The translations under genes were made by a program, and so were the position numbers. Under the pieces are notes generated by a model. That model was not told where the DNA came from. It did not search any database and was given only the letters and a program-made list of their open reading frames with translations. DNA of 50,770 nucleotides from Bacteroidaceae bacterium (GTDB lineage: Bacteria > Bacteroidota > Bacteroidia > Bacteroidales > Bacteroidaceae): NCBI GenBank assembly GCA_017556585.1, contig JAFYMP010000087.1:1-50770 (forward strand). The letters are read 5' to 3'. Of the stretch, positions 1-50,770 are shown one piece after another; positions within the stretch are counted from its first letter, which is position 1; each line of letters starts with the position of its first letter.

Positions 1-3000
1 CCGTCACCATGCAGGTTACCCTGGAAACAATTAACATCACTACTGTTATCACCAAGCTTCCAGTCTTTACCTTTATAGTATAATGGTTCCACATCACTCT
101 GCAATATAAATTCCAGATTCTTGGCATACTGTATCTGACCATTGTTGTTTCTGCCTGTTATCTGTTTAATTCCAACCTGTTTACCATAAATCAGATGTTC
201 ATTATACAACTCTATCAAGTAGTCAAATTCATTCAACTGAACTTCTGCACCATCTCTGTTTTCAGTATATACATCATCATTGATATATATCTTTGGATTA
301 CGTAGCATAGCCGGATTTCCTGAATATGTATCAGTTATTGAATCCACAAACATATATTCCGGATGATCCAATACATCCCTCAAACGATGGTAGTTTGCCA
401 CAGAGAGTCTCACCGGACTTGAATAGGTCTTACCAAGATATGTCTTGGCATAGTATGCTATCCAGTATTCATTCTGATACCAATATAGAGGAGCACGCCC
501 CTGCTGATATGCTACACCATTCTTATGAGCAAAAGCATCGTGTTCGTTAGAGAATATCTCAAATCCACCGCTCATAATTTCGTAAGCGCCCGGTGTTACA
601 GTAGGTGTATTCATACCCAATACATCGCCGGGCAGTACGGTCTGAGGAGTCTGCAGATCACCAATTTTAGGTACGCCACTTTCAAAGTGAACTCTGATAT
701 TTACAATATGACGTTCTGTAATCTCTTCAAAGTTCACGCCCGCCTGATCGCTTTCCAAGTAGGTATATTCATAAACCACCGTTACTATTTTGTCTTCTGA
801 CAAGTCTCTTACATCGGCACTTCTTGGAACATACAGAGTTGATGTTTCGGTTGGCATGGTGCCCTGCACCTGGAAACCGGTCTGCATATTTACCACGTGT
901 TCATCGTAGGAAGCTTTTGTTATAACATCACCTACATTAATACCTGAGTTAGCGGATTTTTCTGTTGTAGTTACTTCTTTTAGCTTATACTCTCCATTTA
1001 CGGAATCAAGTACGTGTAGATTATTTCTATTCTTAAATCCATCAACACATACATAATATACGCCAGCCTCGGCAAATGAATACTGCATTACCGAACTTTC
1101 TGCTGTATTCTCATCTACTTTTAATTTTTCATAATCAGTATCTATCAATACCCTGCCGCGTGTGTAGTAACTATCACCCACCTTGAATGTATTCTTAACT
1201 ACATAGAATGTATTCTTTTCCTTAGCAGGTGTTACACTATTATCTACACGCAGATGTTCATCTGTAACGTTTACCATTGCGAATTTGCGCTTTTCATTAG
1301 GCAGTTTTTCAAAATTAACATTATTCAGTACTACACCTTGGCTTATTGTACTCAATGATGTTCCATTTATATCGCTTATACCTAAATCCGTTACAGTCAA
1401 ATTGCTTCCTCCCATGTATTTAGCTGTATAATCCACTCGTGTTGGTCCACTATATCTGTTTCCTTTGTTTTCTGGATTAGGATCTACTTCTTGCGAAGGA
1501 TCGTACAAATTTAAATTGCCATTAAAATTTGTACTCAACAGGTCGAATGCATCTTTATTGAAAGTGAAATTTTCACGCTCACCCGGTAAAATTGTAGCAT
1601 ACTTCAATGCACTATAGCTATTTGTATTTACAAACAGATAACCACCAAACTTACCAGTTTTAGTACATAGCCATGTTTTTGGATTATCACTGCCATCTAT
1701 AGAGAAATAGTTTTTAAATTCCGGATTTGTGTTTATAAGTTCATTATATTCGGTAAGAGGAATTATATCTCCATTATAGCACCACTCCTCTTCGGCCTTT
1801 TCGAATGTCTGAATACACAATACCGCTTTCTCCAGATACTCTCTGACTGACGCATTACTTGATCTCTCATAATCGGATTGGGATATCACATTACCTGCTG
1901 TAACATACATATCTATCTCCTGACTATTTTCGTCTAAGGTCTTGACGTGAATATTCTCTTTTGCCACGTATGCTATTTCAAACTCAGCCTGTTCTGTTGG
2001 TCGTGCTACATTTTTATTATCTGCATCGGTAAGCAAATCCTGCTGCTCCTGCCATAGATCATTATTGATAATATCACCTGCATTGTATATATACTGACCA
2101 AATATACCGCCTGTTACATTCTTAAATGAAGGACCCTGGATATAACTCTCTTTTGTACCAGAACTTTCATAGGTTTCCTTATTTATCTGCATTGGAACAC
2201 CGGATAACTGTGTATAATAGCCATCCCATTGAGCAGGATTATTCATCTTATATGTAAGCAGGAATCCTTCATCCTTACCCATATTATTGGTAGGATGGAA
2301 GAAGTAAGATACAGGAACCTCCTTAAAAGCGTCCGCAGTTGTACCCTCCGGATCGTGAATCTTCACTTTTACGGTACTGCTCTTTAATGTCTCATACACA
2401 GAAGGCAAAATTACCTTACCTTTCTTATAGGCCAAATTGCCCAAATCATTTCCATTTGTATCTTTTGTTTCACCATCAATATTCAGTACATCATCTATAC
2501 ATACGTATGTTGTCTTTGTAAAGAAAGCCTTTTCCGATTCTGCAAGCCTGTTGTAATCCCAACTGCTTATAGGATCGTTTGTATGGTAGTACTGACCTGC
2601 TATTCTAACAGAATCATCTGCAGTCAATATTCTACCACCATAGTTCAAACCTTCGTAGTATGCATAATAGCTATCGTCAACACTTAACAATTGCAATTTA
2701 CCATTAGCACCTGCTGTTATGCTAAGAGGAATAGAGACTGTCTCTGAATATGACTGCGGTGTACCTGTATAAGCAGATATCGTCTGGTTATATACGTAGA
2801 AATCACCACGAACATACCAATAGTGAGCAGGCGAATTTTTATCACCATTATTCGGGTAACAATCATCTACAATCTGTTTAAAACTATGTACGAAGTTTCC
2901 TGATGATGCATACGTCTCTGAATCTCCTTCATATTTAAAACGCTTATAAGAAACCGCTCCATTGTTTGATGCAGCCAATGTTACATTATCAGCTCCGGAA

Positions 3001-6000
3001 GGTGTTCGTGTTCCGTGAATATTGTCCGCATAGACATAACCACCGCCTTCACCTACAGCGACATTAATCAGGTCAAGCTGAATAACACCGGTAATTGGGC
3101 CATAATCTTTTTCACCTGTCTGTTCATCTATATCCTTTACAATTTCAAGCCATACACCACCGGCTAATGCTATTATATTTGCGCTCTTACCATTGTTACG
3201 GAACTTTGTACCTGCATTTTTATTTTTAAAATTATAATAAGTTTCATTAGCTTGTGTAGGTTTATATGCATCTTCACCATTATCGGTTACTCGTACCGCA
3301 TTCTGATAATCTACATTAGAAGAGACTGCTCCCAACCTATTCACTACATTATATATACCAAAATAACATCCATGGTCTTTTGTTCCATCTGAATTGTAAC
3401 CACTTATTGGATATTTATCCTTAGTGATTTCATTCAATGATAGTTCATCAAGACGGTTAATAGTGTAAAGTGTAAAATCAGCAGTTGTGGTTTCACGGTC
3501 CCTTGCACCCTTTAATACTACACGGCTACCCCAAACACCACAGAAATCGGCACGCTGTATGGTGTTAATCATTCTACCCGCATACAGGGTTGCCAAACCG
3601 GCAAGTTTCCAGTTAACTTGTTCTTCCGATGGCATACTACCCCAGACAGAACCTGATATCTGATCACCCTCTACATACCAATGAGTCTTTTTGTTTGCAT
3701 CAATATATTCGTGATTGTTAAGACAAATATACTTCAATTCATAGTATGCCTTCTTTCTTGGGTGCATCTTATCATAGTCATCGTATGTAATTTCGTGAGT
3801 CAGATTATGATAATCTGTACCATAGTTTGTAATATTCAGTTCTCTGTATCCATCTACAAGACTTAAGTTACCATCACCATAGAAACCACCTATGTTTTCT
3901 GTACTTACAGATACCATATCACAATCAAATACATCCACTACCGATGCAGTTACATTACCAAACACAGTCTTAGCATCGGCAGTCATAATATCAGTACCCT
4001 GAATTACATTACCACCGGCAAATACGGCATTACGTATGGTAATACCCTGTTCATCCATCTTAGCCCAGCGTACATCATTAGCAAGCAGAGTATTCAAGCC
4101 TGTACAAGGAACAAAATCACCAGGATTATAACTATTAGAACCTATGACAAAGTTTTGCAGAGCAACTGTAACCGGTGTTATCAACACCTTGCAATCTTCA
4201 GTAAGTTTACCATCTGCATCGTAATAATGACCTGTTTTAAATTGATTTCCATTAACACCGTTTTTCTTTCCTTTTACAGAATAGACATAACCAATGTTAC
4301 CGCCACCAAATACGTTACCAGCCTCTTCTTTAAGAGTTTCATCGGTACCTACGGTTCCTCTGTGTATGTTTACTTCTGTCTTACCAAATACAAATCCGCT
4401 TGAATAGTAGATATTCTCTACCTCTAATGCTCCTGCTAAAGTATAGCTGAATCCGCGACCGCCACCAAATACATCGCGCTCTACTGTACCGCCATACATT
4501 GTAACCTTAGTACTACCTTCTGTAACAGGTTTTGTCCAATCTACCTCTTTAATGACTCCTTCATCAATCTTCATAGTGGCAAAACCTACTGAAGCTATTT
4601 CGCCACCACCATATAATGAATGACGTATAGTACCACCATACATCTCTACGTTGGTATTAACCGCCCAAGCTTTATCACCAAAACCACCACCATACAGGTT
4701 ACCGTTGTTGGCAAGCAAATTCAGATCGTCCTGACTGTGTAGTTTTACATTCTGGAAGAACTCTTTTTTAGTAAAATCATAATCGTAACCTACATAACCA
4801 TTGTTCATTGTAATATTGGTGTTGGTTACCTTACCGCGTTCACCACCACCGTATGCAGAACGAAGAATAGCCGGTTTGCCCCAATAGATATCTGCATCTA
4901 TCAAGTCATTATTTTTATATACTTTTTCTGATAAAGCACCATTCACTACCTGCTTTCGCAAACCGATGGTTACATCACTTTCGCCTTCAATATATCCCTC
5001 TAATCCGCCACCAAATACGCGACGTACTTTACCAGCATAGATTTCCAATATAGAGAGTACCTTTTTATCAGCATCTCCGGACAACATTTCCATATTACCA
5101 CGGGAACCGCCACCATATATGTCGCCTTCCACTATACCGCCCAACAGACTTACGCTTGTTGCGCCATATACTGTAGCTGTCTCACCAAAACCACCACCAA
5201 AGACATTCTCTTTTACTGTGGCACCCTTTTCAATAATAATGCGGGTATTTCTCTTTTCCAATTTGGTTTTAGGATCTGCATATTCCCAGTGCGCATACTT
5301 AGCTGAATTATTTTCATAATATGCATTTGCACCCGATTTATCATCGTATGCATATCTTACTGTACCGTCTAAAGCGCCACCATATACATTTCTTACCAAT
5401 GCTCTATTATCCAATGTCACCAGTGCATAACCTGTTACTGTGTTTTCACCGTGACCTGAAGCATACACATCGGCATATACATCGGCAGATTGATGTACTG
5501 GAGCTGTTATCAGCACATTGGTATTCTTTGTAGCACGATACGATTTATTTCCGCCAAACAGACCTTCGCCTGTAATAAAGGCACCGGAAGAAGCGAACTT
5601 AACATTTGATTGGCCTACATCACAAGGCAAGCCTTCTTCAGAACCTACGCTACCACCATAGATTGCCTTTACTCTTATGGTTGAATTTTCAGGAACAGTA
5701 ACATTTGTTGTTTCGCAATAACCTTCGGCAAAAGAGCCGCCGTAAGCATAACCTATATTACCTGCAGAGAGATTTACATTTGTAATCTGCGCACCGGATT
5801 TTGCACCTGCACCATAAACGTTCAATCCCAGATTGTTCATTCCATAAACATTTACGTTGGTTGTTCCACAATCGTAAGATATATTTTCAGGTAATGTAGT
5901 ATGAGTTGCACCAAAAGTACCACCATATATTTCATCATAATAGCCACTTACTGCATCTACAGTAGTTTTCTCTACGTAAGAATAGTAAGCGCCACCAAAC

Positions 6001-9000
6001 ACTTGATTTACCAATGGGCCTGCACCATTCGTTACACGATCCTGATATGTACCTGTTGCAGCCAGATGAACGTATGTATCTTTAACATCAACTATTCCTG
6101 TAGAACCGCTGAAACCTTGTCCACCGCCATAAACAGCTCCCTTGATACCATCAACTCTTTTAGATGGCGATGCTATATGTACAAATGTATTGGCTGTAAT
6201 AAGGTTTGGATCTGCATCAGTTACTGTTGTATTTAACACAGGATACTTGCCTGTCATACCACCTTCTATTGAGAAGAGGCTATAATTATATGCACCATTT
6301 GCTCCACCGAATATATTTCCATGCACTATTCCGGAATAGTACTGAACCATAGTTTGAGCCTTCACATATTTATTACTATTACCATAACCATACTGTCCAA
6401 AAGAGACAGAGCGTTTTACTGTACCACCAAAGTCGTTTGCTCCATATACGTTATTTACAATATTGATAGGATTATCACTATCTGCACTCTGTTCAGAGCC
6501 TATAACGACTTTTGCTGTACCATCAATATCGGCAAAACAGCTGCCACCAAATATGTCGTAGAACTTACCACCCTGAACACTTACAGAAGCAGTACCGCCT
6601 ACATTACCCTGCAATCCACCGCCATACACTTTAAACGCATTGTAATGATGTTCTTCTTCTGGTTGCTCAAGATTATTTTCAAGATTGATAGATGTGTTTC
6701 CCTTTACACCTCCCAATTCACCACCACCGAACACCTTAAATACGCGTGCATTATCTGTCAGATTGATAGTGGTATTACCATTAATTGTAGATTGTTCACC
6801 ATAACCGCCACCAAATACCGATATTGCATTTGTAAATACATATTCACCTATTCTGTTTTCACCATTATTATTGTATGTGTACAGTTTTTCTTCAATGATT
6901 TTTGGTGATATTAAATTGTCTGTAATATCTATAATTACATTACCATTTACTATACCACTCTCATAACAGCCACCATATATATTTGCACCTGCAAGAACAT
7001 CTTTTGACAGACCAAGAGGTTTTTCTGTATTCCAAACAAGTTTAGCTGATGTAACATAACCTTCATCTAATCTGGCATTTAATTTCTTAGGTTCCATTCT
7101 GGAGGCAACGGTAAGTTTCAACTTATAATCATCGCCGGAAGATTCACCTATTACACCACCTTCGTATTTAGCATTATTGGTAGTTTCTTTTACAAATGCA
7201 TTGTTTGAACCACCTACTATCTTTTCATATATTGTTATAGAATTAGGTATTTTCACATCTATCTTCCCGTTAGTAGTCAAACTACCTACATTACCACCCA
7301 GATAAAGAGAACCAATATATGTTTTTGTCTGGTCAGGAGTTAGTTCCTCTGTCCAGTCCACAGAAAAATTTGGCACCAAATCTACAGCCACACCTGCCAT
7401 ATATTTCTTCATCTGTCCAGCATCAGTCAGTCTTATTGTTGAATTGTTTTGTTTTGCATACCAGGCAAGTACTTCATCCTGAACCATCTGTTCACCATTA
7501 CTTCCTAAGAAGACACCATCTATAACCACATTCTTACCTATACGGAACTGTGTTGTAGCACCTTGTGTGGTAGCCGAAAGTGGAGCTGAGTTACCACCAC
7601 AGAACACATTTCCTGCTACATATAGCGGATTATCTGTTGGAGTGCCATCATCATTTACCGGACCTGCAATATGCAACATAGTCTTTTCCACCTGTGGACG
7701 GTAAGCATTAAGTGCTTCTACAGAAGAAGAACCTGGTTCATAATAAAAATCAGATGCTATGGAATCAGGGTGGTCAGTATATCGATATGCACCGTTACCT
7801 GCGCCATAAATACTACCGGATATTGAGCTGAAGATTTCAACATTAGCACCATGGTAAACAGTTCCGGATACATCGTTACCTCCATAAACATTCTTGATCT
7901 TACCACCACTGATATATACTCGTGCTGCATATCCACCATCGAAAGTTATCTGCTTGCCTCCTACTGTGGTTGTATAAGTTTCTTCACCCGGCTGAGTAGT
8001 TGGATTAACATCTGCCATTCTACAACCTCCATACACATTTTCTATGGTCATATCTGCGCTCTCTATGGCAAGTATCAAACCATTAGAGGATGTCATATCA
8101 CCACGGTTACCTCCGGAATACAGATCGCCAATAACACCTTTACGCAGATGCCAGGTAGGACGAATAGCCATTTCAGCAAGGTTATTTCCACCAAACACAC
8201 GTTCTGCATTTAAATAGTCGCCATTGAAGTATATATCTGTAGAACCGGTCACAGTAGCATTATTACCACCACCATATACAGCATCAAAACTACCACCCTG
8301 TAGATCTACAAGAACTTTACCCAGAGTAGGAGGATTTAGATTGCTATATGTGATAGTTGTTTCTTTACCCTGTGAATCATAGTCTTTCATTGTAATGGTA
8401 TAGCTACCTTCAGTACCACCATATTGATATGCACCGTTACCACCACCATACAACGAACCTATTTTTACCTTATCTGCAGCTTTTGATGTTACCCTTACAA
8501 AAGCATTCCAATCCTTCCAGCTGTCACCATCATTAATAGTATTTACCGGTATATTGTCATAAGGTTTTGTAACAACCGCTGACTTTGATGTAATTTTTCC
8601 CGATATATCATTACCACCATATACAGAACCTATTTCAAGTGTATTAGTTCCGCCATCTACCCAAACGTATGTACGGCCTTGAATATCTGCCATACGGGCA
8701 CCACCATATACAGAACCTGATATAGTTCCACCTGTAAGGTGAACATTTGTATTACCCTGCAGTGCTGCCATCTTACCACCACCATAAATATTATTGACAA
8801 CACTACCTGCAACCATATTTACATTAGCTGTTCCATATACAGTTGCTTCTGTACCTTCACCTGCACCATATACACCACCATACGGAGTATCATTCCATTT
8901 ACCATCACCTATAGTACCACCATTGATATTTACATTTGTAGTACCATACACTTTTCCGTCCTGTCCGCCACCAAATACAGTGCGGATTTCAGATTCATAA

Positions 9001-9191
9001 ATATCCACTTCTGTACCTGAAGGAGTTCCTTCTACACCTACATTACCCGATTTACCGCCTCCATATACGTCACCCTTTATGTCAAGCGCCTGAACAGGCA
9101 TTATGCTTAAAACAGAGAGAGCCAACAAGAGTGGACGGAGAACTCTTGCCAACAAACCATTCTGTCTATTATTTGTGGATATTATATTCAT
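1..9191 (-). CDS. Giant secreted repeat protein, putative pilus-associated adhesin (partial, 3' end outside window)
   Basis: An open frame runs from ATG at 9191 to the window edge with no stop, giving at least 3063 residues. The start lies 25 bp after the last fimbrillin stop. The N-terminus has a Sec signal peptide ending near VQA at about residues 33-35, with no lipobox cysteine, unlike the ten fimbrillins. Residues of about 40-1720 (roughly 9080-4010) hold about forty repeats centred on [VI]-[YF]-G-G-G-x-x-[GA], each followed by a short strand such as TNVNI or NGGTI. This spacing suggests a beta-solenoid. The remaining C-terminal part lacks them and carries a second motif, G-[DNKR]-x-[IL]-x4-[YW]. 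The last residues resemble the start of a GLUG-type repeat. No catalytic motif was seen. Inference: surface or tip adhesin of the upstream-encoded pilus. Function is not established; the frame itself is certain. Confidence 0.88.
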   Translation of the reverse strand, partial: MNIISTNNRQNGLLARVLRPLLLALSVLSIMPVQALDIKGDVYGGGKSGNVGVEGTPSGTEVDIYESEIRTVFGGGQDGKVYGTTNVNINGGTIGDGKWNDTPYGGVYGAGEGTEATVYGTANVNMVAGSVVNNIYGGGKMAALQGNTNVHLTGGTISGSVYGGARMADIQGRTYVWVDGGTNTLEIGSVYGGNDISGKITSKSAVVTKPYDNIPVNTINDGDSWKDWNAFVRVTSKAADKVKIGSLYGGGNGAYQYGGTEGSYTITMKDYDSQGKETTITYSNLNPPTLGKVLVDLQGGSFDAVYGGGNNATVTGSTDIYFNGDYLNAERVFGGNNLAEMAIRPTWHLRKGVIGDLYSGGNRGDMTSSNGLILAIESADMTIENVYGGCRMADVNPTTQPGEETYTTTVGGKQITFDGGYAARVYISGGKIKNVYGGNDVSGTVYHGANVEIFSSISGSIYGAGNGAYRYTDHPDSIASDFYYEPGSSSVEALNAYRPQVEKTMLHIAGPVNDDGTPTDNPLYVAGNVFCGGNSAPLSATTQGATTQFRIGKNVVIDGVFLGSNGEQMVQDEVLAWYAKQNNSTIRLTDAGQMKKYMAGVAVDLVPNFSVDWTEELTPDQTKTYIGSLYLGGNVGSLTTNGKIDVKIPNSITIYEKIVGGSNNAFVKETTNNAKYEGGVIGESSGDDYKLKLTVASRMEPKKLNARLDEGYVTSAKLVWNTEKPLGLSKDVLAGANIYGGCYESGIVNGNVIIDITDNLISPKIIEEKLYTYNNNGENRIGEYVFTNAISVFGGGYGEQSTINGNTTINLTDNARVFKVFGGGELGGVKGNTSINLENNLEQPEEEHHYNAFKVYGGGLQGNVGGTASVSVQGGKFYDIFGGSCFADIDGTAKVVIGSEQSADSDNPINIVNNVYGANDFGGTVKRSVSFGQYGYGNSNKYVKAQTMVQYYSGIVHGNIFGGANGAYNYSLFSIEGGMTGKYPVLNTTVTDADPNLITANTFVHIASPSKRVDGIKGAVYGGGQGFSGSTGIVDVKDTYVHLAATGTYQDRVTNGAGPLVNQVFGGAYYSYVEKTTVDAVSGYYDEIYGGTFGATHTTLPENISYDCGTTNVNVYGMNNLGLNVYGAGAKSGAQITNVNLSAGNIGYAYGGSFAEGYCETTNVTVPENSTIRVKAIYGGSVGSEEGLPCDVGQSNVKFASSGAFITGEGLFGGNKSYRATKNTNVLITAPVHQSADVYADVYASGHGENTVTGYALVTLDNRALVRNVYGGALDGTVRYAYDDKSGANAYYENNSAKYAHWEYADPKTKLEKRNTRIIIEKGATVKENVFGGGFGETATVYGATSVSLLGGIVEGDIYGGGSRGNMEMLSGDADKKVLSILEIYAGKVRRVFGGGLEGYIEGESDVTIGLRKQVVNGALSEKVYKNNDLIDADIYWGKPAILRSAYGGGERGKVTNTNITMNNGYVGYDYDFTKKEFFQNVKLHSQDDLNLLANNGNLYGGGFGDKAWAVNTNVEMYGGTIRHSLYGGGEIASVGFATMKIDEGVIKEVDWTKPVTEGSTKVTMYGGTVERDVFGGGRGFSYTLAGALEVENIYYSSGFVFGKTEVNIHRGTVGTDETLKEEAGNVFGGGNIGYVYSVKGKKNGVNGNQFKTGHYYDADGKLTEDCKVLITPVTVALQNFVIGSNSYNPGDFVPCTGLNTLLANDVRWAKMDEQGITIRNAVFAGGNVIQGTDIMTADAKTVFGNVTASVVDVFDCDMVSVSTENIGGFYGDGNLSLVDGYRELNITNYGTDYHNLTHEITYDDYDKMHPRKKAYYELKYICLNNHEYIDANKKTHWYVEGDQISGSVWGSMPSEEQVNWKLAGLATLYAGRMINTIQRADFCGVWGSRVVLKGARDRETTTADFTLYTINRLDELSLNEITKDKYPISGYNSDGTKDHGCYFGIYNVVNRLGAVSSNVDYQNAVRVTDNGEDAYKPTQANETYYNFKNKNAGTKFRNNGKSANIIALAGGVWLEIVKDIDEQTGEKDYGPITGVIQLDLINVAVGEGGGYVYADNIHGTRTPSGADNVTLAASNNGAVSYKRFKYEGDSETYASSGNFVHSFKQIVDDCYPNNGDKNSPAHYWYVRGDFYVYNQTISAYTGTPQSYSETVSIPLSITAGANGKLQLLSVDDSYYAYYEGLNYGGRILTADDSVRIAGQYYHTNDPISSWDYNRLAESEKAFFTKTTYVCIDDVLNIDGETKDTNGNDLGNLAYKKGKVILPSVYETLKSSTVKVKIHDPEGTTADAFKEVPVSYFFHPTNNMGKDEGFLLTYKMNNPAQWDGYYTQLSGVPMQINKETYESSGTKESYIQGPSFKNVTGGIFGQYIYNAGDIINNDLWQEQQDLLTDADNKNVARPTEQAEFEIAYVAKENIHVKTLDENSQEIDMYVTAGNVISQSDYERSSNASVREYLEKAVLCIQTFEKAEEEWCYNGDIIPLTEYNELINTNPEFKNYFSIDGSDNPKTWLCTKTGKFGGYLFVNTNSYSALKYATILPGERENFTFNKDAFDLLSTNFNGNLNLYDPSQEVDPNPENKGNRYSGPTRVDYTAKYMGGSNLTVTDLGISDINGTSLSTISQGVVLNNVNFEKLPNEKRKFAMVNVTDEHLRVDNSVTPAKEKNTFYVVKNTFKVGDSYYTRGRVLIDTDYEKLKVDENTAESSVMQYSFAEAGVYYVCVDGFKNRNNLHVLDSVNGEYKLKEVTTTEKSANSGINVGDVITKASYDEHVVNMQTGFQVQGTMPTETSTLYVPRSADVRDLSEDKIVTVVYEYTYLESDQAGVNFEEITERHIVNIRVHFESGVPKIGDLQTPQTVLPGDVLGMNTPTVTPGAYEIMSGGFEIFSNEHDAFAHKNGVAYQQGRAPLYWYQNEYWIAYYAKTYLGKTYSSPVRLSVANYHRLRDVLDHPEYMFVDSITDTYSGNPAMLRNPKIYINDDVYTENRDGAEVQLNEFDYLIELYNEHLIYGKQVGIKQITGRNNNGQIQYAKNLEFILQSDVEPLYYKGKDWKLGDNSSDVNCFQGNLHGD
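3600..9110 (-). repeat. Coding repeats (YGGG array) inside the giant protein
   Basis: On the plus strand these appear as recurring ccaccaccatata or ccaccaccaaata strings. Read on the minus strand they encode the VYGGG/VFGGG cores. Spacing is irregular, usually about 30-60 codons, and the intervening sequences are diverged, so these are degenerate protein repeats rather than recent DNA duplications. The last clear copy, with AGG replacing GGG, is near 4010; sequence further left to about 3600 is transitional. Confidence 0.8.
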
Positions 9192-9216
9192 ACTCTATTT
9201 TCTCTCTTTAAACTAC

Positions 9217-10248
9217 TTATTGTACCAACATAACCGATTCTTTATCTGTATCGCTTAACGAATAGAGATATGTAGGCACTATATTTACATTCAGTGTATA
9301 TTCTTTTGCACGCTCTAAAATTCCGGTATTAATTAGTTTGATTGATGAATTAGTCACTGTCTGATCTGCTCGCACCAATGTTCCGGCTTTATCATAAACA
9401 TCGTATTTAACAGTCATGACAACATTATTCTGTACACCTGGTACCGAATAGAATGTTCCTACACTCTTTTCAGATGTATTATCCAATACTAATCCATCAT
9501 CTGTTATGGAAAAACTAACTTTATTATCAACAACTGCACCCTTTGACATTACATACCCTATTGCAGAGCCATCATTCATCGTACAAGCTATGTTTACACT
9601 CTGATAGTCACCGGCAGCAGGCTTTAATGTAACCTCCTTTATCTTTATGGTTCTTATATTGCTGTACTTTTCGTGAACCTTGAAATTCAGCTCAACCTTT
9701 GCCATTACCCTGTCCATCATAAATGTTACATAGTTTTTGGTATCTTCACGCGACTCTACATTTATTCTATAGGTATTCTTAAGCAAACTTTCTGTTTTAT
9801 CGCTAGGAGTTTTATCTTTAGTTACTGTTTCTGCTACTGCACCGGAAGAGAGTAAGATCTCTTCTGCCATTATAAACGGCACATCTGGAAAAGTGATAAC
9901 ATTTCCTATTAATGTAACACCGTTTCTCTTTGGAATGTATGAATAGATATTATATTGGGTAGGATCTAATTTTAGTGACGATTCCCAACTACTGCCATTG
10001 TAAGTGACTGTACTTTCGTTCTGCATACCACTTACAAATACACCCATACTTGTTGAACCGGATACGGTACTGCCATAACCGGACGGGGCCTTTGTCTTAA
10101 TTTCCATGTCCTGCAGATATGGTGTAGTAAATTCCACCTTTACACCGGTTTCAAATTCATCAAATTCCGATGCACAGCCAGCCATAAGTAGTACCAATAC
10201 CACTAATAAGGACCACTTTCTGAGTATGTCAACAATATATCTGTTCAT
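9217..10248 (-). CDS. Fimbrillin-like lipoprotein 10 (divergent, last before the giant gene)
   Basis: This is a 343-residue lipoprotein with lipobox LMAGC (Cys25), sixteenth in a row of envelope-directed sequences and the tenth fimbrillin-like cistron. A TKA motif lies at about residues 52-55 in KTKAPS. It is assigned to the fimbrillin superfamily by position, size and the two-beta-domain pattern. It has lost the YWP..G..F.AYSP core, which is replaced by YSYIPKRNG, and the HALSQ motif, which is replaced by MDRVMAKVEL. The C-terminus ends SVMLVQ without the usual W-containing terminal strand. It starts 14 bp after the previous stop and precedes the giant gene by 25 bp. Inference: a minor or adaptor subunit joining the stalk to the terminal protein. 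Family assignment is less certain than for its neighbours. Confidence 0.75.
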   Translation of the reverse strand: MNRYIVDILRKWSLLVVLVLLMAGCASEFDEFETGVKVEFTTPYLQDMEIKTKAPSGYGSTVSGSTSMGVFVSGMQNESTVTYNGSSWESSLKLDPTQYNIYSYIPKRNGVTLIGNVITFPDVPFIMAEEILLSSGAVAETVTKDKTPSDKTESLLKNTYRINVESREDTKNYVTFMMDRVMAKVELNFKVHEKYSNIRTIKIKEVTLKPAAGDYQSVNIACTMNDGSAIGYVMSKGAVVDNKVSFSITDDGLVLDNTSEKSVGTFYSVPGVQNNVVMTVKYDVYDKAGTLVRADQTVTNSSIKLINTGILERAKEYTLNVNIVPTYLYSLSDTDKESVMLVQ

Positions 10249-10262
10249 CTCTACTTTCCATT

Positions 10263-11333
10263 TTACCAGTTAAATACAGGAGGTTCGTAGGTAGATCCTG
10301 TAGTCCAATTTTCAACCACTACTGTATTGATTTCAACCTTAGATGCAGTATTGAATCTAAGTGTTACTATATATTTCTTACCTGCCTCAAACTTATTTAT
10401 AGTTACGGCATGACCTGTTATATCATGAGTAGTAGGATCGTTCTGACCATCATCCTTATTATAGGTGATCTGAAATGCCAAACTGTGCGGATTTGCATCG
10501 CCACCAAATTCAAATGGAGCAACCAACATCTTAGCTAAAACCAACGGGCTATTAACAGTTTCATTTGGAATTTCTTGTTGCCCATCAATAGAAGTTATTG
10601 AATATTTTCCTTCGTTTTGATAGTTAACACTACTCCAATTTGACTGTGAATTATCTAAAACATTTTTAATAAAAGTTCTATCATCAGACTTTGCCATTTG
10701 ATTTTCGGTATCGCCCAAATCCAGGGATGCTACTTTGAATACCACATTTCTCATACTTGCAATATCTGCTTTCACTGCTCGGATTTCCAGATATGCAAGT
10801 TCGTGTTTGAGTTCAAACTGTACCTTACCATTACTGAACTCGCTTTGATAAGAACCACTCTTTGTATCGGTAAGAATATCTATTGCACGCTCTATCTCAT
10901 TATCTGTCATTACAGATTGATATTGTGGAATACCACTAAAAGTCATTGTGCGCGCTGCAAGATCTGTAGTCGGATTGCTACTAAATGGAGCATACGCTGT
11001 AAAGATATAGTTATCACTCTTTGACCAATATGACACAGGTGAATATGTCCAGTTTCCATTTGAGTATGTAACCTGCTGGTTTTTCATAATTGGAGCATAA
11101 GTATTACCTTGCTGTATATATGCAGTTACACCTATACCGGTTGTTTGAATACCTGTAACATCGGATATTAGTGCTTTAGTTTCCACACTGCCTGTAAATG
11201 AGATAGGAATCTTTTCCGCAAAGTCTATATTTTCGCGGTCGCACGATGTTAGTATAGGCACTGTTATAAAGAGCATTAACAGCGACAACAAACTATCTTT
11301 ATATCTACCTTCTTTTCTATTCATAACAATCAT
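10263..11333 (-). CDS. Fimbrillin-like lipoprotein 9
   Basis: 356 residues with lipobox ILTSC (Cys31) if the ATG at 11333 is used. That ATG overlaps the upstream TGA as ATGA, which implies translational coupling. An internal ATG at 11324 is an alternative and gives a more ordinary signal length. After the lipid cysteine come PISFTG and TKA. The core is degenerate: SYWSKSDNYIFTAYAP replaces YWP..G, and FELKHELAYLEI replaces the HALSQ motif. The C-terminus has VVVENW followed by a short tail, so the terminal-strand tryptophan is kept. It is intermediate between the main stalk-like group and the most divergent tenth cistron. Confidence 0.85.
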   Translation of the reverse strand: MIVMNRKEGRYKDSLLSLLMLFITVPILTSCDRENIDFAEKIPISFTGSVETKALISDVTGIQTTGIGVTAYIQQGNTYAPIMKNQQVTYSNGNWTYSPVSYWSKSDNYIFTAYAPFSSNPTTDLAARTMTFSGIPQYQSVMTDNEIERAIDILTDTKSGSYQSEFSNGKVQFELKHELAYLEIRAVKADIASMRNVVFKVASLDLGDTENQMAKSDDRTFIKNVLDNSQSNWSSVNYQNEGKYSITSIDGQQEIPNETVNSPLVLAKMLVAPFEFGGDANPHSLAFQITYNKDDGQNDPTTHDITGHAVTINKFEAGKKYIVTLRFNTASKVEINTVVVENWTTGSTYEPPVFNW

Positions 11334-12433
11334 TGTGGTTCAACTATCTCTTCACTACCAGACCAATCTCCGTATGTTGCTTCAAGCGATATTGCATCCA
11401 AACCTATACGGATATTATACACCAGTTTCTTCCCCATTTCAAGCACCTGTTTAGGATTACCCTGAATCTGTATGGAGTTACTGAACGTAATAGTATATGG
11501 TGCAACTATAACTTCATCTCCTCTCTTTGTTGTCTGGGTTACAGAATATGTTACATCAAGAGCTGCATCCTGATTCAGAGTCTGAGGAATAAGAAGTGCT
11601 GCTAAATCTGTATTTTCATCCAGTTTTACAGGGACACTCTTTGGTTTATTTGTACCATCATATTGCAATACCGTTCCCTGTCCCGGTTCCTTATTCAAAA
11701 GAGTATAATCTATAAGATAAGGAACAGTATAAGTATCTGACTCATCATACACATCCCATTGCGGGTTAGTATTCTGTTTAAAGCTACCAATATGGTACAT
11801 CTGTTTCAATGACAACTTATCTATGGTTATTGTAACATGGTTTGTTATACCATCTGCAGTTGTATTAAAATACTTCTGCGGTTCTACAGTAAATGCAACC
11901 TGCGTAAGAGCATGCTTGAATGTTATACCCACTGTTGGAAGATGTTCTGCATTGTTTATCTTTTTATCCAAAGGTTCAGAATACATAAAATCAACTTGTG
12001 TATCTTCAAAAGAGTCTATTTTATAATTTAAAAGAGATACACCATTTGGATATTCAATTTTAGCACCTTGTGAAGACAAACTTGCAGGGGAATATGCTTT
12101 GAAATCCATATATCCTGAAAGTGGCCAGTAGTAATCTGTAGGGGTACTCCAAACAGTTCCGTTATGACTTACCACATTACTTTCTATATAGTTAGTCTGC
12201 GGTGTTACATCGTCTTGATTTGTAAAATAGAATGCACTAATACAGAAACTCTCTGTTGTGAGATATTCTGTACTTTGAGTTATGGCTTTAGATGCACGAG
12301 CTTTATTTACCACCGGTTGGAAAGTCATAATCTCTTGTTTTTCCACCGGATTATCCAATGCACACGACACCATTAACAATGCTGAAATAAGCATCATTGC
12401 CACCTTATTATAGATTCTGCACATTCTATTCAT
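11330..12433 (-). CDS. Fimbrillin-like lipoprotein 8
   Basis: 367 residues with lipobox LMVSC (Cys24). The mature start has EIMTFQP and SKA. The core is close to consensus: YYWPLSGYMDFKAYSP, then DFMYSEPLD, then FKHALTQVAFTV. The C-terminus has TYGDWSG, a shortened form of the terminal W strand. Its start lies 10 bp after the stop of fimbrillin 7, and its TGA overlaps the ATG of fimbrillin 9. It belongs to the Mfa_like_1/fimbrillin family (PF13149-type) by motif recognition. These proteins are exported as lipoproteins, processed at the surface and polymerised by strand exchange in characterised relatives. Confidence 0.9.
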   Translation of the reverse strand: MNRMCRIYNKVAMMLISALLMVSCALDNPVEKQEIMTFQPVVNKARASKAITQSTEYLTTESFCISAFYFTNQDDVTPQTNYIESNVVSHNGTVWSTPTDYYWPLSGYMDFKAYSPASLSSQGAKIEYPNGVSLLNYKIDSFEDTQVDFMYSEPLDKKINNAEHLPTVGITFKHALTQVAFTVEPQKYFNTTADGITNHVTITIDKLSLKQMYHIGSFKQNTNPQWDVYDESDTYTVPYLIDYTLLNKEPGQGTVLQYDGTNKPKSVPVKLDENTDLAALLIPQTLNQDAALDVTYSVTQTTKRGDEVIVAPYTITFSNSIQIQGNPKQVLEMGKKLVYNIRIGLDAISLEATYGDWSGSEEIVEPQ

Positions 12434-12443
12434 ATAGTTTTAC

Positions 12444-13508
12444 TCAATACTTACCTGCAAAACAGTCAAATACTATATCGTTTATATCTTCCTGTTCCCA
12501 ACCTGAAACCACAGGTTCAAAACGAATTTCGTTATTAGCTCCATTCATTGAGAATCCTAAATGATATACATAGCGTACACCCGCTTTAAATTCCCAATTC
12601 TTGTTATAATCATACAGACTTACAGTAGCTTTCTGATTTGGACGAGCAGAGTAAATCTGACCATTCAGCGAGAATTCGTCAATATCATAAACTACAGATA
12701 TTGTCTGAATATCTACTTTTAAAGGAGTAGGCACCACTACAAACAGAGCACTCTTGTCTTGAATAGATGTCATACTGTCTATAGAAAGATATCTATCTTC
12801 CTGAGTAAGATATTCATCACCGCTAAACAGCACAAATTCTGTTGTATTATCCAGATTTGACCATTCTCCGCCTTTGCCCGGTTCAGGTCCATCAAGATAA
12901 TCGCCGGTAACGCTTACACCACCTACTCTAACCTCTTTAAGCCTGATTTTACCCTTCAGTTCATCGCGTGTGGTTGCATCGCGTGCAGTAACCACCACCT
13001 GACTGGAAATATGCTTAAATACCATCTTTACAATTGGCATTTCTGTAGCTATCTGGTCATTTGTAGTTGCTACCAAAGGATCGGCCTGTTCACCTATAGC
13101 ACTGCCCAAATTTACATTTGTAAGGTTCCATCTGAATGTCTCATTGACCATCTTCAGTTCTGCATTATCGGCGCTATACGGATAGTATGCATAGAAATCT
13201 ACAGTTCCTTTTTCCGGCCAAAGATAAACATTGTCGCTCGCAGCTTTCCATTCACCCTCCTTATTCTCTATAACTACATTGTTCATAAGGAAGTTGTTTG
13301 GATTATCATCTACTATAGCAGAGACAGCAAACGATTCGGCTTCGGGGAACGATATTTCACCATTCTCCGATCCCCAAGGATTGATAAGCGCTTTAGTGCT
13401 TACTGTACTTGGACCAAATGTAACTTCTGTGCGTGGTATCAATAGTTCGTTCTGTGAACAACCTATCAGCACCACTGCCGCTGCTACTATTGTTAAAACC
13501 CTCTTCAT
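12444..13508 (-). CDS. Fimbrillin-like lipoprotein 7
   Basis: 354 residues with lipobox VLIGC (Cys17). The early mature region has EVTFGPS and STKALI. The core is LWPEKGTVDFYAYYP, followed by a charged stretch and MVFKHISSQVVVTA, where the usual HAL is HIS. The expected DLMYS segment is replaced by DPLVATTND. The C-terminal strand is IRFEPVVSGW with an extended tail ending FDCFAGKY. That tail contains a cysteine outside the lipobox, which is rare in this set. A 57-bp gap separates it from fimbrillin 6, the largest gap in the operon; I see no promoter box in it. Confidence 0.9.
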   Translation of the reverse strand: MKRVLTIVAAAVVLIGCSQNELLIPRTEVTFGPSTVSTKALINPWGSENGEISFPEAESFAVSAIVDDNPNNFLMNNVVIENKEGEWKAASDNVYLWPEKGTVDFYAYYPYSADNAELKMVNETFRWNLTNVNLGSAIGEQADPLVATTNDQIATEMPIVKMVFKHISSQVVVTARDATTRDELKGKIRLKEVRVGGVSVTGDYLDGPEPGKGGEWSNLDNTTEFVLFSGDEYLTQEDRYLSIDSMTSIQDKSALFVVVPTPLKVDIQTISVVYDIDEFSLNGQIYSARPNQKATVSLYDYNKNWEFKAGVRYVYHLGFSMNGANNEIRFEPVVSGWEQEDINDIVFDCFAGKY

Positions 13509-13565
13509 ATCTATACTTTAGAGGTTAATATTCTGTTTTTATTCTAAAAATTGTTCCTTTCAATA

Positions 13566-14615
13566 TTAATTACCTGCAGCTGGCTGTTCTGGTACATCGT
13601 AACTTGAACCACCAACACTCCAATCCTCTTCAATAGAAGGTGAGTACAAAATTCTATCAGCATAAAGTGTAAGATTCAATGTATATTTCTTACCCATATC
13701 CAATTTTGTTAAAGCATCATTTGTACCAGAATTCAGATCAACATACTTAGTTGTAGAAGTAGTAACATTATTAAATGTCATAGAATAAGAGATAACCAAT
13801 TTCTGCTTATTATTTTCTAAATCTTGTGGAATAACCAAAACCGCTTTTCCTACTTGTGGTACATCTCCAGTGGTATAAGACACAGCTTCTTCGTCATCTA
13901 AAATTTGGAATAAAGCATTTTTTAGTTTTGTATCTTCATCCCAACCCCATGAAGCTACCGGGTCTCCACTCTCTGCAACGGTTAATGTTGCATTATCATT
14001 CATTTGCTGTAGAGATATACTGTTGATTTTGAATGTAGCACCTGCATATTCTTGCGCAACTTTTGCAGTCACTACAATCTGTGACAGTGCGTGCTTAAAT
14101 GTAATTCCTACACCGGCGCCTCCTCCGTTTACACCTGTATAATTAGCTGAATTGTGGCGTTCTTTAGTCAAATCGGTTAAAGGTGTTGAATACATCAAAT
14201 CTACAGGATTTGCTTCTTTACCTGCAGCTACGAATGGTAGAATTAATTCCTTATTTTCTAAGTCGTAATCAGCAGTAATTGTCTCTGTCTTTGGCGACCA
14301 TGCAACCATACCTAATGTTCCTGACAATGGCCAATAAGCGATTGGATTAGAAATAAAAGTTTTAGCATCGCTGTTATAAGAACAGGTTGCATTATTAATA
14401 TACAACTTATTACTTGATCCATCGTTATGATATGCATAAAGGCCAAAAGGAAGGTCTGAAGGATATATGTTACCTGTTATTATAGTCTTTGAATTTACTG
14501 CCTTGTACTGCAATGGTGAGAAACCTATTTCTTGTCTCTCTATAGTTAATTCATTCTGGGTACAGCTTGCCAAAGCTATTGTGGCTAATGCTGCTAAAAA
14601 TAGACTCTTTTTCAT
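13566..14615 (-). CDS. Fimbrillin-like lipoprotein 6
   Basis: 349 residues with lipobox ALASC (Cys18). EIGFSPLQYKA is followed by SKT in place of the common TKA. The core is YWPLSGTLGMVAWSP, then DLMYSTPLTDL, then FKHALSQIVVTA. The terminal strand is ILYSPSIEEDW with a tail ending PAAGN. It groups with fimbrillins 4 and 5 by its signal peptide, the EIGF..L.YKA block and the C-terminus, which suggests these three arose by local duplication. Codon use and composition match the neighbours. Confidence 0.92.
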   Translation of the reverse strand: MKKSLFLAALATIALASCTQNELTIERQEIGFSPLQYKAVNSKTIITGNIYPSDLPFGLYAYHNDGSSNKLYINNATCSYNSDAKTFISNPIAYWPLSGTLGMVAWSPKTETITADYDLENKELILPFVAAGKEANPVDLMYSTPLTDLTKERHNSANYTGVNGGGAGVGITFKHALSQIVVTAKVAQEYAGATFKINSISLQQMNDNATLTVAESGDPVASWGWDEDTKLKNALFQILDDEEAVSYTTGDVPQVGKAVLVIPQDLENNKQKLVISYSMTFNNVTTSTTKYVDLNSGTNDALTKLDMGKKYTLNLTLYADRILYSPSIEEDWSVGGSSYDVPEQPAAGN

Positions 14616-14650
14616 ATTTTTCTGTTTTATTTATTCGCAATTTAAACTTA

Positions 14651-15808
14651 TTATACTTCTGGTACTGCATATTCTGCACCCTGTGGAGTCCAGTCAATAA
14701 CATCTGGTGAATAGAGAATTTCGTTTGCAGAGATGCTCAGATTCAATGTGTAAACCTTATTCTGCTCCAATGAAACCAATTGTGTATTTAATGTTACAGG
14801 CTTTGTAATCTCAGTAACAACAGCAGGAGCAATGCCTGCACCATCAGGATCTACTGTCATAGTGTATGTTACCAACAACTTCACGTTTGCATCAAGTGTT
14901 TGAGGTATTGCCAAAAGACCATTGCCTGCAGCCTCTTCGCTCTTATAATTTACTGCAGATGCAGTAGTAGAATTCAATGTTACGTAATTTGCTTCGGCAT
15001 CTGGAGCAAAGAAATCAAACACCATATCACGACCACTTGCTGTACCCAATGCAGTTGTTGGATCTGACCAGGTAGCATTATCATCTGTTACAGTTAGTGT
15101 AGCATTATCCTCAAGGTTTGCTACCTCTATCTTCTTTATTTTGTATGTTGCAAAATCGCTATAATCAGCAGTAGTCTTTGCAGTAATCTTAATACGGCAA
15201 AGTGCGTGGTTAAACAGGATTGGCACTCCGTTGTATTCCTGCTTTATTTCACCCTGTATTACATCATTTATTTTTCCATTTGAAGTCTTATCCTTTGAGA
15301 GTTTGCTCCACATCAAGTCCTTTTGTCCTTCTGTTCCAGCCTGGAAACCATTAATAGTCAAAACAGATGCCTTAATTGGTGATTGATTCGCATCTACCAC
15401 ATCAATAATAGCATGAGTAACTTTACCTTTTTCTGAATATGGTGAATAAGCAATAAAGGTCAATGAACCCTGCAAAGGCCAGAAACTCTTTGGGTTTGTG
15501 CGCCAATTGCCATCAGTAGTAGAATAAGATACCTCCTTTTCATCTATATACAACTTAGCTTTATCTATATCATCAGTGAAATTCAAGCCATCAGCAAGTT
15601 GATAAGCGAACAGACCAAATGAAGGAGCATCTGTTCCGTAAGTAGCACCGGTAATCACGTTTACGTTTGCTTTTGTCTGTGAAGCTTTGTAGGCTAATGG
15701 CTGGAAGCCTATCTCCTGCTGTTCAACTATTGATTCATCTTTTGTACAGCCGGCCAGAACCATTGTGGCAATAGCTGCTATAAACATACTCTTTTTCATA
15801 TTTTTCAT
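14651..15808 (-). CDS. Fimbrillin-like lipoprotein 5
   Basis: 385 residues from the first ATG (Cys21 in lipobox VLAGC), or 382 from the ATG three codons later. It is the longest fimbrillin of the set. EIGFQPLAYKA is followed by TKANV. The core is FWPLQGSLTFIAYSP, then DLMWSKLSKDK, then FNHALCRIKITA. An unusual cysteine replaces S in the HALSQ block. The terminal strand is ILYSPDVIDW with a tail ending YAVPEV. Gaps are 15 bp upstream and 35 bp downstream, consistent with a shared transcript. Confidence 0.92.
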   Translation of the reverse strand: MKNMKKSMFIAAIATMVLAGCTKDESIVEQQEIGFQPLAYKASQTKANVNVITGATYGTDAPSFGLFAYQLADGLNFTDDIDKAKLYIDEKEVSYSTTDGNWRTNPKSFWPLQGSLTFIAYSPYSEKGKVTHAIIDVVDANQSPIKASVLTINGFQAGTEGQKDLMWSKLSKDKTSNGKINDVIQGEIKQEYNGVPILFNHALCRIKITAKTTADYSDFATYKIKKIEVANLEDNATLTVTDDNATWSDPTTALGTASGRDMVFDFFAPDAEANYVTLNSTTASAVNYKSEEAAGNGLLAIPQTLDANVKLLVTYTMTVDPDGAGIAPAVVTEITKPVTLNTQLVSLEQNKVYTLNLSISANEILYSPDVIDWTPQGAEYAVPEV

Positions 15809-15823
15809 TATTATAGAAAGTTC

Positions 15824-16882
15824 TTACTTAATTTGGTATTCCTCGTCTGCTGTTGACCATTCAACAATGCTTGGTGAGAATAGAATCTCATCGGCACCTA
15901 TTGACAATGTAATGGTGTACTTTTTATTTGCGTTAAGTTTGTCACCTACAATCTCGCTAAGCATCTTTGAGACCCTTTTTGTTGTTTTAGGTACATCAAC
16001 ACCATTTATTTGAGTCATAGAGTAAGTTACTTCTAACTTGATATCTTCTGCCAATGTTTGTGGTATAAGCATTAGCGGAGAACCAAGTTTTTCTGCACGT
16101 TCACCTATAGTTTTTACCTCGTTTTCTGATAATGAAACAAATGTAGCATCATCAGTAGTAGTTGTTTTCCAACCATCTACAAGTCCATTGTCACTGCTTG
16201 CAACATCTTTGACCACTGTCAGTGTACCTTTGTTAGCAACTTCTGTAATCTGAATTTTATTTATCTGGATGGTATTGGCTGATGCCTCCTTATTTTCAGC
16301 CATAAACGCAACCTGTGCCAATGCGTGATTAAATACAACAGGAACGCCTGTTTTTACTGAACCATCGTATTGTACTGTGTTTGCAGACTTTAAATCAAGA
16401 GCACTGGTAATCTTTGAATACATCAAATCAGCCTGTTCTGCCACAGTTGTAGAAGATGAGAAATCTGTTACAGTAAGTGTAGCTGCCTGATTAGCAAAAT
16501 CACTATTTGCAGTTGCAGGCGATACAGCTACAAATGTAAGAGAACCTGACATTGGCCAGTAATACTTAATGAATTTGGAGTCTGTGCTTGACCATGGTCT
16601 CCAAATCTTATAGGTATCTGTTTTATCGTATGCAACCTCTGTTTCAAAATACTTTTCAGAAGATGCATAGTTTGTCAAATAATTACCCTCTCTATCCAAA
16701 GCAGCAAATACTTTGAAGTTTGGGGCATCTGTACCATAAACAGCACTTTCAATAGGAGCCTTGGTCTGTTTGAAATTGTAGGCGCGAAAACCTATCTCCT
16801 GAGGTTCTGATGTCAGTTCCTCCTTAGCACAACCTGCAAATAGTAACATTGCAGATGTCATAAATAATACGACCTTTTTCAT
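15824..16882 (-). CDS. Fimbrillin-like lipoprotein 4
   Basis: 352 residues with lipobox LFAGC (Cys18). EIGFRAYNFKQ is followed by TKAPI. The core is YYWPMSGSLTFVAVSP, then DLMYSKITSAL, then FNHALAQVAFMA. The terminal strand is ILFSPSIVEW with a tail ending YQIK. The conserved spacing between the DLMYS and HAL blocks matches fimbrillins 5 and 6. It is probably an exported, surface-anchored pilus subunit precursor; which of the ten is the major shaft protein cannot be told from sequence alone. Confidence 0.92.
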   Translation of the reverse strand: MKKVVLFMTSAMLLFAGCAKEELTSEPQEIGFRAYNFKQTKAPIESAVYGTDAPNFKVFAALDREGNYLTNYASSEKYFETEVAYDKTDTYKIWRPWSSTDSKFIKYYWPMSGSLTFVAVSPATANSDFANQAATLTVTDFSSSTTVAEQADLMYSKITSALDLKSANTVQYDGSVKTGVPVVFNHALAQVAFMAENKEASANTIQINKIQITEVANKGTLTVVKDVASSDNGLVDGWKTTTTDDATFVSLSENEVKTIGERAEKLGSPLMLIPQTLAEDIKLEVTYSMTQINGVDVPKTTKRVSKMLSEIVGDKLNANKKYTITLSIGADEILFSPSIVEWSTADEEYQIK

Positions 16883-16919
16883 ATTTTTGTTCTTTTATTT
16901 TTTTCAGTTTAAGTACTTA

Positions 16920-17912
16920 TTACTCCATATCGACTGTAGATACCTGAACCTCTACCCAATCGTTAATGCTTGGAGCAAAGTTGATTTCGTCAAGTTTGAA
17001 GTTCAGGGTATAGATATACTTCTTACCCATCAGCCATTCGGTTGCAGTTGCATTATTTGCTGTAGCAGGATTAAGTGCTATATTGAAAGTATATTCTATA
17101 TCGTCTGTATTCAGCATTGAGACTGTAAATACAACATCGGCTGTTGCAGCAGTTTGCGGAATAAAGAGCAGAGGTGCACCGTATGTTGCAGCAGGGGTAC
17201 CTTGAGCTGTCTCAACAGCGGCTGCACTTGTTTGTGCATAATATGAATAATCTGATGTCTGGTCTGTGTTCTTGCTCCAGCCTGCTGTTGGAGCAGCCAA
17301 AGAATTATGATTAAAATCTGCTGTTAAATCTACATTCTTAAAAGTGATTGAATTGATTTTAACTGTTGCATCTGCATAAGTGTCGTTGGTCTGATAGCGG
17401 AACTCTATCTGGCTGAGTGCATGGTTAAACACCATAGGAAGAGCATCCTGCTCAGGTCCTACATTGTAAGCATACATCAAATCAGTTTCCTGAGTATTTG
17501 GAGAGATAGCATAATTTGCTATTGTTGCACCAGTATTCCAGGCAAAAGCAGGAACAGTAGTTTCAGGATAAAAAGCATAGAAACCTACCTTTCCCTGATT
17601 TGGCCAATAGTAGTGGTTTGTGGCATTACGCCATTTGTCTTCATTTTCTATATATGAAATTTCCACTCCTTTCATAAAGTTTGGTGCTGCTGTAGCCTCT
17701 ACATCAGAGAAATCGCTTTCCTGTGTATAGTAGCCCCACACTTTGAACTTTAAATCTTCTGTGAATGTACCACCCGTAATTATAGCTTTAGTATTCTTAC
17801 GTACCACTGCATTGAAACCTACTTCGTTAAGTTCCGGTGTATCAATCTCATTCTGTGTACAAGCGGTCAAGCCAAGTACTGCCAATATTGTAAAGTATTT
17901 TAAAGTTTTCAT
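16920..17912 (-). CDS. Fimbrillin-like lipoprotein 3
   Basis: 330 residues, the shortest of the ten, with lipobox GLTAC (Cys18). EVGFNAVVRK is followed by TKAII. The core is YYWPNQGKVGFYAFYP, then DLMYAYNVGP, then FNHALSQIEFRY. The terminal strand is INFAPSINDW. It resembles fimbrillin 1 more than its immediate neighbours (shared WGYY/WGFY, NFM.G, GFYA.YP and DLMYAY blocks). Similar genes are therefore interleaved rather than strictly adjacent, which argues for old duplications. Confidence 0.92.
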   Translation of the reverse strand: MKTLKYFTILAVLGLTACTQNEIDTPELNEVGFNAVVRKNTKAIITGGTFTEDLKFKVWGYYTQESDFSDVEATAAPNFMKGVEISYIENEDKWRNATNHYYWPNQGKVGFYAFYPETTVPAFAWNTGATIANYAISPNTQETDLMYAYNVGPEQDALPMVFNHALSQIEFRYQTNDTYADATVKINSITFKNVDLTADFNHNSLAAPTAGWSKNTDQTSDYSYYAQTSAAAVETAQGTPAATYGAPLLFIPQTAATADVVFTVSMLNTDDIEYTFNIALNPATANNATATEWLMGKKYIYTLNFKLDEINFAPSINDWVEVQVSTVDME

Positions 17913-17959
17913 ATTATTTTCTCCTTATTATATATTATACGGTTCTATTCTTACTATTT

Positions 17960-18964
17960 TCAAATTTCAAAATCTATGTTATTTCCGGTTTCCCAGTTCT
18001 CTACTGTAGGATCAAAAGATATTTCGTTCAGACCTATTCTTATATTATAGGTGTAGATATATCCCATCTTCCACTCTTGTACTGTAGAGAAATATTTGGT
18101 ATCGGTAGATGTACTGCCATTGTCAAATTCTATGGTATATACTATTTCTACTGCATCTATATCCAAGTTCTGTCCCCACTTGTATCCACTTGCATTTTGC
18201 GGAATAGGCAGAATTGGGGTTCCAACCTGGACAGATGTTGTTCCGTCTATAACTAAAGATACAGGCGATGATACCACTACATAATCTGAAGCCTGAGAAT
18301 AGTTACTCCAGGAACCTGTTTCGCGTGTTCCATCGGTGGTCGCATAATCTGCCATTGTATTTAAGCCATGCAATACAAGTTTATCTATAGTGATTGCACT
18401 TACATTGGTACCGGCTGTATAATTAAAGTTACTCTGCGCTCTGAACTTTATCTGCGATAACAGATGACGGAAAGTTACAGGAACGGGGGCAACTGAATTC
18501 TTTTTATCTGTAATTAAATCGGCAGCCATTAGGTCTATCTGTTCATTTACATCTGTTGGAGCAACAAAATCTGTAAACGATACACCTTTTATATATGATG
18601 CTGCTACGGTTCCATTAAATTCATACGGACTATAACAAGCAAAGGTTAAAGAGCCTTCTGATGGCCAGAAATATTTTTTTGCAATATTTCTCCAGGAACC
18701 ATCTGTTGCATCCTTTTCTATTTCCACATTATCCATATAGTTTGCTGCTGCCCAAGAACCATCTTCCAGTTCGTGGAAAGCATAAACTCCAAAGTGTTCT
18801 GCTTCATGATATGCAGAACCTATAGTCCCAAAGACATTTGCTTTGGTGGAATTAAGAGCAACTGCCTTGAAACCTATCTCTTCTCTTTCAACGCTGTACT
18901 CTTTTTCTGTGCAAGCCATAAAGGCTGGCACCAAGGTTAACAAAATGTAATAAAACCGTTTCAT
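17960..18964 (-). CDS. Fimbrillin-like lipoprotein 2
   Basis: 334 residues with lipobox AFMAC (Cys18). EIGFKAVALN is followed by TKANV. The core is YFWPSEGSLTFACYSP with a non-lipobox cysteine, then DLMAADLIT, then FRHLLSQIKFRA. The terminal strand is ISFDPTVENW. It lies between fimbrillins 1 and 3, with a 32-bp gap upstream and a 47-bp gap downstream. Confidence 0.92.
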   Translation of the reverse strand: MKRFYYILLTLVPAFMACTEKEYSVEREEIGFKAVALNSTKANVFGTIGSAYHEAEHFGVYAFHELEDGSWAAANYMDNVEIEKDATDGSWRNIAKKYFWPSEGSLTFACYSPYEFNGTVAASYIKGVSFTDFVAPTDVNEQIDLMAADLITDKKNSVAPVPVTFRHLLSQIKFRAQSNFNYTAGTNVSAITIDKLVLHGLNTMADYATTDGTRETGSWSNYSQASDYVVVSSPVSLVIDGTTSVQVGTPILPIPQNASGYKWGQNLDIDAVEIVYTIEFDNGSTSTDTKYFSTVQEWKMGYIYTYNIRIGLNEISFDPTVENWETGNNIDFEI

Positions 18965-18996
18965 GTTATCTGTAAATATCGTTATTATCTATTTAA

Positions 18997-20010
18997 TTAA
19001 GGTACCTGTATTCTATTTACGCTTATCTCTGTCCAATCTGTTACCTCAGGATTGAATGTAATTTCGTTTAAATTGAAATTGAGAGTATAAACGTACTTAG
19101 TACTTAAATCCCAACTCTTTTGCAATGTTGATATATCTTTAACCAACTGACCTGTCATAACAGTTCCATCGGCTTGAATCATTCTATATGAAATGCTGAT
19201 AGATGTCTTTGCGTTATCTGCTTTGCTCAGTTCCTGCGGCATCATTACCATTGCAGTTGAATAGGTACTTGCAGTAGCAGAAAGAGACTTCTTATCGTCT
19301 GAATATACTATGCTCTCTGTCTGATTGTCTGAATTATCAATCCAACTTCCCATACTTGAAGGCTGAACATATTTGAATGTTGCCTGCAAATCAACATTTA
19401 AAAGCTGAATCTCATCTATATAGAATTCCACATCCGGATAGTTCTCTTCTAATTTAAGAGCTAACTCTATTTGCGATAAGGCATGCTTAAACTGAATAGG
19501 CAGCGCCGTTGAACGATTTGTACCTAATGTATAAGCATACATCAAATCTGTATATTTAGATGTTAAATCCAAAGTGTAATCTTCAACTACCAAACCATTA
19601 CCTTTAAATTCCGGAGCCTGTACTCCTGATAATCCTGATGGATATATTGCATAAAAACCAATTACTCCGGTTGTTGGCCAATAGTAATACTTATCCTTAT
19701 TACGCCATGCTTCAGGGCGTGTGGCATCGTTTCCGGAAGTCCATTCTATCTTCAGTCCATCCATAAAGTTCGATGTTGAATTATCTGCAAATTCATTAAA
19801 CGAACCATCATTGGAATAGAAACCCCAAATATCGAATGATTCAGTCTGCGGCAAAGCACCGGCAGATAATATTGCTTTTGTAGCATTGCCGGTAACAGCA
19901 TTGAATCCTATTTCCATAGTCTCCGGCATATAGGACTCATGTGTAGCACAAGATGCCAAAAGCCCCAATGCTATTACTAAAACTGATATTTTCTTTCTTT
20001 TCACTTGCAT
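18997..20010 (-). CDS. Fimbrillin-like lipoprotein 1
   Basis: 337 residues from the ATG at 20010. This start is preferred over the longer in-frame ATG at 20055 for two reasons. It begins with the charged n-region QVKRKK directly before the signal helix and lipobox LLASC (Cys21), and it lies 11 bp after the DUF5119 stop instead of inside that gene. EIGFNAVTGN is followed by TKAIL. The core is YYWPTTGVIGFYAIYP, then DLMYAYTLG, then FKHALSQIELAL. The terminal strand is ITFNPEVTDW. It is the first fimbrillin of the operon and closest to fimbrillin 3. Confidence 0.92.
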   Translation of the reverse strand: MQVKRKKISVLVIALGLLASCATHESYMPETMEIGFNAVTGNATKAILSAGALPQTESFDIWGFYSNDGSFNEFADNSTSNFMDGLKIEWTSGNDATRPEAWRNKDKYYYWPTTGVIGFYAIYPSGLSGVQAPEFKGNGLVVEDYTLDLTSKYTDLMYAYTLGTNRSTALPIQFKHALSQIELALKLEENYPDVEFYIDEIQLLNVDLQATFKYVQPSSMGSWIDNSDNQTESIVYSDDKKSLSATASTYSTAMVMMPQELSKADNAKTSISISYRMIQADGTVMTGQLVKDISTLQKSWDLSTKYVYTLNFNLNEITFNPEVTDWTEISVNRIQVP

Positions 20011-20021
20011 ATCTTCTGTAA

Positions 20022-21119
20022 TTATAAGTCTATATAATGATGTTCCTCTTCCCATTCTGAAACACCCGGTTGGAAACCACCGCCTCCACTACCTGCTGGT
20101 GGGTCGGGAACAACAATTTCATCCTCAATAATAATCTTATGTTCAGGATTATCAAAAAATTCATCTGTAATATCCTTATGCCACTCTACGGTCTGTCCCG
20201 ACTGTGTAGTCAGGAATATAGTTAGCCATAGTTTTGTCTCTTTACCCGGCAATTTACCGAAAGTATTAAAGGTACTATGTACCATATCATTATCGGCTGC
20301 ATCACTGCCTGCATACAGTGGGAAATACAATGACACATTATCGTCCGATTTTCCCTCCTCTTTAGGATATGCTATAAAATTAGAACCTATCTGTCCGGTA
20401 AGCAGTGCGTTTGCAGATGCCATGTGCTTGATATTCTTAACACGCACACTTAAGTAATAGGTCTCAACAACTGTCTCTGCTTCTACTTCTACCACCTGTT
20501 CTTCCACATCGTTGTAGATAGTTATATTCTCTCGAGCCACAAACAGATGGTCAGGTTCATAGACTATTTTTGTATTTTCCAGTCCGTCCATTGATTCAGC
20601 CCACTCTTTGTCTTCTTGCGATATGGTATCGCCCTCTATATCATCGTCATCAATAACTACCGTATCGCCTTCTGCTCTTGTGTGTGCTCTATGGCGGGCA
20701 GATTTTGTCTCTATTTCTGCTTTAGATCTGCCTATTACACTAAGCGCTTTATTCTTAATCTGCTGAGAGATTTCGTTTGTATATGCCTCCATCTGATACA
20801 ACTGCATATCGTTACGTATCAGAGTAGATTCTGTATCAAAGTTATACACTATTAGCTTATAATCGCCCGGAGGAACACTTATATAACCACCTTCTGACGG
20901 GATATAGTCTTCTGTAAAACGACGATTTGTATTAGGATCGTAGAATATAACACGCATCACTTCTACAGTAGGAGGTTCGTCAACATTTTGTATTTGCAAA
21001 TTGATTTTCAAACGCAGCAACAAGTTCTTATTGAGATCGCTAAGCGGACGCAATTCACATGACGTCAACAGAATTAACGTCATCAAAATTGTAATATACT
21101 TAGAATATCTCCTACTCAT
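20022..21119 (-). CDS. DUF5119-type fimbrial accessory lipoprotein (possible anchor)
   Basis: 365 residues from ATG at 21119; the frame can be extended two codons to a TTG, which is less likely. The lipobox is LLTSC (Cys21). The first domain (about 30-120) has VEVMRVIFYDPN and SVPPGDYKLIVYNFD, the pattern of DUF5119 proteins found beside Bacteroidales fimbrillin genes. A low-complexity acidic linker follows at about 150-185 (VVIDDDDIEGD), then a second beta domain. The C-terminus is GGGGFQPGVSEWEEE, which mimics the terminal W strand of the fimbrillins. It lies 11 bp after the DUF3575 stop. Inference: an FimB/Mfa2-like anchor or assembly protein at the pilus base. The family is recognised; the role is inferred from context. 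Confidence 0.85.
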   Translation of the reverse strand: MSRRYSKYITILMTLILLTSCELRPLSDLNKNLLLRLKINLQIQNVDEPPTVEVMRVIFYDPNTNRRFTEDYIPSEGGYISVPPGDYKLIVYNFDTESTLIRNDMQLYQMEAYTNEISQQIKNKALSVIGRSKAEIETKSARHRAHTRAEGDTVVIDDDDIEGDTISQEDKEWAESMDGLENTKIVYEPDHLFVARENITIYNDVEEQVVEVEAETVVETYYLSVRVKNIKHMASANALLTGQIGSNFIAYPKEEGKSDDNVSLYFPLYAGSDAADNDMVHSTFNTFGKLPGKETKLWLTIFLTTQSGQTVEWHKDITDEFFDNPEHKIIIEDEIVVPDPPAGSGGGGFQPGVSEWEEEHHYIDL

Positions 21120-21130
21120 ATCCAAATTAT

Positions 21131-22447
21131 CTATTTGCTTTTCAAATTCAAATTAATAGGTCTAACCAAAGAGAACTTGATATTGGTTGGACCAAAATAT
21201 TTCACTCTACCGGCCTTATTGACATCTTTAATCAATCTGTCATAGTTCAAAGATGGATAATAGTGCTGATATGTAATATTTGCATAGCCAACAGAGGCAG
21301 CCATTTCAAAATTCCACTTTTTCTTCTTTCCTACAGGGAAGGAATATCCATAAGATGCACCTGCAGACCAAATTTTTCCTTGATAACACAAATCAAAATA
21401 GTACTGGAAGTCATATAAGCCGGTATAACCATACAGTCCCACAAAATGGCCGCGCAACTTCTCGTTACGATTTTCTGGTTTTTTAAACCAATATCTTACC
21501 TCCGGTCCCATAACCCACAGTTCATAACACTGTTTGTATCCGTTATGATACCAAGGGAAGATGTCTTCAAAATGCACTGACAGATGTTTACCGACAGGTA
21601 TTTCCAGAGTGACGTTTGGAGCCATCACTGCGTCAAACAGCAGATTGGTTTTAAGAGCTGCTATGGTTACAGGCTCTTTTTCCACAGGCAAACGATCCAT
21701 AACAGGATAGTCTATTTCATTCAATCTATCAGGTAGCGGTTTTACTGTTAGACCTTGAGTATAAAAATTCGTTGGAACATTATGCTTTCTGAATTTGATC
21801 TGGACACCGGCACCTCTCAATACAGGGTAGTATTTACGATACAAATATCTGTAAACAGCACCTACAGATGAATCGTTACCCAACCTGTTTTCCATTCTCC
21901 ACTTTTTGGTCTCTATGCTGATTTCATCTTTTGGGTAGATGACAGAGAGTACCCTCTCTTTACTTTTTTCAGAGAGCAGTGTATCGTCCACTACGTAAAC
22001 AGACAAATCGTCCCATGCTTCTATTACGCTATGCACCAATATTTTTTCCTGCAACATTGGCCAATTACTGCGCATATATTCGCTGATTACCTCTGTTCTA
22101 TGCTCGGTAAGCCACTTGTTACGCAAATACACACCTTCAGGTGAAGACTGTACAACTATCTCAATTTCAAGGATATTATCTATTCCAACCTGTTCAATTG
22201 CCTTGTGCAATTTGTCCAAAGAGATTGAGTTATCTCTATAATCTTCATAGAGTTTCTCATCGTTCAGGCGGAACAGAACATCGGTTTCGAATGTTTCGTA
22301 AAGATCTATGTAGATGGAGTCAACAAAGAGAGTATCACTTGATGAAGCAGATGTATTAACATCAGCAGGCGCAACCATTGCCTGTACAGGCAGCATAAAG
22401 CAAGCCAGTACCAAAAACAATATACATTCCAACGCTCGTTTCATCAT
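21131..22447 (-). CDS. DUF3575 outer-membrane protein with OmpA-like N-terminal part
   Basis: 438 residues (MM start; the second Met is equally possible). The Sec signal is followed by a periplasmic region. There, QSSPEGVYLRNKWLTEHR at about 103-120 resembles the OmpA peptidoglycan-binding loop (SPEG..N..L...R). From about residue 265, AALKTNLLFDAVMAPNVTLE begins a DUF3575 domain. It is rich in alternating aromatic strands (GLYGYTGLYDFQYYFD) and ends close to the C-terminus, consistent with a small beta barrel. It is the first gene of the pilus operon, with a promoter about 65 bp upstream. DUF3575 genes commonly accompany Mfa-type fimbrial genes. Inference: outer-membrane platform or wall tether for the pilus. 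Confidence 0.85.
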   Translation of the reverse strand: MMKRALECILFLVLACFMLPVQAMVAPADVNTSASSSDTLFVDSIYIDLYETFETDVLFRLNDEKLYEDYRDNSISLDKLHKAIEQVGIDNILEIEIVVQSSPEGVYLRNKWLTEHRTEVISEYMRSNWPMLQEKILVHSVIEAWDDLSVYVVDDTLLSEKSKERVLSVIYPKDEISIETKKWRMENRLGNDSSVGAVYRYLYRKYYPVLRGAGVQIKFRKHNVPTNFYTQGLTVKPLPDRLNEIDYPVMDRLPVEKEPVTIAALKTNLLFDAVMAPNVTLEIPVGKHLSVHFEDIFPWYHNGYKQCYELWVMGPEVRYWFKKPENRNEKLRGHFVGLYGYTGLYDFQYYFDLCYQGKIWSAGASYGYSFPVGKKKKWNFEMAASVGYANITYQHYYPSLNYDRLIKDVNKAGRVKYFGPTNIKFSLVRPINLNLKSK

Positions 22448-22512
22448 ATTTGTAGTCCTTGTCTTGTTCTCTTTTATATAACACGCACGCTCTCACGCGC
22501 GAAGATAGTTTG

Positions 22513-22541
22513 CAAAGGTATAAAGAAAATCTTGTTCACAA
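22513..22541 (-). promoter_or_regulatory. Promoter of the pilus operon
   Basis: On the minus strand, the -7 box TACCTTTG is at 22520-22513 and a TTG -33 element is at 22541-22539, with an 18-bp spacer. This matches the Bacteroidetes TTTG/TAnnTTTG pattern. The predicted transcript start is near 22506, leaving a leader of about 60 nt. I saw no flanking inverted repeats that would make it an invertible promoter. It is the only promoter found for the 12 complete genes and the giant gene. Confidence 0.65.
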
Positions 22542-22685
22542 CGTGCTTAACGTCAATTTTTGGAGTTAAAATTCAATTTTTTTTCTAAGAAAACAAACCG
22601 CCAAAACCAAAATGTAAACTATTATTACTATAAAATCCCGGAAAGCATTCGCATGATTTTTTTCAAATTAGCGCATCGCACTCTG

Positions 22686-22713
22686 TTGAATCAACAATAA
22701 TTTTGTAAGTTTG
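22686..22713 (+). promoter_or_regulatory. Promoter of the flippase gene
   Basis: The -7 box TAAGTTTG is at 22706-22713 and TTG is at 22686-22688, with a 17-bp spacer. The spacer start contains a short palindrome GTTGA-A-TCAAC (22685-22695) that could be an operator. The predicted start is about 20 nt before the ATG. Confidence 0.6.
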
Positions 22714-22738
22714 CAGAACCAATAGAGAGATAGGAATT

Positions 22739-24229
22739 ATGGCAAATAAAATGGCCGCTTTGGCTAAAGACACAGCAATATACGGCGTAAGCAGCATAGT
22801 GGGCAGATTTATTAATTATCTGCTCACCCCGCTATACACCAGAGCATTGACAGAACAGGCTGAATATGGAAATATCACCTCAATATACGCCTGGACCGCA
22901 TTTCTTCTGGTTTTCCTTACATTTGGAATGGAGACCACAATGTTCCGTTTTGCCAACAAAGAGGGCGAACATCCTCAAAAAGTATTCTCAACTTCTCTAA
23001 TTTTTGTTGGAGGACTATCATTTATCTTTGCTGCGTTCTGCTGGTTATTTACAGAACCTATATCTGCAGTAATAGGTTTTGAAAACCACCCTGAGTACAT
23101 TAGAATAATGTCTATAGTAGTAGCACTTGACTCATTTCAATCTATTATCTTCTCATATTTAAGGCTTCAAAAACGTCCTATCAAGTTTGCAAGCATAAAA
23201 TTAATCATCATCATATTGAACATATTATTAAACCTGTTCATACTTAGATTTGTACCTATTTTTTACCAAAACTCAATTATTTTCAAAAATTGGTTCAATC
23301 CGTCAGATTTGGTACTCTACGTATGCATAATAAACCTGATATGTTCAGCAGCATCGCTACCGGCATTCATACCGGAATTAAAGAACTTAAAGTTTGGATT
23401 TAACAAAAAACTATTCAAACAGATGTTCGCATATTCTGTTCCTATTCTCATTTTGGGAATAGCCGGAATATTAAATCAGGTAGCCGATAAAATGCTCTAT
23501 CCGCATTTGGTACCGGGCGAAATAGGCAAAGCTCAATTAGGAGAATATGGAGCTGCCGTAAAGATTGCAATGATAATGTCCATGCTTATACAGGCATTCC
23601 GATACGCATACGAACCTATTGTTTTTGGTGCCTCAAAAGAGAGTGCAACCAATAAGAACAAATTGTATGCGGATTCTATGAAATACTTCATAATATTTGC
23701 ACTTCTGGCTTTCCTGGCGGTAGTATTCTATCTGGATATTCTGATACTGATTTTAGGCCCGGAATACAGATCGGGCGCCACAGTTATTCCTATAGTTATG
23801 ATTGCAGAAATCTTTATGGGAATATACTTTAACCTGTCATTTTGGTATAAACTGATAGACAAAACCTGGTGGGGCGGAGTATTCTCATTTATAGGTTGCG
23901 CAGTGCTGTTGGCTATCAACATAATCTTTGTTCCCAAATATGGTTATATAGCCTGCGCTTGGGGAGGTTTTGCGGGCTACGGAGTCTGCATGCTACTTTC
24001 ATATTTTGTAGGACAACACTATGCCCCTGTAAAATATCCCATAAAAGATATTGCCATATACACTGTTCTAGCAGCTGTTCTATGGGGAGTTTCCACTATT
24101 TTCAAAGAACAGAATATAGTTCTCAAAATGTGTATCAACACCCTGTTATTACTGGTTTTTGCAACATATATAATCAAAAAAGACCTGCCTCTCAAATCTA
24201 TCCCCTTCATAAGGAATTTTATAAGATAG
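22739..24229 (+). CDS. Polysaccharide/LPS flippase (Wzx-like, MOP superfamily)
   Basis: 496 residues, almost entirely hydrophobic, with about 12-14 predicted membrane helices. The N-terminus reads KDTAIYGVSSIVGRFINYLL followed by TPLYTR, the typical opening of O-antigen/polysaccharide exporters: an amphipathic start, then helix 1 and the TPLYTR loop. FGMETTMFRFA follows in helix 2-3, as in lipid-linked oligosaccharide flippases. It is followed by sugar-metabolism genes, in keeping with surface-glycan export across the inner membrane. Substrate cannot be read from sequence. ATG is 26 nt after the -7 box. Confidence 0.88.
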   Translation: MANKMAALAKDTAIYGVSSIVGRFINYLLTPLYTRALTEQAEYGNITSIYAWTAFLLVFLTFGMETTMFRFANKEGEHPQKVFSTSLIFVGGLSFIFAAFCWLFTEPISAVIGFENHPEYIRIMSIVVALDSFQSIIFSYLRLQKRPIKFASIKLIIIILNILLNLFILRFVPIFYQNSIIFKNWFNPSDLVLYVCIINLICSAASLPAFIPELKNLKFGFNKKLFKQMFAYSVPILILGIAGILNQVADKMLYPHLVPGEIGKAQLGEYGAAVKIAMIMSMLIQAFRYAYEPIVFGASKESATNKNKLYADSMKYFIIFALLAFLAVVFYLDILILILGPEYRSGATVIPIVMIAEIFMGIYFNLSFWYKLIDKTWWGGVFSFIGCAVLLAINIIFVPKYGYIACAWGGFAGYGVCMLLSYFVGQHYAPVKYPIKDIAIYTVLAAVLWGVSTIFKEQNIVLKMCINTLLLLVFATYIIKKDLPLKSIPFIRNFIR

Positions 24230-24275
24230 TAGGTTTCTTTATATGTCTATGGGGCACTATATTAAATATATTTAG

Positions 24276-24283
24276 TATTTTTG
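24276..24283 (+). promoter_or_regulatory. Bacteroidetes -7 box upstream of the SIS gene
   Basis: TATTTTTG lies 22 bp before the ATG at 24306. No clear -33 TTG is visible at the expected distance, so the call rests on the -7 box only. Confidence 0.45.
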
Positions 24284-24305
24284 CCCACCACATAGTATTG
24301 GTTTT

Positions 24306-24905
24306 ATGAAAGATTCTATAAAAGAGCTGATAGAGCACGAAGCGAAAGCGATACTAAACATACCTATTGACGACGAATACGAAAACGCTGTCAATCTGAT
24401 AGTTGACCACGTACATAAACTGAATGGTAAACTTATAACCAGCGGTATGGGAAAGGCCGGGCAGATAGCTATGAATATGGCAACAACATTCTGTTCTACA
24501 GGCACTCCATCTGTATTTCTACATCCCAGCGAAGCTCAGCATGGCGATTTAGGCGTTGTTCAGAAAAACGATATCTTTTTACTTATATCAAATTCCGGTA
24601 AAACCAGAGAGATATTGGAACTGGTAGAACTGAGCAAACAGCTTGACTCTTCGCTTAAGTTTATAGTGATAACAAGTAAAAAGAATTGCCAACTGGCTAA
24701 ATTGGCAGATGTAGTTCTTACAACAGGCGCTCCGGAAGAGGTCTGTGCATTAGGACTTGCTCCAACCACCAGTACCACTGTGATGAACGTAATAGGCGAT
24801 ATTCTTGTAGTGGAAACAATGAAAAAGATTGGTTTTACTATAGAACAATATAACAAGAGACACCACGGAGGCTATTTAGGCCAACGTTCAAAAAAACTTT
24901 TATGA
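24306..24905 (+). CDS. kdsD: SIS-domain sugar-phosphate isomerase, arabinose-5-phosphate isomerase-like (no CBS domains)
   Basis: 199 residues forming one SIS domain. Hallmarks of the KdsD/KpsF/GutQ family are present: SGMGKAGQIA (about 46-55), STGTPSVFLHPSEAQHGDLG (about 64-83), ISNSGKT (94-100), APTTSTT (152-158) and the C-terminal HHGGYLG (186-192). The paired CBS domains of the usual 320-residue enzymes are absent. The predicted reaction is ribulose-5-phosphate to arabinose-5-phosphate, which feeds Kdo synthesis for LPS. The stop overlaps the next start as ATGA, so it is probably translationally coupled to the sugar kinase. The symbol is by similarity; a related phosphosugar isomerase role is possible. 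Confidence 0.85.
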   Translation: MKDSIKELIEHEAKAILNIPIDDEYENAVNLIVDHVHKLNGKLITSGMGKAGQIAMNMATTFCSTGTPSVFLHPSEAQHGDLGVVQKNDIFLLISNSGKTREILELVELSKQLDSSLKFIVITSKKNCQLAKLADVVLTTGAPEEVCALGLAPTTSTTVMNVIGDILVVETMKKIGFTIEQYNKRHHGGYLGQRSKKLL

Positions 24906-25825
24906 GACGAGTTTTCGGAATAGGAGAAACCATATACGACATTATCTTTAAAGATGGGCAACCCATAGCAGGTGTACCCGGCGGTTCTGTATTCAATGGT
25001 CTTATGACATTAGGCAAATTGGGTGTGAAATGCACTCAGATAAGCGAAGTAGGCAGCGATCAGGTAGGGTTAATCATTAAAGAGACAATGGAAAAGAACG
25101 GAGTAGACACCCGTTATCTTTCTTGCTACGAAGGTAAAAAAACCGCCATTTCATTGGCATTTTTAGACCAAAACAGCAATGCAAACTACAGTTTCTACAA
25201 AGACTATCCCAACATTCGTTTGGAATTTGAATTACCGCAAATGGATAGCGAAGACATAGTACTGTTTGGTTCCTACTACGCACTTAATCCTGCACTGCGC
25301 AAACAGGTGGGAGGTTTCTTAAAGCACGCCAAAGAGAGTGGCGCACTACTCTACTACGATTTGAATTTCCGGGCAAATCATAAAGACGAAGTAGAATCTC
25401 TATACAATACTTTCTACGAAAACTTCTGTTTGGCAGATATTGTACGCGGCAGCGATGAAGATTTCAACATCCTATATGGTGAAACCGATATCAGAAAGAT
25501 TTACGACCGCCACATTAAAGGACGTTGCAATATTCTGATAATGACTCACGGAGCAGACGGAGTAGAGATTATAGACAGAGGCGACTACTACAAAATTCCG
25601 TCAAAAAAGATAGAGAACGTAGTGAGCACCATAGGAGCAGGCGATAATTTCAACGCCGGCATAGCATATAGTTTGATAGCAGAATCCATATATCACGCAA
25701 ATCTGGAGCTCATAGATGAGGCTATGTGGAAAAGAGTAATAACATACGGTATTGCATTCGCCACAAAAGCCTGTCAGACTACAAACAACTACATAGACAT
25801 AGATGTAAACGAAATCTTCAAATAA
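24902..25825 (+). CDS. PfkB-family carbohydrate kinase
   Basis: 307 residues. The N-terminal motif FGIGETIYDIIF is followed by the glycine-rich sugar-binding PGGSVFNGL at about 31-39. The C-terminal signature is VSTIGAGDNFNAG, with catalytic-base Asp248 and the anion-hole GAGD. The general family reaction is ATP-dependent phosphorylation of a sugar such as fructose, ribose or adenosine; the exact substrate is unknown. The ATGA overlap with the SIS isomerase suggests the two act on the same sugar-phosphate pool, and the next gene begins 14 bp later. Confidence 0.88.
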   Translation: MRRVFGIGETIYDIIFKDGQPIAGVPGGSVFNGLMTLGKLGVKCTQISEVGSDQVGLIIKETMEKNGVDTRYLSCYEGKKTAISLAFLDQNSNANYSFYKDYPNIRLEFELPQMDSEDIVLFGSYYALNPALRKQVGGFLKHAKESGALLYYDLNFRANHKDEVESLYNTFYENFCLADIVRGSDEDFNILYGETDIRKIYDRHIKGRCNILIMTHGADGVEIIDRGDYYKIPSKKIENVVSTIGAGDNFNAGIAYSLIAESIYHANLELIDEAMWKRVITYGIAFATKACQTTNNYIDIDVNEIFK

Positions 25826-25839
25826 CATAAATATCCAAA

Positions 25840-27795
25840 ATGAAACAGTTCATAAAGGCAGTATTAGCCACACCATTTATAACCTTGCTATGGAATCTGT
25901 TAATGGTGTATATCTGTTTTATGATTTGCCGAATAGCCTTTATCTGGTATAACTGGGATTTATACAGTGGTTATTTGGATACAGAATTGGTACTGAATAT
26001 GCTCAAAGGCAGTTTAAGATTCGACACTGCCGGAATTATGTACTTAAGTATCCTATACATATTTCTCACACTTGTTCCTCTGCACTTTAAAGAGAGAAAA
26101 AGGTATTATCAAATAACCCGTTGGATACTTATTATTTGCTGTTCTGTAGGTATTGTTATGAATTTGGCAGATACAGTATATTATCAATTCTCAGGCAAAC
26201 GCACCACAATAAGCCTGTTTACAGAATTCGCAAACGAAAGCAACATAGCGCAAATAATTCTGAAAGAGGTTATAAACAGTTGGTACATCACCCTATTAGG
26301 CATTGCCCTTATTGCATTTTTAATAAAGTTCATACGCATTCCTAAAACTATAGTTTACAACAATCTTTGGCACTACTATTTAATACGTCCTGTATCATTT
26401 TTACTGATGGGCACATTAAGTGTCGCCGGAATGCGCGGAGGTTTTACCAGCAGCCATCCCATAACTTTGAGTAATGCCAACCAATATGTAAACAGACCTG
26501 TAGAGGCTGTAGCAGTTCTTAACACCCCATTCTGTTTTGTACGCACCCTGGACAAAAAACAGATGGTCACTCCGCATTATTACACAGAAGAGGAGCTGAA
26601 CGAAAGGTTCAGCGGAGTAATAATGCCCCATTCCAACGATGTTTTTAGAGATAAAAACGTAGTGGTTTTCATACTGGAAAGTTTTGGAACGGAGTATATA
26701 GGAGCATTAAACAAAGACAAACCGGACTTTGTCAGCTACACCCCTTTTCTTGATTCATTGATAGAAGAGAGCCTTACATTTGAATATTCATTTGCTAACG
26801 GAAGAAAGAGTATTGACGCTATGCCATCCATACTTTCGGGCATTCCTATGTTTGTAGAAAATTTTGTTCTCACCCCTACCTTGATAAACAAAAATGTAAG
26901 TGGCCTGGCAGAAGAACTATCAAACAAAGGTTATTATTCTGCATTCTTTCACGGAGCAGACAATAGCTCCATGGGATTCAAATCGTACTCCCGAAGCATA
27001 GGCTACATAGACTACTTTGGGCTAACTGAATTCAACGAAGAACCTCAATATGGCGGAATGTCAAAATTCGATGGTATCTGGGCCATCTGGGACGAAGATT
27101 ATTTACAATATTTCTGCGATAAAATGGGCAGTTTCAAGCAGCCGTTTGTATCGTCCATCTTCACTGCTTCATCGCATCACCCCTTTGCCATACCGGAATG
27201 GAGAAAGGATCAGTTTCCTGAAGGCAATCTACCCATACATAAATGCGTAAAGTATTCCGATAACGGATTGCGCCTCTTCTTTGAAAAGGCTAAGGAGCAA
27301 GAGTGGTTCAACAACACACTGTTTGTGTTTACTGCCGACCATACAAACCAGTCGGAATATCCTGAATACCAGACAGAGGTAGGTAAATTCAGAGTACCTA
27401 TCATATTCTACACCCCTTCCGGCGAACTAAAGGGACGCAGAAATGCCATAGCCCAGCAAACAGATATACTGCCTACTATTTTAGGATATTTGGGCTACGA
27501 CAGACCATTTATCTGCTTTGGACAGAATCTGCTAACCACAAAAGACGAAGATACATTTGCAGCCAACTATATAAACGGCATTTTCCAATTCATAAAAGGC
27601 GATTATGTCATCCACTTTGATGGAAATGAACTGATGGCTATGTATAACTACAAAACAGATACCGGCCTTAAAGAGAATCTAAAAGACCGGTATCCCGATA
27701 TTGCATCTTCACTTACTGCACAACTGAAAGCTGTTATTCAGCAGTATATGGAGCGAATGAACGAAAAGAGTCTGGTTATCAGCCAACAACCTTAA
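25840..27795 (+). CDS. LtaS-like membrane phosphotransferase / sulfatase-fold protein (Ser-nucleophile type)
   Basis: 651 residues. About five membrane helices occupy residues 10-200, then an extracytoplasmic sulfatase/LTA-synthase domain follows (about 270-610). Visible active-site elements are [10 protein letters not shown] with metal ligand Glu280, [11 protein letters not shown] with Ser324 where LtaS enzymes have the nucleophilic Thr, and FTADHTNQ near residue 500 (metal DH). Known relatives transfer phosphoglycerol or phosphoethanolamine from lipids to glycans. The substrate here is unknown; a surface-glycan or lipid A role fits the neighbourhood. It shares a transcription unit with the flippase/SIS/PfkB genes. 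Its last 17 bp overlap the convergent purT. Confidence 0.85.
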
Positions 27796-28966
27796 CCTTT
27801 AATTTTGCATAAGCGCGTTCAGCCTTTGCCAACGCCTTTTCAATGGTTTCATCCTTAGCCAGGATAACACCCATACGACGATGTCCCTTTACAAAAGGTT
27901 TACCGAATATTCTAATCTGCACATCTTCTTCTGCAAGAACCTCTTCCAGATTTTCAAATACCACCTGAGTACCATCACCCTCTACTACTACAGCTTTTGA
28001 TGCTGATGGACCATAGAAGTTGATTTTTGGGATTGGCAATCCAAGTATTGCTCTTGCGTGCAGTGCAAACTCAGAAAGATCCTGTGAAATCATTGTTACC
28101 ATACCGGTATCGTGTGGACGAGGCGAAACTTCGCTAAACAGAACCTCATCACCGCAGATAAACATCTCTACGCCAAAGATACCGTAACCACCCAATGCAT
28201 CGGTAATTTTCTTAGCTATATCCTGTGCAGCAGCCAGCGCTTTATCGCTCATAGGCTGAGCCTGCCATGATTCACGATAGTCACCATCCACCTGATGATG
28301 TCCTATAGGATTCAAGAACGATGTACCACCGCTGTGACGTACTGTTAAGAGAGTTATCTCATAATCGAACTTAACAAAACCCTCTACAATAACTTCACCC
28401 TGACCTGCGCGTCCACCTTCCTGAGCGCATTTCCAACAGCTGTCAGCATCGGCAGGAGTCTTACAAACACTCTGACCATGACCCGAAGAGCTCATAATAG
28501 GCTTAACCACACATGGAGTTCCAATTTCTGCAATTGCCGCATCAAACTCTTCTCTTGTAGCTGCAAACTTATACCTGGATGTAGGAATACCCAGCTGTTC
28601 AGCTGCCAACTGACGTATTCCCTTACGGTTCATTGTAAGGAATGTAGCCTGAGCTGTAGGGATAACATTGTATCCTTCCTTCTCAAGTTCAATAAGTGTA
28701 GGTGTGGCAATAGCCTCTACTTCAGGAATAATCAAATCAGGCTTCTCCTGTTCGATAATCTCACGCAGACGTGCGCCATCCAACATTGAGAGAACGTATG
28801 AACGATGCGCAATCTGCATAGCAGGTGCATTCTCATAACGATCCAAAGCAATAACTTCAACGCCATAACGCTGTAGTTCTATTGCAACTTCTTTACCTAA
28901 TTCGCCAGATCCGCAAAGCAATGCTTTTTTTGCTACAGCGGTAAGTGGTGTACCTATTTTAACCAT
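27779..28966 (-). CDS. purT: Formate-dependent phosphoribosylglycinamide formyltransferase (GAR transformylase 2)
   Basis: 395 residues of the ATP-grasp superfamily, the usual PurT length. The nucleotide-fold N-terminus is [18 protein letters not shown], followed by [19 protein letters not shown]. The ATP-grasp loop MSSSGHGQS is at about residue 161-169 and the metal-binding block [17 protein letters not shown] is at about 285-301. The enzyme makes formyl-GAR from GAR, formate and ATP in purine synthesis. It starts 11 bp after the ABC exporter stop and is likely on its transcript. Its 3' end overlaps the convergent LtaS-like gene. Confidence 0.95.
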
Positions 28967-28977
28967 ATTTTCAGAGA

Positions 28978-30822
28978 TTATAATTGTTGCATATCATTCA
29001 AACGCTTGTAATATCCATTCAACGCCAAAAGTTCTTCGTGCGTGCCTCTCTCTACAATCTTTCCTTCGTGAAGAACACATATTTCATCGGCACTCTTGAT
29101 AGTTGAGAGTCTGTGAGCAATAGCAATAGTGGTTCTGTCTTTCATAAGACGTTCCAAAGCCTCCTGTACCAAACGTTCCGATTCCGTATCCAAAGCACTT
29201 GTAGCTTCGTCAAGAATAAGAATAGGCGGATTCTTTAGTATGGCACGGGCTATGCTGATGCGCTGACGCTGTCCACCTGAAAGCAGGCATCCGCGGTCAC
29301 CTATATTTGTCTGATAACCATTTTCGGTTTCCATTATGAAATCGTGAGCATTGGCTATTTTTGCAGCCGCAATAACCTGTTCTTCGGTAGCCCCCTTCAC
29401 ACCAAAAGTGATATTGTTATAGAATGTGTCGTTAAACAGGATTGCCTCCTGATTAACATTACCCATCATTCCGCGCAACGATTCAAGAGTCATATCTCTT
29501 ACATCCACTCCATCTATCAATATAGATCCGCTGTTTACATCGTAAAAACGTGGCAACAGATCTACCAGAGTAGATTTTCCCGAACCTGACTGACCAACCA
29601 GAGCAACAGTTTTGCCCTTTGGAACTGTCAAATTGATTTCGTGAAGCACCTCTCTGCCCTCTTCGTATGAGAACGTAACATTTTTGTACTCAATCTTATC
29701 GGTCATTGCCGGCATATTAACCGCATTTTCAGAATTGGTTATCTTATTTTCTGCCAGCAATATCTTATCTATACGCTCTACAGATGCCATACCTTTAGGA
29801 ATAGCATAACTGGCTTTTGATAGTTCCTTGATAGGGTTCAACAAGCTGTAAAGGATTGTGATGTAATAGATAAAAGTAGGAGCTTCTATAGAAGCATTTT
29901 CACTTAAGATAAGCGAACCGCCAAACCACAACACCACTACTATAAGAGCTGTTCCCATAAATTCACTTACAGGATGAGCCAATGCCTGACGCATATTTAC
30001 ACGAATCTGCGATGAACGTAATTTAGCACTGCTTTGGTCAAAACGGTTAGACATCTTGTCTTCTGCCAGGAATGCCTTAATTACACGTAATCCACCCAAT
30101 GTCTCCTCCAGCTGCGACATAGTATCGCTCCAGCGTGACTGAACTTCAAGTGATTTCTGTTTAAGTTTGCGTCCTATTGTTCCCATTATCCAAACAATAA
30201 CAGGGACTATCAGAACAGAAAAGAGAGTCAACTCCCAACTTATAGCTATCAATGTTCCAAAATAGACCGTTATAAGAATAGGATTCTTGATAAGCATATC
30301 CAGAGAACTTGCTATTGATACCTCCACCTCTGTAACATCGCCACTCATACGGGTTATTATGTCTCCTTTTCTCTCTTTTGAGAAGAAACCCATAGGCAGA
30401 GAAAGCACCTTATCGTACAGTTTAACGCGTATATCTTTAACCACACCGGTACGCAACGGCACCATAACTGCTGTTGATGCAAAATAGCAACCTGTCTTAA
30501 AGAAAGTGATAAACACCAATACCAAACCCAATATCAAAAGTGTGGTTGATGCACCAAATTGAGATATGGTTTCGTTTATGTAATAGTAAAAATTATTCTT
30601 TAAAACACTGAACTCCGGCAATCCTAAAAAACCGCTACCGGTAGTCTCTATCAATACATAATCTACTTTATTGATTTTGAACAATAGTTCCAGAATAGGG
30701 ACTATAAGAGCAAACGAAAAAACGTTAAGTACCGCCGATAGCAGATTGAAAACTACCGACAAGATGAGGTTCTTCTTATACGGAGAAACAAAACGACTTA
30801 AAAACCCAAATAAACCTTTCAT
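28978..30822 (-). CDS. MsbA-like ABC exporter (fused permease and ATPase)
   Basis: 614 residues in an ABCB half-transporter layout. The membrane domain spans about 15-340 with six helices. The ATPase domain spans about 375-610: Walker [10 protein letters not shown] (410-418), Q-loop NVNQEAILF, signature LSGGQRQR (514-521), Walker B ILILDE (534-539) and switch IAHRLS. It probably exports lipid A-core, or another lipid or peptide, across the inner membrane. Its position beside an LpxL-like acyltransferase favours lipid A. The 5' end is 25-32 bp from a minus-strand -7 box that sits at the edge of the 75-bp tandem repeat. Confidence 0.88.
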
Positions 30823-30846
30823 AAATCACTTTGCATTATTATTGTG

Positions 30847-30854
30847 CAAAGATA
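30847..30854 (-). promoter_or_regulatory. -7 box for the ABC exporter-purT unit, overlapping the repeat edge
   Basis: On the minus strand the sequence is TATCTTTG, matching TAnnTTTG, 25 bp upstream of the ATG. Seven of its eight bases are the first bases of repeat unit 1, and repeat unit 2 carries the same octamer in the same orientation. No convincing -33 TTG is seen. Confidence 0.5.
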
Positions 30855-30997
30855 CGAATAAGCGAGCGAGAAATATGAAGCTTGCTTCAATATTTTTCAA
30901 AGCGAGCGCAAGTATCTTATTCAAAGATACGAATAAGCGAGTGAGAAATATGAAACTTGTTTCAATATTTTTCAAAACGAGCGAAAGTATCTTATGT
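30848..30997. repeat. 75-bp tandem duplicate of a palindromic intergenic element
   Basis: Unit 1 is 30848-30922 and unit 2 is 30923-30997, directly adjacent and 75 bp each with 7 mismatches. A truncated third start (AAAGATAATAAG) follows at 30998. Each unit contains an inner hairpin (30871-30895 and 30946-30970): AAATAT, GAAGC or GAAAC, TT, GCTTC or GTTTC, A, ATATTT. GATAC and GTATC near the ends could form a closing stem. The arm change G to A is matched by C to T in the other arm, so pairing is kept. It lies between divergent genes; its origin is unknown. Confidence 0.85.
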
Positions 30998-31047
30998 AAA
31001 GATAATAAGAAGTAGCGTAAAAATCGGTGGTTTTCTACGAAATGTTG

Positions 31048-31055
31048 TATTTTTG
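31048..31055 (+). promoter_or_regulatory. -7 box of the acyltransferase gene
   Basis: TATTTTTG lies 25 bp before the ATG at 31081. It lies downstream of the alternative GTG at 31027, so a transcript from here (start about 31062) could not include the longer start. Confidence 0.55.
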
Positions 31056-31080
31056 TGCATACGAATTGTATTTAAAGGTT

Positions 31081-32028
31081 ATGTTAAAGAAAATTGCATT
31101 TGGAATAACATACGGAGCTATATGGCTGTTTTCACTCATTCCGCTCTGCCTGATGTATCTGATTTCAGATATTTTAGTACTACTGTGCTTTCTTATTCCG
31201 CCCTTACGATACAGAAAAAAGATTGTCAGGAAAAATTTAAAAGCATCATTCCCCGACAAAAGCAAGAAAGAGCTTCTAAAGTTGGAATTCAATTTCTATC
31301 GTTACTTTTTTGATATGGCTTTTGAGAGTACCAAAGCATGTAGTATGCGTGCCGGGTGGATGAAACGCCACATTAAATTTGTTAATATAGACAAACTCTA
31401 CGAACAGTTCAAAACAGGACGCTCCGTTATGGCCTATATGGGACATACAGGTAACTGGGAATGGGTTTCTGCTCTACCCACACAACTAAATGCCAAATAT
31501 CAGGTTTGCCAGATTTACCACGTTCTGGAAAACAGCGTAATGAACAATGTAATGCTAAAAATCAGGGGTGCATACGGAGCAGAAAGTATCCCTATGGAAC
31601 GTACTCTAAGACAACTTTTGGAATACAAAAACAGAGGACAGCAATTTATAGTGGGAATGATAGCAGACCAAGTACCTTTAATGCGCAACATTCACTACTG
31701 GACACAGTTTATGAACCAAAAGACACCGGTATTCACAGGAGCAGAACGTATTGCAAAAAAATTGGATTTAGCTGTATTTTATGCAGAGGTAATTCGCATA
31801 AAACGTGGCAGATATGAATGTGTATTGCATTTAATGTACGAAAGCACAAAAGACGAACCGGAACATTCAGTTACAGAAAGATACAACCGTATGTTAGAGA
31901 ATACCATCAACAACAATCCTGCCATTTGGCTATGGAGCCATAACAGATGGAAACGCACTTGGGAAGGATATCAAAAGTATCTGAAATATATGGAAGAGAA
32001 GCGTCAACGCGCATCCAGATCGTCATAA
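31081..32028 (+). CDS. LpxL/HtrB-like lysophospholipid (lipid A) acyltransferase
   Basis: 315 residues from ATG 31081; the frame extends to GTG 31027, but the promoter box lies between the two. One N-terminal membrane helix (about 5-38) is followed by a cytoplasmic acyltransferase domain. The catalytic HX4E motif is MGHTGNWEW with His122 and Glu127. IPMERTLRQLLEY and IADQVP follow, as in the HtrB/LpxL family, and WLWSHNRWKR near the C-terminus is the conserved family block. It probably adds a secondary acyl chain to lipid A. The last 25 bp overlap the convergent LtaS-like gene. Confidence 0.9.
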   Translation: MLKKIAFGITYGAIWLFSLIPLCLMYLISDILVLLCFLIPPLRYRKKIVRKNLKASFPDKSKKELLKLEFNFYRYFFDMAFESTKACSMRAGWMKRHIKFVNIDKLYEQFKTGRSVMAYMGHTGNWEWVSALPTQLNAKYQVCQIYHVLENSVMNNVMLKIRGAYGAESIPMERTLRQLLEYKNRGQQFIVGMIADQVPLMRNIHYWTQFMNQKTPVFTGAERIAKKLDLAVFYAEVIRIKRGRYECVLHLMYESTKDEPEHSVTERYNRMLENTINNNPAIWLWSHNRWKRTWEGYQKYLKYMEEKRQRASRSS

Positions 32029-33833
32029 AGTGTCTGCAAAATAGCCTTGCCGCGGTTTTCTCTATTCAGATTTTGTTCCACAGTGCCATTACCCATATTT
32101 TCCTGGACCTTACCGGCAGCATTATCATATAATGTTGCTCCCGTACTGTCAATATAGCAGAAACCATCCACAAAGGTATAGAAAGCAAATTGGTCGTTGT
32201 ACTGTTCAGACAGCACATTTCTGCTGAATAGAAAATTTGAATGATCTATCTCCATCTGTGCCAGCAATGTAGCCGCCATATCGGTCTGGTTCATCAATTT
32301 GTCAATTTTGACAGGCTGTTTTACAGCACCACCAGTCCATATTACAGGTATGTGATGTGCGTGCGGAGCACTTTTAAAACCTGTACGTGGATAACAGAAA
32401 CCATGATCCGGCATAAGCACCAGCAATGTATTTTCCCACAAAGCAGTCTGCTTCAAAGAATCCACAAAAGCACCTATACAACTATCGGTATATGCAAACG
32501 AATTACAAATATCATCTTCAAAACGGTTGCTTGGCACCTTAAAAGGTTCGTGACTACTTAAAGTAAGAAATGTAGTGTGCCACAAACTATCTTCGCGATT
32601 TTTCAGTTTTTCAAGCAATGCGCTGAAAGTAATATCATCATTTACACCCCATGCATTTGTTTGACGCTCTGCCACAGAGAAATCGGTATCGGCTGTTATT
32701 GACTGATAACCATTACTCCACAGATAGCTCTGCATATTGGTAAAGTTTATATCGCCACCATAGAAGAAATCTGTAGAATAGCCCATTTCAACGAACTTTT
32801 TTGCTAATGAAGGCAGGTTTCTACTCTTGTTTGGCATCTTCATTATAGATTCAGAAGGAAGACCGGGATGGCCATTCAATGCACATACTATTCCTCTATC
32901 TGTTCTAAAGCTACCGGCATAACAATTACTGAAAAAGACTCCTTGCGCAGCAAGTGAATCTAAATTTGGAGCCACATCCTGAAGACCGCTTATAGAAGAC
33001 AAGAAATCTCCGCCAAACCCCTCCATTAATATAATAAGGACATTCGGGCGCTCTGTATTCAAAAGTTTTGGTGTATCTGAACCGGTAGTGGAATATAGTC
33101 CGTTAAAAAGAAGTTCACGTTCATGTTCATCAAAATAGTTGTACTGCTGTGAATAATCATCCGATTTACTGATAGAACTCAACACACTGAAAACAGGATT
33201 TACTGCCGAATGATTCAGAAACTGATTTGTACTGTAATAGACCTTTCCTATATTCATGGTAGATTCTTTCAATCCGCCGCGCATAGACAGAAACAACGGA
33301 GCCATAAGCAATACAAATAACAGTGTAACAGGAAATACTCTCTTAACCTTATTTGGTTTGCAATATGTATTATTCAACAGTTTGGTTATAATCCACACCA
33401 ACAACGATATTAGCAAAACTGCGACTAACACAAACCAAACAGAGACACTTGCCATTGCCTCCTGTGGCGATTTCAGATAAAAAAATACCGATGAATCCAA
33501 CTTAAATCCCCAAAACGGATAGAGTGCAGCATCGCTTACAAAAGCAAGAGCCAATGCTATGGCAAGCGCTATATTGTAAAATCGCATTATGTTACGCAGT
33601 GGTAAATTATTCCACCATATAGAGACAATAATTAGAAGCAGAGGAATGATAAGAAAATAAGCGGCACAGGATAAATCAACAGGAAGAGCATGATACATTA
33701 CATCTACATAATCACGTAGAGAGAGTGTACCTTTCTGACCGGAGGCATAAAGCATAAAGAGCGGTTTCTCCACAATGAATATCGCCATCAGCGTTATCCA
33801 ATACCTGAACAGATATAGTAAACGTTTCTGCAT
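32004..33833 (-). CDS. LtaS-like membrane phosphotransferase / sulfatase-fold protein (Thr-nucleophile type)
   Basis: 609 residues with about five membrane helices in residues 10-185. The catalytic ectodomain (about 260-560) contains VLIILMEGFGGD with metal ligand Glu271, the nucleophile block GSFRTDRGI with Thr311, SFAYTDSCIG, and LMPDHGF followed by HAHHIPVI. It is the second member of this family in the window but only distantly like the one at 25840; Thr here against Ser there suggests different substrates. It is the last gene of an argS-RNase H-LtaS operon, starting 6 bp after the RNase H stop. Confidence 0.87.
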   Translation of the reverse strand: MQKRLLYLFRYWITLMAIFIVEKPLFMLYASGQKGTLSLRDYVDVMYHALPVDLSCAAYFLIIPLLLIIVSIWWNNLPLRNIMRFYNIALAIALALAFVSDAALYPFWGFKLDSSVFFYLKSPQEAMASVSVWFVLVAVLLISLLVWIITKLLNNTYCKPNKVKRVFPVTLLFVLLMAPLFLSMRGGLKESTMNIGKVYYSTNQFLNHSAVNPVFSVLSSISKSDDYSQQYNYFDEHERELLFNGLYSTTGSDTPKLLNTERPNVLIILMEGFGGDFLSSISGLQDVAPNLDSLAAQGVFFSNCYAGSFRTDRGIVCALNGHPGLPSESIMKMPNKSRNLPSLAKKFVEMGYSTDFFYGGDINFTNMQSYLWSNGYQSITADTDFSVAERQTNAWGVNDDITFSALLEKLKNREDSLWHTTFLTLSSHEPFKVPSNRFEDDICNSFAYTDSCIGAFVDSLKQTALWENTLLVLMPDHGFCYPRTGFKSAPHAHHIPVIWTGGAVKQPVKIDKLMNQTDMAATLLAQMEIDHSNFLFSRNVLSEQYNDQFAFYTFVDGFCYIDSTGATLYDNAAGKVQENMGNGTVEQNLNRENRGKAILQTLYDDLDAR

Positions 33834-33839
33834 ATTATC

Positions 33840-34475
33840 CTATTTTCTTCCAAAATCAGCAGGTATTTCACCCCACTTATCGGTTTCCCATTTAATTATC
33901 GGATTCCTAAAACTATTTTGTTGCAACCAACGTTCTGCCGCCTCTATACGTTCAAAAACAGCTTTGGTTGATTCGTTGAGTTCCAGTTTTGTCTTGCATT
34001 TCTTCTGACGAATCCACAGTATAGCGTTTCTGCTGTCACTATATAACGGCCAGTCAAGCCCACGCTGTTTGTATAGTGCCAGGCAGTGTACTATAGCCAA
34101 AAATTCGCCTATATTGTTTGTGCCCTTTATTGGACCAAAATGGAACTTCTCCTGCATATCTGCCAGATAGACACCTCTGTATTCCATTTGACCGGGATTT
34201 CCGCTGCAAGCAGCATCTACCGCCATAGCCTGCCTAATCACTTCAGGAGGAAGCAGAATCTCTTTCTTTGCCTTCTGCTCTTTCTTCTCCTTCTTCTCTA
34301 TATACAGTTCAGGAGGCGACATAAGCGCCTCCTCTGCCTGTTCTTTTGTTTTAAATCCTTTATATATAGCTCCTTTCCACCCTTCTACCTGGTTACGACA
34401 CTCCTCCCAACTATTGTATATGCCCGGATTTAGTCCAATCCAAACCACATAATATTTATTATCGGAAGAAGACAT
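33840..34475 (-). CDS. rnhA: Viroplasmin-domain ribonuclease HI
   Basis: 211 residues. Residues 7-51 are a caulimovirus viroplasmin-type RNA/hybrid-binding domain (KYYVVWIGLNPGIYNSWEEC and KGFKTKEQAEEAL). A Lys/Glu-rich linker (57-73) leads to an RNase H fold. Catalytic acids are Asp87 (VDAACSGNPG), Glu124 (NNIGEFLAI), Asp147 (LYSDSRNA) and a C-terminal Asp, most likely Asp207 (IPADFGRK). It degrades the RNA strand of RNA-DNA hybrids in the cytoplasm. It starts 18 bp after argS. Confidence 0.92.
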   Translation of the reverse strand: MSSSDNKYYVVWIGLNPGIYNSWEECRNQVEGWKGAIYKGFKTKEQAEEALMSPPELYIEKKEKKEQKAKKEILLPPEVIRQAMAVDAACSGNPGQMEYRGVYLADMQEKFHFGPIKGTNNIGEFLAIVHCLALYKQRGLDWPLYSDSRNAILWIRQKKCKTKLELNESTKAVFERIEAAERWLQQNSFRNPIIKWETDKWGEIPADFGRK

Positions 34476-34493
34476 AAGGAGCTACTCTTTAGA

Positions 34494-36320
34494 TTACATA
34501 CGTTCAGGTACCTCTATACCTAACAAACCTGTTCCCAGTTTCAATATTTTACCTACGTTTTCGGTAAGCATCAAACGGAACAACTTCAAACCCTGTTCAG
34601 GTTCACGCAATACGCTGAAGTCGTGATAGAACTGGTTGAATTCCTTTGCCAGTTCGTAACAGTAGTTTGCTATTACAGATGGATTGTAATCTGTTGCAGC
34701 CTGTGCTATCACATCCTTAAATTCTGCCAACAACTGAATAATTGCAATCTCTTTTTCTGATATTATTATATCGTCAGAGAAGAGACGATCACGAACATTC
34801 ATGCCATCATCTGCTGCCTTACGCAGAATAGAACGGATTCTGGCGTATGTATATTGAATAAACGGACCTGTATTACCATTAAAGTCTATTGATTCTTTAG
34901 GATTGAATGTCATATTCTTTCTGGCATCCACCTTCAGGATAAAGTACTTCAATGCACCTAAGCCCACAATACGCATTATATCATCAATCTCCTCTTGTGA
35001 AAGACCATTCAATTTACCCAATTCATCGGATGTAACACGTGCATTGTCTATCATCTCATCCATCAAATCATCGGCATCCACAACAGTACCTTCGCGGCTC
35101 TTCATTTTACCTTCAGGGAGTTCCACCATACCGTATGAGAAGTGAACCAGATCTTTACCCCACTTGAATCCTAACTTATCAAGCAGAATAGAAAGCACCT
35201 GGAAATGGTAGTTCTGTTCATTACCTACCACATATATCATCTTATCTATAGGATAATCCTGGAAACGCAGTTTTGCAGTACCTATATCCTGTGTCATATA
35301 AACCGATGTTCCATCGCTACGGAGCAAAAGTTTCTGGTCCAATCCTTCTGCAGCAAGGTCTGCCCAAACAGAACCATCCTCTTTCCTGAAGAAGAATCCT
35401 TTTTCCAGACCTTCCATCACCTTCTCTTTACCTTCAAGATAGGTTTCAGATTCGTAATATATCTTGTCAAAACTTACTCCAAGACGTTTGTAGGTTTCAT
35501 CAAATCCGGCATAAACCCAATCATTCATAGTCTTCCAGAGCTGACGAACCTCAGGATCGCCCTGTTCCCAACGCACCAACATATCGTGCGCCTCTTTCAT
35601 CAAAGGAGACTGCTTTTCAGCTTCCGCCTTAGCTGCTTCCTGAGCTTTTTCGTCCAATTCATCGTAGTTTTCAGGCAACAAGGACTTTACTTCTGCACGA
35701 TAATGTTTATCAAATTCCACGTAGTAATCGCCTATCAGATGGTCACCCTTTTTACCTGTTGATTCAGGAGTTGCACCATTACCCCATTTCTGCCAGGCAA
35801 GCATTGATTTACAGATATGAATACCACGGTCGTTCACTATGTTGGTCTTAACAACACGTGCTCCCGCAGCCGACATAATATTTGCTAAAGCTGCACCTAA
35901 CAGATTGTTTCTTACGTGACCTAAATGTAGAGGTTTATTTGTGTTAGGCGATGAATATTCTATCATTACCAATGGAGATTCATCGGTAACCTGAGTATAA
36001 CCGTATTTATCGTCTAAATTGATATCAGTCAACACCTTTAACCAAACAGGGATTGATATAACAATATTCAAAAAACCTTTAATTACGTTATAGGAACTGA
36101 CTGCCGGCATATTCTTTTGCAGCCATACACCTAACTCGGAAGCAGTCATCTCCGGGCTCTTTCTTGAAATCTTCACAAATGGGAAAACTACCACTGTGAA
36201 GTGTCCCTGGAACTCTTTTTTAGTCTTCTGCAACTGCACTGATGCAGGGTCAACATCCTGGTTATACAGAGCCTTTACAGCCTGCACTACCATACTAACC
36301 ATTATATCTTCTATTTTCAT
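34494..36320 (-). CDS. argS: Arginyl-tRNA synthetase
   Basis: 608 residues, a class I synthetase. The N-terminal Add-1 domain spans about 1-110. The catalytic domain has EYSSPNTNKPLHLGHVRNN at about 121-139, with the HLGH form of HIGH. FSYGMVELPEGKMKSREGT carries the KMSK-like loop. DALR-type anticodon-binding helices follow to the C-terminus, ending LLGIEVPERM. It charges tRNA-Arg. It is first in an operon with the RNase H and an LtaS-like gene; a -7 box lies about 20 bp upstream of the ATG. Confidence 0.97.
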   Translation of the reverse strand: MKIEDIMVSMVVQAVKALYNQDVDPASVQLQKTKKEFQGHFTVVVFPFVKISRKSPEMTASELGVWLQKNMPAVSSYNVIKGFLNIVISIPVWLKVLTDINLDDKYGYTQVTDESPLVMIEYSSPNTNKPLHLGHVRNNLLGAALANIMSAAGARVVKTNIVNDRGIHICKSMLAWQKWGNGATPESTGKKGDHLIGDYYVEFDKHYRAEVKSLLPENYDELDEKAQEAAKAEAEKQSPLMKEAHDMLVRWEQGDPEVRQLWKTMNDWVYAGFDETYKRLGVSFDKIYYESETYLEGKEKVMEGLEKGFFFRKEDGSVWADLAAEGLDQKLLLRSDGTSVYMTQDIGTAKLRFQDYPIDKMIYVVGNEQNYHFQVLSILLDKLGFKWGKDLVHFSYGMVELPEGKMKSREGTVVDADDLMDEMIDNARVTSDELGKLNGLSQEEIDDIMRIVGLGALKYFILKVDARKNMTFNPKESIDFNGNTGPFIQYTYARIRSILRKAADDGMNVRDRLFSDDIIISEKEIAIIQLLAEFKDVIAQAATDYNPSVIANYCYELAKEFNQFYHDFSVLREPEQGLKLFRLMLTENVGKILKLGTGLLGIEVPERM

Positions 36321-36338
36321 ATCTTAATTTTTGCGCTG

Positions 36339-36346
36339 CAAAGTTA
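36339..36346 (-). promoter_or_regulatory. -7 box of argS
   Basis: TAACTTTG on the minus strand, 18 bp before the argS ATG. The predicted leader is very short. A plus-strand -7 box lies only 12 bp away. Confidence 0.55.
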
Positions 36347-36358
36347 CTAAAAAAAGAT

Positions 36359-36366
36359 TACCTTTG
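36359..36366 (+). promoter_or_regulatory. -7 box of the rhomboid operon
   Basis: TACCTTTG on the plus strand. The transcribed leader contains CAAAGCTTTG (36379-36388), a 10-bp palindrome, before the ATG at 36437. Confidence 0.5.
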
Positions 36367-36436
36367 TACCTCATAAAGCAAAGCTTTGTAACAAAGCGTT
36401 CTATTTATGACTAAAGATTAAAAACTTTTTTTGATT

Positions 36437-37126
36437 ATGAACAAGATTCCAACAATAACAAAAAACCTTTTGATAATCAATGTACTCTTCTATATGGGTA
36501 CACTTGCACTGCAAAAATACGGTATTGATGTACACTCTTTATTCGGACTTCACTTTTTCAAAGCATCAGGTTTCAGAATATATCAGCTATTAACCTACAT
36601 GTTCCTGCACGAAGGTTTTCAGCACATATTCTTCAATATGTTTGCTGTCTGGATGTTCGGCAGTGTACTTGAAAACGTATGGGGACCAAAAAAATTCCTG
36701 ATTTTTTATTTGGTATGCGGTATAGGAGCAGGAGTAACACAAGAATTGGTGCAGTGGGCACACTATTCGCTGACACTTGCCAATTATGACAGCGTAAACA
36801 TGGCCGGCAGAATTATTATGATGGATCAATATCTGAATATGATGCTTACAGTAGGCGCATCGGGTGCAGTTTATGGCATTCTGCTTGGATACGGAATGAC
36901 ATTCCCTAACAATGCCATTTACATAATACCATTCCCCTTCCCTATCAAAGCCAAATGGCTTATCACAGGATATATCGTACTGGAACTTGTACTTGGATTA
37001 AGCAACAATCCGGGCGACAACGTTGCCCATTTTGCCCACCTGGGAGGTATGTTATTCGGATATTTATTACTAATGTATTGGAAAAACAACAGAAAGAAAA
37101 ATGGAGACATTCATTTCAGATATTAA
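36437..37126 (+). CDS. Rhomboid-family intramembrane serine protease 1
   Basis: 229 residues from ATG 36437; a TTG two codons upstream is in frame but unlikely. About six membrane helices. Family motifs are HIFFNMFAVWMFG (63-75), catalytic GASGAVYG with Ser142, and AHFAHLGGMLFGYL with catalytic His201. It cleaves transmembrane substrates within the inner membrane; substrates are unknown. Its 3' end overlaps the next rhomboid gene by 26 bp in another frame. Confidence 0.93.
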   Translation: MNKIPTITKNLLIINVLFYMGTLALQKYGIDVHSLFGLHFFKASGFRIYQLLTYMFLHEGFQHIFFNMFAVWMFGSVLENVWGPKKFLIFYLVCGIGAGVTQELVQWAHYSLTLANYDSVNMAGRIIMMDQYLNMMLTVGASGAVYGILLGYGMTFPNNAIYIIPFPFPIKAKWLITGYIVLELVLGLSNNPGDNVAHFAHLGGMLFGYLLLMYWKNNRKKNGDIHFRY

Positions 37127-37823
37127 AAACAAGTTTCTATATGGTGACACTCTTACCAGATTAATACTGATTAACGTTGGAGTGTTCGTTGTAATTGCTG
37201 TAATAAAGGTATTTTTTATTCTGCTTGGACTAACCGACAATGCCACCTGGAACCACAACTTTGAGTGGAGTTGGAATCTGGAAGACTTTTTAGCCAGACC
37301 CTGGACCATAGCTACATATATGTTTACCAGTTATGGCGTATGGCATCTATTGTTCAACATGCTTACACTCTACTGGTTTGGCCAAAGGTTTCAGACACTC
37401 TTTACCAATAGTCAATTAAGAGGAATATACATACTTGGTGCCTTAGCAGGAATGACATTCTTTACTCTGATATTCAATCTTTTTCCGGCAATGCAAACCA
37501 AAGATTACCTTTGGACTATGCCCGGAACATCTACTGCGGTCATTGCAATAGCATCGGCTACTGCATTCAGAGCACCAAACCATTTGCAGAAAATTCCACT
37601 TATAGGATTTATCCCTGCCAAATACCCTGCCATTGCATTGGCAATTGTAAACATTGCACTTATACCGAATATAAATCCTGCCACCGATTTTGCACATCTG
37701 GGAGCCGGACTGCTGGGATTTTTATTTGTATATTTCCACAGACACGGCACAGATATAACCAAACCTATAACATCTATTGCCGTATGGATAGACAAACTAT
37801 TTGACAGAAAGAGCAACAAATGA
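37101..37823 (+). CDS. Rhomboid-family intramembrane serine protease 2
   Basis: 240 residues starting inside the preceding gene. An N-terminal soluble stretch is followed by about six helices. HLLFNMLTLYWFG (82-94), catalytic Ser144 in PGTSTAV and His199 in DFAHLGAG are visible. The canonical G-x-S-G is G-T-S-T here, so the residue after Ser is Thr. The Ser/His dyad is intact, so it is probably active. It overlaps the following EEP gene by 4 bp (ATGA). Two rhomboids in tandem suggest coordinated or non-redundant substrates. Confidence 0.92.
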   Translation: METFISDIKNKFLYGDTLTRLILINVGVFVVIAVIKVFFILLGLTDNATWNHNFEWSWNLEDFLARPWTIATYMFTSYGVWHLLFNMLTLYWFGQRFQTLFTNSQLRGIYILGALAGMTFFTLIFNLFPAMQTKDYLWTMPGTSTAVIAIASATAFRAPNHLQKIPLIGFIPAKYPAIALAIVNIALIPNINPATDFAHLGAGLLGFLFVYFHRHGTDITKPITSIAVWIDKLFDRKSNK

Positions 37824-38905
37824 AACTGATTGGAAAGATTATAACCTATCCTATACTGTTTGTAAACATTGTAGCAGCAGTACTGCTATTGGTTTGCAGT
37901 TACAGTTCATTGGCTGCTCCCAAAGGCGACATGCCATTAACTTCGTTATCGGGATTAGCGTTTCCTATCTTTCTAATCATCAATATATTGTTCATTATTT
38001 TTTGGCTACTGTTCTGGACAAAAGGCAGTTTAATATCCATAGTCACGTTTGTAATATGCATAGGGCCGTGTTTAGATTATTTCCCATTAAATTTCAAAGC
38101 TAAGAACTACACTCCTAAAGAGAAAGACATAAAGATTATATCGTACAACACAGAAGCCTTTGGAACGAAAGTAAACAAGGATTGGGGCAACACAAATCCA
38201 CTGCTCGCATACATAACATCTCAAGAAGCAGATATCATCTGTCTGCAAGAGGCAATAGTCAACGTTATAGCGCAAAAGGGTAAAGATAAAAATTTCTTAC
38301 CTGATTACCCGTATTACGCATACTCATCCATAGGCAACATAGCCTGTCTGTCCAAATACCCTATTATTCATTCAGAAGGGATAGGTTTTGAAGGCGTAAC
38401 AGGCAATAGTTATTTATATTGCAAAATACTTATAAACAACGATACATTAGCCGTTTATAACTGTCATTTGGAATCAAACAGATTGAGTGAAGAGAATATA
38501 GACCAATACTGGGATTTCTTTGACGATCCTACTGAAAAGGAGAAAATTTCAGGCCCTAAAACAGTAGTGAAAAAACTTATCACATCGTGCAAGGCAAGAG
38601 CAGCACAGGCAGAAATAATTTCTGACAAAATTAAAGCAGAAACAGCCAAATATACCATTGTGTGCGGCGACCTTAACGACACCCCATTATCATACACCCA
38701 CAAACTATTTGAAAAAGATCTGCATGACGCACATTCCACAAGTGGTTTTGGGGCAGGTATATCGTACCACAAACATCACTTATACTATAGAATAGACCAC
38801 ATTTTCACAAGCAAAAACATTAAATCAAGGCACTGCTGGATAGATAACAGCATAAAAGATTCAGACCACTACCCCATTTGTGCTGTCTTAACGCTTAATC
38901 TATAG
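37820..38905 (+). CDS. Membrane-anchored endonuclease/exonuclease/phosphatase (EEP) family protein
   Basis: 361 residues. Three membrane helices lie in residues 8-90, then an EEP domain of about 104-361. Active-site residues seen are Asn110 (ISYNTEAFG), Glu144 (CLQEA), His216 (YNCHLES), Asp284 and Asn286 (CGDLNDTP), Asp326 (RIDHIF) and Asp349-His350 (SDHYPI). The full set suggests a metal-dependent phosphodiesterase or phosphatase. The topology probably places the domain outside the cytoplasm. The substrate could be nucleic acid, lipid or sugar phosphate and cannot be decided. It is the third gene of the rhomboid operon, coupled by ATGA. Confidence 0.87.
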   Translation: MKLIGKIITYPILFVNIVAAVLLLVCSYSSLAAPKGDMPLTSLSGLAFPIFLIINILFIIFWLLFWTKGSLISIVTFVICIGPCLDYFPLNFKAKNYTPKEKDIKIISYNTEAFGTKVNKDWGNTNPLLAYITSQEADIICLQEAIVNVIAQKGKDKNFLPDYPYYAYSSIGNIACLSKYPIIHSEGIGFEGVTGNSYLYCKILINNDTLAVYNCHLESNRLSEENIDQYWDFFDDPTEKEKISGPKTVVKKLITSCKARAAQAEIISDKIKAETAKYTIVCGDLNDTPLSYTHKLFEKDLHDAHSTSGFGAGISYHKHHLYYRIDHIFTSKNIKSRHCWIDNSIKDSDHYPICAVLTLNL

Positions 38906-38922
38906 TGTTTTATTCACATTTC

Positions 38923-38969
38923 TCCTTTTTTTTCAACAATTCTACACTATATTAAGGTGTAAAAAAGGA
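38923..38969. promoter_or_regulatory. Long imperfect hairpin between the EEP gene and secDF
   Basis: Outer arms TCCTTTTT (38923-38930) and AAAAAGGA (38962-38969) enclose inner arms TACAC (38943-38947) and GTGTA (38957-38961). There is no T-run after the right arm, so it is not a standard terminator for the plus strand. It ends 11 bp before the secDF -7 box and could be an operator. Confidence 0.4.
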
Positions 38970-38979
38970 AATAATTCTA

Positions 38980-38987
38980 TATATTTG
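38980..38987 (+). promoter_or_regulatory. -7 box of secDF
   Basis: TATATTTG, with the predicted transcript start near 38994. This leaves an untranslated leader of about 80 nt that opens with a strong hairpin. No clear -33 element. Confidence 0.5.
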
Positions 38988-39000
38988 CACCCTTGTAATT

Positions 39001-39035
39001 AGCTGGCTTGAAAATCGTAGGTTTTTAAGCTAGTT
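39001..39035 (+). promoter_or_regulatory. Leader hairpin with U-run upstream of secDF (attenuator-like)
   Basis: Arms AGCTGGCTTGAAAA (39001-39014) and TTTTTAAGCTAGTT (39022-39035) pair over 14 bp with four G-U wobbles around a 7-nt loop. The right arm runs into TTTTT at 39034-39038. It sits between the promoter and the ATG at 39074. It resembles an intrinsic terminator or an mRNA 5' stabiliser. Confidence 0.5.
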
Positions 39036-39073
39036 TTTGTGATAGACAAATAAATAATTAAAACAATAAAAGT

Positions 39074-42025
39074 ATGCAAAACAAAGGATTCGTAAAGGTG
39101 CTTGCTGTAGCATTGACAGTTATCTGTCTCTTCTACCTCTCCTTTACCTTTAGAACACGCGGCATTGAGAAAAGAGCCGCCGAAAGTCCAATGGGTGAAC
39201 AGGCCTACCTGGACTCCGTAATGAATGAAAAGGTCTGGTTGGGTATCTATTCATACAAAGAATGTCGCGAAATGCAGATTGGCCTGGGTCTTGACCTTAA
39301 AGGCGGTATGAACGTTATTTTGGAAGTTTCTGTTCCTGATGTTGTTAAGGCTCTTGCAAACAACACTACAGACGCTAACTTCAACGCTGCTCTTGTTGCT
39401 GCAAAGAATATTGCAGTTAGCAGCCAGGAAAATTTCGTTGATATTTTCGCATCACAGTATAATCAGATTGTTCCTAATGGCAATTTAAATGTATTCTTTG
39501 CTACCTCACAGTTAAAAGACCGTATCAACGTACAGAGCTCTAACGAAACTGTGATTGAGGTTGTGAAAGAAGAGGTTGAAAATGCCATTGACAACTCTTT
39601 TAACGTACTCCGCACTCGTATAGACCGTTTCGGTGTAGCTCAGCCTAACATTCAGGAACTGGAAGGCAAGCAGGGCCGTATCATGGTTGAACTTCCGGGT
39701 ATTAAAGAGCCAGAACGTGTAAGAAAGCTTCTTCAGGGTTCTGCAAACCTTGAATTCTGGGAAACATACAAATACCCTGAAATAGCAGATGCATTGTATG
39801 CAATAGACCGTCGTTATGCAGAGATGGTTGCAGCAGAAGATGCTACTGAAGATACAGAAGAGGTTGTAGCAGAAACTACTGAAGATACAACTGAAGGCGA
39901 TTTGGCTGCATCACTTTTGAACAATCAGGAAAGCGCAAATCTTTCTGCAGCTCAGATGGAAGAGCTAAAGAAGACCAACCCTCTTCTTTCAAGATTGAGC
40001 GCTCCTATGTATCAGGATGGATGCATTATAGGTTTGTCTCATTATAACGATACAGCTGCAGTTAACGAAATGTTGGCATCTGCAGAAGTTAAAACACTGC
40101 TTCCAAGAGATCTTAAACTTGCGTGGGGTGTAAAAGCTATTGACAATAAAGAGCAGTATTATGAACTTTACGCTCTTAAGGTTACCAACAAAAATGGTCA
40201 GGCTGCAATGACAGGTGAAGCTGTTTCAAATTCATCAGCAGATTTTGACAACTACGGAAATCCTTCAGTAAGTATGACAATGAATACTGAGGGTGCACGC
40301 GAATGGGCAAAACTGACAAAGCAGAATATACAAAGAAACATTGCTATCGTTCTTGATGGTTATGTTTACAGTGCTCCTAACGTAGAAAATGAAATCCCAG
40401 GTGGTAACTCACAGATTACAGGTTCATTCACTGTAGAAGATACTCAGGACTTGGCAAACGTACTTGAATCAGGTAAAATGCCTGCTCCTGCAAAAATCGT
40501 ACAGGAAGACATTGTAGGTCCTTCACTTGGTCAGGAATCAATCAGACAGGGTTTCATGTCATTTATAGTAGCATTCATCGTATTGATGATTTACATGTGC
40601 GCTATGTACGGACTGGTTCCGGGTATGATTGCTAACGGTGCTTTGCTATGCAACCTGTTCTTCACATTGGGTATCCTCACATCATTCCAGGCAGCTCTTA
40701 CTATGTCAGGTATTGCAGGTATAGTACTTACATTAGGTATGGCTGTGGATGCTAACGTGCTTATCTACGAACGTACAAAAGAAGAGATGAAAGCCGGCAA
40801 GAGCGTTGCTTCTGCTATTGCAGATGGTTACAAGAATGCTTTCTCAGCTATCTTCGACTCTAACTTTACATCTATCATCACCGGTATTATCCTGTTCTAC
40901 TTTGGTACAGGTCCTATCCGTGGTTTCGCTACCACACTTATCATCGGTATTATCTGTTCATTCTTTACAGCTGTATTCTTGACAAGAATCGTTTACGAAC
41001 ATTTCTTGGGTAAGGGCAAGATGCAGAATCTCACATTCACAACAGCTCTTTCAAAGAACTTGATGCAGAACTCAAAAATCAAGTTTATTGAAATTGCAAA
41101 GAAATCGTCTGTTGTATTTGGTGCGTTCGCTGTAGTATGTCTTGCATTCCTATTAGTTCGTGGTTTGAGCAAGAGTATTGACTTTACAGGTGGTAGAAAC
41201 TTTGTTATTCAGTTTGAACAACCTGTTGAACCGGAAGAAGTACGCGATATTCTGGAAGGTGTTATCACAGAAGATAACGTAAGCGCTATTGCTTTGGGTA
41301 CAGACCACAAAACTATACGCGTAAGTACCAACTATCGCATTAACGAAGATTCCGAAAACATTGACTCAGAAATAGAAGAATTCTTGTTCACTTCTTTGAA
41401 AGCAGCAGGAAAATTAAGTGCAGATCTTGATTTGGCTACATTTATTGACAGAGACAACCGTGCAGGTGGTTCTATCATCAGTTCACAAAAGGTAGGTCCA
41501 AGTATTGCAGATGATATTACAAAGGGTGCTATCATCTCTGTAATTTTAGCGCTTGTTGCAATCTTCCTATACATCTTGTTAAGATTTAGAAATGTTGCCT
41601 ACTCAATAGGTGCTATCGTAGCGTTAGGACTTGACACCTTATTTATAATGGGTCTCTATTCAATCTGTTGGGGATGGATGCCATTCTCACTTGAGATTGA
41701 CCAGACATTCATTGGTGCTATACTGACAGCTATTGGTTATTCTATCAACGATAAGGTGGTTGTATTTGACCGTATTCGTGAATATACTCATCTCTATCCA
41801 AAACGTGATAAGAAACAGTTATTCAACGATGCAGTAAATTCAACATTGGCACGTACCATCAACACATCACTCAGTACTTTGATTGTTCTTTTGGCTATCT
41901 TCTTCTTGGGTGGTGACAGCATTCGTAGCTTTGCATTTGCAATGATACTTGGTGTTGTATTCGGTACTTGCTCTTCAATCTTTATTGCTGCTCCTACAGC
42001 ATATAGCATTATCAGAAAGAAATAA
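39074..42025 (+). CDS. secDF: Protein translocase SecDF (fused SecD and SecF)
   Basis: 983 residues. One N-terminal helix is followed by LGLDLKGGMNVILEV, the P1 periplasmic domain and GRIMVELPGI. An acidic low-complexity insertion lies at about 254-276. The SecD membrane part has GMAVDANVLIYERTKEE with the conserved Asp559. The SecF half starts at about 700 with SIDFTGGRNFVI and carries YSINDKVVVFDR with Asp893. About 12 helices in total. It uses proton flow to aid late steps of Sec export at the inner membrane. It is monocistronic, with a terminator about 20 bp after the stop. Confidence 0.97.
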   Translation: MQNKGFVKVLAVALTVICLFYLSFTFRTRGIEKRAAESPMGEQAYLDSVMNEKVWLGIYSYKECREMQIGLGLDLKGGMNVILEVSVPDVVKALANNTTDANFNAALVAAKNIAVSSQENFVDIFASQYNQIVPNGNLNVFFATSQLKDRINVQSSNETVIEVVKEEVENAIDNSFNVLRTRIDRFGVAQPNIQELEGKQGRIMVELPGIKEPERVRKLLQGSANLEFWETYKYPEIADALYAIDRRYAEMVAAEDATEDTEEVVAETTEDTTEGDLAASLLNNQESANLSAAQMEELKKTNPLLSRLSAPMYQDGCIIGLSHYNDTAAVNEMLASAEVKTLLPRDLKLAWGVKAIDNKEQYYELYALKVTNKNGQAAMTGEAVSNSSADFDNYGNPSVSMTMNTEGAREWAKLTKQNIQRNIAIVLDGYVYSAPNVENEIPGGNSQITGSFTVEDTQDLANVLESGKMPAPAKIVQEDIVGPSLGQESIRQGFMSFIVAFIVLMIYMCAMYGLVPGMIANGALLCNLFFTLGILTSFQAALTMSGIAGIVLTLGMAVDANVLIYERTKEEMKAGKSVASAIADGYKNAFSAIFDSNFTSIITGIILFYFGTGPIRGFATTLIIGIICSFFTAVFLTRIVYEHFLGKGKMQNLTFTTALSKNLMQNSKIKFIEIAKKSSVVFGAFAVVCLAFLLVRGLSKSIDFTGGRNFVIQFEQPVEPEEVRDILEGVITEDNVSAIALGTDHKTIRVSTNYRINEDSENIDSEIEEFLFTSLKAAGKLSADLDLATFIDRDNRAGGSIISSQKVGPSIADDITKGAIISVILALVAIFLYILLRFRNVAYSIGAIVALGLDTLFIMGLYSICWGWMPFSLEIDQTFIGAILTAIGYSINDKVVVFDRIREYTHLYPKRDKKQLFNDAVNSTLARTINTSLSTLIVLLAIFFLGGDSIRSFAFAMILGVVFGTCSSIFIAAPTAYSIIRKK

Positions 42026-42045
42026 TCAACACATTGATTATATAG

Positions 42046-42078
42046 AAAACGCTTCCAGATTTTTGGAAGCGTTTTTTT
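42046..42078 (+). terminator. Intrinsic terminator of secDF
   Basis: Arms AAAACGCTTCC (42046-42056) and GGAAGCGTTTT (42065-42075) form an 11-bp perfect stem with an 8-nt loop and a T-run to 42078. Confidence 0.9.
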
Positions 42079-42139
42079 ATGCAATCATTTTTTGAGATAA
42101 AATTCGTACATATCTGCACCCGTTTTGAAAAAAAATTCT

Positions 42140-42147
42140 TATACTTG
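42140..42147 (+). promoter_or_regulatory. Weak -7-like box upstream of the ExbD-like gene
   Basis: TATACTTG differs by one base from TAnnTTTG and lies 28 bp before the ATG at 42176. It supports the shorter start over the TTG at 42125. Confidence 0.35.
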
Positions 42148-42175
42148 CAAATCAACAAACTTAATTACAATTATT

Positions 42176-43834
42176 ATGAGACAGTTCTTTATAAAAAACA
42201 AGTTTAATGCATTGGTATTAACTCTTGCATTTTTTACATCTTTATCAGCTTTTGCGCAACAAAATGGTTATCCCGAATTTGAAGACAGTAAGATGTGGAT
42301 TTATGAAGATGGCAACGCAAAAGTGCTTACATTCGATGGTGTAGAGGCTACCATGCCTGTAAAAAAGGTTGCCAGGTATCTTAAAAAGTACAAAGGCTAC
42401 AAAACTACCAGAATGTCAATTAGAATAGAGGACGAAAGTACAATCCTAAGTAGCGTAATGACTTTGGCAAAACAGCTCAAAAAGGTTGGTATAAAGGTAG
42501 CAGTGGCAAACAACGACGATATGTTTCAGAGCATGACAATGCCTGAATACAGACGAGCCTACATCTACGACGAAGGAGACGGATATTATAAATTTGAATT
42601 GAATTGCAATGATCAGAATAGCATTAGGAGTGGAAATAATATTATGATTGGCGGCTCCTCTTCTAAATCACATAAAAACGTCTCTATAATTGGTGATTTA
42701 AAAATGATGAAAGAGTGGATTTCAATGTTCGATGGTCACGGCATAGCTATATTCCCGAAAGATATGCCATATTCTGATGTGCAACAGATGGCAGAAACAG
42801 CTTGGAAATCGGGCATAGGTCAGGTATCTCTTATTACAACAGACCACGATATGACCAGATTTACCAACTATCCAAACTACATAACACTCATACCACAAAA
42901 CAGCGACTGGAACAAAACATATCCAGAACATAGTGCAAAAGAGATTGTAGAAATACGCAAAGAAGAACTTTCTGCTTCCAATTATGCAACCGATAATGAC
43001 AGAGAAAGAATAAGCAATCCACGTACACAATACAACACTAACCTGTTGTTCTTTAATCCTACTCAAGTAATTTCAAACGACAAGGAATTTGTACTTGGTG
43101 TAAAAGCTACGCAGGGCAATGACTTATGGATTACCGGAAAAAACGGTCTTGAATTGAGGGCAGGTGGTAAAACATATAAACAGACCGGTTATAAAGGTTT
43201 AGATGGTTTTGAGAACGTATATTTCTGGGCTCCAATTTCAGGATCATTCAACGAAATATTAACCTTTGAACCTATCCCGGCAGACGTTGCATCGGTAGAT
43301 ATATACGATGGTAGCGACAACAGTTTGGTTATTAAAGGTCTGGAAGTTTCCAGTGAATACAAGAACATTAAACAGCCTGTATCTTCATTAGTAGCCGGTC
43401 ACTACATATTCAAATTTGAGGGCGAACACGATATGCTTGATGTAATACAAATTGAAAGAGCTGAATTCTCATCTACAGAGACTACTCTCTATATGCAGAT
43501 GTCCATAATGGAGCCACATTCGTTCAAAGGTCATGTAGGCAGTGATTTCACTCTGACATTCCCTAACGGCAAAGAATTAAAAGCCATTAGATATGAAGGT
43601 GTTCAAACAGATGTTGATTTTGACAGAGGTGGAGACCACGTTACTACATACTTCCAGATTGTATTCCCACACATTTCAGATATAGAATGGCCTTTGCATA
43701 CTGGTTCAGATACTCCGGAAGAAAATATTATCAGACCGGTACTGAAAGGAACCCTTTGTCATGAAAAGATTGAAATGGAATTATCCAGATATTTAAACTA
43801 TGGTACGGGAGCTCATATTATTCGCCTTGAATAA
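42176..43834 (+). CDS. Secreted protein of unknown function with two ExbD/TolR-like segments
   Basis: 552 residues from ATG 42176; the frame opens at TTG 42125, which would bury the signal peptide. The Sec signal ends SAFAQ at about residue 28. Residues of about 77-111 (RMSIRIEDEST, then KKVGIKVAVAN) and 170-223 (SIIGDLKMMKEW, then DMPYSDVQQMAETAWKSGIG, then QVSLIT) look like the periplasmic ExbD/TolR fold, where a strand and a conserved Y-x-D-V helix precede G-I-x-x-V-x-L-I-T. No membrane anchor follows the signal. The region of about 290-552 appears all-beta and unrecognised. Flanked by terminators on both sides, so monocistronic. Function unknown; the ExbD resemblance is a by-eye inference. 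Confidence 0.8.
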   Translation: MRQFFIKNKFNALVLTLAFFTSLSAFAQQNGYPEFEDSKMWIYEDGNAKVLTFDGVEATMPVKKVARYLKKYKGYKTTRMSIRIEDESTILSSVMTLAKQLKKVGIKVAVANNDDMFQSMTMPEYRRAYIYDEGDGYYKFELNCNDQNSIRSGNNIMIGGSSSKSHKNVSIIGDLKMMKEWISMFDGHGIAIFPKDMPYSDVQQMAETAWKSGIGQVSLITTDHDMTRFTNYPNYITLIPQNSDWNKTYPEHSAKEIVEIRKEELSASNYATDNDRERISNPRTQYNTNLLFFNPTQVISNDKEFVLGVKATQGNDLWITGKNGLELRAGGKTYKQTGYKGLDGFENVYFWAPISGSFNEILTFEPIPADVASVDIYDGSDNSLVIKGLEVSSEYKNIKQPVSSLVAGHYIFKFEGEHDMLDVIQIERAEFSSTETTLYMQMSIMEPHSFKGHVGSDFTLTFPNGKELKAIRYEGVQTDVDFDRGGDHVTTYFQIVFPHISDIEWPLHTGSDTPEENIIRPVLKGTLCHEKIEMELSRYLNYGTGAHIIRLE

Positions 43835-43853
43835 TAGTAACCCGAATAAGCAG

Positions 43854-43887
43854 AGGTGGTGTACTTGAAACAGGTACACCACCTTTT
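43854..43887 (+). terminator. Terminator after the ExbD-like gene
   Basis: Perfect 11-bp arms AGGTGGTGTAC (43854-43864) and GTACACCACCT (43874-43884), loop TTGAAACAG, followed by only four T residues and an AT-rich tract. Confidence 0.8.
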
Positions 43888-43930
43888 ATATTATAGCAGA
43901 TACCCTTCTCCTTTATATACGTATAATTAT

Positions 43931-43986
43931 TTGCATATTTATTCGTATATGCAATATTTTAATAGTTTTTCGTATAAAATATGCAA
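43931..43986 (+). promoter_or_regulatory. Three-box operator-like region upstream of korA
   Basis: TTGCATAT (43931-43938) and ATATGCAA (43947-43954) form an inverted repeat with an 8-bp spacer. A third ATATGCAA is at 43979-43986, exactly 32 bp (about three helical turns) after the second. TTCGTATA also recurs before both rightward boxes. The last box lies about 30 bp upstream of the -7 box, which suits an activator site. Confidence 0.5.
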
Positions 43987-44015
43987 AATGTGATACAAGA
44001 ATTGAATTATTTGTG

Positions 44016-44023
44016 TAATTTTG
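44016..44023 (+). promoter_or_regulatory. -7 box of korAB
   Basis: TAATTTTG, predicted start near 44030, ATG at 44064. No good -33 TTG at the usual distance, in keeping with an activated promoter. Confidence 0.5.
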
Positions 44024-44063
44024 CACCGCTAAAGATGAAAAAATATTCAACTATATAGATATT

Positions 44064-45896
44064 ATGACTGTAAAAGAATTAGATCAGGTAGTAGTACGCT
44101 TTTCAGGTGACTCAGGAGATGGAATGCAACTTGCAGGAAATATCTTCTCTACAGTATCGGCTACTGTAGGTAACAGTATCTGTACATTTCCGGATTATCC
44201 GGCTGACATCCGCGCACCGCAAGGTTCACTTACAGGTGTATCGGGTTTCCAGGTACATATTGGCGCTGACAAGGTATTTACTCCCGGAGATAAATGTAAT
44301 GTATTGGTGGCAATGAATCCTGCCGCCCTGAAAACACAGTATAAATTCTGCGCATCGGACGCAGTAATCATTGTAGATACCGATGCATTTGGTGCAAAAG
44401 ACCTTGAAAAAGCTGAATTTAAGACAGACAATCCATTCGAAGAGATGGGTATTAAGAATACCGTTATAGAGGCTCCTATATCAACAATGTGTAAGGAGAG
44501 TCTTAAAGATAGCGGTATGGATAACAAATCCATTCTGAAATGCAGAAACATTTTTGCAGTAGGTTTGGTATGCTGGTTGTTTGACCGTAAACTTTCATTA
44601 GCAGAAGATATGCTAAGATCAAAGTTTGCAAAGAAACCTGCTATTGCAGATGCAAACATCAAGATTCTTAACGATGGATACAACTATGGTCACAACATAG
44701 CTGCCAATGGAGCTACTGTTTTCAGAATTGAATCAGACACTAAGGAGAAGGGCCGATACATGGATATTAACGGTAACAAGGCTACAGCATACGGACTTAT
44801 AGCAGCAGCAGAAAAATCAGGTCTGCAGCTCTATTTAGGTTCATACCCTATCACTCCTGCAACAGATATTCTTCACGAACTATCAAAACAGAAATCACTT
44901 GGTGTAATTACCGTTCAGTGTGAAGATGAGATAGCAGGCTGCGCTTCTGCACTGGGAGCTTCATACGCAGGTGCATTGGCAGTAACCACAACATCAGGTC
45001 CAGGTATCTGTCTGAAGAGTGAAGCCATGAATCTGGCTGTTATAGCAGAACTTCCACTGGTTATTATTGATGTTCAGCGTGGTGGTCCATCTACAGGACT
45101 TCCTACAAAGAGCGAACAGACAGACCTGCTTCAGGTACTGTTTGGAAGAAACGGTGAAAGTCCAATGCCTGTAATTGCAGCAACAACCCCTACTGACTGT
45201 TTCGATGCAGCATATCAGGCAGCAAAGATTGCCCTTGAATATATGACACCTGTAGTACTGCTTACAGACGCATTTATTGCAAACGGTTCAGCAGCATGGA
45301 AACTTCCAAACCTGACAGAATATCCGGATATCAAGGCACCATTTGTTACACCCGATATGGCAGGTAACTGGACACCATACATGCGCAACCCTGAAACAGG
45401 CGCACGCTATTGGGCAGTTCCTGGCACAGAGGGCTTTATGCACCGCATAGGTGGTCTTGAAAAGAGCGCAGCAACAGGTGCTATTTCAAACGATCCAGAG
45501 AACCATCATCAGATGACTCTTACACGTCAGGCAAAAGTAGATAACATCAAGGTTCCTGATTTGGTAGTAGAGGGCGATGCTGATGCAGACCTGCTTGTAG
45601 TAGGCTTTGGTGGCACATACGGTCATCTGCTGTCAGCGGTTAACGAAATGAACGCAAACGGCAACAAAGCAGCACTAGCACACTTCAAGTACCTGAACCC
45701 ACTGCCAAAGAATACAGCAGAAGTACTTAAAAAGTACAAGAAGGTGGTAGTGGCAGAACAGAACCTTGGACAGTTAGCTGCATATTTGAGAATGAAGATA
45801 GAGGGTATTAAGCTGGAACAGTTCAACGAAGTTAAAGGACAGCCTTTTGCAACCTCTACTTTAGTAAACTATTTTACAGAACTTATAAAGAAATAA
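44064..45896 (+). CDS. korA: 2-oxoglutarate/2-oxoacid:ferredoxin oxidoreductase, alpha subunit (gamma-alpha fusion)
   Basis: 610 residues. The N-terminal gamma-type domain (about 8-190) begins VVVRFSGDSGDGMQLAG. The alpha/pyrimidine-binding domain starts at about 238 with the YPITPATDIL motif (Pro262) and continues with QCEDEIAGCASALGASYAGA and TTSGPGI. With KorB it forms the TPP-dependent enzyme that interconverts 2-oxoglutarate and succinyl-CoA with ferredoxin, or acts on a related 2-oxoacid. No separate ferredoxin-like delta subunit is next to it. Only 3 bp separate it from korB. Confidence 0.93.
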   Translation: MTVKELDQVVVRFSGDSGDGMQLAGNIFSTVSATVGNSICTFPDYPADIRAPQGSLTGVSGFQVHIGADKVFTPGDKCNVLVAMNPAALKTQYKFCASDAVIIVDTDAFGAKDLEKAEFKTDNPFEEMGIKNTVIEAPISTMCKESLKDSGMDNKSILKCRNIFAVGLVCWLFDRKLSLAEDMLRSKFAKKPAIADANIKILNDGYNYGHNIAANGATVFRIESDTKEKGRYMDINGNKATAYGLIAAAEKSGLQLYLGSYPITPATDILHELSKQKSLGVITVQCEDEIAGCASALGASYAGALAVTTTSGPGICLKSEAMNLAVIAELPLVIIDVQRGGPSTGLPTKSEQTDLLQVLFGRNGESPMPVIAATTPTDCFDAAYQAAKIALEYMTPVVLLTDAFIANGSAAWKLPNLTEYPDIKAPFVTPDMAGNWTPYMRNPETGARYWAVPGTEGFMHRIGGLEKSAATGAISNDPENHHQMTLTRQAKVDNIKVPDLVVEGDADADLLVVGFGGTYGHLLSAVNEMNANGNKAALAHFKYLNPLPKNTAEVLKKYKKVVVAEQNLGQLAAYLRMKIEGIKLEQFNEVKGQPFATSTLVNYFTELIKK

Positions 45897-45899
45897 GAT

Positions 45900-46913
45900 A
45901 TGGCAAACGAATGTAAATATACTGCACAGGATTTCAAAGCAGGACAGCCACGTTGGTGTCCGGGCTGTGGTGACCATGCCTTACTTGCAGCACTGCACAA
46001 AGCAATGGCAGAAATAGGCGTAGCCCCACATAACACCGCTGTAATATCAGGTATAGGTTGCTCATCAAGGTTGCCATACTATATGAACACATACGGTTTT
46101 CATACCATACACGGACGTGCAGCAGCTATTGCTACCGGTGCAAAAGTGGCAAATCCTGATTTAACCATCTGGCAGATATCAGGCGATGGCGACGGATTAG
46201 CTATTGGTGGTAACCACTTTATACATGCAATGCGCCGTAACATAGATTTGAATATGATTCTACTGAATAACCGCGTATATGGACTTACCAAAGGTCAGTA
46301 TTCGCCTACATCGGTACGTGGTTTTGTAAGTAAATCATCACCATACGGCACAGTAGAAGATCCATTCCGCCCCGCAGAACTCTGCTTTGGCGCACGCGGA
46401 CACTTCTTTGCACGCTGCGTTGCAGTAGATGCTCCGGGTTGCGTAGAAGTGCTTAAGGCAGCTGCAAAACATAAAGGCGCATCAGTAACAGAGGTACTCC
46501 AGAACTGCGTAATCTTTAACGACGGCACACATGCCGATGTTTACACCAAGGAGGGCAGAGCAAAGAATGCCATCTACCTGAAACATGGAGAACCAATGCT
46601 GTTTGGCGAAAACAATGAATTTGGTTTGATGCAGGAAGGTTTTGGACTGAAAGTTGTAAAATTGGGCGAAAACGGCATCACAGAAAAGGATATTCTTGTT
46701 CACGATGCACATTCTGAAGACTGCACACTGCAGTTAAAACTTGCAATGATGGAAGGACCTGATTTCCCAATAGCACTTGGCGTAATACGCGATGTTGATG
46801 CTCCTACCTACAACGACGCTGTTCATCAGCAGATAGAAGAGGTAAAACAGCAGAAGAAATATCACACATTTGCCGAACTGCTTGAAACCAACGACATTTG
46901 GGAGGTTAAGTAA
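45900..46913 (+). CDS. korB: 2-oxoglutarate/2-oxoacid:ferredoxin oxidoreductase, beta subunit
   Basis: 337 residues. CPGCGDHA (Cys20, Cys23) begins the FeS/TPP region. The TPP-Mg motif is GDGDG (95-99), followed by LNNRVYGLTKGQYSPTS (122-138). The Cys pair and the Cys in SGIGCSSR (residue 54) are candidate [4Fe-4S] ligands. It is cotranscribed with korA and ends before a strong terminator. Specificity for 2-oxoglutarate over pyruvate is inferred from the two-gene arrangement. Confidence 0.94.
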   Translation: MANECKYTAQDFKAGQPRWCPGCGDHALLAALHKAMAEIGVAPHNTAVISGIGCSSRLPYYMNTYGFHTIHGRAAAIATGAKVANPDLTIWQISGDGDGLAIGGNHFIHAMRRNIDLNMILLNNRVYGLTKGQYSPTSVRGFVSKSSPYGTVEDPFRPAELCFGARGHFFARCVAVDAPGCVEVLKAAAKHKGASVTEVLQNCVIFNDGTHADVYTKEGRAKNAIYLKHGEPMLFGENNEFGLMQEGFGLKVVKLGENGITEKDILVHDAHSEDCTLQLKLAMMEGPDFPIALGVIRDVDAPTYNDAVHQQIEEVKQQKKYHTFAELLETNDIWEVK

Positions 46914-46935
46914 TTTAACCGGAAAGAATATAACT

Positions 46936-46973
46936 AAGAATTAGTCTTCAAATTGGGGACTAATTCTTTTTTT
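46936..46973 (+). terminator. Intrinsic terminator of korAB
   Basis: Arms AAGAATTAGTC (46936-46946) and GACTAATTCTT (46958-46968) pair perfectly over 11 bp around an 11-nt loop, with seven T residues at 46967-46973. Confidence 0.9.
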
Positions 46974-46989
46974 ATATCAACCACTTTTG

Positions 46990-46997
46990 TAACTTTG
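46990..46997 (+). promoter_or_regulatory. -7 box of the aminopeptidase P gene
   Basis: TAACTTTG, 16 bp before the ATG at 47014, leaving a leader of about 10 nt. No -33 TTG was found at the right distance; the upstream sequence is the korAB terminator. Confidence 0.5.
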
Positions 46998-47013
46998 GTA
47001 AAAATTTATCATT

Positions 47014-48801
47014 ATGACAGTAAAAGAAAGAATAGAAAACTTGCGTAAATATATGCAACAGTGGGGTTGGAGTGCAGCAATCATAAGTGGTTCAGATCCT
47101 CACAACAGCGAATATACACCGGAAAGATGGCGTCAGAGAGCCTTTATCAGCGGTTTCACAGGTTCAGCCGGCACAGTAATAGTAACTATGGACCATGCAG
47201 GTCTGTGGACCGATTCACGCTATTTTATTCAGGCAAACAAAGAACTGGAAGGTAGCGGAGTGGAACTACATAAAGTATCGCAACCGGACAGCACAGAGTG
47301 GTGCAGTTGGCTGGGCAACAACCTGCCAAATGGTGGTACTGTGGGCATAGACGGACTATGCATGAGCAGTGCCGTAGTGGCAGAGATGGAAGAGTGCATT
47401 GCATCAGCAAACGGAAAGATTGAATCAAAAGCTAACTATCTGGACAATATCTGGACAGACAGACCATCATTGCCACTTGAAAAGATCTGGTTGCATGACG
47501 TTCAGTTTGCCGGCCGCCCCGTTTCTGACAAACTGGAATGGCTGCGTATGCTGATGGCAGACGCAGAGTGTGAATATATGCTTATAACCTGCTTAGACCA
47601 GATTGCATGGTTACTTAACATTCGTTCTGCCGACGTTGCATACTGCCCATTTGTAATATCCTATCTGCTGATAGATAGCACAAAAGCCGTATTGTTTGTA
47701 GAGACAGCAAAGATAACACCGGAAGTATCAGATGCCCTGTCTGCCGATGCCATAGATGTACTACCATATTCAGAGGTTGCGCAGTACATTACAAATCTGC
47801 AACCTGACGGAAATATATTCATAGATCCACAAACCCTGAACTTTGAACTTGAACTGGCTGTTAAAGCAGCTTTCAAAGAGAATATAGTATGCGGAACATC
47901 GCCGGTAGAGCTGGAAAAATCACTTAAAAACAAGGTAGAACAAGAGGGATTCAAACAGGCATATATTCGTGACGGAATAGCACAGACACGTTTCTTCCAC
48001 TGGCTGGAAGATGCCATGGCAGCAGGTACTACACTAACAGAATGCGATGTAGCCGATAAACTGCACGAATTCCGCGCAGAACAGCCTGGCTTTATTGATG
48101 AAAGTTTCCATACAATCTCAGCATACGGAGAGAATGCAGCACTTCCACACTATTCAACCGAACCGGGCAAAGACGCAACACTGAAGCCTTGCGGTCTCTA
48201 TTTGGTAGATAGCGGAGCTCACTACGACTGCGGTACAACCGATATTACCCGCACCATTCCATTGGGCCCAACCACAGAACTGGAAAAAACAGACTATACT
48301 CTGAACATGAAAGCCATGATTAATTTGGCTACCATCATATTCCCCGAAGGCACTCCGGGCTGCCGTCTGGATGCAGTATGCAGACGTCCGTTATGGCTTA
48401 CTATGCGTAACTACGGACACGGTACAGGACATGGCGTAGGAAATCTGCTTTCAGTACACGAAGGTCCGCAAACCATACGTCAGAATATGAAAGACCAGCC
48501 GCTTATGCCGGGTATGATAACTTCTGACGAACCGGGTGTATATCGCGAAGGCAGTCATGGCATACGTCACGAAAACATGATAATCTGCGTTCCCGCAGGC
48601 GAAAACGAATTTGGTAAATGGTTAAAGTTCGAAACCATTACCAGAACCTATTTCGACACAGGCGCTATCATTCCTGAACTACTTACAGACGAAGAACGCG
48701 AATGGCTGAACAGCTTTAACAAAACTGTTTTCGACACCTTGAAACCGTATCTTTCAACAGAAGATTCAGATTGGTTAAAGAGCAAAACAAAAGCCATTTA
48801 A
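47014..48801 (+). CDS. Aminopeptidase P family metallopeptidase (M24B)
   Basis: 595 residues, the length of the three-domain eukaryote-like aminopeptidase P. Two creatinase-type N-terminal domains occupy about 1-310. The pita-bread catalytic domain follows, with metal ligands Asp399 (VDSGAHYD), Asp410 (TTDITRT), His473 (GTGHGVGN), Glu506 (SDEPGVY) and Glu520 (IRHENM). It removes an N-terminal residue preceding proline. No signal peptide, so it is cytoplasmic. Its own -7 box follows the korAB terminator. The lipoprotein stump begins 37 bp downstream without a visible terminator. Confidence 0.95.
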   Translation: MTVKERIENLRKYMQQWGWSAAIISGSDPHNSEYTPERWRQRAFISGFTGSAGTVIVTMDHAGLWTDSRYFIQANKELEGSGVELHKVSQPDSTEWCSWLGNNLPNGGTVGIDGLCMSSAVVAEMEECIASANGKIESKANYLDNIWTDRPSLPLEKIWLHDVQFAGRPVSDKLEWLRMLMADAECEYMLITCLDQIAWLLNIRSADVAYCPFVISYLLIDSTKAVLFVETAKITPEVSDALSADAIDVLPYSEVAQYITNLQPDGNIFIDPQTLNFELELAVKAAFKENIVCGTSPVELEKSLKNKVEQEGFKQAYIRDGIAQTRFFHWLEDAMAAGTTLTECDVADKLHEFRAEQPGFIDESFHTISAYGENAALPHYSTEPGKDATLKPCGLYLVDSGAHYDCGTTDITRTIPLGPTTELEKTDYTLNMKAMINLATIIFPEGTPGCRLDAVCRRPLWLTMRNYGHGTGHGVGNLLSVHEGPQTIRQNMKDQPLMPGMITSDEPGVYREGSHGIRHENMIICVPAGENEFGKWLKFETITRTYFDTGAIIPELLTDEEREWLNSFNKTVFDTLKPYLSTEDSDWLKSKTKAI

Positions 48802-48838
48802 GAAACTGACTTAAATTTCTGTAAAACAACATATTATT

Positions 48839-49132
48839 ATGTATCACATTGTAAGATTATTTTTAGTAGTAACTATATCATCTGTTCTATTGACAGGTTG
48901 CAACAGCAATACCAGAGAGCTGTTGCAATCTGCAGAACAACTAATGAGCAGTAGGCCGGATTCTGCCCTAACCATTTTACAAAACGTAGATACCGCCAAT
49001 ATAACAAAGCAAAAAGAACAAGCACTTTTTGCCTTACTCTATTCGCAAGCATTAGACAAGAATAACATAAATGTGAAAGAACGTACCACTATTCAAACAG
49101 CTGTAAACTATTATAGTAATCATGGTTCCTGA
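48839..49132 (+). pseudogene. 5' stump of a TPR-type lipoprotein gene interrupted by an IS element
   Basis: 97 codons. Lipobox LLTGC (Cys21), then LLQSAEQLMSSRPDSALTIL and ALFALLYSQALDKNN, the start of a tetratricopeptide-like protein family common in Bacteroidales. These are usually several hundred residues long, often with a C-terminal helix and regulatory domain. It ends YYSNHGS followed by TGA. The TGA is the first three bases of the insertion element, so the stop is not native. The rest of the gene should lie beyond the right window edge. Likely inactive. Confidence 0.85.
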
Positions 49133-49163
49133 CTTATACTAGAAAAAGTTGTCACTTTCGGAG
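49130..49163 (+). repeat. Left terminal inverted repeat of the IS
   Basis: Begins TGACTTATACTAG and includes GTTGTCACTTT. It matches the reverse complement of 50735-50769 with a few mismatches and single-base gaps. Confidence 0.8.
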
Positions 49164-49180
49164 GCAAAAAGGAAGTGACA

Positions 49181-49618
49181 ATGAAGCACAAGACAAGAAC
49201 AGAACGTGTGTATAACGAAGCCACAGGTTGGTATGAGACACGCGAAGTAGAGTTAAAAGGTTACACATTCACGGATGATGACCGTATTTTAATAGTCCGT
49301 GAATACCTTGAAAGTGGTGTTCCTGCAGAAAAAATCATCAAGAAGTATCACATCAGCAGCCGTTCGGTGTTGTTTTCTTGGATGGACAAATTTCTGAACA
49401 AAGATGATTTGTTACCTTTGCAGAACGAATCTACTCTTGATGAGGATATGGTAAAGACGAAAGATGAATGTTTAAAGGAAAAAGACGCAGAGATAAAGCG
49501 TCTTCGCAAGGCACTGGAACTGGAGAAACTCCGTTCCCATGCCTATTCCACCATGATTGATCTTGCAGAACAGACCTTCAATATCCCTGTAAGAAAAAAA
49601 TCTGGCACCAAACAGTAA
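49181..49618 (+). CDS. IS3-family transposase OrfA
   Basis: 145 residues from ATG 49181, preferred over an in-frame GTG at 49175 because AAGGAAG precedes it at RBS distance. The helix-turn-helix region spans about 30-70 (DRILIVREYLESGVPAEKII, then SSRSVLFSWMDKF). A leucine-zipper-like coiled coil follows at about 90-130 (KDECLKEKDAEIKRLRKALE). It ends with RKKSGTKQ after the slippery A7 run. It binds the IS ends, and read-through by frameshift yields the full transposase. Confidence 0.92.
   Translation: MKHKTRTERVYNEATGWYETREVELKGYTFTDDDRILIVREYLESGVPAEKIIKKYHISSRSVLFSWMDKFLNKDDLLPLQNESTLDEDMVKTKDECLKEKDAEIKRLRKALELEKLRSHAYSTMIDLAEQTFNIPVRKKSGTKQ
49594..49600 (+). promoter_or_regulatory. -1 programmed frameshift site A AAA AAA
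   Basis: The heptamer is in phase with OrfA (..A AAA AAA). Slipping back one base continues into the orfB frame with ATC TGG CAC, and that frame stays open to 50514. Downstream, CTTCGCGAAG (49624-49633) and a hairpin TCAGGG-GCGT-CCCTGA (49639-49654) are candidate stimulators. Confidence 0.85.
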
Positions 49619-50514
49619 GTCTGCTTCGCGAAGATGGTTCAGGGGCGTCCCTGAGCACGCTTTGCGGACTGTTTGGTTACAGCAGACAAGCATATAACAA
49701 GCGAGAAGACAAAGAAGGTTTTGCTGAGGATGCCATAGAACCTATCATCATAGAGAAGGCTCGTGAGTATCGTAAGGCCAATCCCGGACTGGGCGCTACG
49801 AAACTTCATACCATTCTGAAAAAGATGTTCGATAATACAGGTTGTTTTCCTGGTCGTGACGCATTCATAGAGATGCTTCGCAAGCACGGGCTTATGGTAC
49901 GTATCAAGCGTCGCCGACGTTACAAGACGACAGATTCCGAACACAGCTACCGCAAGTATCCTAACCTCATCAAGGAAATCGTCCCAACTCGTCCCAACCA
50001 AGTATGGGCAAGCGACATTACCTATGTGGAGACATCGGAAGGAGTTTGCTACCTCTCGCTTATCACAGACTTGTACTCGCACAAGATTGTGGGCTGGTCG
50101 GTAGGTCCAACACTTGAAACAACCTATCCTATAGAGGCTCTGAACATGGCTTATAAGGAGATTGATGAAGAGACAGCCAGGTATCTGATTCACCACTCCG
50201 ACCGAGGCTGCCAATATTGCAGCCAAGCTTATGTGTCAATCCTCAAAAGACATGGGACTAGTATCAGTATGACGCAGAGCGGCGATCCGTTGGAAAATGC
50301 CGTGGCAGAGCGTGCAAACGGCATCTTAAAGACAGAATGGCTCTATAAAATGACCATCCCTACGCGTAAGGCGTGTAAAAAAGAACTTACCCGTATCATA
50401 GCCTTCTACAATGAAGAGAGACCGCACATGAGCATTGGGAATCAAACTCCATCTGTGGCGCATACTCAATATGGACCACAGCAGCGAATGTGGAAAAATC
50501 ATTGGGAAATGTAG
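49600..50514 (+). CDS. IS3-family transposase OrfB (DDE integrase domain, reached by frameshift)
   Basis: Coordinates give the -1 frame portion from the slip site, about 304 residues, with no convincing start of its own near the junction. An N-terminal helical region (SLSTLCGLFGYSRQAYNKRE) is followed by YRKANPGLGATKLH, as in IS3 OrfB. The rve catalytic core has Asp in WASDITYV (codon at 50014), Asp in HHSDRGCQY (50200) and Glu in NAVAERANG (50308). The D-E spacing is 35 residues, the IS3/retroviral hallmark. The C-terminus has FYNEERPHMSIGNQTP. All catalytic residues are present, so the element may be active. Confidence 0.92.
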   Translation: MWHQTVSLLREDGSGASLSTLCGLFGYSRQAYNKREDKEGFAEDAIEPIIIEKAREYRKANPGLGATKLHTILKKMFDNTGCFPGRDAFIEMLRKHGLMVRIKRRRRYKTTDSEHSYRKYPNLIKEIVPTRPNQVWASDITYVETSEGVCYLSLITDLYSHKIVGWSVGPTLETTYPIEALNMAYKEIDEETARYLIHHSDRGCQYCSQAYVSILKRHGTSISMTQSGDPLENAVAERANGILKTEWLYKMTIPTRKACKKELTRIIAFYNEERPHMSIGNQTPSVAHTQYGPQQRMWKNHWEM

Positions 50515-50734
50515 ATTCATAAAAGTAAGTTTATACCTTTGTGCACGATTCTGAACGAAGAGAACGTAACCCAATCAGTGAGAACAGCGCGAAAGGGGTA
50601 CCCCTTTCAGTTGTAAGAACAACATGTAGACAACTAGTTCAGTTCAACTGACAACCAATTTCGTTATAAGAATCAAAAGAGGTAAACGCTTTTAGTAAAA
50701 TTGTAAGTGATGTAATAACCAATTAAGTTTAACT
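50515..50734 (+). other. Non-coding 3' tail of the IS
   Basis: About 220 bp between the orfB stop and the right inverted repeat, with no ORF. It contains a perfect 18-bp palindrome GAAAGGGGTACCCCTTTC (50591-50608) and repeated AGTTGT/CAACT words at 50608-50660 that could form further structure. Most IS3 elements have far shorter tails. Confidence 0.6.
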
Positions 50735-50769
50735 CTCCAAAAAGTGACAACCTTTTTCAGTTGAGGTCA
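50735..50769 (-). repeat. Right terminal inverted repeat of the IS
   Basis: Read on the minus strand it begins TGACCTCAACTG and includes GGTTGTCACTTTTTGGAG, aligning with the left end. Confidence 0.8.
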
Positions 50770-50770
50770 A

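Follow-up and report, generated by a model that had tools for sequence, protein, structure and literature searches.

The window analysed here is the whole of one contig, JAFYMP010000087.1 (50,770 nucleotides), from a fragmented assembly of a Bacteroidaceae bacterium (GCA_017556585.1; 103 contigs, 82.8% complete). From position 22447 to the contig edge it carries a putative pilus operon of 13 open reading frames on the minus strand, comprising a DUF3575 gene, a DUF5119/Mfa2 gene, ten genes for fimbrillin-like lipoproteins (f1–f10) and a giant gene cut by the contig end (Table 1). The intergenic gaps measure, in this order, 5, 11, 32, 47, 37, 15, 35, 57, 10, −4, 14 and 25 bp; the 5-bp gap grows to 11 bp when DUF5119 is read from its first ATG. 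The 13 same-strand genes with ten fimbrillin-like members, described in a first-pass annotation of this DNA, were confirmed by open reading frames and family matches, and the ten subunits are indeed non-identical, with pairwise identities of 13–40% (BLAST). The DUF3575 product would have an accessory role at the outer membrane; the DUF5119/Mfa2-like lipoprotein is probably the pilus anchor.

Table 1. Positions of the operon features in the window and the evidence for each
Feature	Position	Strand	Evidence
−7-type promoter element TACCTTTG	22513..22520	-	upstream of operon; motif scan
DUF3575 protein, 438 aa	21131..22447	-	PF12099 107.8 bits, cut-off 21.1
DUF5119/Mfa2-like lipoprotein	20022..21125	-	PF17145 82.7 bits; PF08842 Mfa2 29.3 bits, cut-off 21.2
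f1 fimbrillin	18997..20010	-	ATG at 20010, ORF open to 20055; PF13149 74.2 bits
f2 fimbrillin	17960..18964	-	PF13149 97.6 bits
f3 fimbrillin	16920..17912	-	PF13149 96.2 bits
f4 fimbrillin-like	15824..16882	-	no Pfam fimbrillin match; 33.5% identical to f5, E 3e-49
f5 fimbrillin	14651..15808	-	PF13149 73.3 bits in genome scan, none in protein scan
f6 fimbrillin	13566..14615	-	PF13149 78.7 bits
f7 fimbrillin	12444..13508	-	PF13149 74.4 bits
f8 fimbrillin	11330..12433	-	PF13149 74.4 bits
f9 fimbrillin, conserved penultimate place	10263..11333	-	PF13149 58.8 bits; clade 0.997; proposed tip module
f10 pilin-like lipoprotein	9217..10248	-	hhalign 98.3% to f1–f8; clade 1.0; proposed tip module
giant, at least 3063 aa	1..9191	-	open at contig end; C-terminus known from relatives only

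On the operon strand, positions 1–22740 contain 23 sites matching TAnnTTTG, which we take to be the Bacteroidales −7-type promoter consensus. As many as 22 are intragenic, and the lone intergenic site (22520–22513) lies upstream of DUF3575, in agreement with the single promoter recognised earlier. The scan found no −7 site between operon genes, which is weak evidence because the gaps total less than 300 bp. A sigma-70 scan was uninformative (40 promoter-like sites, with 50.6 expected; 11 terminator-like sites, with 7.5 expected). We rejected an invertible promoter, without this disproving one: positions 22440–22740 hold two imperfect inverted 10-nt pairs, whereas 60 first-order resamples gave 4.35 pairs on average, and these pairs were taken as chance. 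One arm of an inverted pair overlaps the −7 element.

Fimbrillins and their conservation

Seven of the ten fimbrillins exceed the Pfam cut-off for Mfa_like_1 in a protein scan and eight in a genome scan, f5 being the additional one. Lacking a Pfam match, f4 is related by BLAST to f5 and to f6 (32.5% identity to the latter); f10, also without a Pfam match, is linked to the fimbrillins by profile comparison only. The profile of f1–f8 matches structure 4k4k ('putative cell adhesion protein', E 9.6e-11) and that of f9 matches 4qb7 ('uncharacterized protein', E 1e-17); the f10 profile found no PDB relative at E ≤ 1. A lipobox cysteine, called by a simple rule without a signal-peptide program, is present in all ten window fimbrillins and in 117 of 122 fimbrillins overall. 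At 12–60 residues past this cysteine, 104 of the 117 contain the processing motif [ST][KR][AST], compared with 20.7 expected from shuffles; all ten window fimbrillins have it, always with Lys and starting 21–27 residues past the cysteine. Among the 13 proteins without the motif are five of the 18 f10-type proteins and the products of five first-in-array genes. The genome encodes a C11 (clostripain-family) peptidase; a search for a gingipain homologue gave PorU as the sole C25 match.

The sister genome (G003) keeps the same order through f9, on two contigs and with no stop codons. Considering the same-family loci in which both DUF5119 and the giant were seen, 12 of 13 have 6–12 fimbrillins between these two genes, so that ten subunits are normal in the family. 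Similar operons occur in other genomes, and the earlier statement that such loci typically carry one to a few structural subunits holds for P. gingivalis but not for these relatives. For the three places nearest the giant, the best match in another locus lies at the same place in 209/210, 204/210 and 148/210 cases; beyond them the fraction is 0.40 or less. The ten fimbrillins are not all alike: relatives carry orthologues of f9 and f10 in matching positions, and f1–f8 form a lineage-private clade (0.999). Of the ordered segments proposed in the first-pass annotation, order is therefore supported near the giant only, and for f1–f8 it is neither shown nor excluded. In 72 of 75 loci the gene immediately before the giant encodes an f10-type pilin, and a giant ORF was present next to the f10-type gene in all 30 f10-type loci fetched; locus L125 carries a giant but no f10-type gene. 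The f10-giant pair also occurs in the isolates Prevotella lacticifex JCM 34664, Prevotella sp. tf2-5 and tc2-28 (loci L105, L115 and L134), where different genes lie upstream.

In two relatives (G073 and G050) the genes upstream of the f10-giant pair differ. At 27.7 bits, the G073 gene at the f9 place passes the Pfam FimA threshold of 21.4, and three further G073 genes at lipoprotein positions upstream have no Pfam match. Profile comparison gave no support for six upstream genes of G073 and G050 as fimbrillins: there was no convincing match to f1–f8, f9 or f10, with five genes at 16.5% or less and one at up to 64.1% (N-terminal columns). These negatives are weak, since the same comparison also missed the known anchor, which reached only 1.9% against the fimbrillins (single sequence). 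In both genomes only the gene two before the giant has a C-terminus in common with f9 (94.3% and 93.3%).

Relative to the sister, dN/dS ranges from 0.04 to 0.47 across f1–f9, so that none of the nine testable genes reaches 0.5, and it is highest in f5 (0.45) and f6 (0.47); these values are approximate (Nei-Gojobori, without a significance test), as dS is saturated in some genes and recombination is likely. Recent exchange between species seems to have affected several genes.

The giant gene and type IX secretion

By arithmetic with the sister, the full giant would have about 3,800 aa and its gene about 11.5 kb, of which more than 9.1 kb lie in the window. Its N-terminus is hydrophobic and has no lipobox cysteine; YGGG-type motifs extend up to residue 1627 and are followed by a conserved region. 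The window part matches no Pfam family above cut-off (DUF6110 at E 0.055 is below its own), no vWF domain was found, its repeat region could be assigned to no named family, and comparison with the f1–f8 profile gave no similarity (0.1–0.2%). Two weak PDB matches of the 1700–2960 profile (E 0.71 and 0.78) were discarded, and the repeat profile gave none.

The C-termini of relatives point to the type IX secretion system (T9SS): of 18 giant C-termini compared with the sorting domain TIGR04183, 15 match it at E ≤ 0.01, the best at 1.7e-7, and the other three fall short of this threshold. The end of the sister giant reaches 22.9 bits (cut-off 23; 17.6 bits for a longer piece). The full giant of another relative (L005) matches no NCBIfam family at E ≤ 1, and Pfam finds nothing in the ends of these two giants. 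T9SS genes are present in the genome, namely SprA (2671 bits) and PorU (459 bits, cut-off 420). On sequence grounds we thus predict the giant to be an Mfa5-like T9SS cargo, unlike the fimbrillins in kind. The first-pass annotation overlooked this difference. The giant takes the last place in the fimbrial operon: in the sister locus, what follows it is a gene on the opposite strand, although some relatives have another very large gene behind it.

Interpretation and comparison with known pili

The family matches, lipobox, processing motif, anchor gene and gene order support the earlier assignment to a type V pilus operon. We consider it probable that the operon encodes a type V (Fim/Mfa-type) adhesive pilus with f1–f8 as stalk, f9/f10 as tip adaptor and the T9SS giant as tip adhesin. 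DUF5119/Mfa2 would fix the fibre in the outer membrane, and the lipoprotein fimbrillins f1–f8 would provide its stalk. A trypsin-like protease, for which the C11 protease of the genome is a candidate, would cut them behind the conserved Lys, and they would polymerise by strand exchange and may co-assemble. The giant would pass the outer membrane via the T9SS and be shown as an adhesin at the tip, on a dedicated adaptor of f9 and f10, like Mfa5 in P. gingivalis.

The operon resembles an elaborated form of an already described pilus more than a new kind of system. As far as the available text of the sources goes, the Mfa1 fimbriae of P. gingivalis (mfa1-mfa5) likewise combine fimbrillins, an Mfa2-type anchor and accessory pilins, and mfa5, encoded after mfa1-4, specifies a T9SS substrate at the fimbrial tip with a sorting domain of the kind detected in most giant homologues (PMC7835359, PMC8313007). 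Some strains have two tandem mfa5 genes (PMC8313007), comparable to the second very large gene of some relatives. Mfa1 fimbriae have one stalk gene, in contrast to eight candidates in the window, and the mfa5 genes listed are 2.9–6.6 kb long (PMC8313007), shorter than the giant gene. Mfa5 genotypes A–C have a vWF domain in the N-terminal half, unlike the giant; as genotypes D and E are also described without it (PMC8313007), this domain does not define Mfa5-like proteins. FimA fimbriae (fimA-E) share stalk, anchor and tip accessory proteins and assemble by protease-triggered strand exchange, but they have five genes, and the part of PMC7616799 available describes no giant T9SS cargo. Bacteroides type V pili, as excerpted from PMC12632263, have the same anchor, stalk and tip roles, with surface lipoprotein pilins reportedly cut by a surface clostripain; they are described with three structural pilins, whereas the window encodes ten fimbrillins plus a giant predicted to use the T9SS.

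Alternatively, the giant could be a free-standing T9SS surface adhesin merely co-expressed with the pilus, with f10 as its surface partner and not a tip pilin. Its size, about ten times that of a pilin, the giant without f10 in L125 and the persistence of the f10-giant pair where upstream genes differ would fit, and this last point is weakened by the insensitivity of the profile comparison. However, f10 is profile-related to fimbrillins and has both lipobox and processing motif in the window, in G073 f10 follows a FimA-like gene, and Mfa5 provides a precedent for a T9SS cargo located at the end of a type V pilus; we therefore regard a free-standing giant as doubtful.

That f1–f8 are a reservoir of alternative stalk proteins, one dominant at a time or each forming its own fibre, is in our view unlikely. 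The private clade would suit such a role, and the top dN/dS of f5 and f6 together with apparent recent exchange between species recalls antigenic variants; on the other hand, the genes are tightly spaced without an internal −7 site (weak, as noted), inverted repeats at the promoter do not exceed chance, and dN/dS is low throughout. The reservoir of alternatives suggested in the first-pass annotation is consequently not favoured. An assembly chimera or decayed duplicates, conceivable given the fragmented assembly, are largely refuted by the intact order in the sister and by similar operons in other genomes. Returning to the adhesive pilus, its strictest form, a segmented heteropolymer with fimbrillins placed in gene order and ending in a T9SS adhesin of about 3,800 residues on an adaptor pilin, seems improbable to us at present. 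If true, two separate outer-membrane export routes would converge in one fibre.

In the available text of PMC12632263, type V pili have one stalk pilin each. With operons of 6–12 fimbrillins and a conserved f10-giant pair, the ordering of subunits in the fibre would become directly testable, as would the joining of T9SS cargo to a lipoprotein-derived pilus. Many uncultured Prevotella-like bacteria, and a few cultured ones, have the conserved pilin-giant pair. The giants are predicted to be surface proteins of very large size in common herbivore gut bacteria, and may serve these cells for attachment.

Gene content of the operon and array size in relatives

The window represents one entire contig of an assembly of 2.09 Mb in 103 contigs (82.8% complete), and the first-pass annotation had described thirteen same-strand genes in it behind a single recognisable promoter. 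Both points were borne out: we find 13 ORFs on one strand (see table), in the order DUF3575, DUF5119/Mfa2-like anchor, ten fimbrillin-like lipoproteins (f1–f10) and a giant gene, with intergenic gaps of -4 to 57 bp, and the only intergenic TAnnTTTG element on the operon strand lies upstream of DUF3575. As the gaps total <300 bp, this is weak evidence for the absence of internal promoters. DUF3575 and DUF5119/Mfa2 give clear family matches, and the Mfa_like_1 cut-off is passed by 7 of the 10 lipoproteins in the protein scan (8 of 10 in the genome scan); f4 is tied to f5 and f6 by BLAST, and f10 is joined to the other fimbrillins solely through profile comparison (98.3%). A G+C-rich hairpin is located just past this -7-type element, close to where the predicted operon leader begins. 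In the window, a gene for polysaccharide biosynthesis (flippase-type) occupies the place where the related locus L006 has an AraC-type regulator divergent from DUF5119; judged by ORF positions only, ORFs of 403–424 aa stand there in L007, L008, L013, L017, L019, L020 and L021.

The giant is present in 19 of 150 genomes searched, the window's own counted. Around the matches in those 19 genomes 20 regions were fetched, whose ORFs (at least 150 aa, ATG starts) were assigned to classes by profile iteration starting from the proteins of the window itself. A DUF5119 gene and the giant are both visible in 13 regions, and in 12 of these, all from the same genus, only fimbrillins lie between them (in L016 plus one DUF3575-like gene), numbering 7, 10, 8, 12, 7, 6, 8, 7, 6, 6, 9 and 7, with the array of twelve in L011. 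In the thirteenth (L014) two fimbrillins were recognised, beside three ORFs that fell into no class. One recognised fimbrillin, with other genes upstream, precedes the giant in L009, L010, L015 and L018; L005 and L024 begin within the array and L022 is the giant's end in the sister genome. The synteny check proposed in the annotation found similar arrays in relatives. Ten subunits, which it had set against one to a few in typical loci, are inside the normal range for such loci (6–12 in the 12 same-genus loci).

Elsewhere in this genome, another DUF3575-DUF5119 operon (L004) contains five fimbrillins and no giant. Its sister counterpart L023, one of the 12 loci, extends through more fimbrillins and an f10-type gene to a short, 1904-aa giant; therefore the L004 operon may have lost the putative tip module discussed below. 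On contig C68 of the window's genome (L001 and L049), a DUF3868 gene close to a stretch 65% identical to f1 DNA hints at a third fimbrial locus.

Coordinates of features in the window and in related loci
Feature	Locus	Coordinates	Strand
Operon of 13 ORFs	window	22447 to contig edge	minus
G+C-rich hairpin	window	22484-22501	
Part compared with the sister genome (L051, L052, L022)	window	9217-22447	
AraC-type regulator	L006	11714-12931	
Second DUF3575-DUF5119 operon	L004 (contig C95)	2114-12054	
f10-type gene with Exotox-A_bind match	L009	17555-18646	
Second very large ORF	L125	16301-23671	

Position, divergence and processing of the subunits

Counting places from the giant (place 0 adjoining it) in 15 loci with 111 genes, which are related and not independent, we found the best match in another locus at the same place for 209/210 comparisons at place 0, 204/210 at place 1 and 148/210 at place 2, with the fraction not exceeding 0.40 at places farther out. 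In total, 768 of 1288 best matches (0.596) are at the same place; 200 shuffles gave 0.141 on average and 0.189 at most. Window f10 matches place 0 in 14/14 loci and f9 place 1 in 12/14, and the matches of f1–f8 are scattered over places. In a FastTree phylogeny of 122 fimbrillins (346 columns), all 20 giant-adjacent genes form one clade (support 1.0), all 15 penultimate genes with two further members another (0.997), and f1–f8 of the window a clade of their own (0.999). Therefore the array consists of a conserved 3' pair (f9, f10) and a private set of eight; its ten subunits are not equivalent.

The sister genome (G003) carries DUF3575, DUF5119, f1–f9 and the giant's end over three contigs, with stop-free aligned parts; its f10 falls within a contig break, so that the comparison covers f1–f9. 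Their dN/dS values are 0.04, 0.12, 0.17, 0.29, 0.45, 0.47, 0.08, 0.31 and 0.36 (DUF3575 0.08, DUF5119 0.05), all gene-wide averages without significance test, with dS saturated in f1 and DUF3575. The synonymous difference is 0.54–0.76 in six flanking genes, 0.59–0.75 in DUF3575, DUF5119, f1 and f7, about 0.5 in f3 and f6, and 0.14–0.29 in f2, f4, f5, f8, f9 and the giant's end. Given these gene-by-gene jumps (0.14 to 0.75), it looks as though individual pilus genes in parts of the operon were recently exchanged between the two sister species.

Of the 117 fimbrillins with a recognised lipobox (five others lack one and were excluded), 104 carry the motif [ST][KR][AST] 12–60 residues past the lipobox Cys, against an expectation of 20.7 from shuffling. 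All ten window fimbrillins have it, starting 21–27 residues past the Cys and with Lys every time; among the 13 without it, five are f10-type (5 of 18 with lipobox) and five the first gene of their own array. The gingipain site of Porphyromonas gingivalis Mfa1 is Arg49 (PMC5954841), and pilin cleavage by a surface clostripain is reported in Bacteroides (PMC12632263). The window's genome encodes a C11 (clostripain-family) peptidase, and its single C25 match is PorU.

The giant protein and its f10-type neighbour

An f10-type profile was run against 301 genomes of the family: 50 gave a match at E<=1e-5, which in four of them is weak (1e-6 to 2e-8). In all 30 loci examined, nearly all best-ranked among 55 matches (13 from genomes already giant-positive, the window, and 16 others), a giant repeat ORF adjoins the match on the same strand. 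In named genomes, which overlap with the family genomes, 237 stretches encode giant relatives, of which 80 were kept, a few genomes giving more than one locus; an f10-type gene lies directly 5' of the giant in 72 of 75 loci with visible start. Of the three remaining loci, L109 and L156 show the repeat protein split over two ORFs, the first of them preceded by an f10-type gene, and L125 lacks an f10 match. In many cases the record title points to the rumen, the omasum or another herbivore gut site; a few records are of named strains (e.g. P. lacticifex JCM 34664). The f10-type gene of genome G073 (L009) matches Pfam Exotox-A_bind exactly at the cut-off (20.5 bits, E 3.4e-4), probably by chance or fold resemblance.

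The giant's N-terminus is hydrophobic and has no lipobox Cys. Thirty-four YGGG-type motifs follow at residues 42 to 1627, irregularly spaced (mostly 24–61 residues), and this repeat region may fold as a beta-solenoid; residues 1700 to 2960 are 38–45% identical with homologues. Since a sister piece of 937 aa overlaps residues 2881–3063 (92.9% identity), the full-length protein would comprise about 3,817 aa; 15 long homologues have 3777–4287 aa and the L005 giant 3685 aa. Of 18 giant C-termini, 15 match the T9SS (type IX secretion system) type A sorting domain at E<=0.01, and the sister's scores 22.9 bits (cut-off 23). Speaking against such a domain, Pfam gave nothing in the two giant ends scanned, nor NCBIfam a match at E<=1 in the full-length L005 giant. 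In the named records, all 75 giants whose end is visible match a model made from these C-termini, a result that shows a constant tail and is not an independent T9SS test. The window's genome encodes SprA (2671 bits) and PorU of the T9SS and six further sorting-domain matches, three above cut-off. A second very large ORF past the giant, reminiscent of the mfa5 tandem in P. gingivalis, occurs in L042 (after L005, behind a small Lnb-like gene), L040 (after L024), L041 (after L023) and L125, with 27, 1, 4 and 7 YGGG-type motifs, respectively.

A putative tip module

Mfa5 of P. gingivalis, encoded after mfa1-4, is a T9SS substrate at the tip of Mfa1 fimbriae (PMC7835359, PMC8313007). The giant resembles it in gene order, predicted export signal and pairing, and from this likeness we infer its position on the fibre and its role in adhesion: it would sit at the tip as adhesin, joined through f9 and f10 as adaptors to a stalk of f1–f8, with DUF5119 as the anchor. 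The type V pilus is a known kind. A search of titles and abstract beginnings, confined to papers outside subscription, showed none on fimbrillin arrays of this size or on such giants, which may have been published elsewhere.

In two other genomes (G073 and G050) an f9-like gene, f10 and the giant come after other genes. Both f9-like genes share their C-terminus with f9, and that of G073 belongs to the FimA family. An insensitive profile test found no convincing similarity of the genes upstream to f1–f8, and thus the sequences suggest that the tip module (f9-like gene, f10 and giant) may be combined with different stalks.
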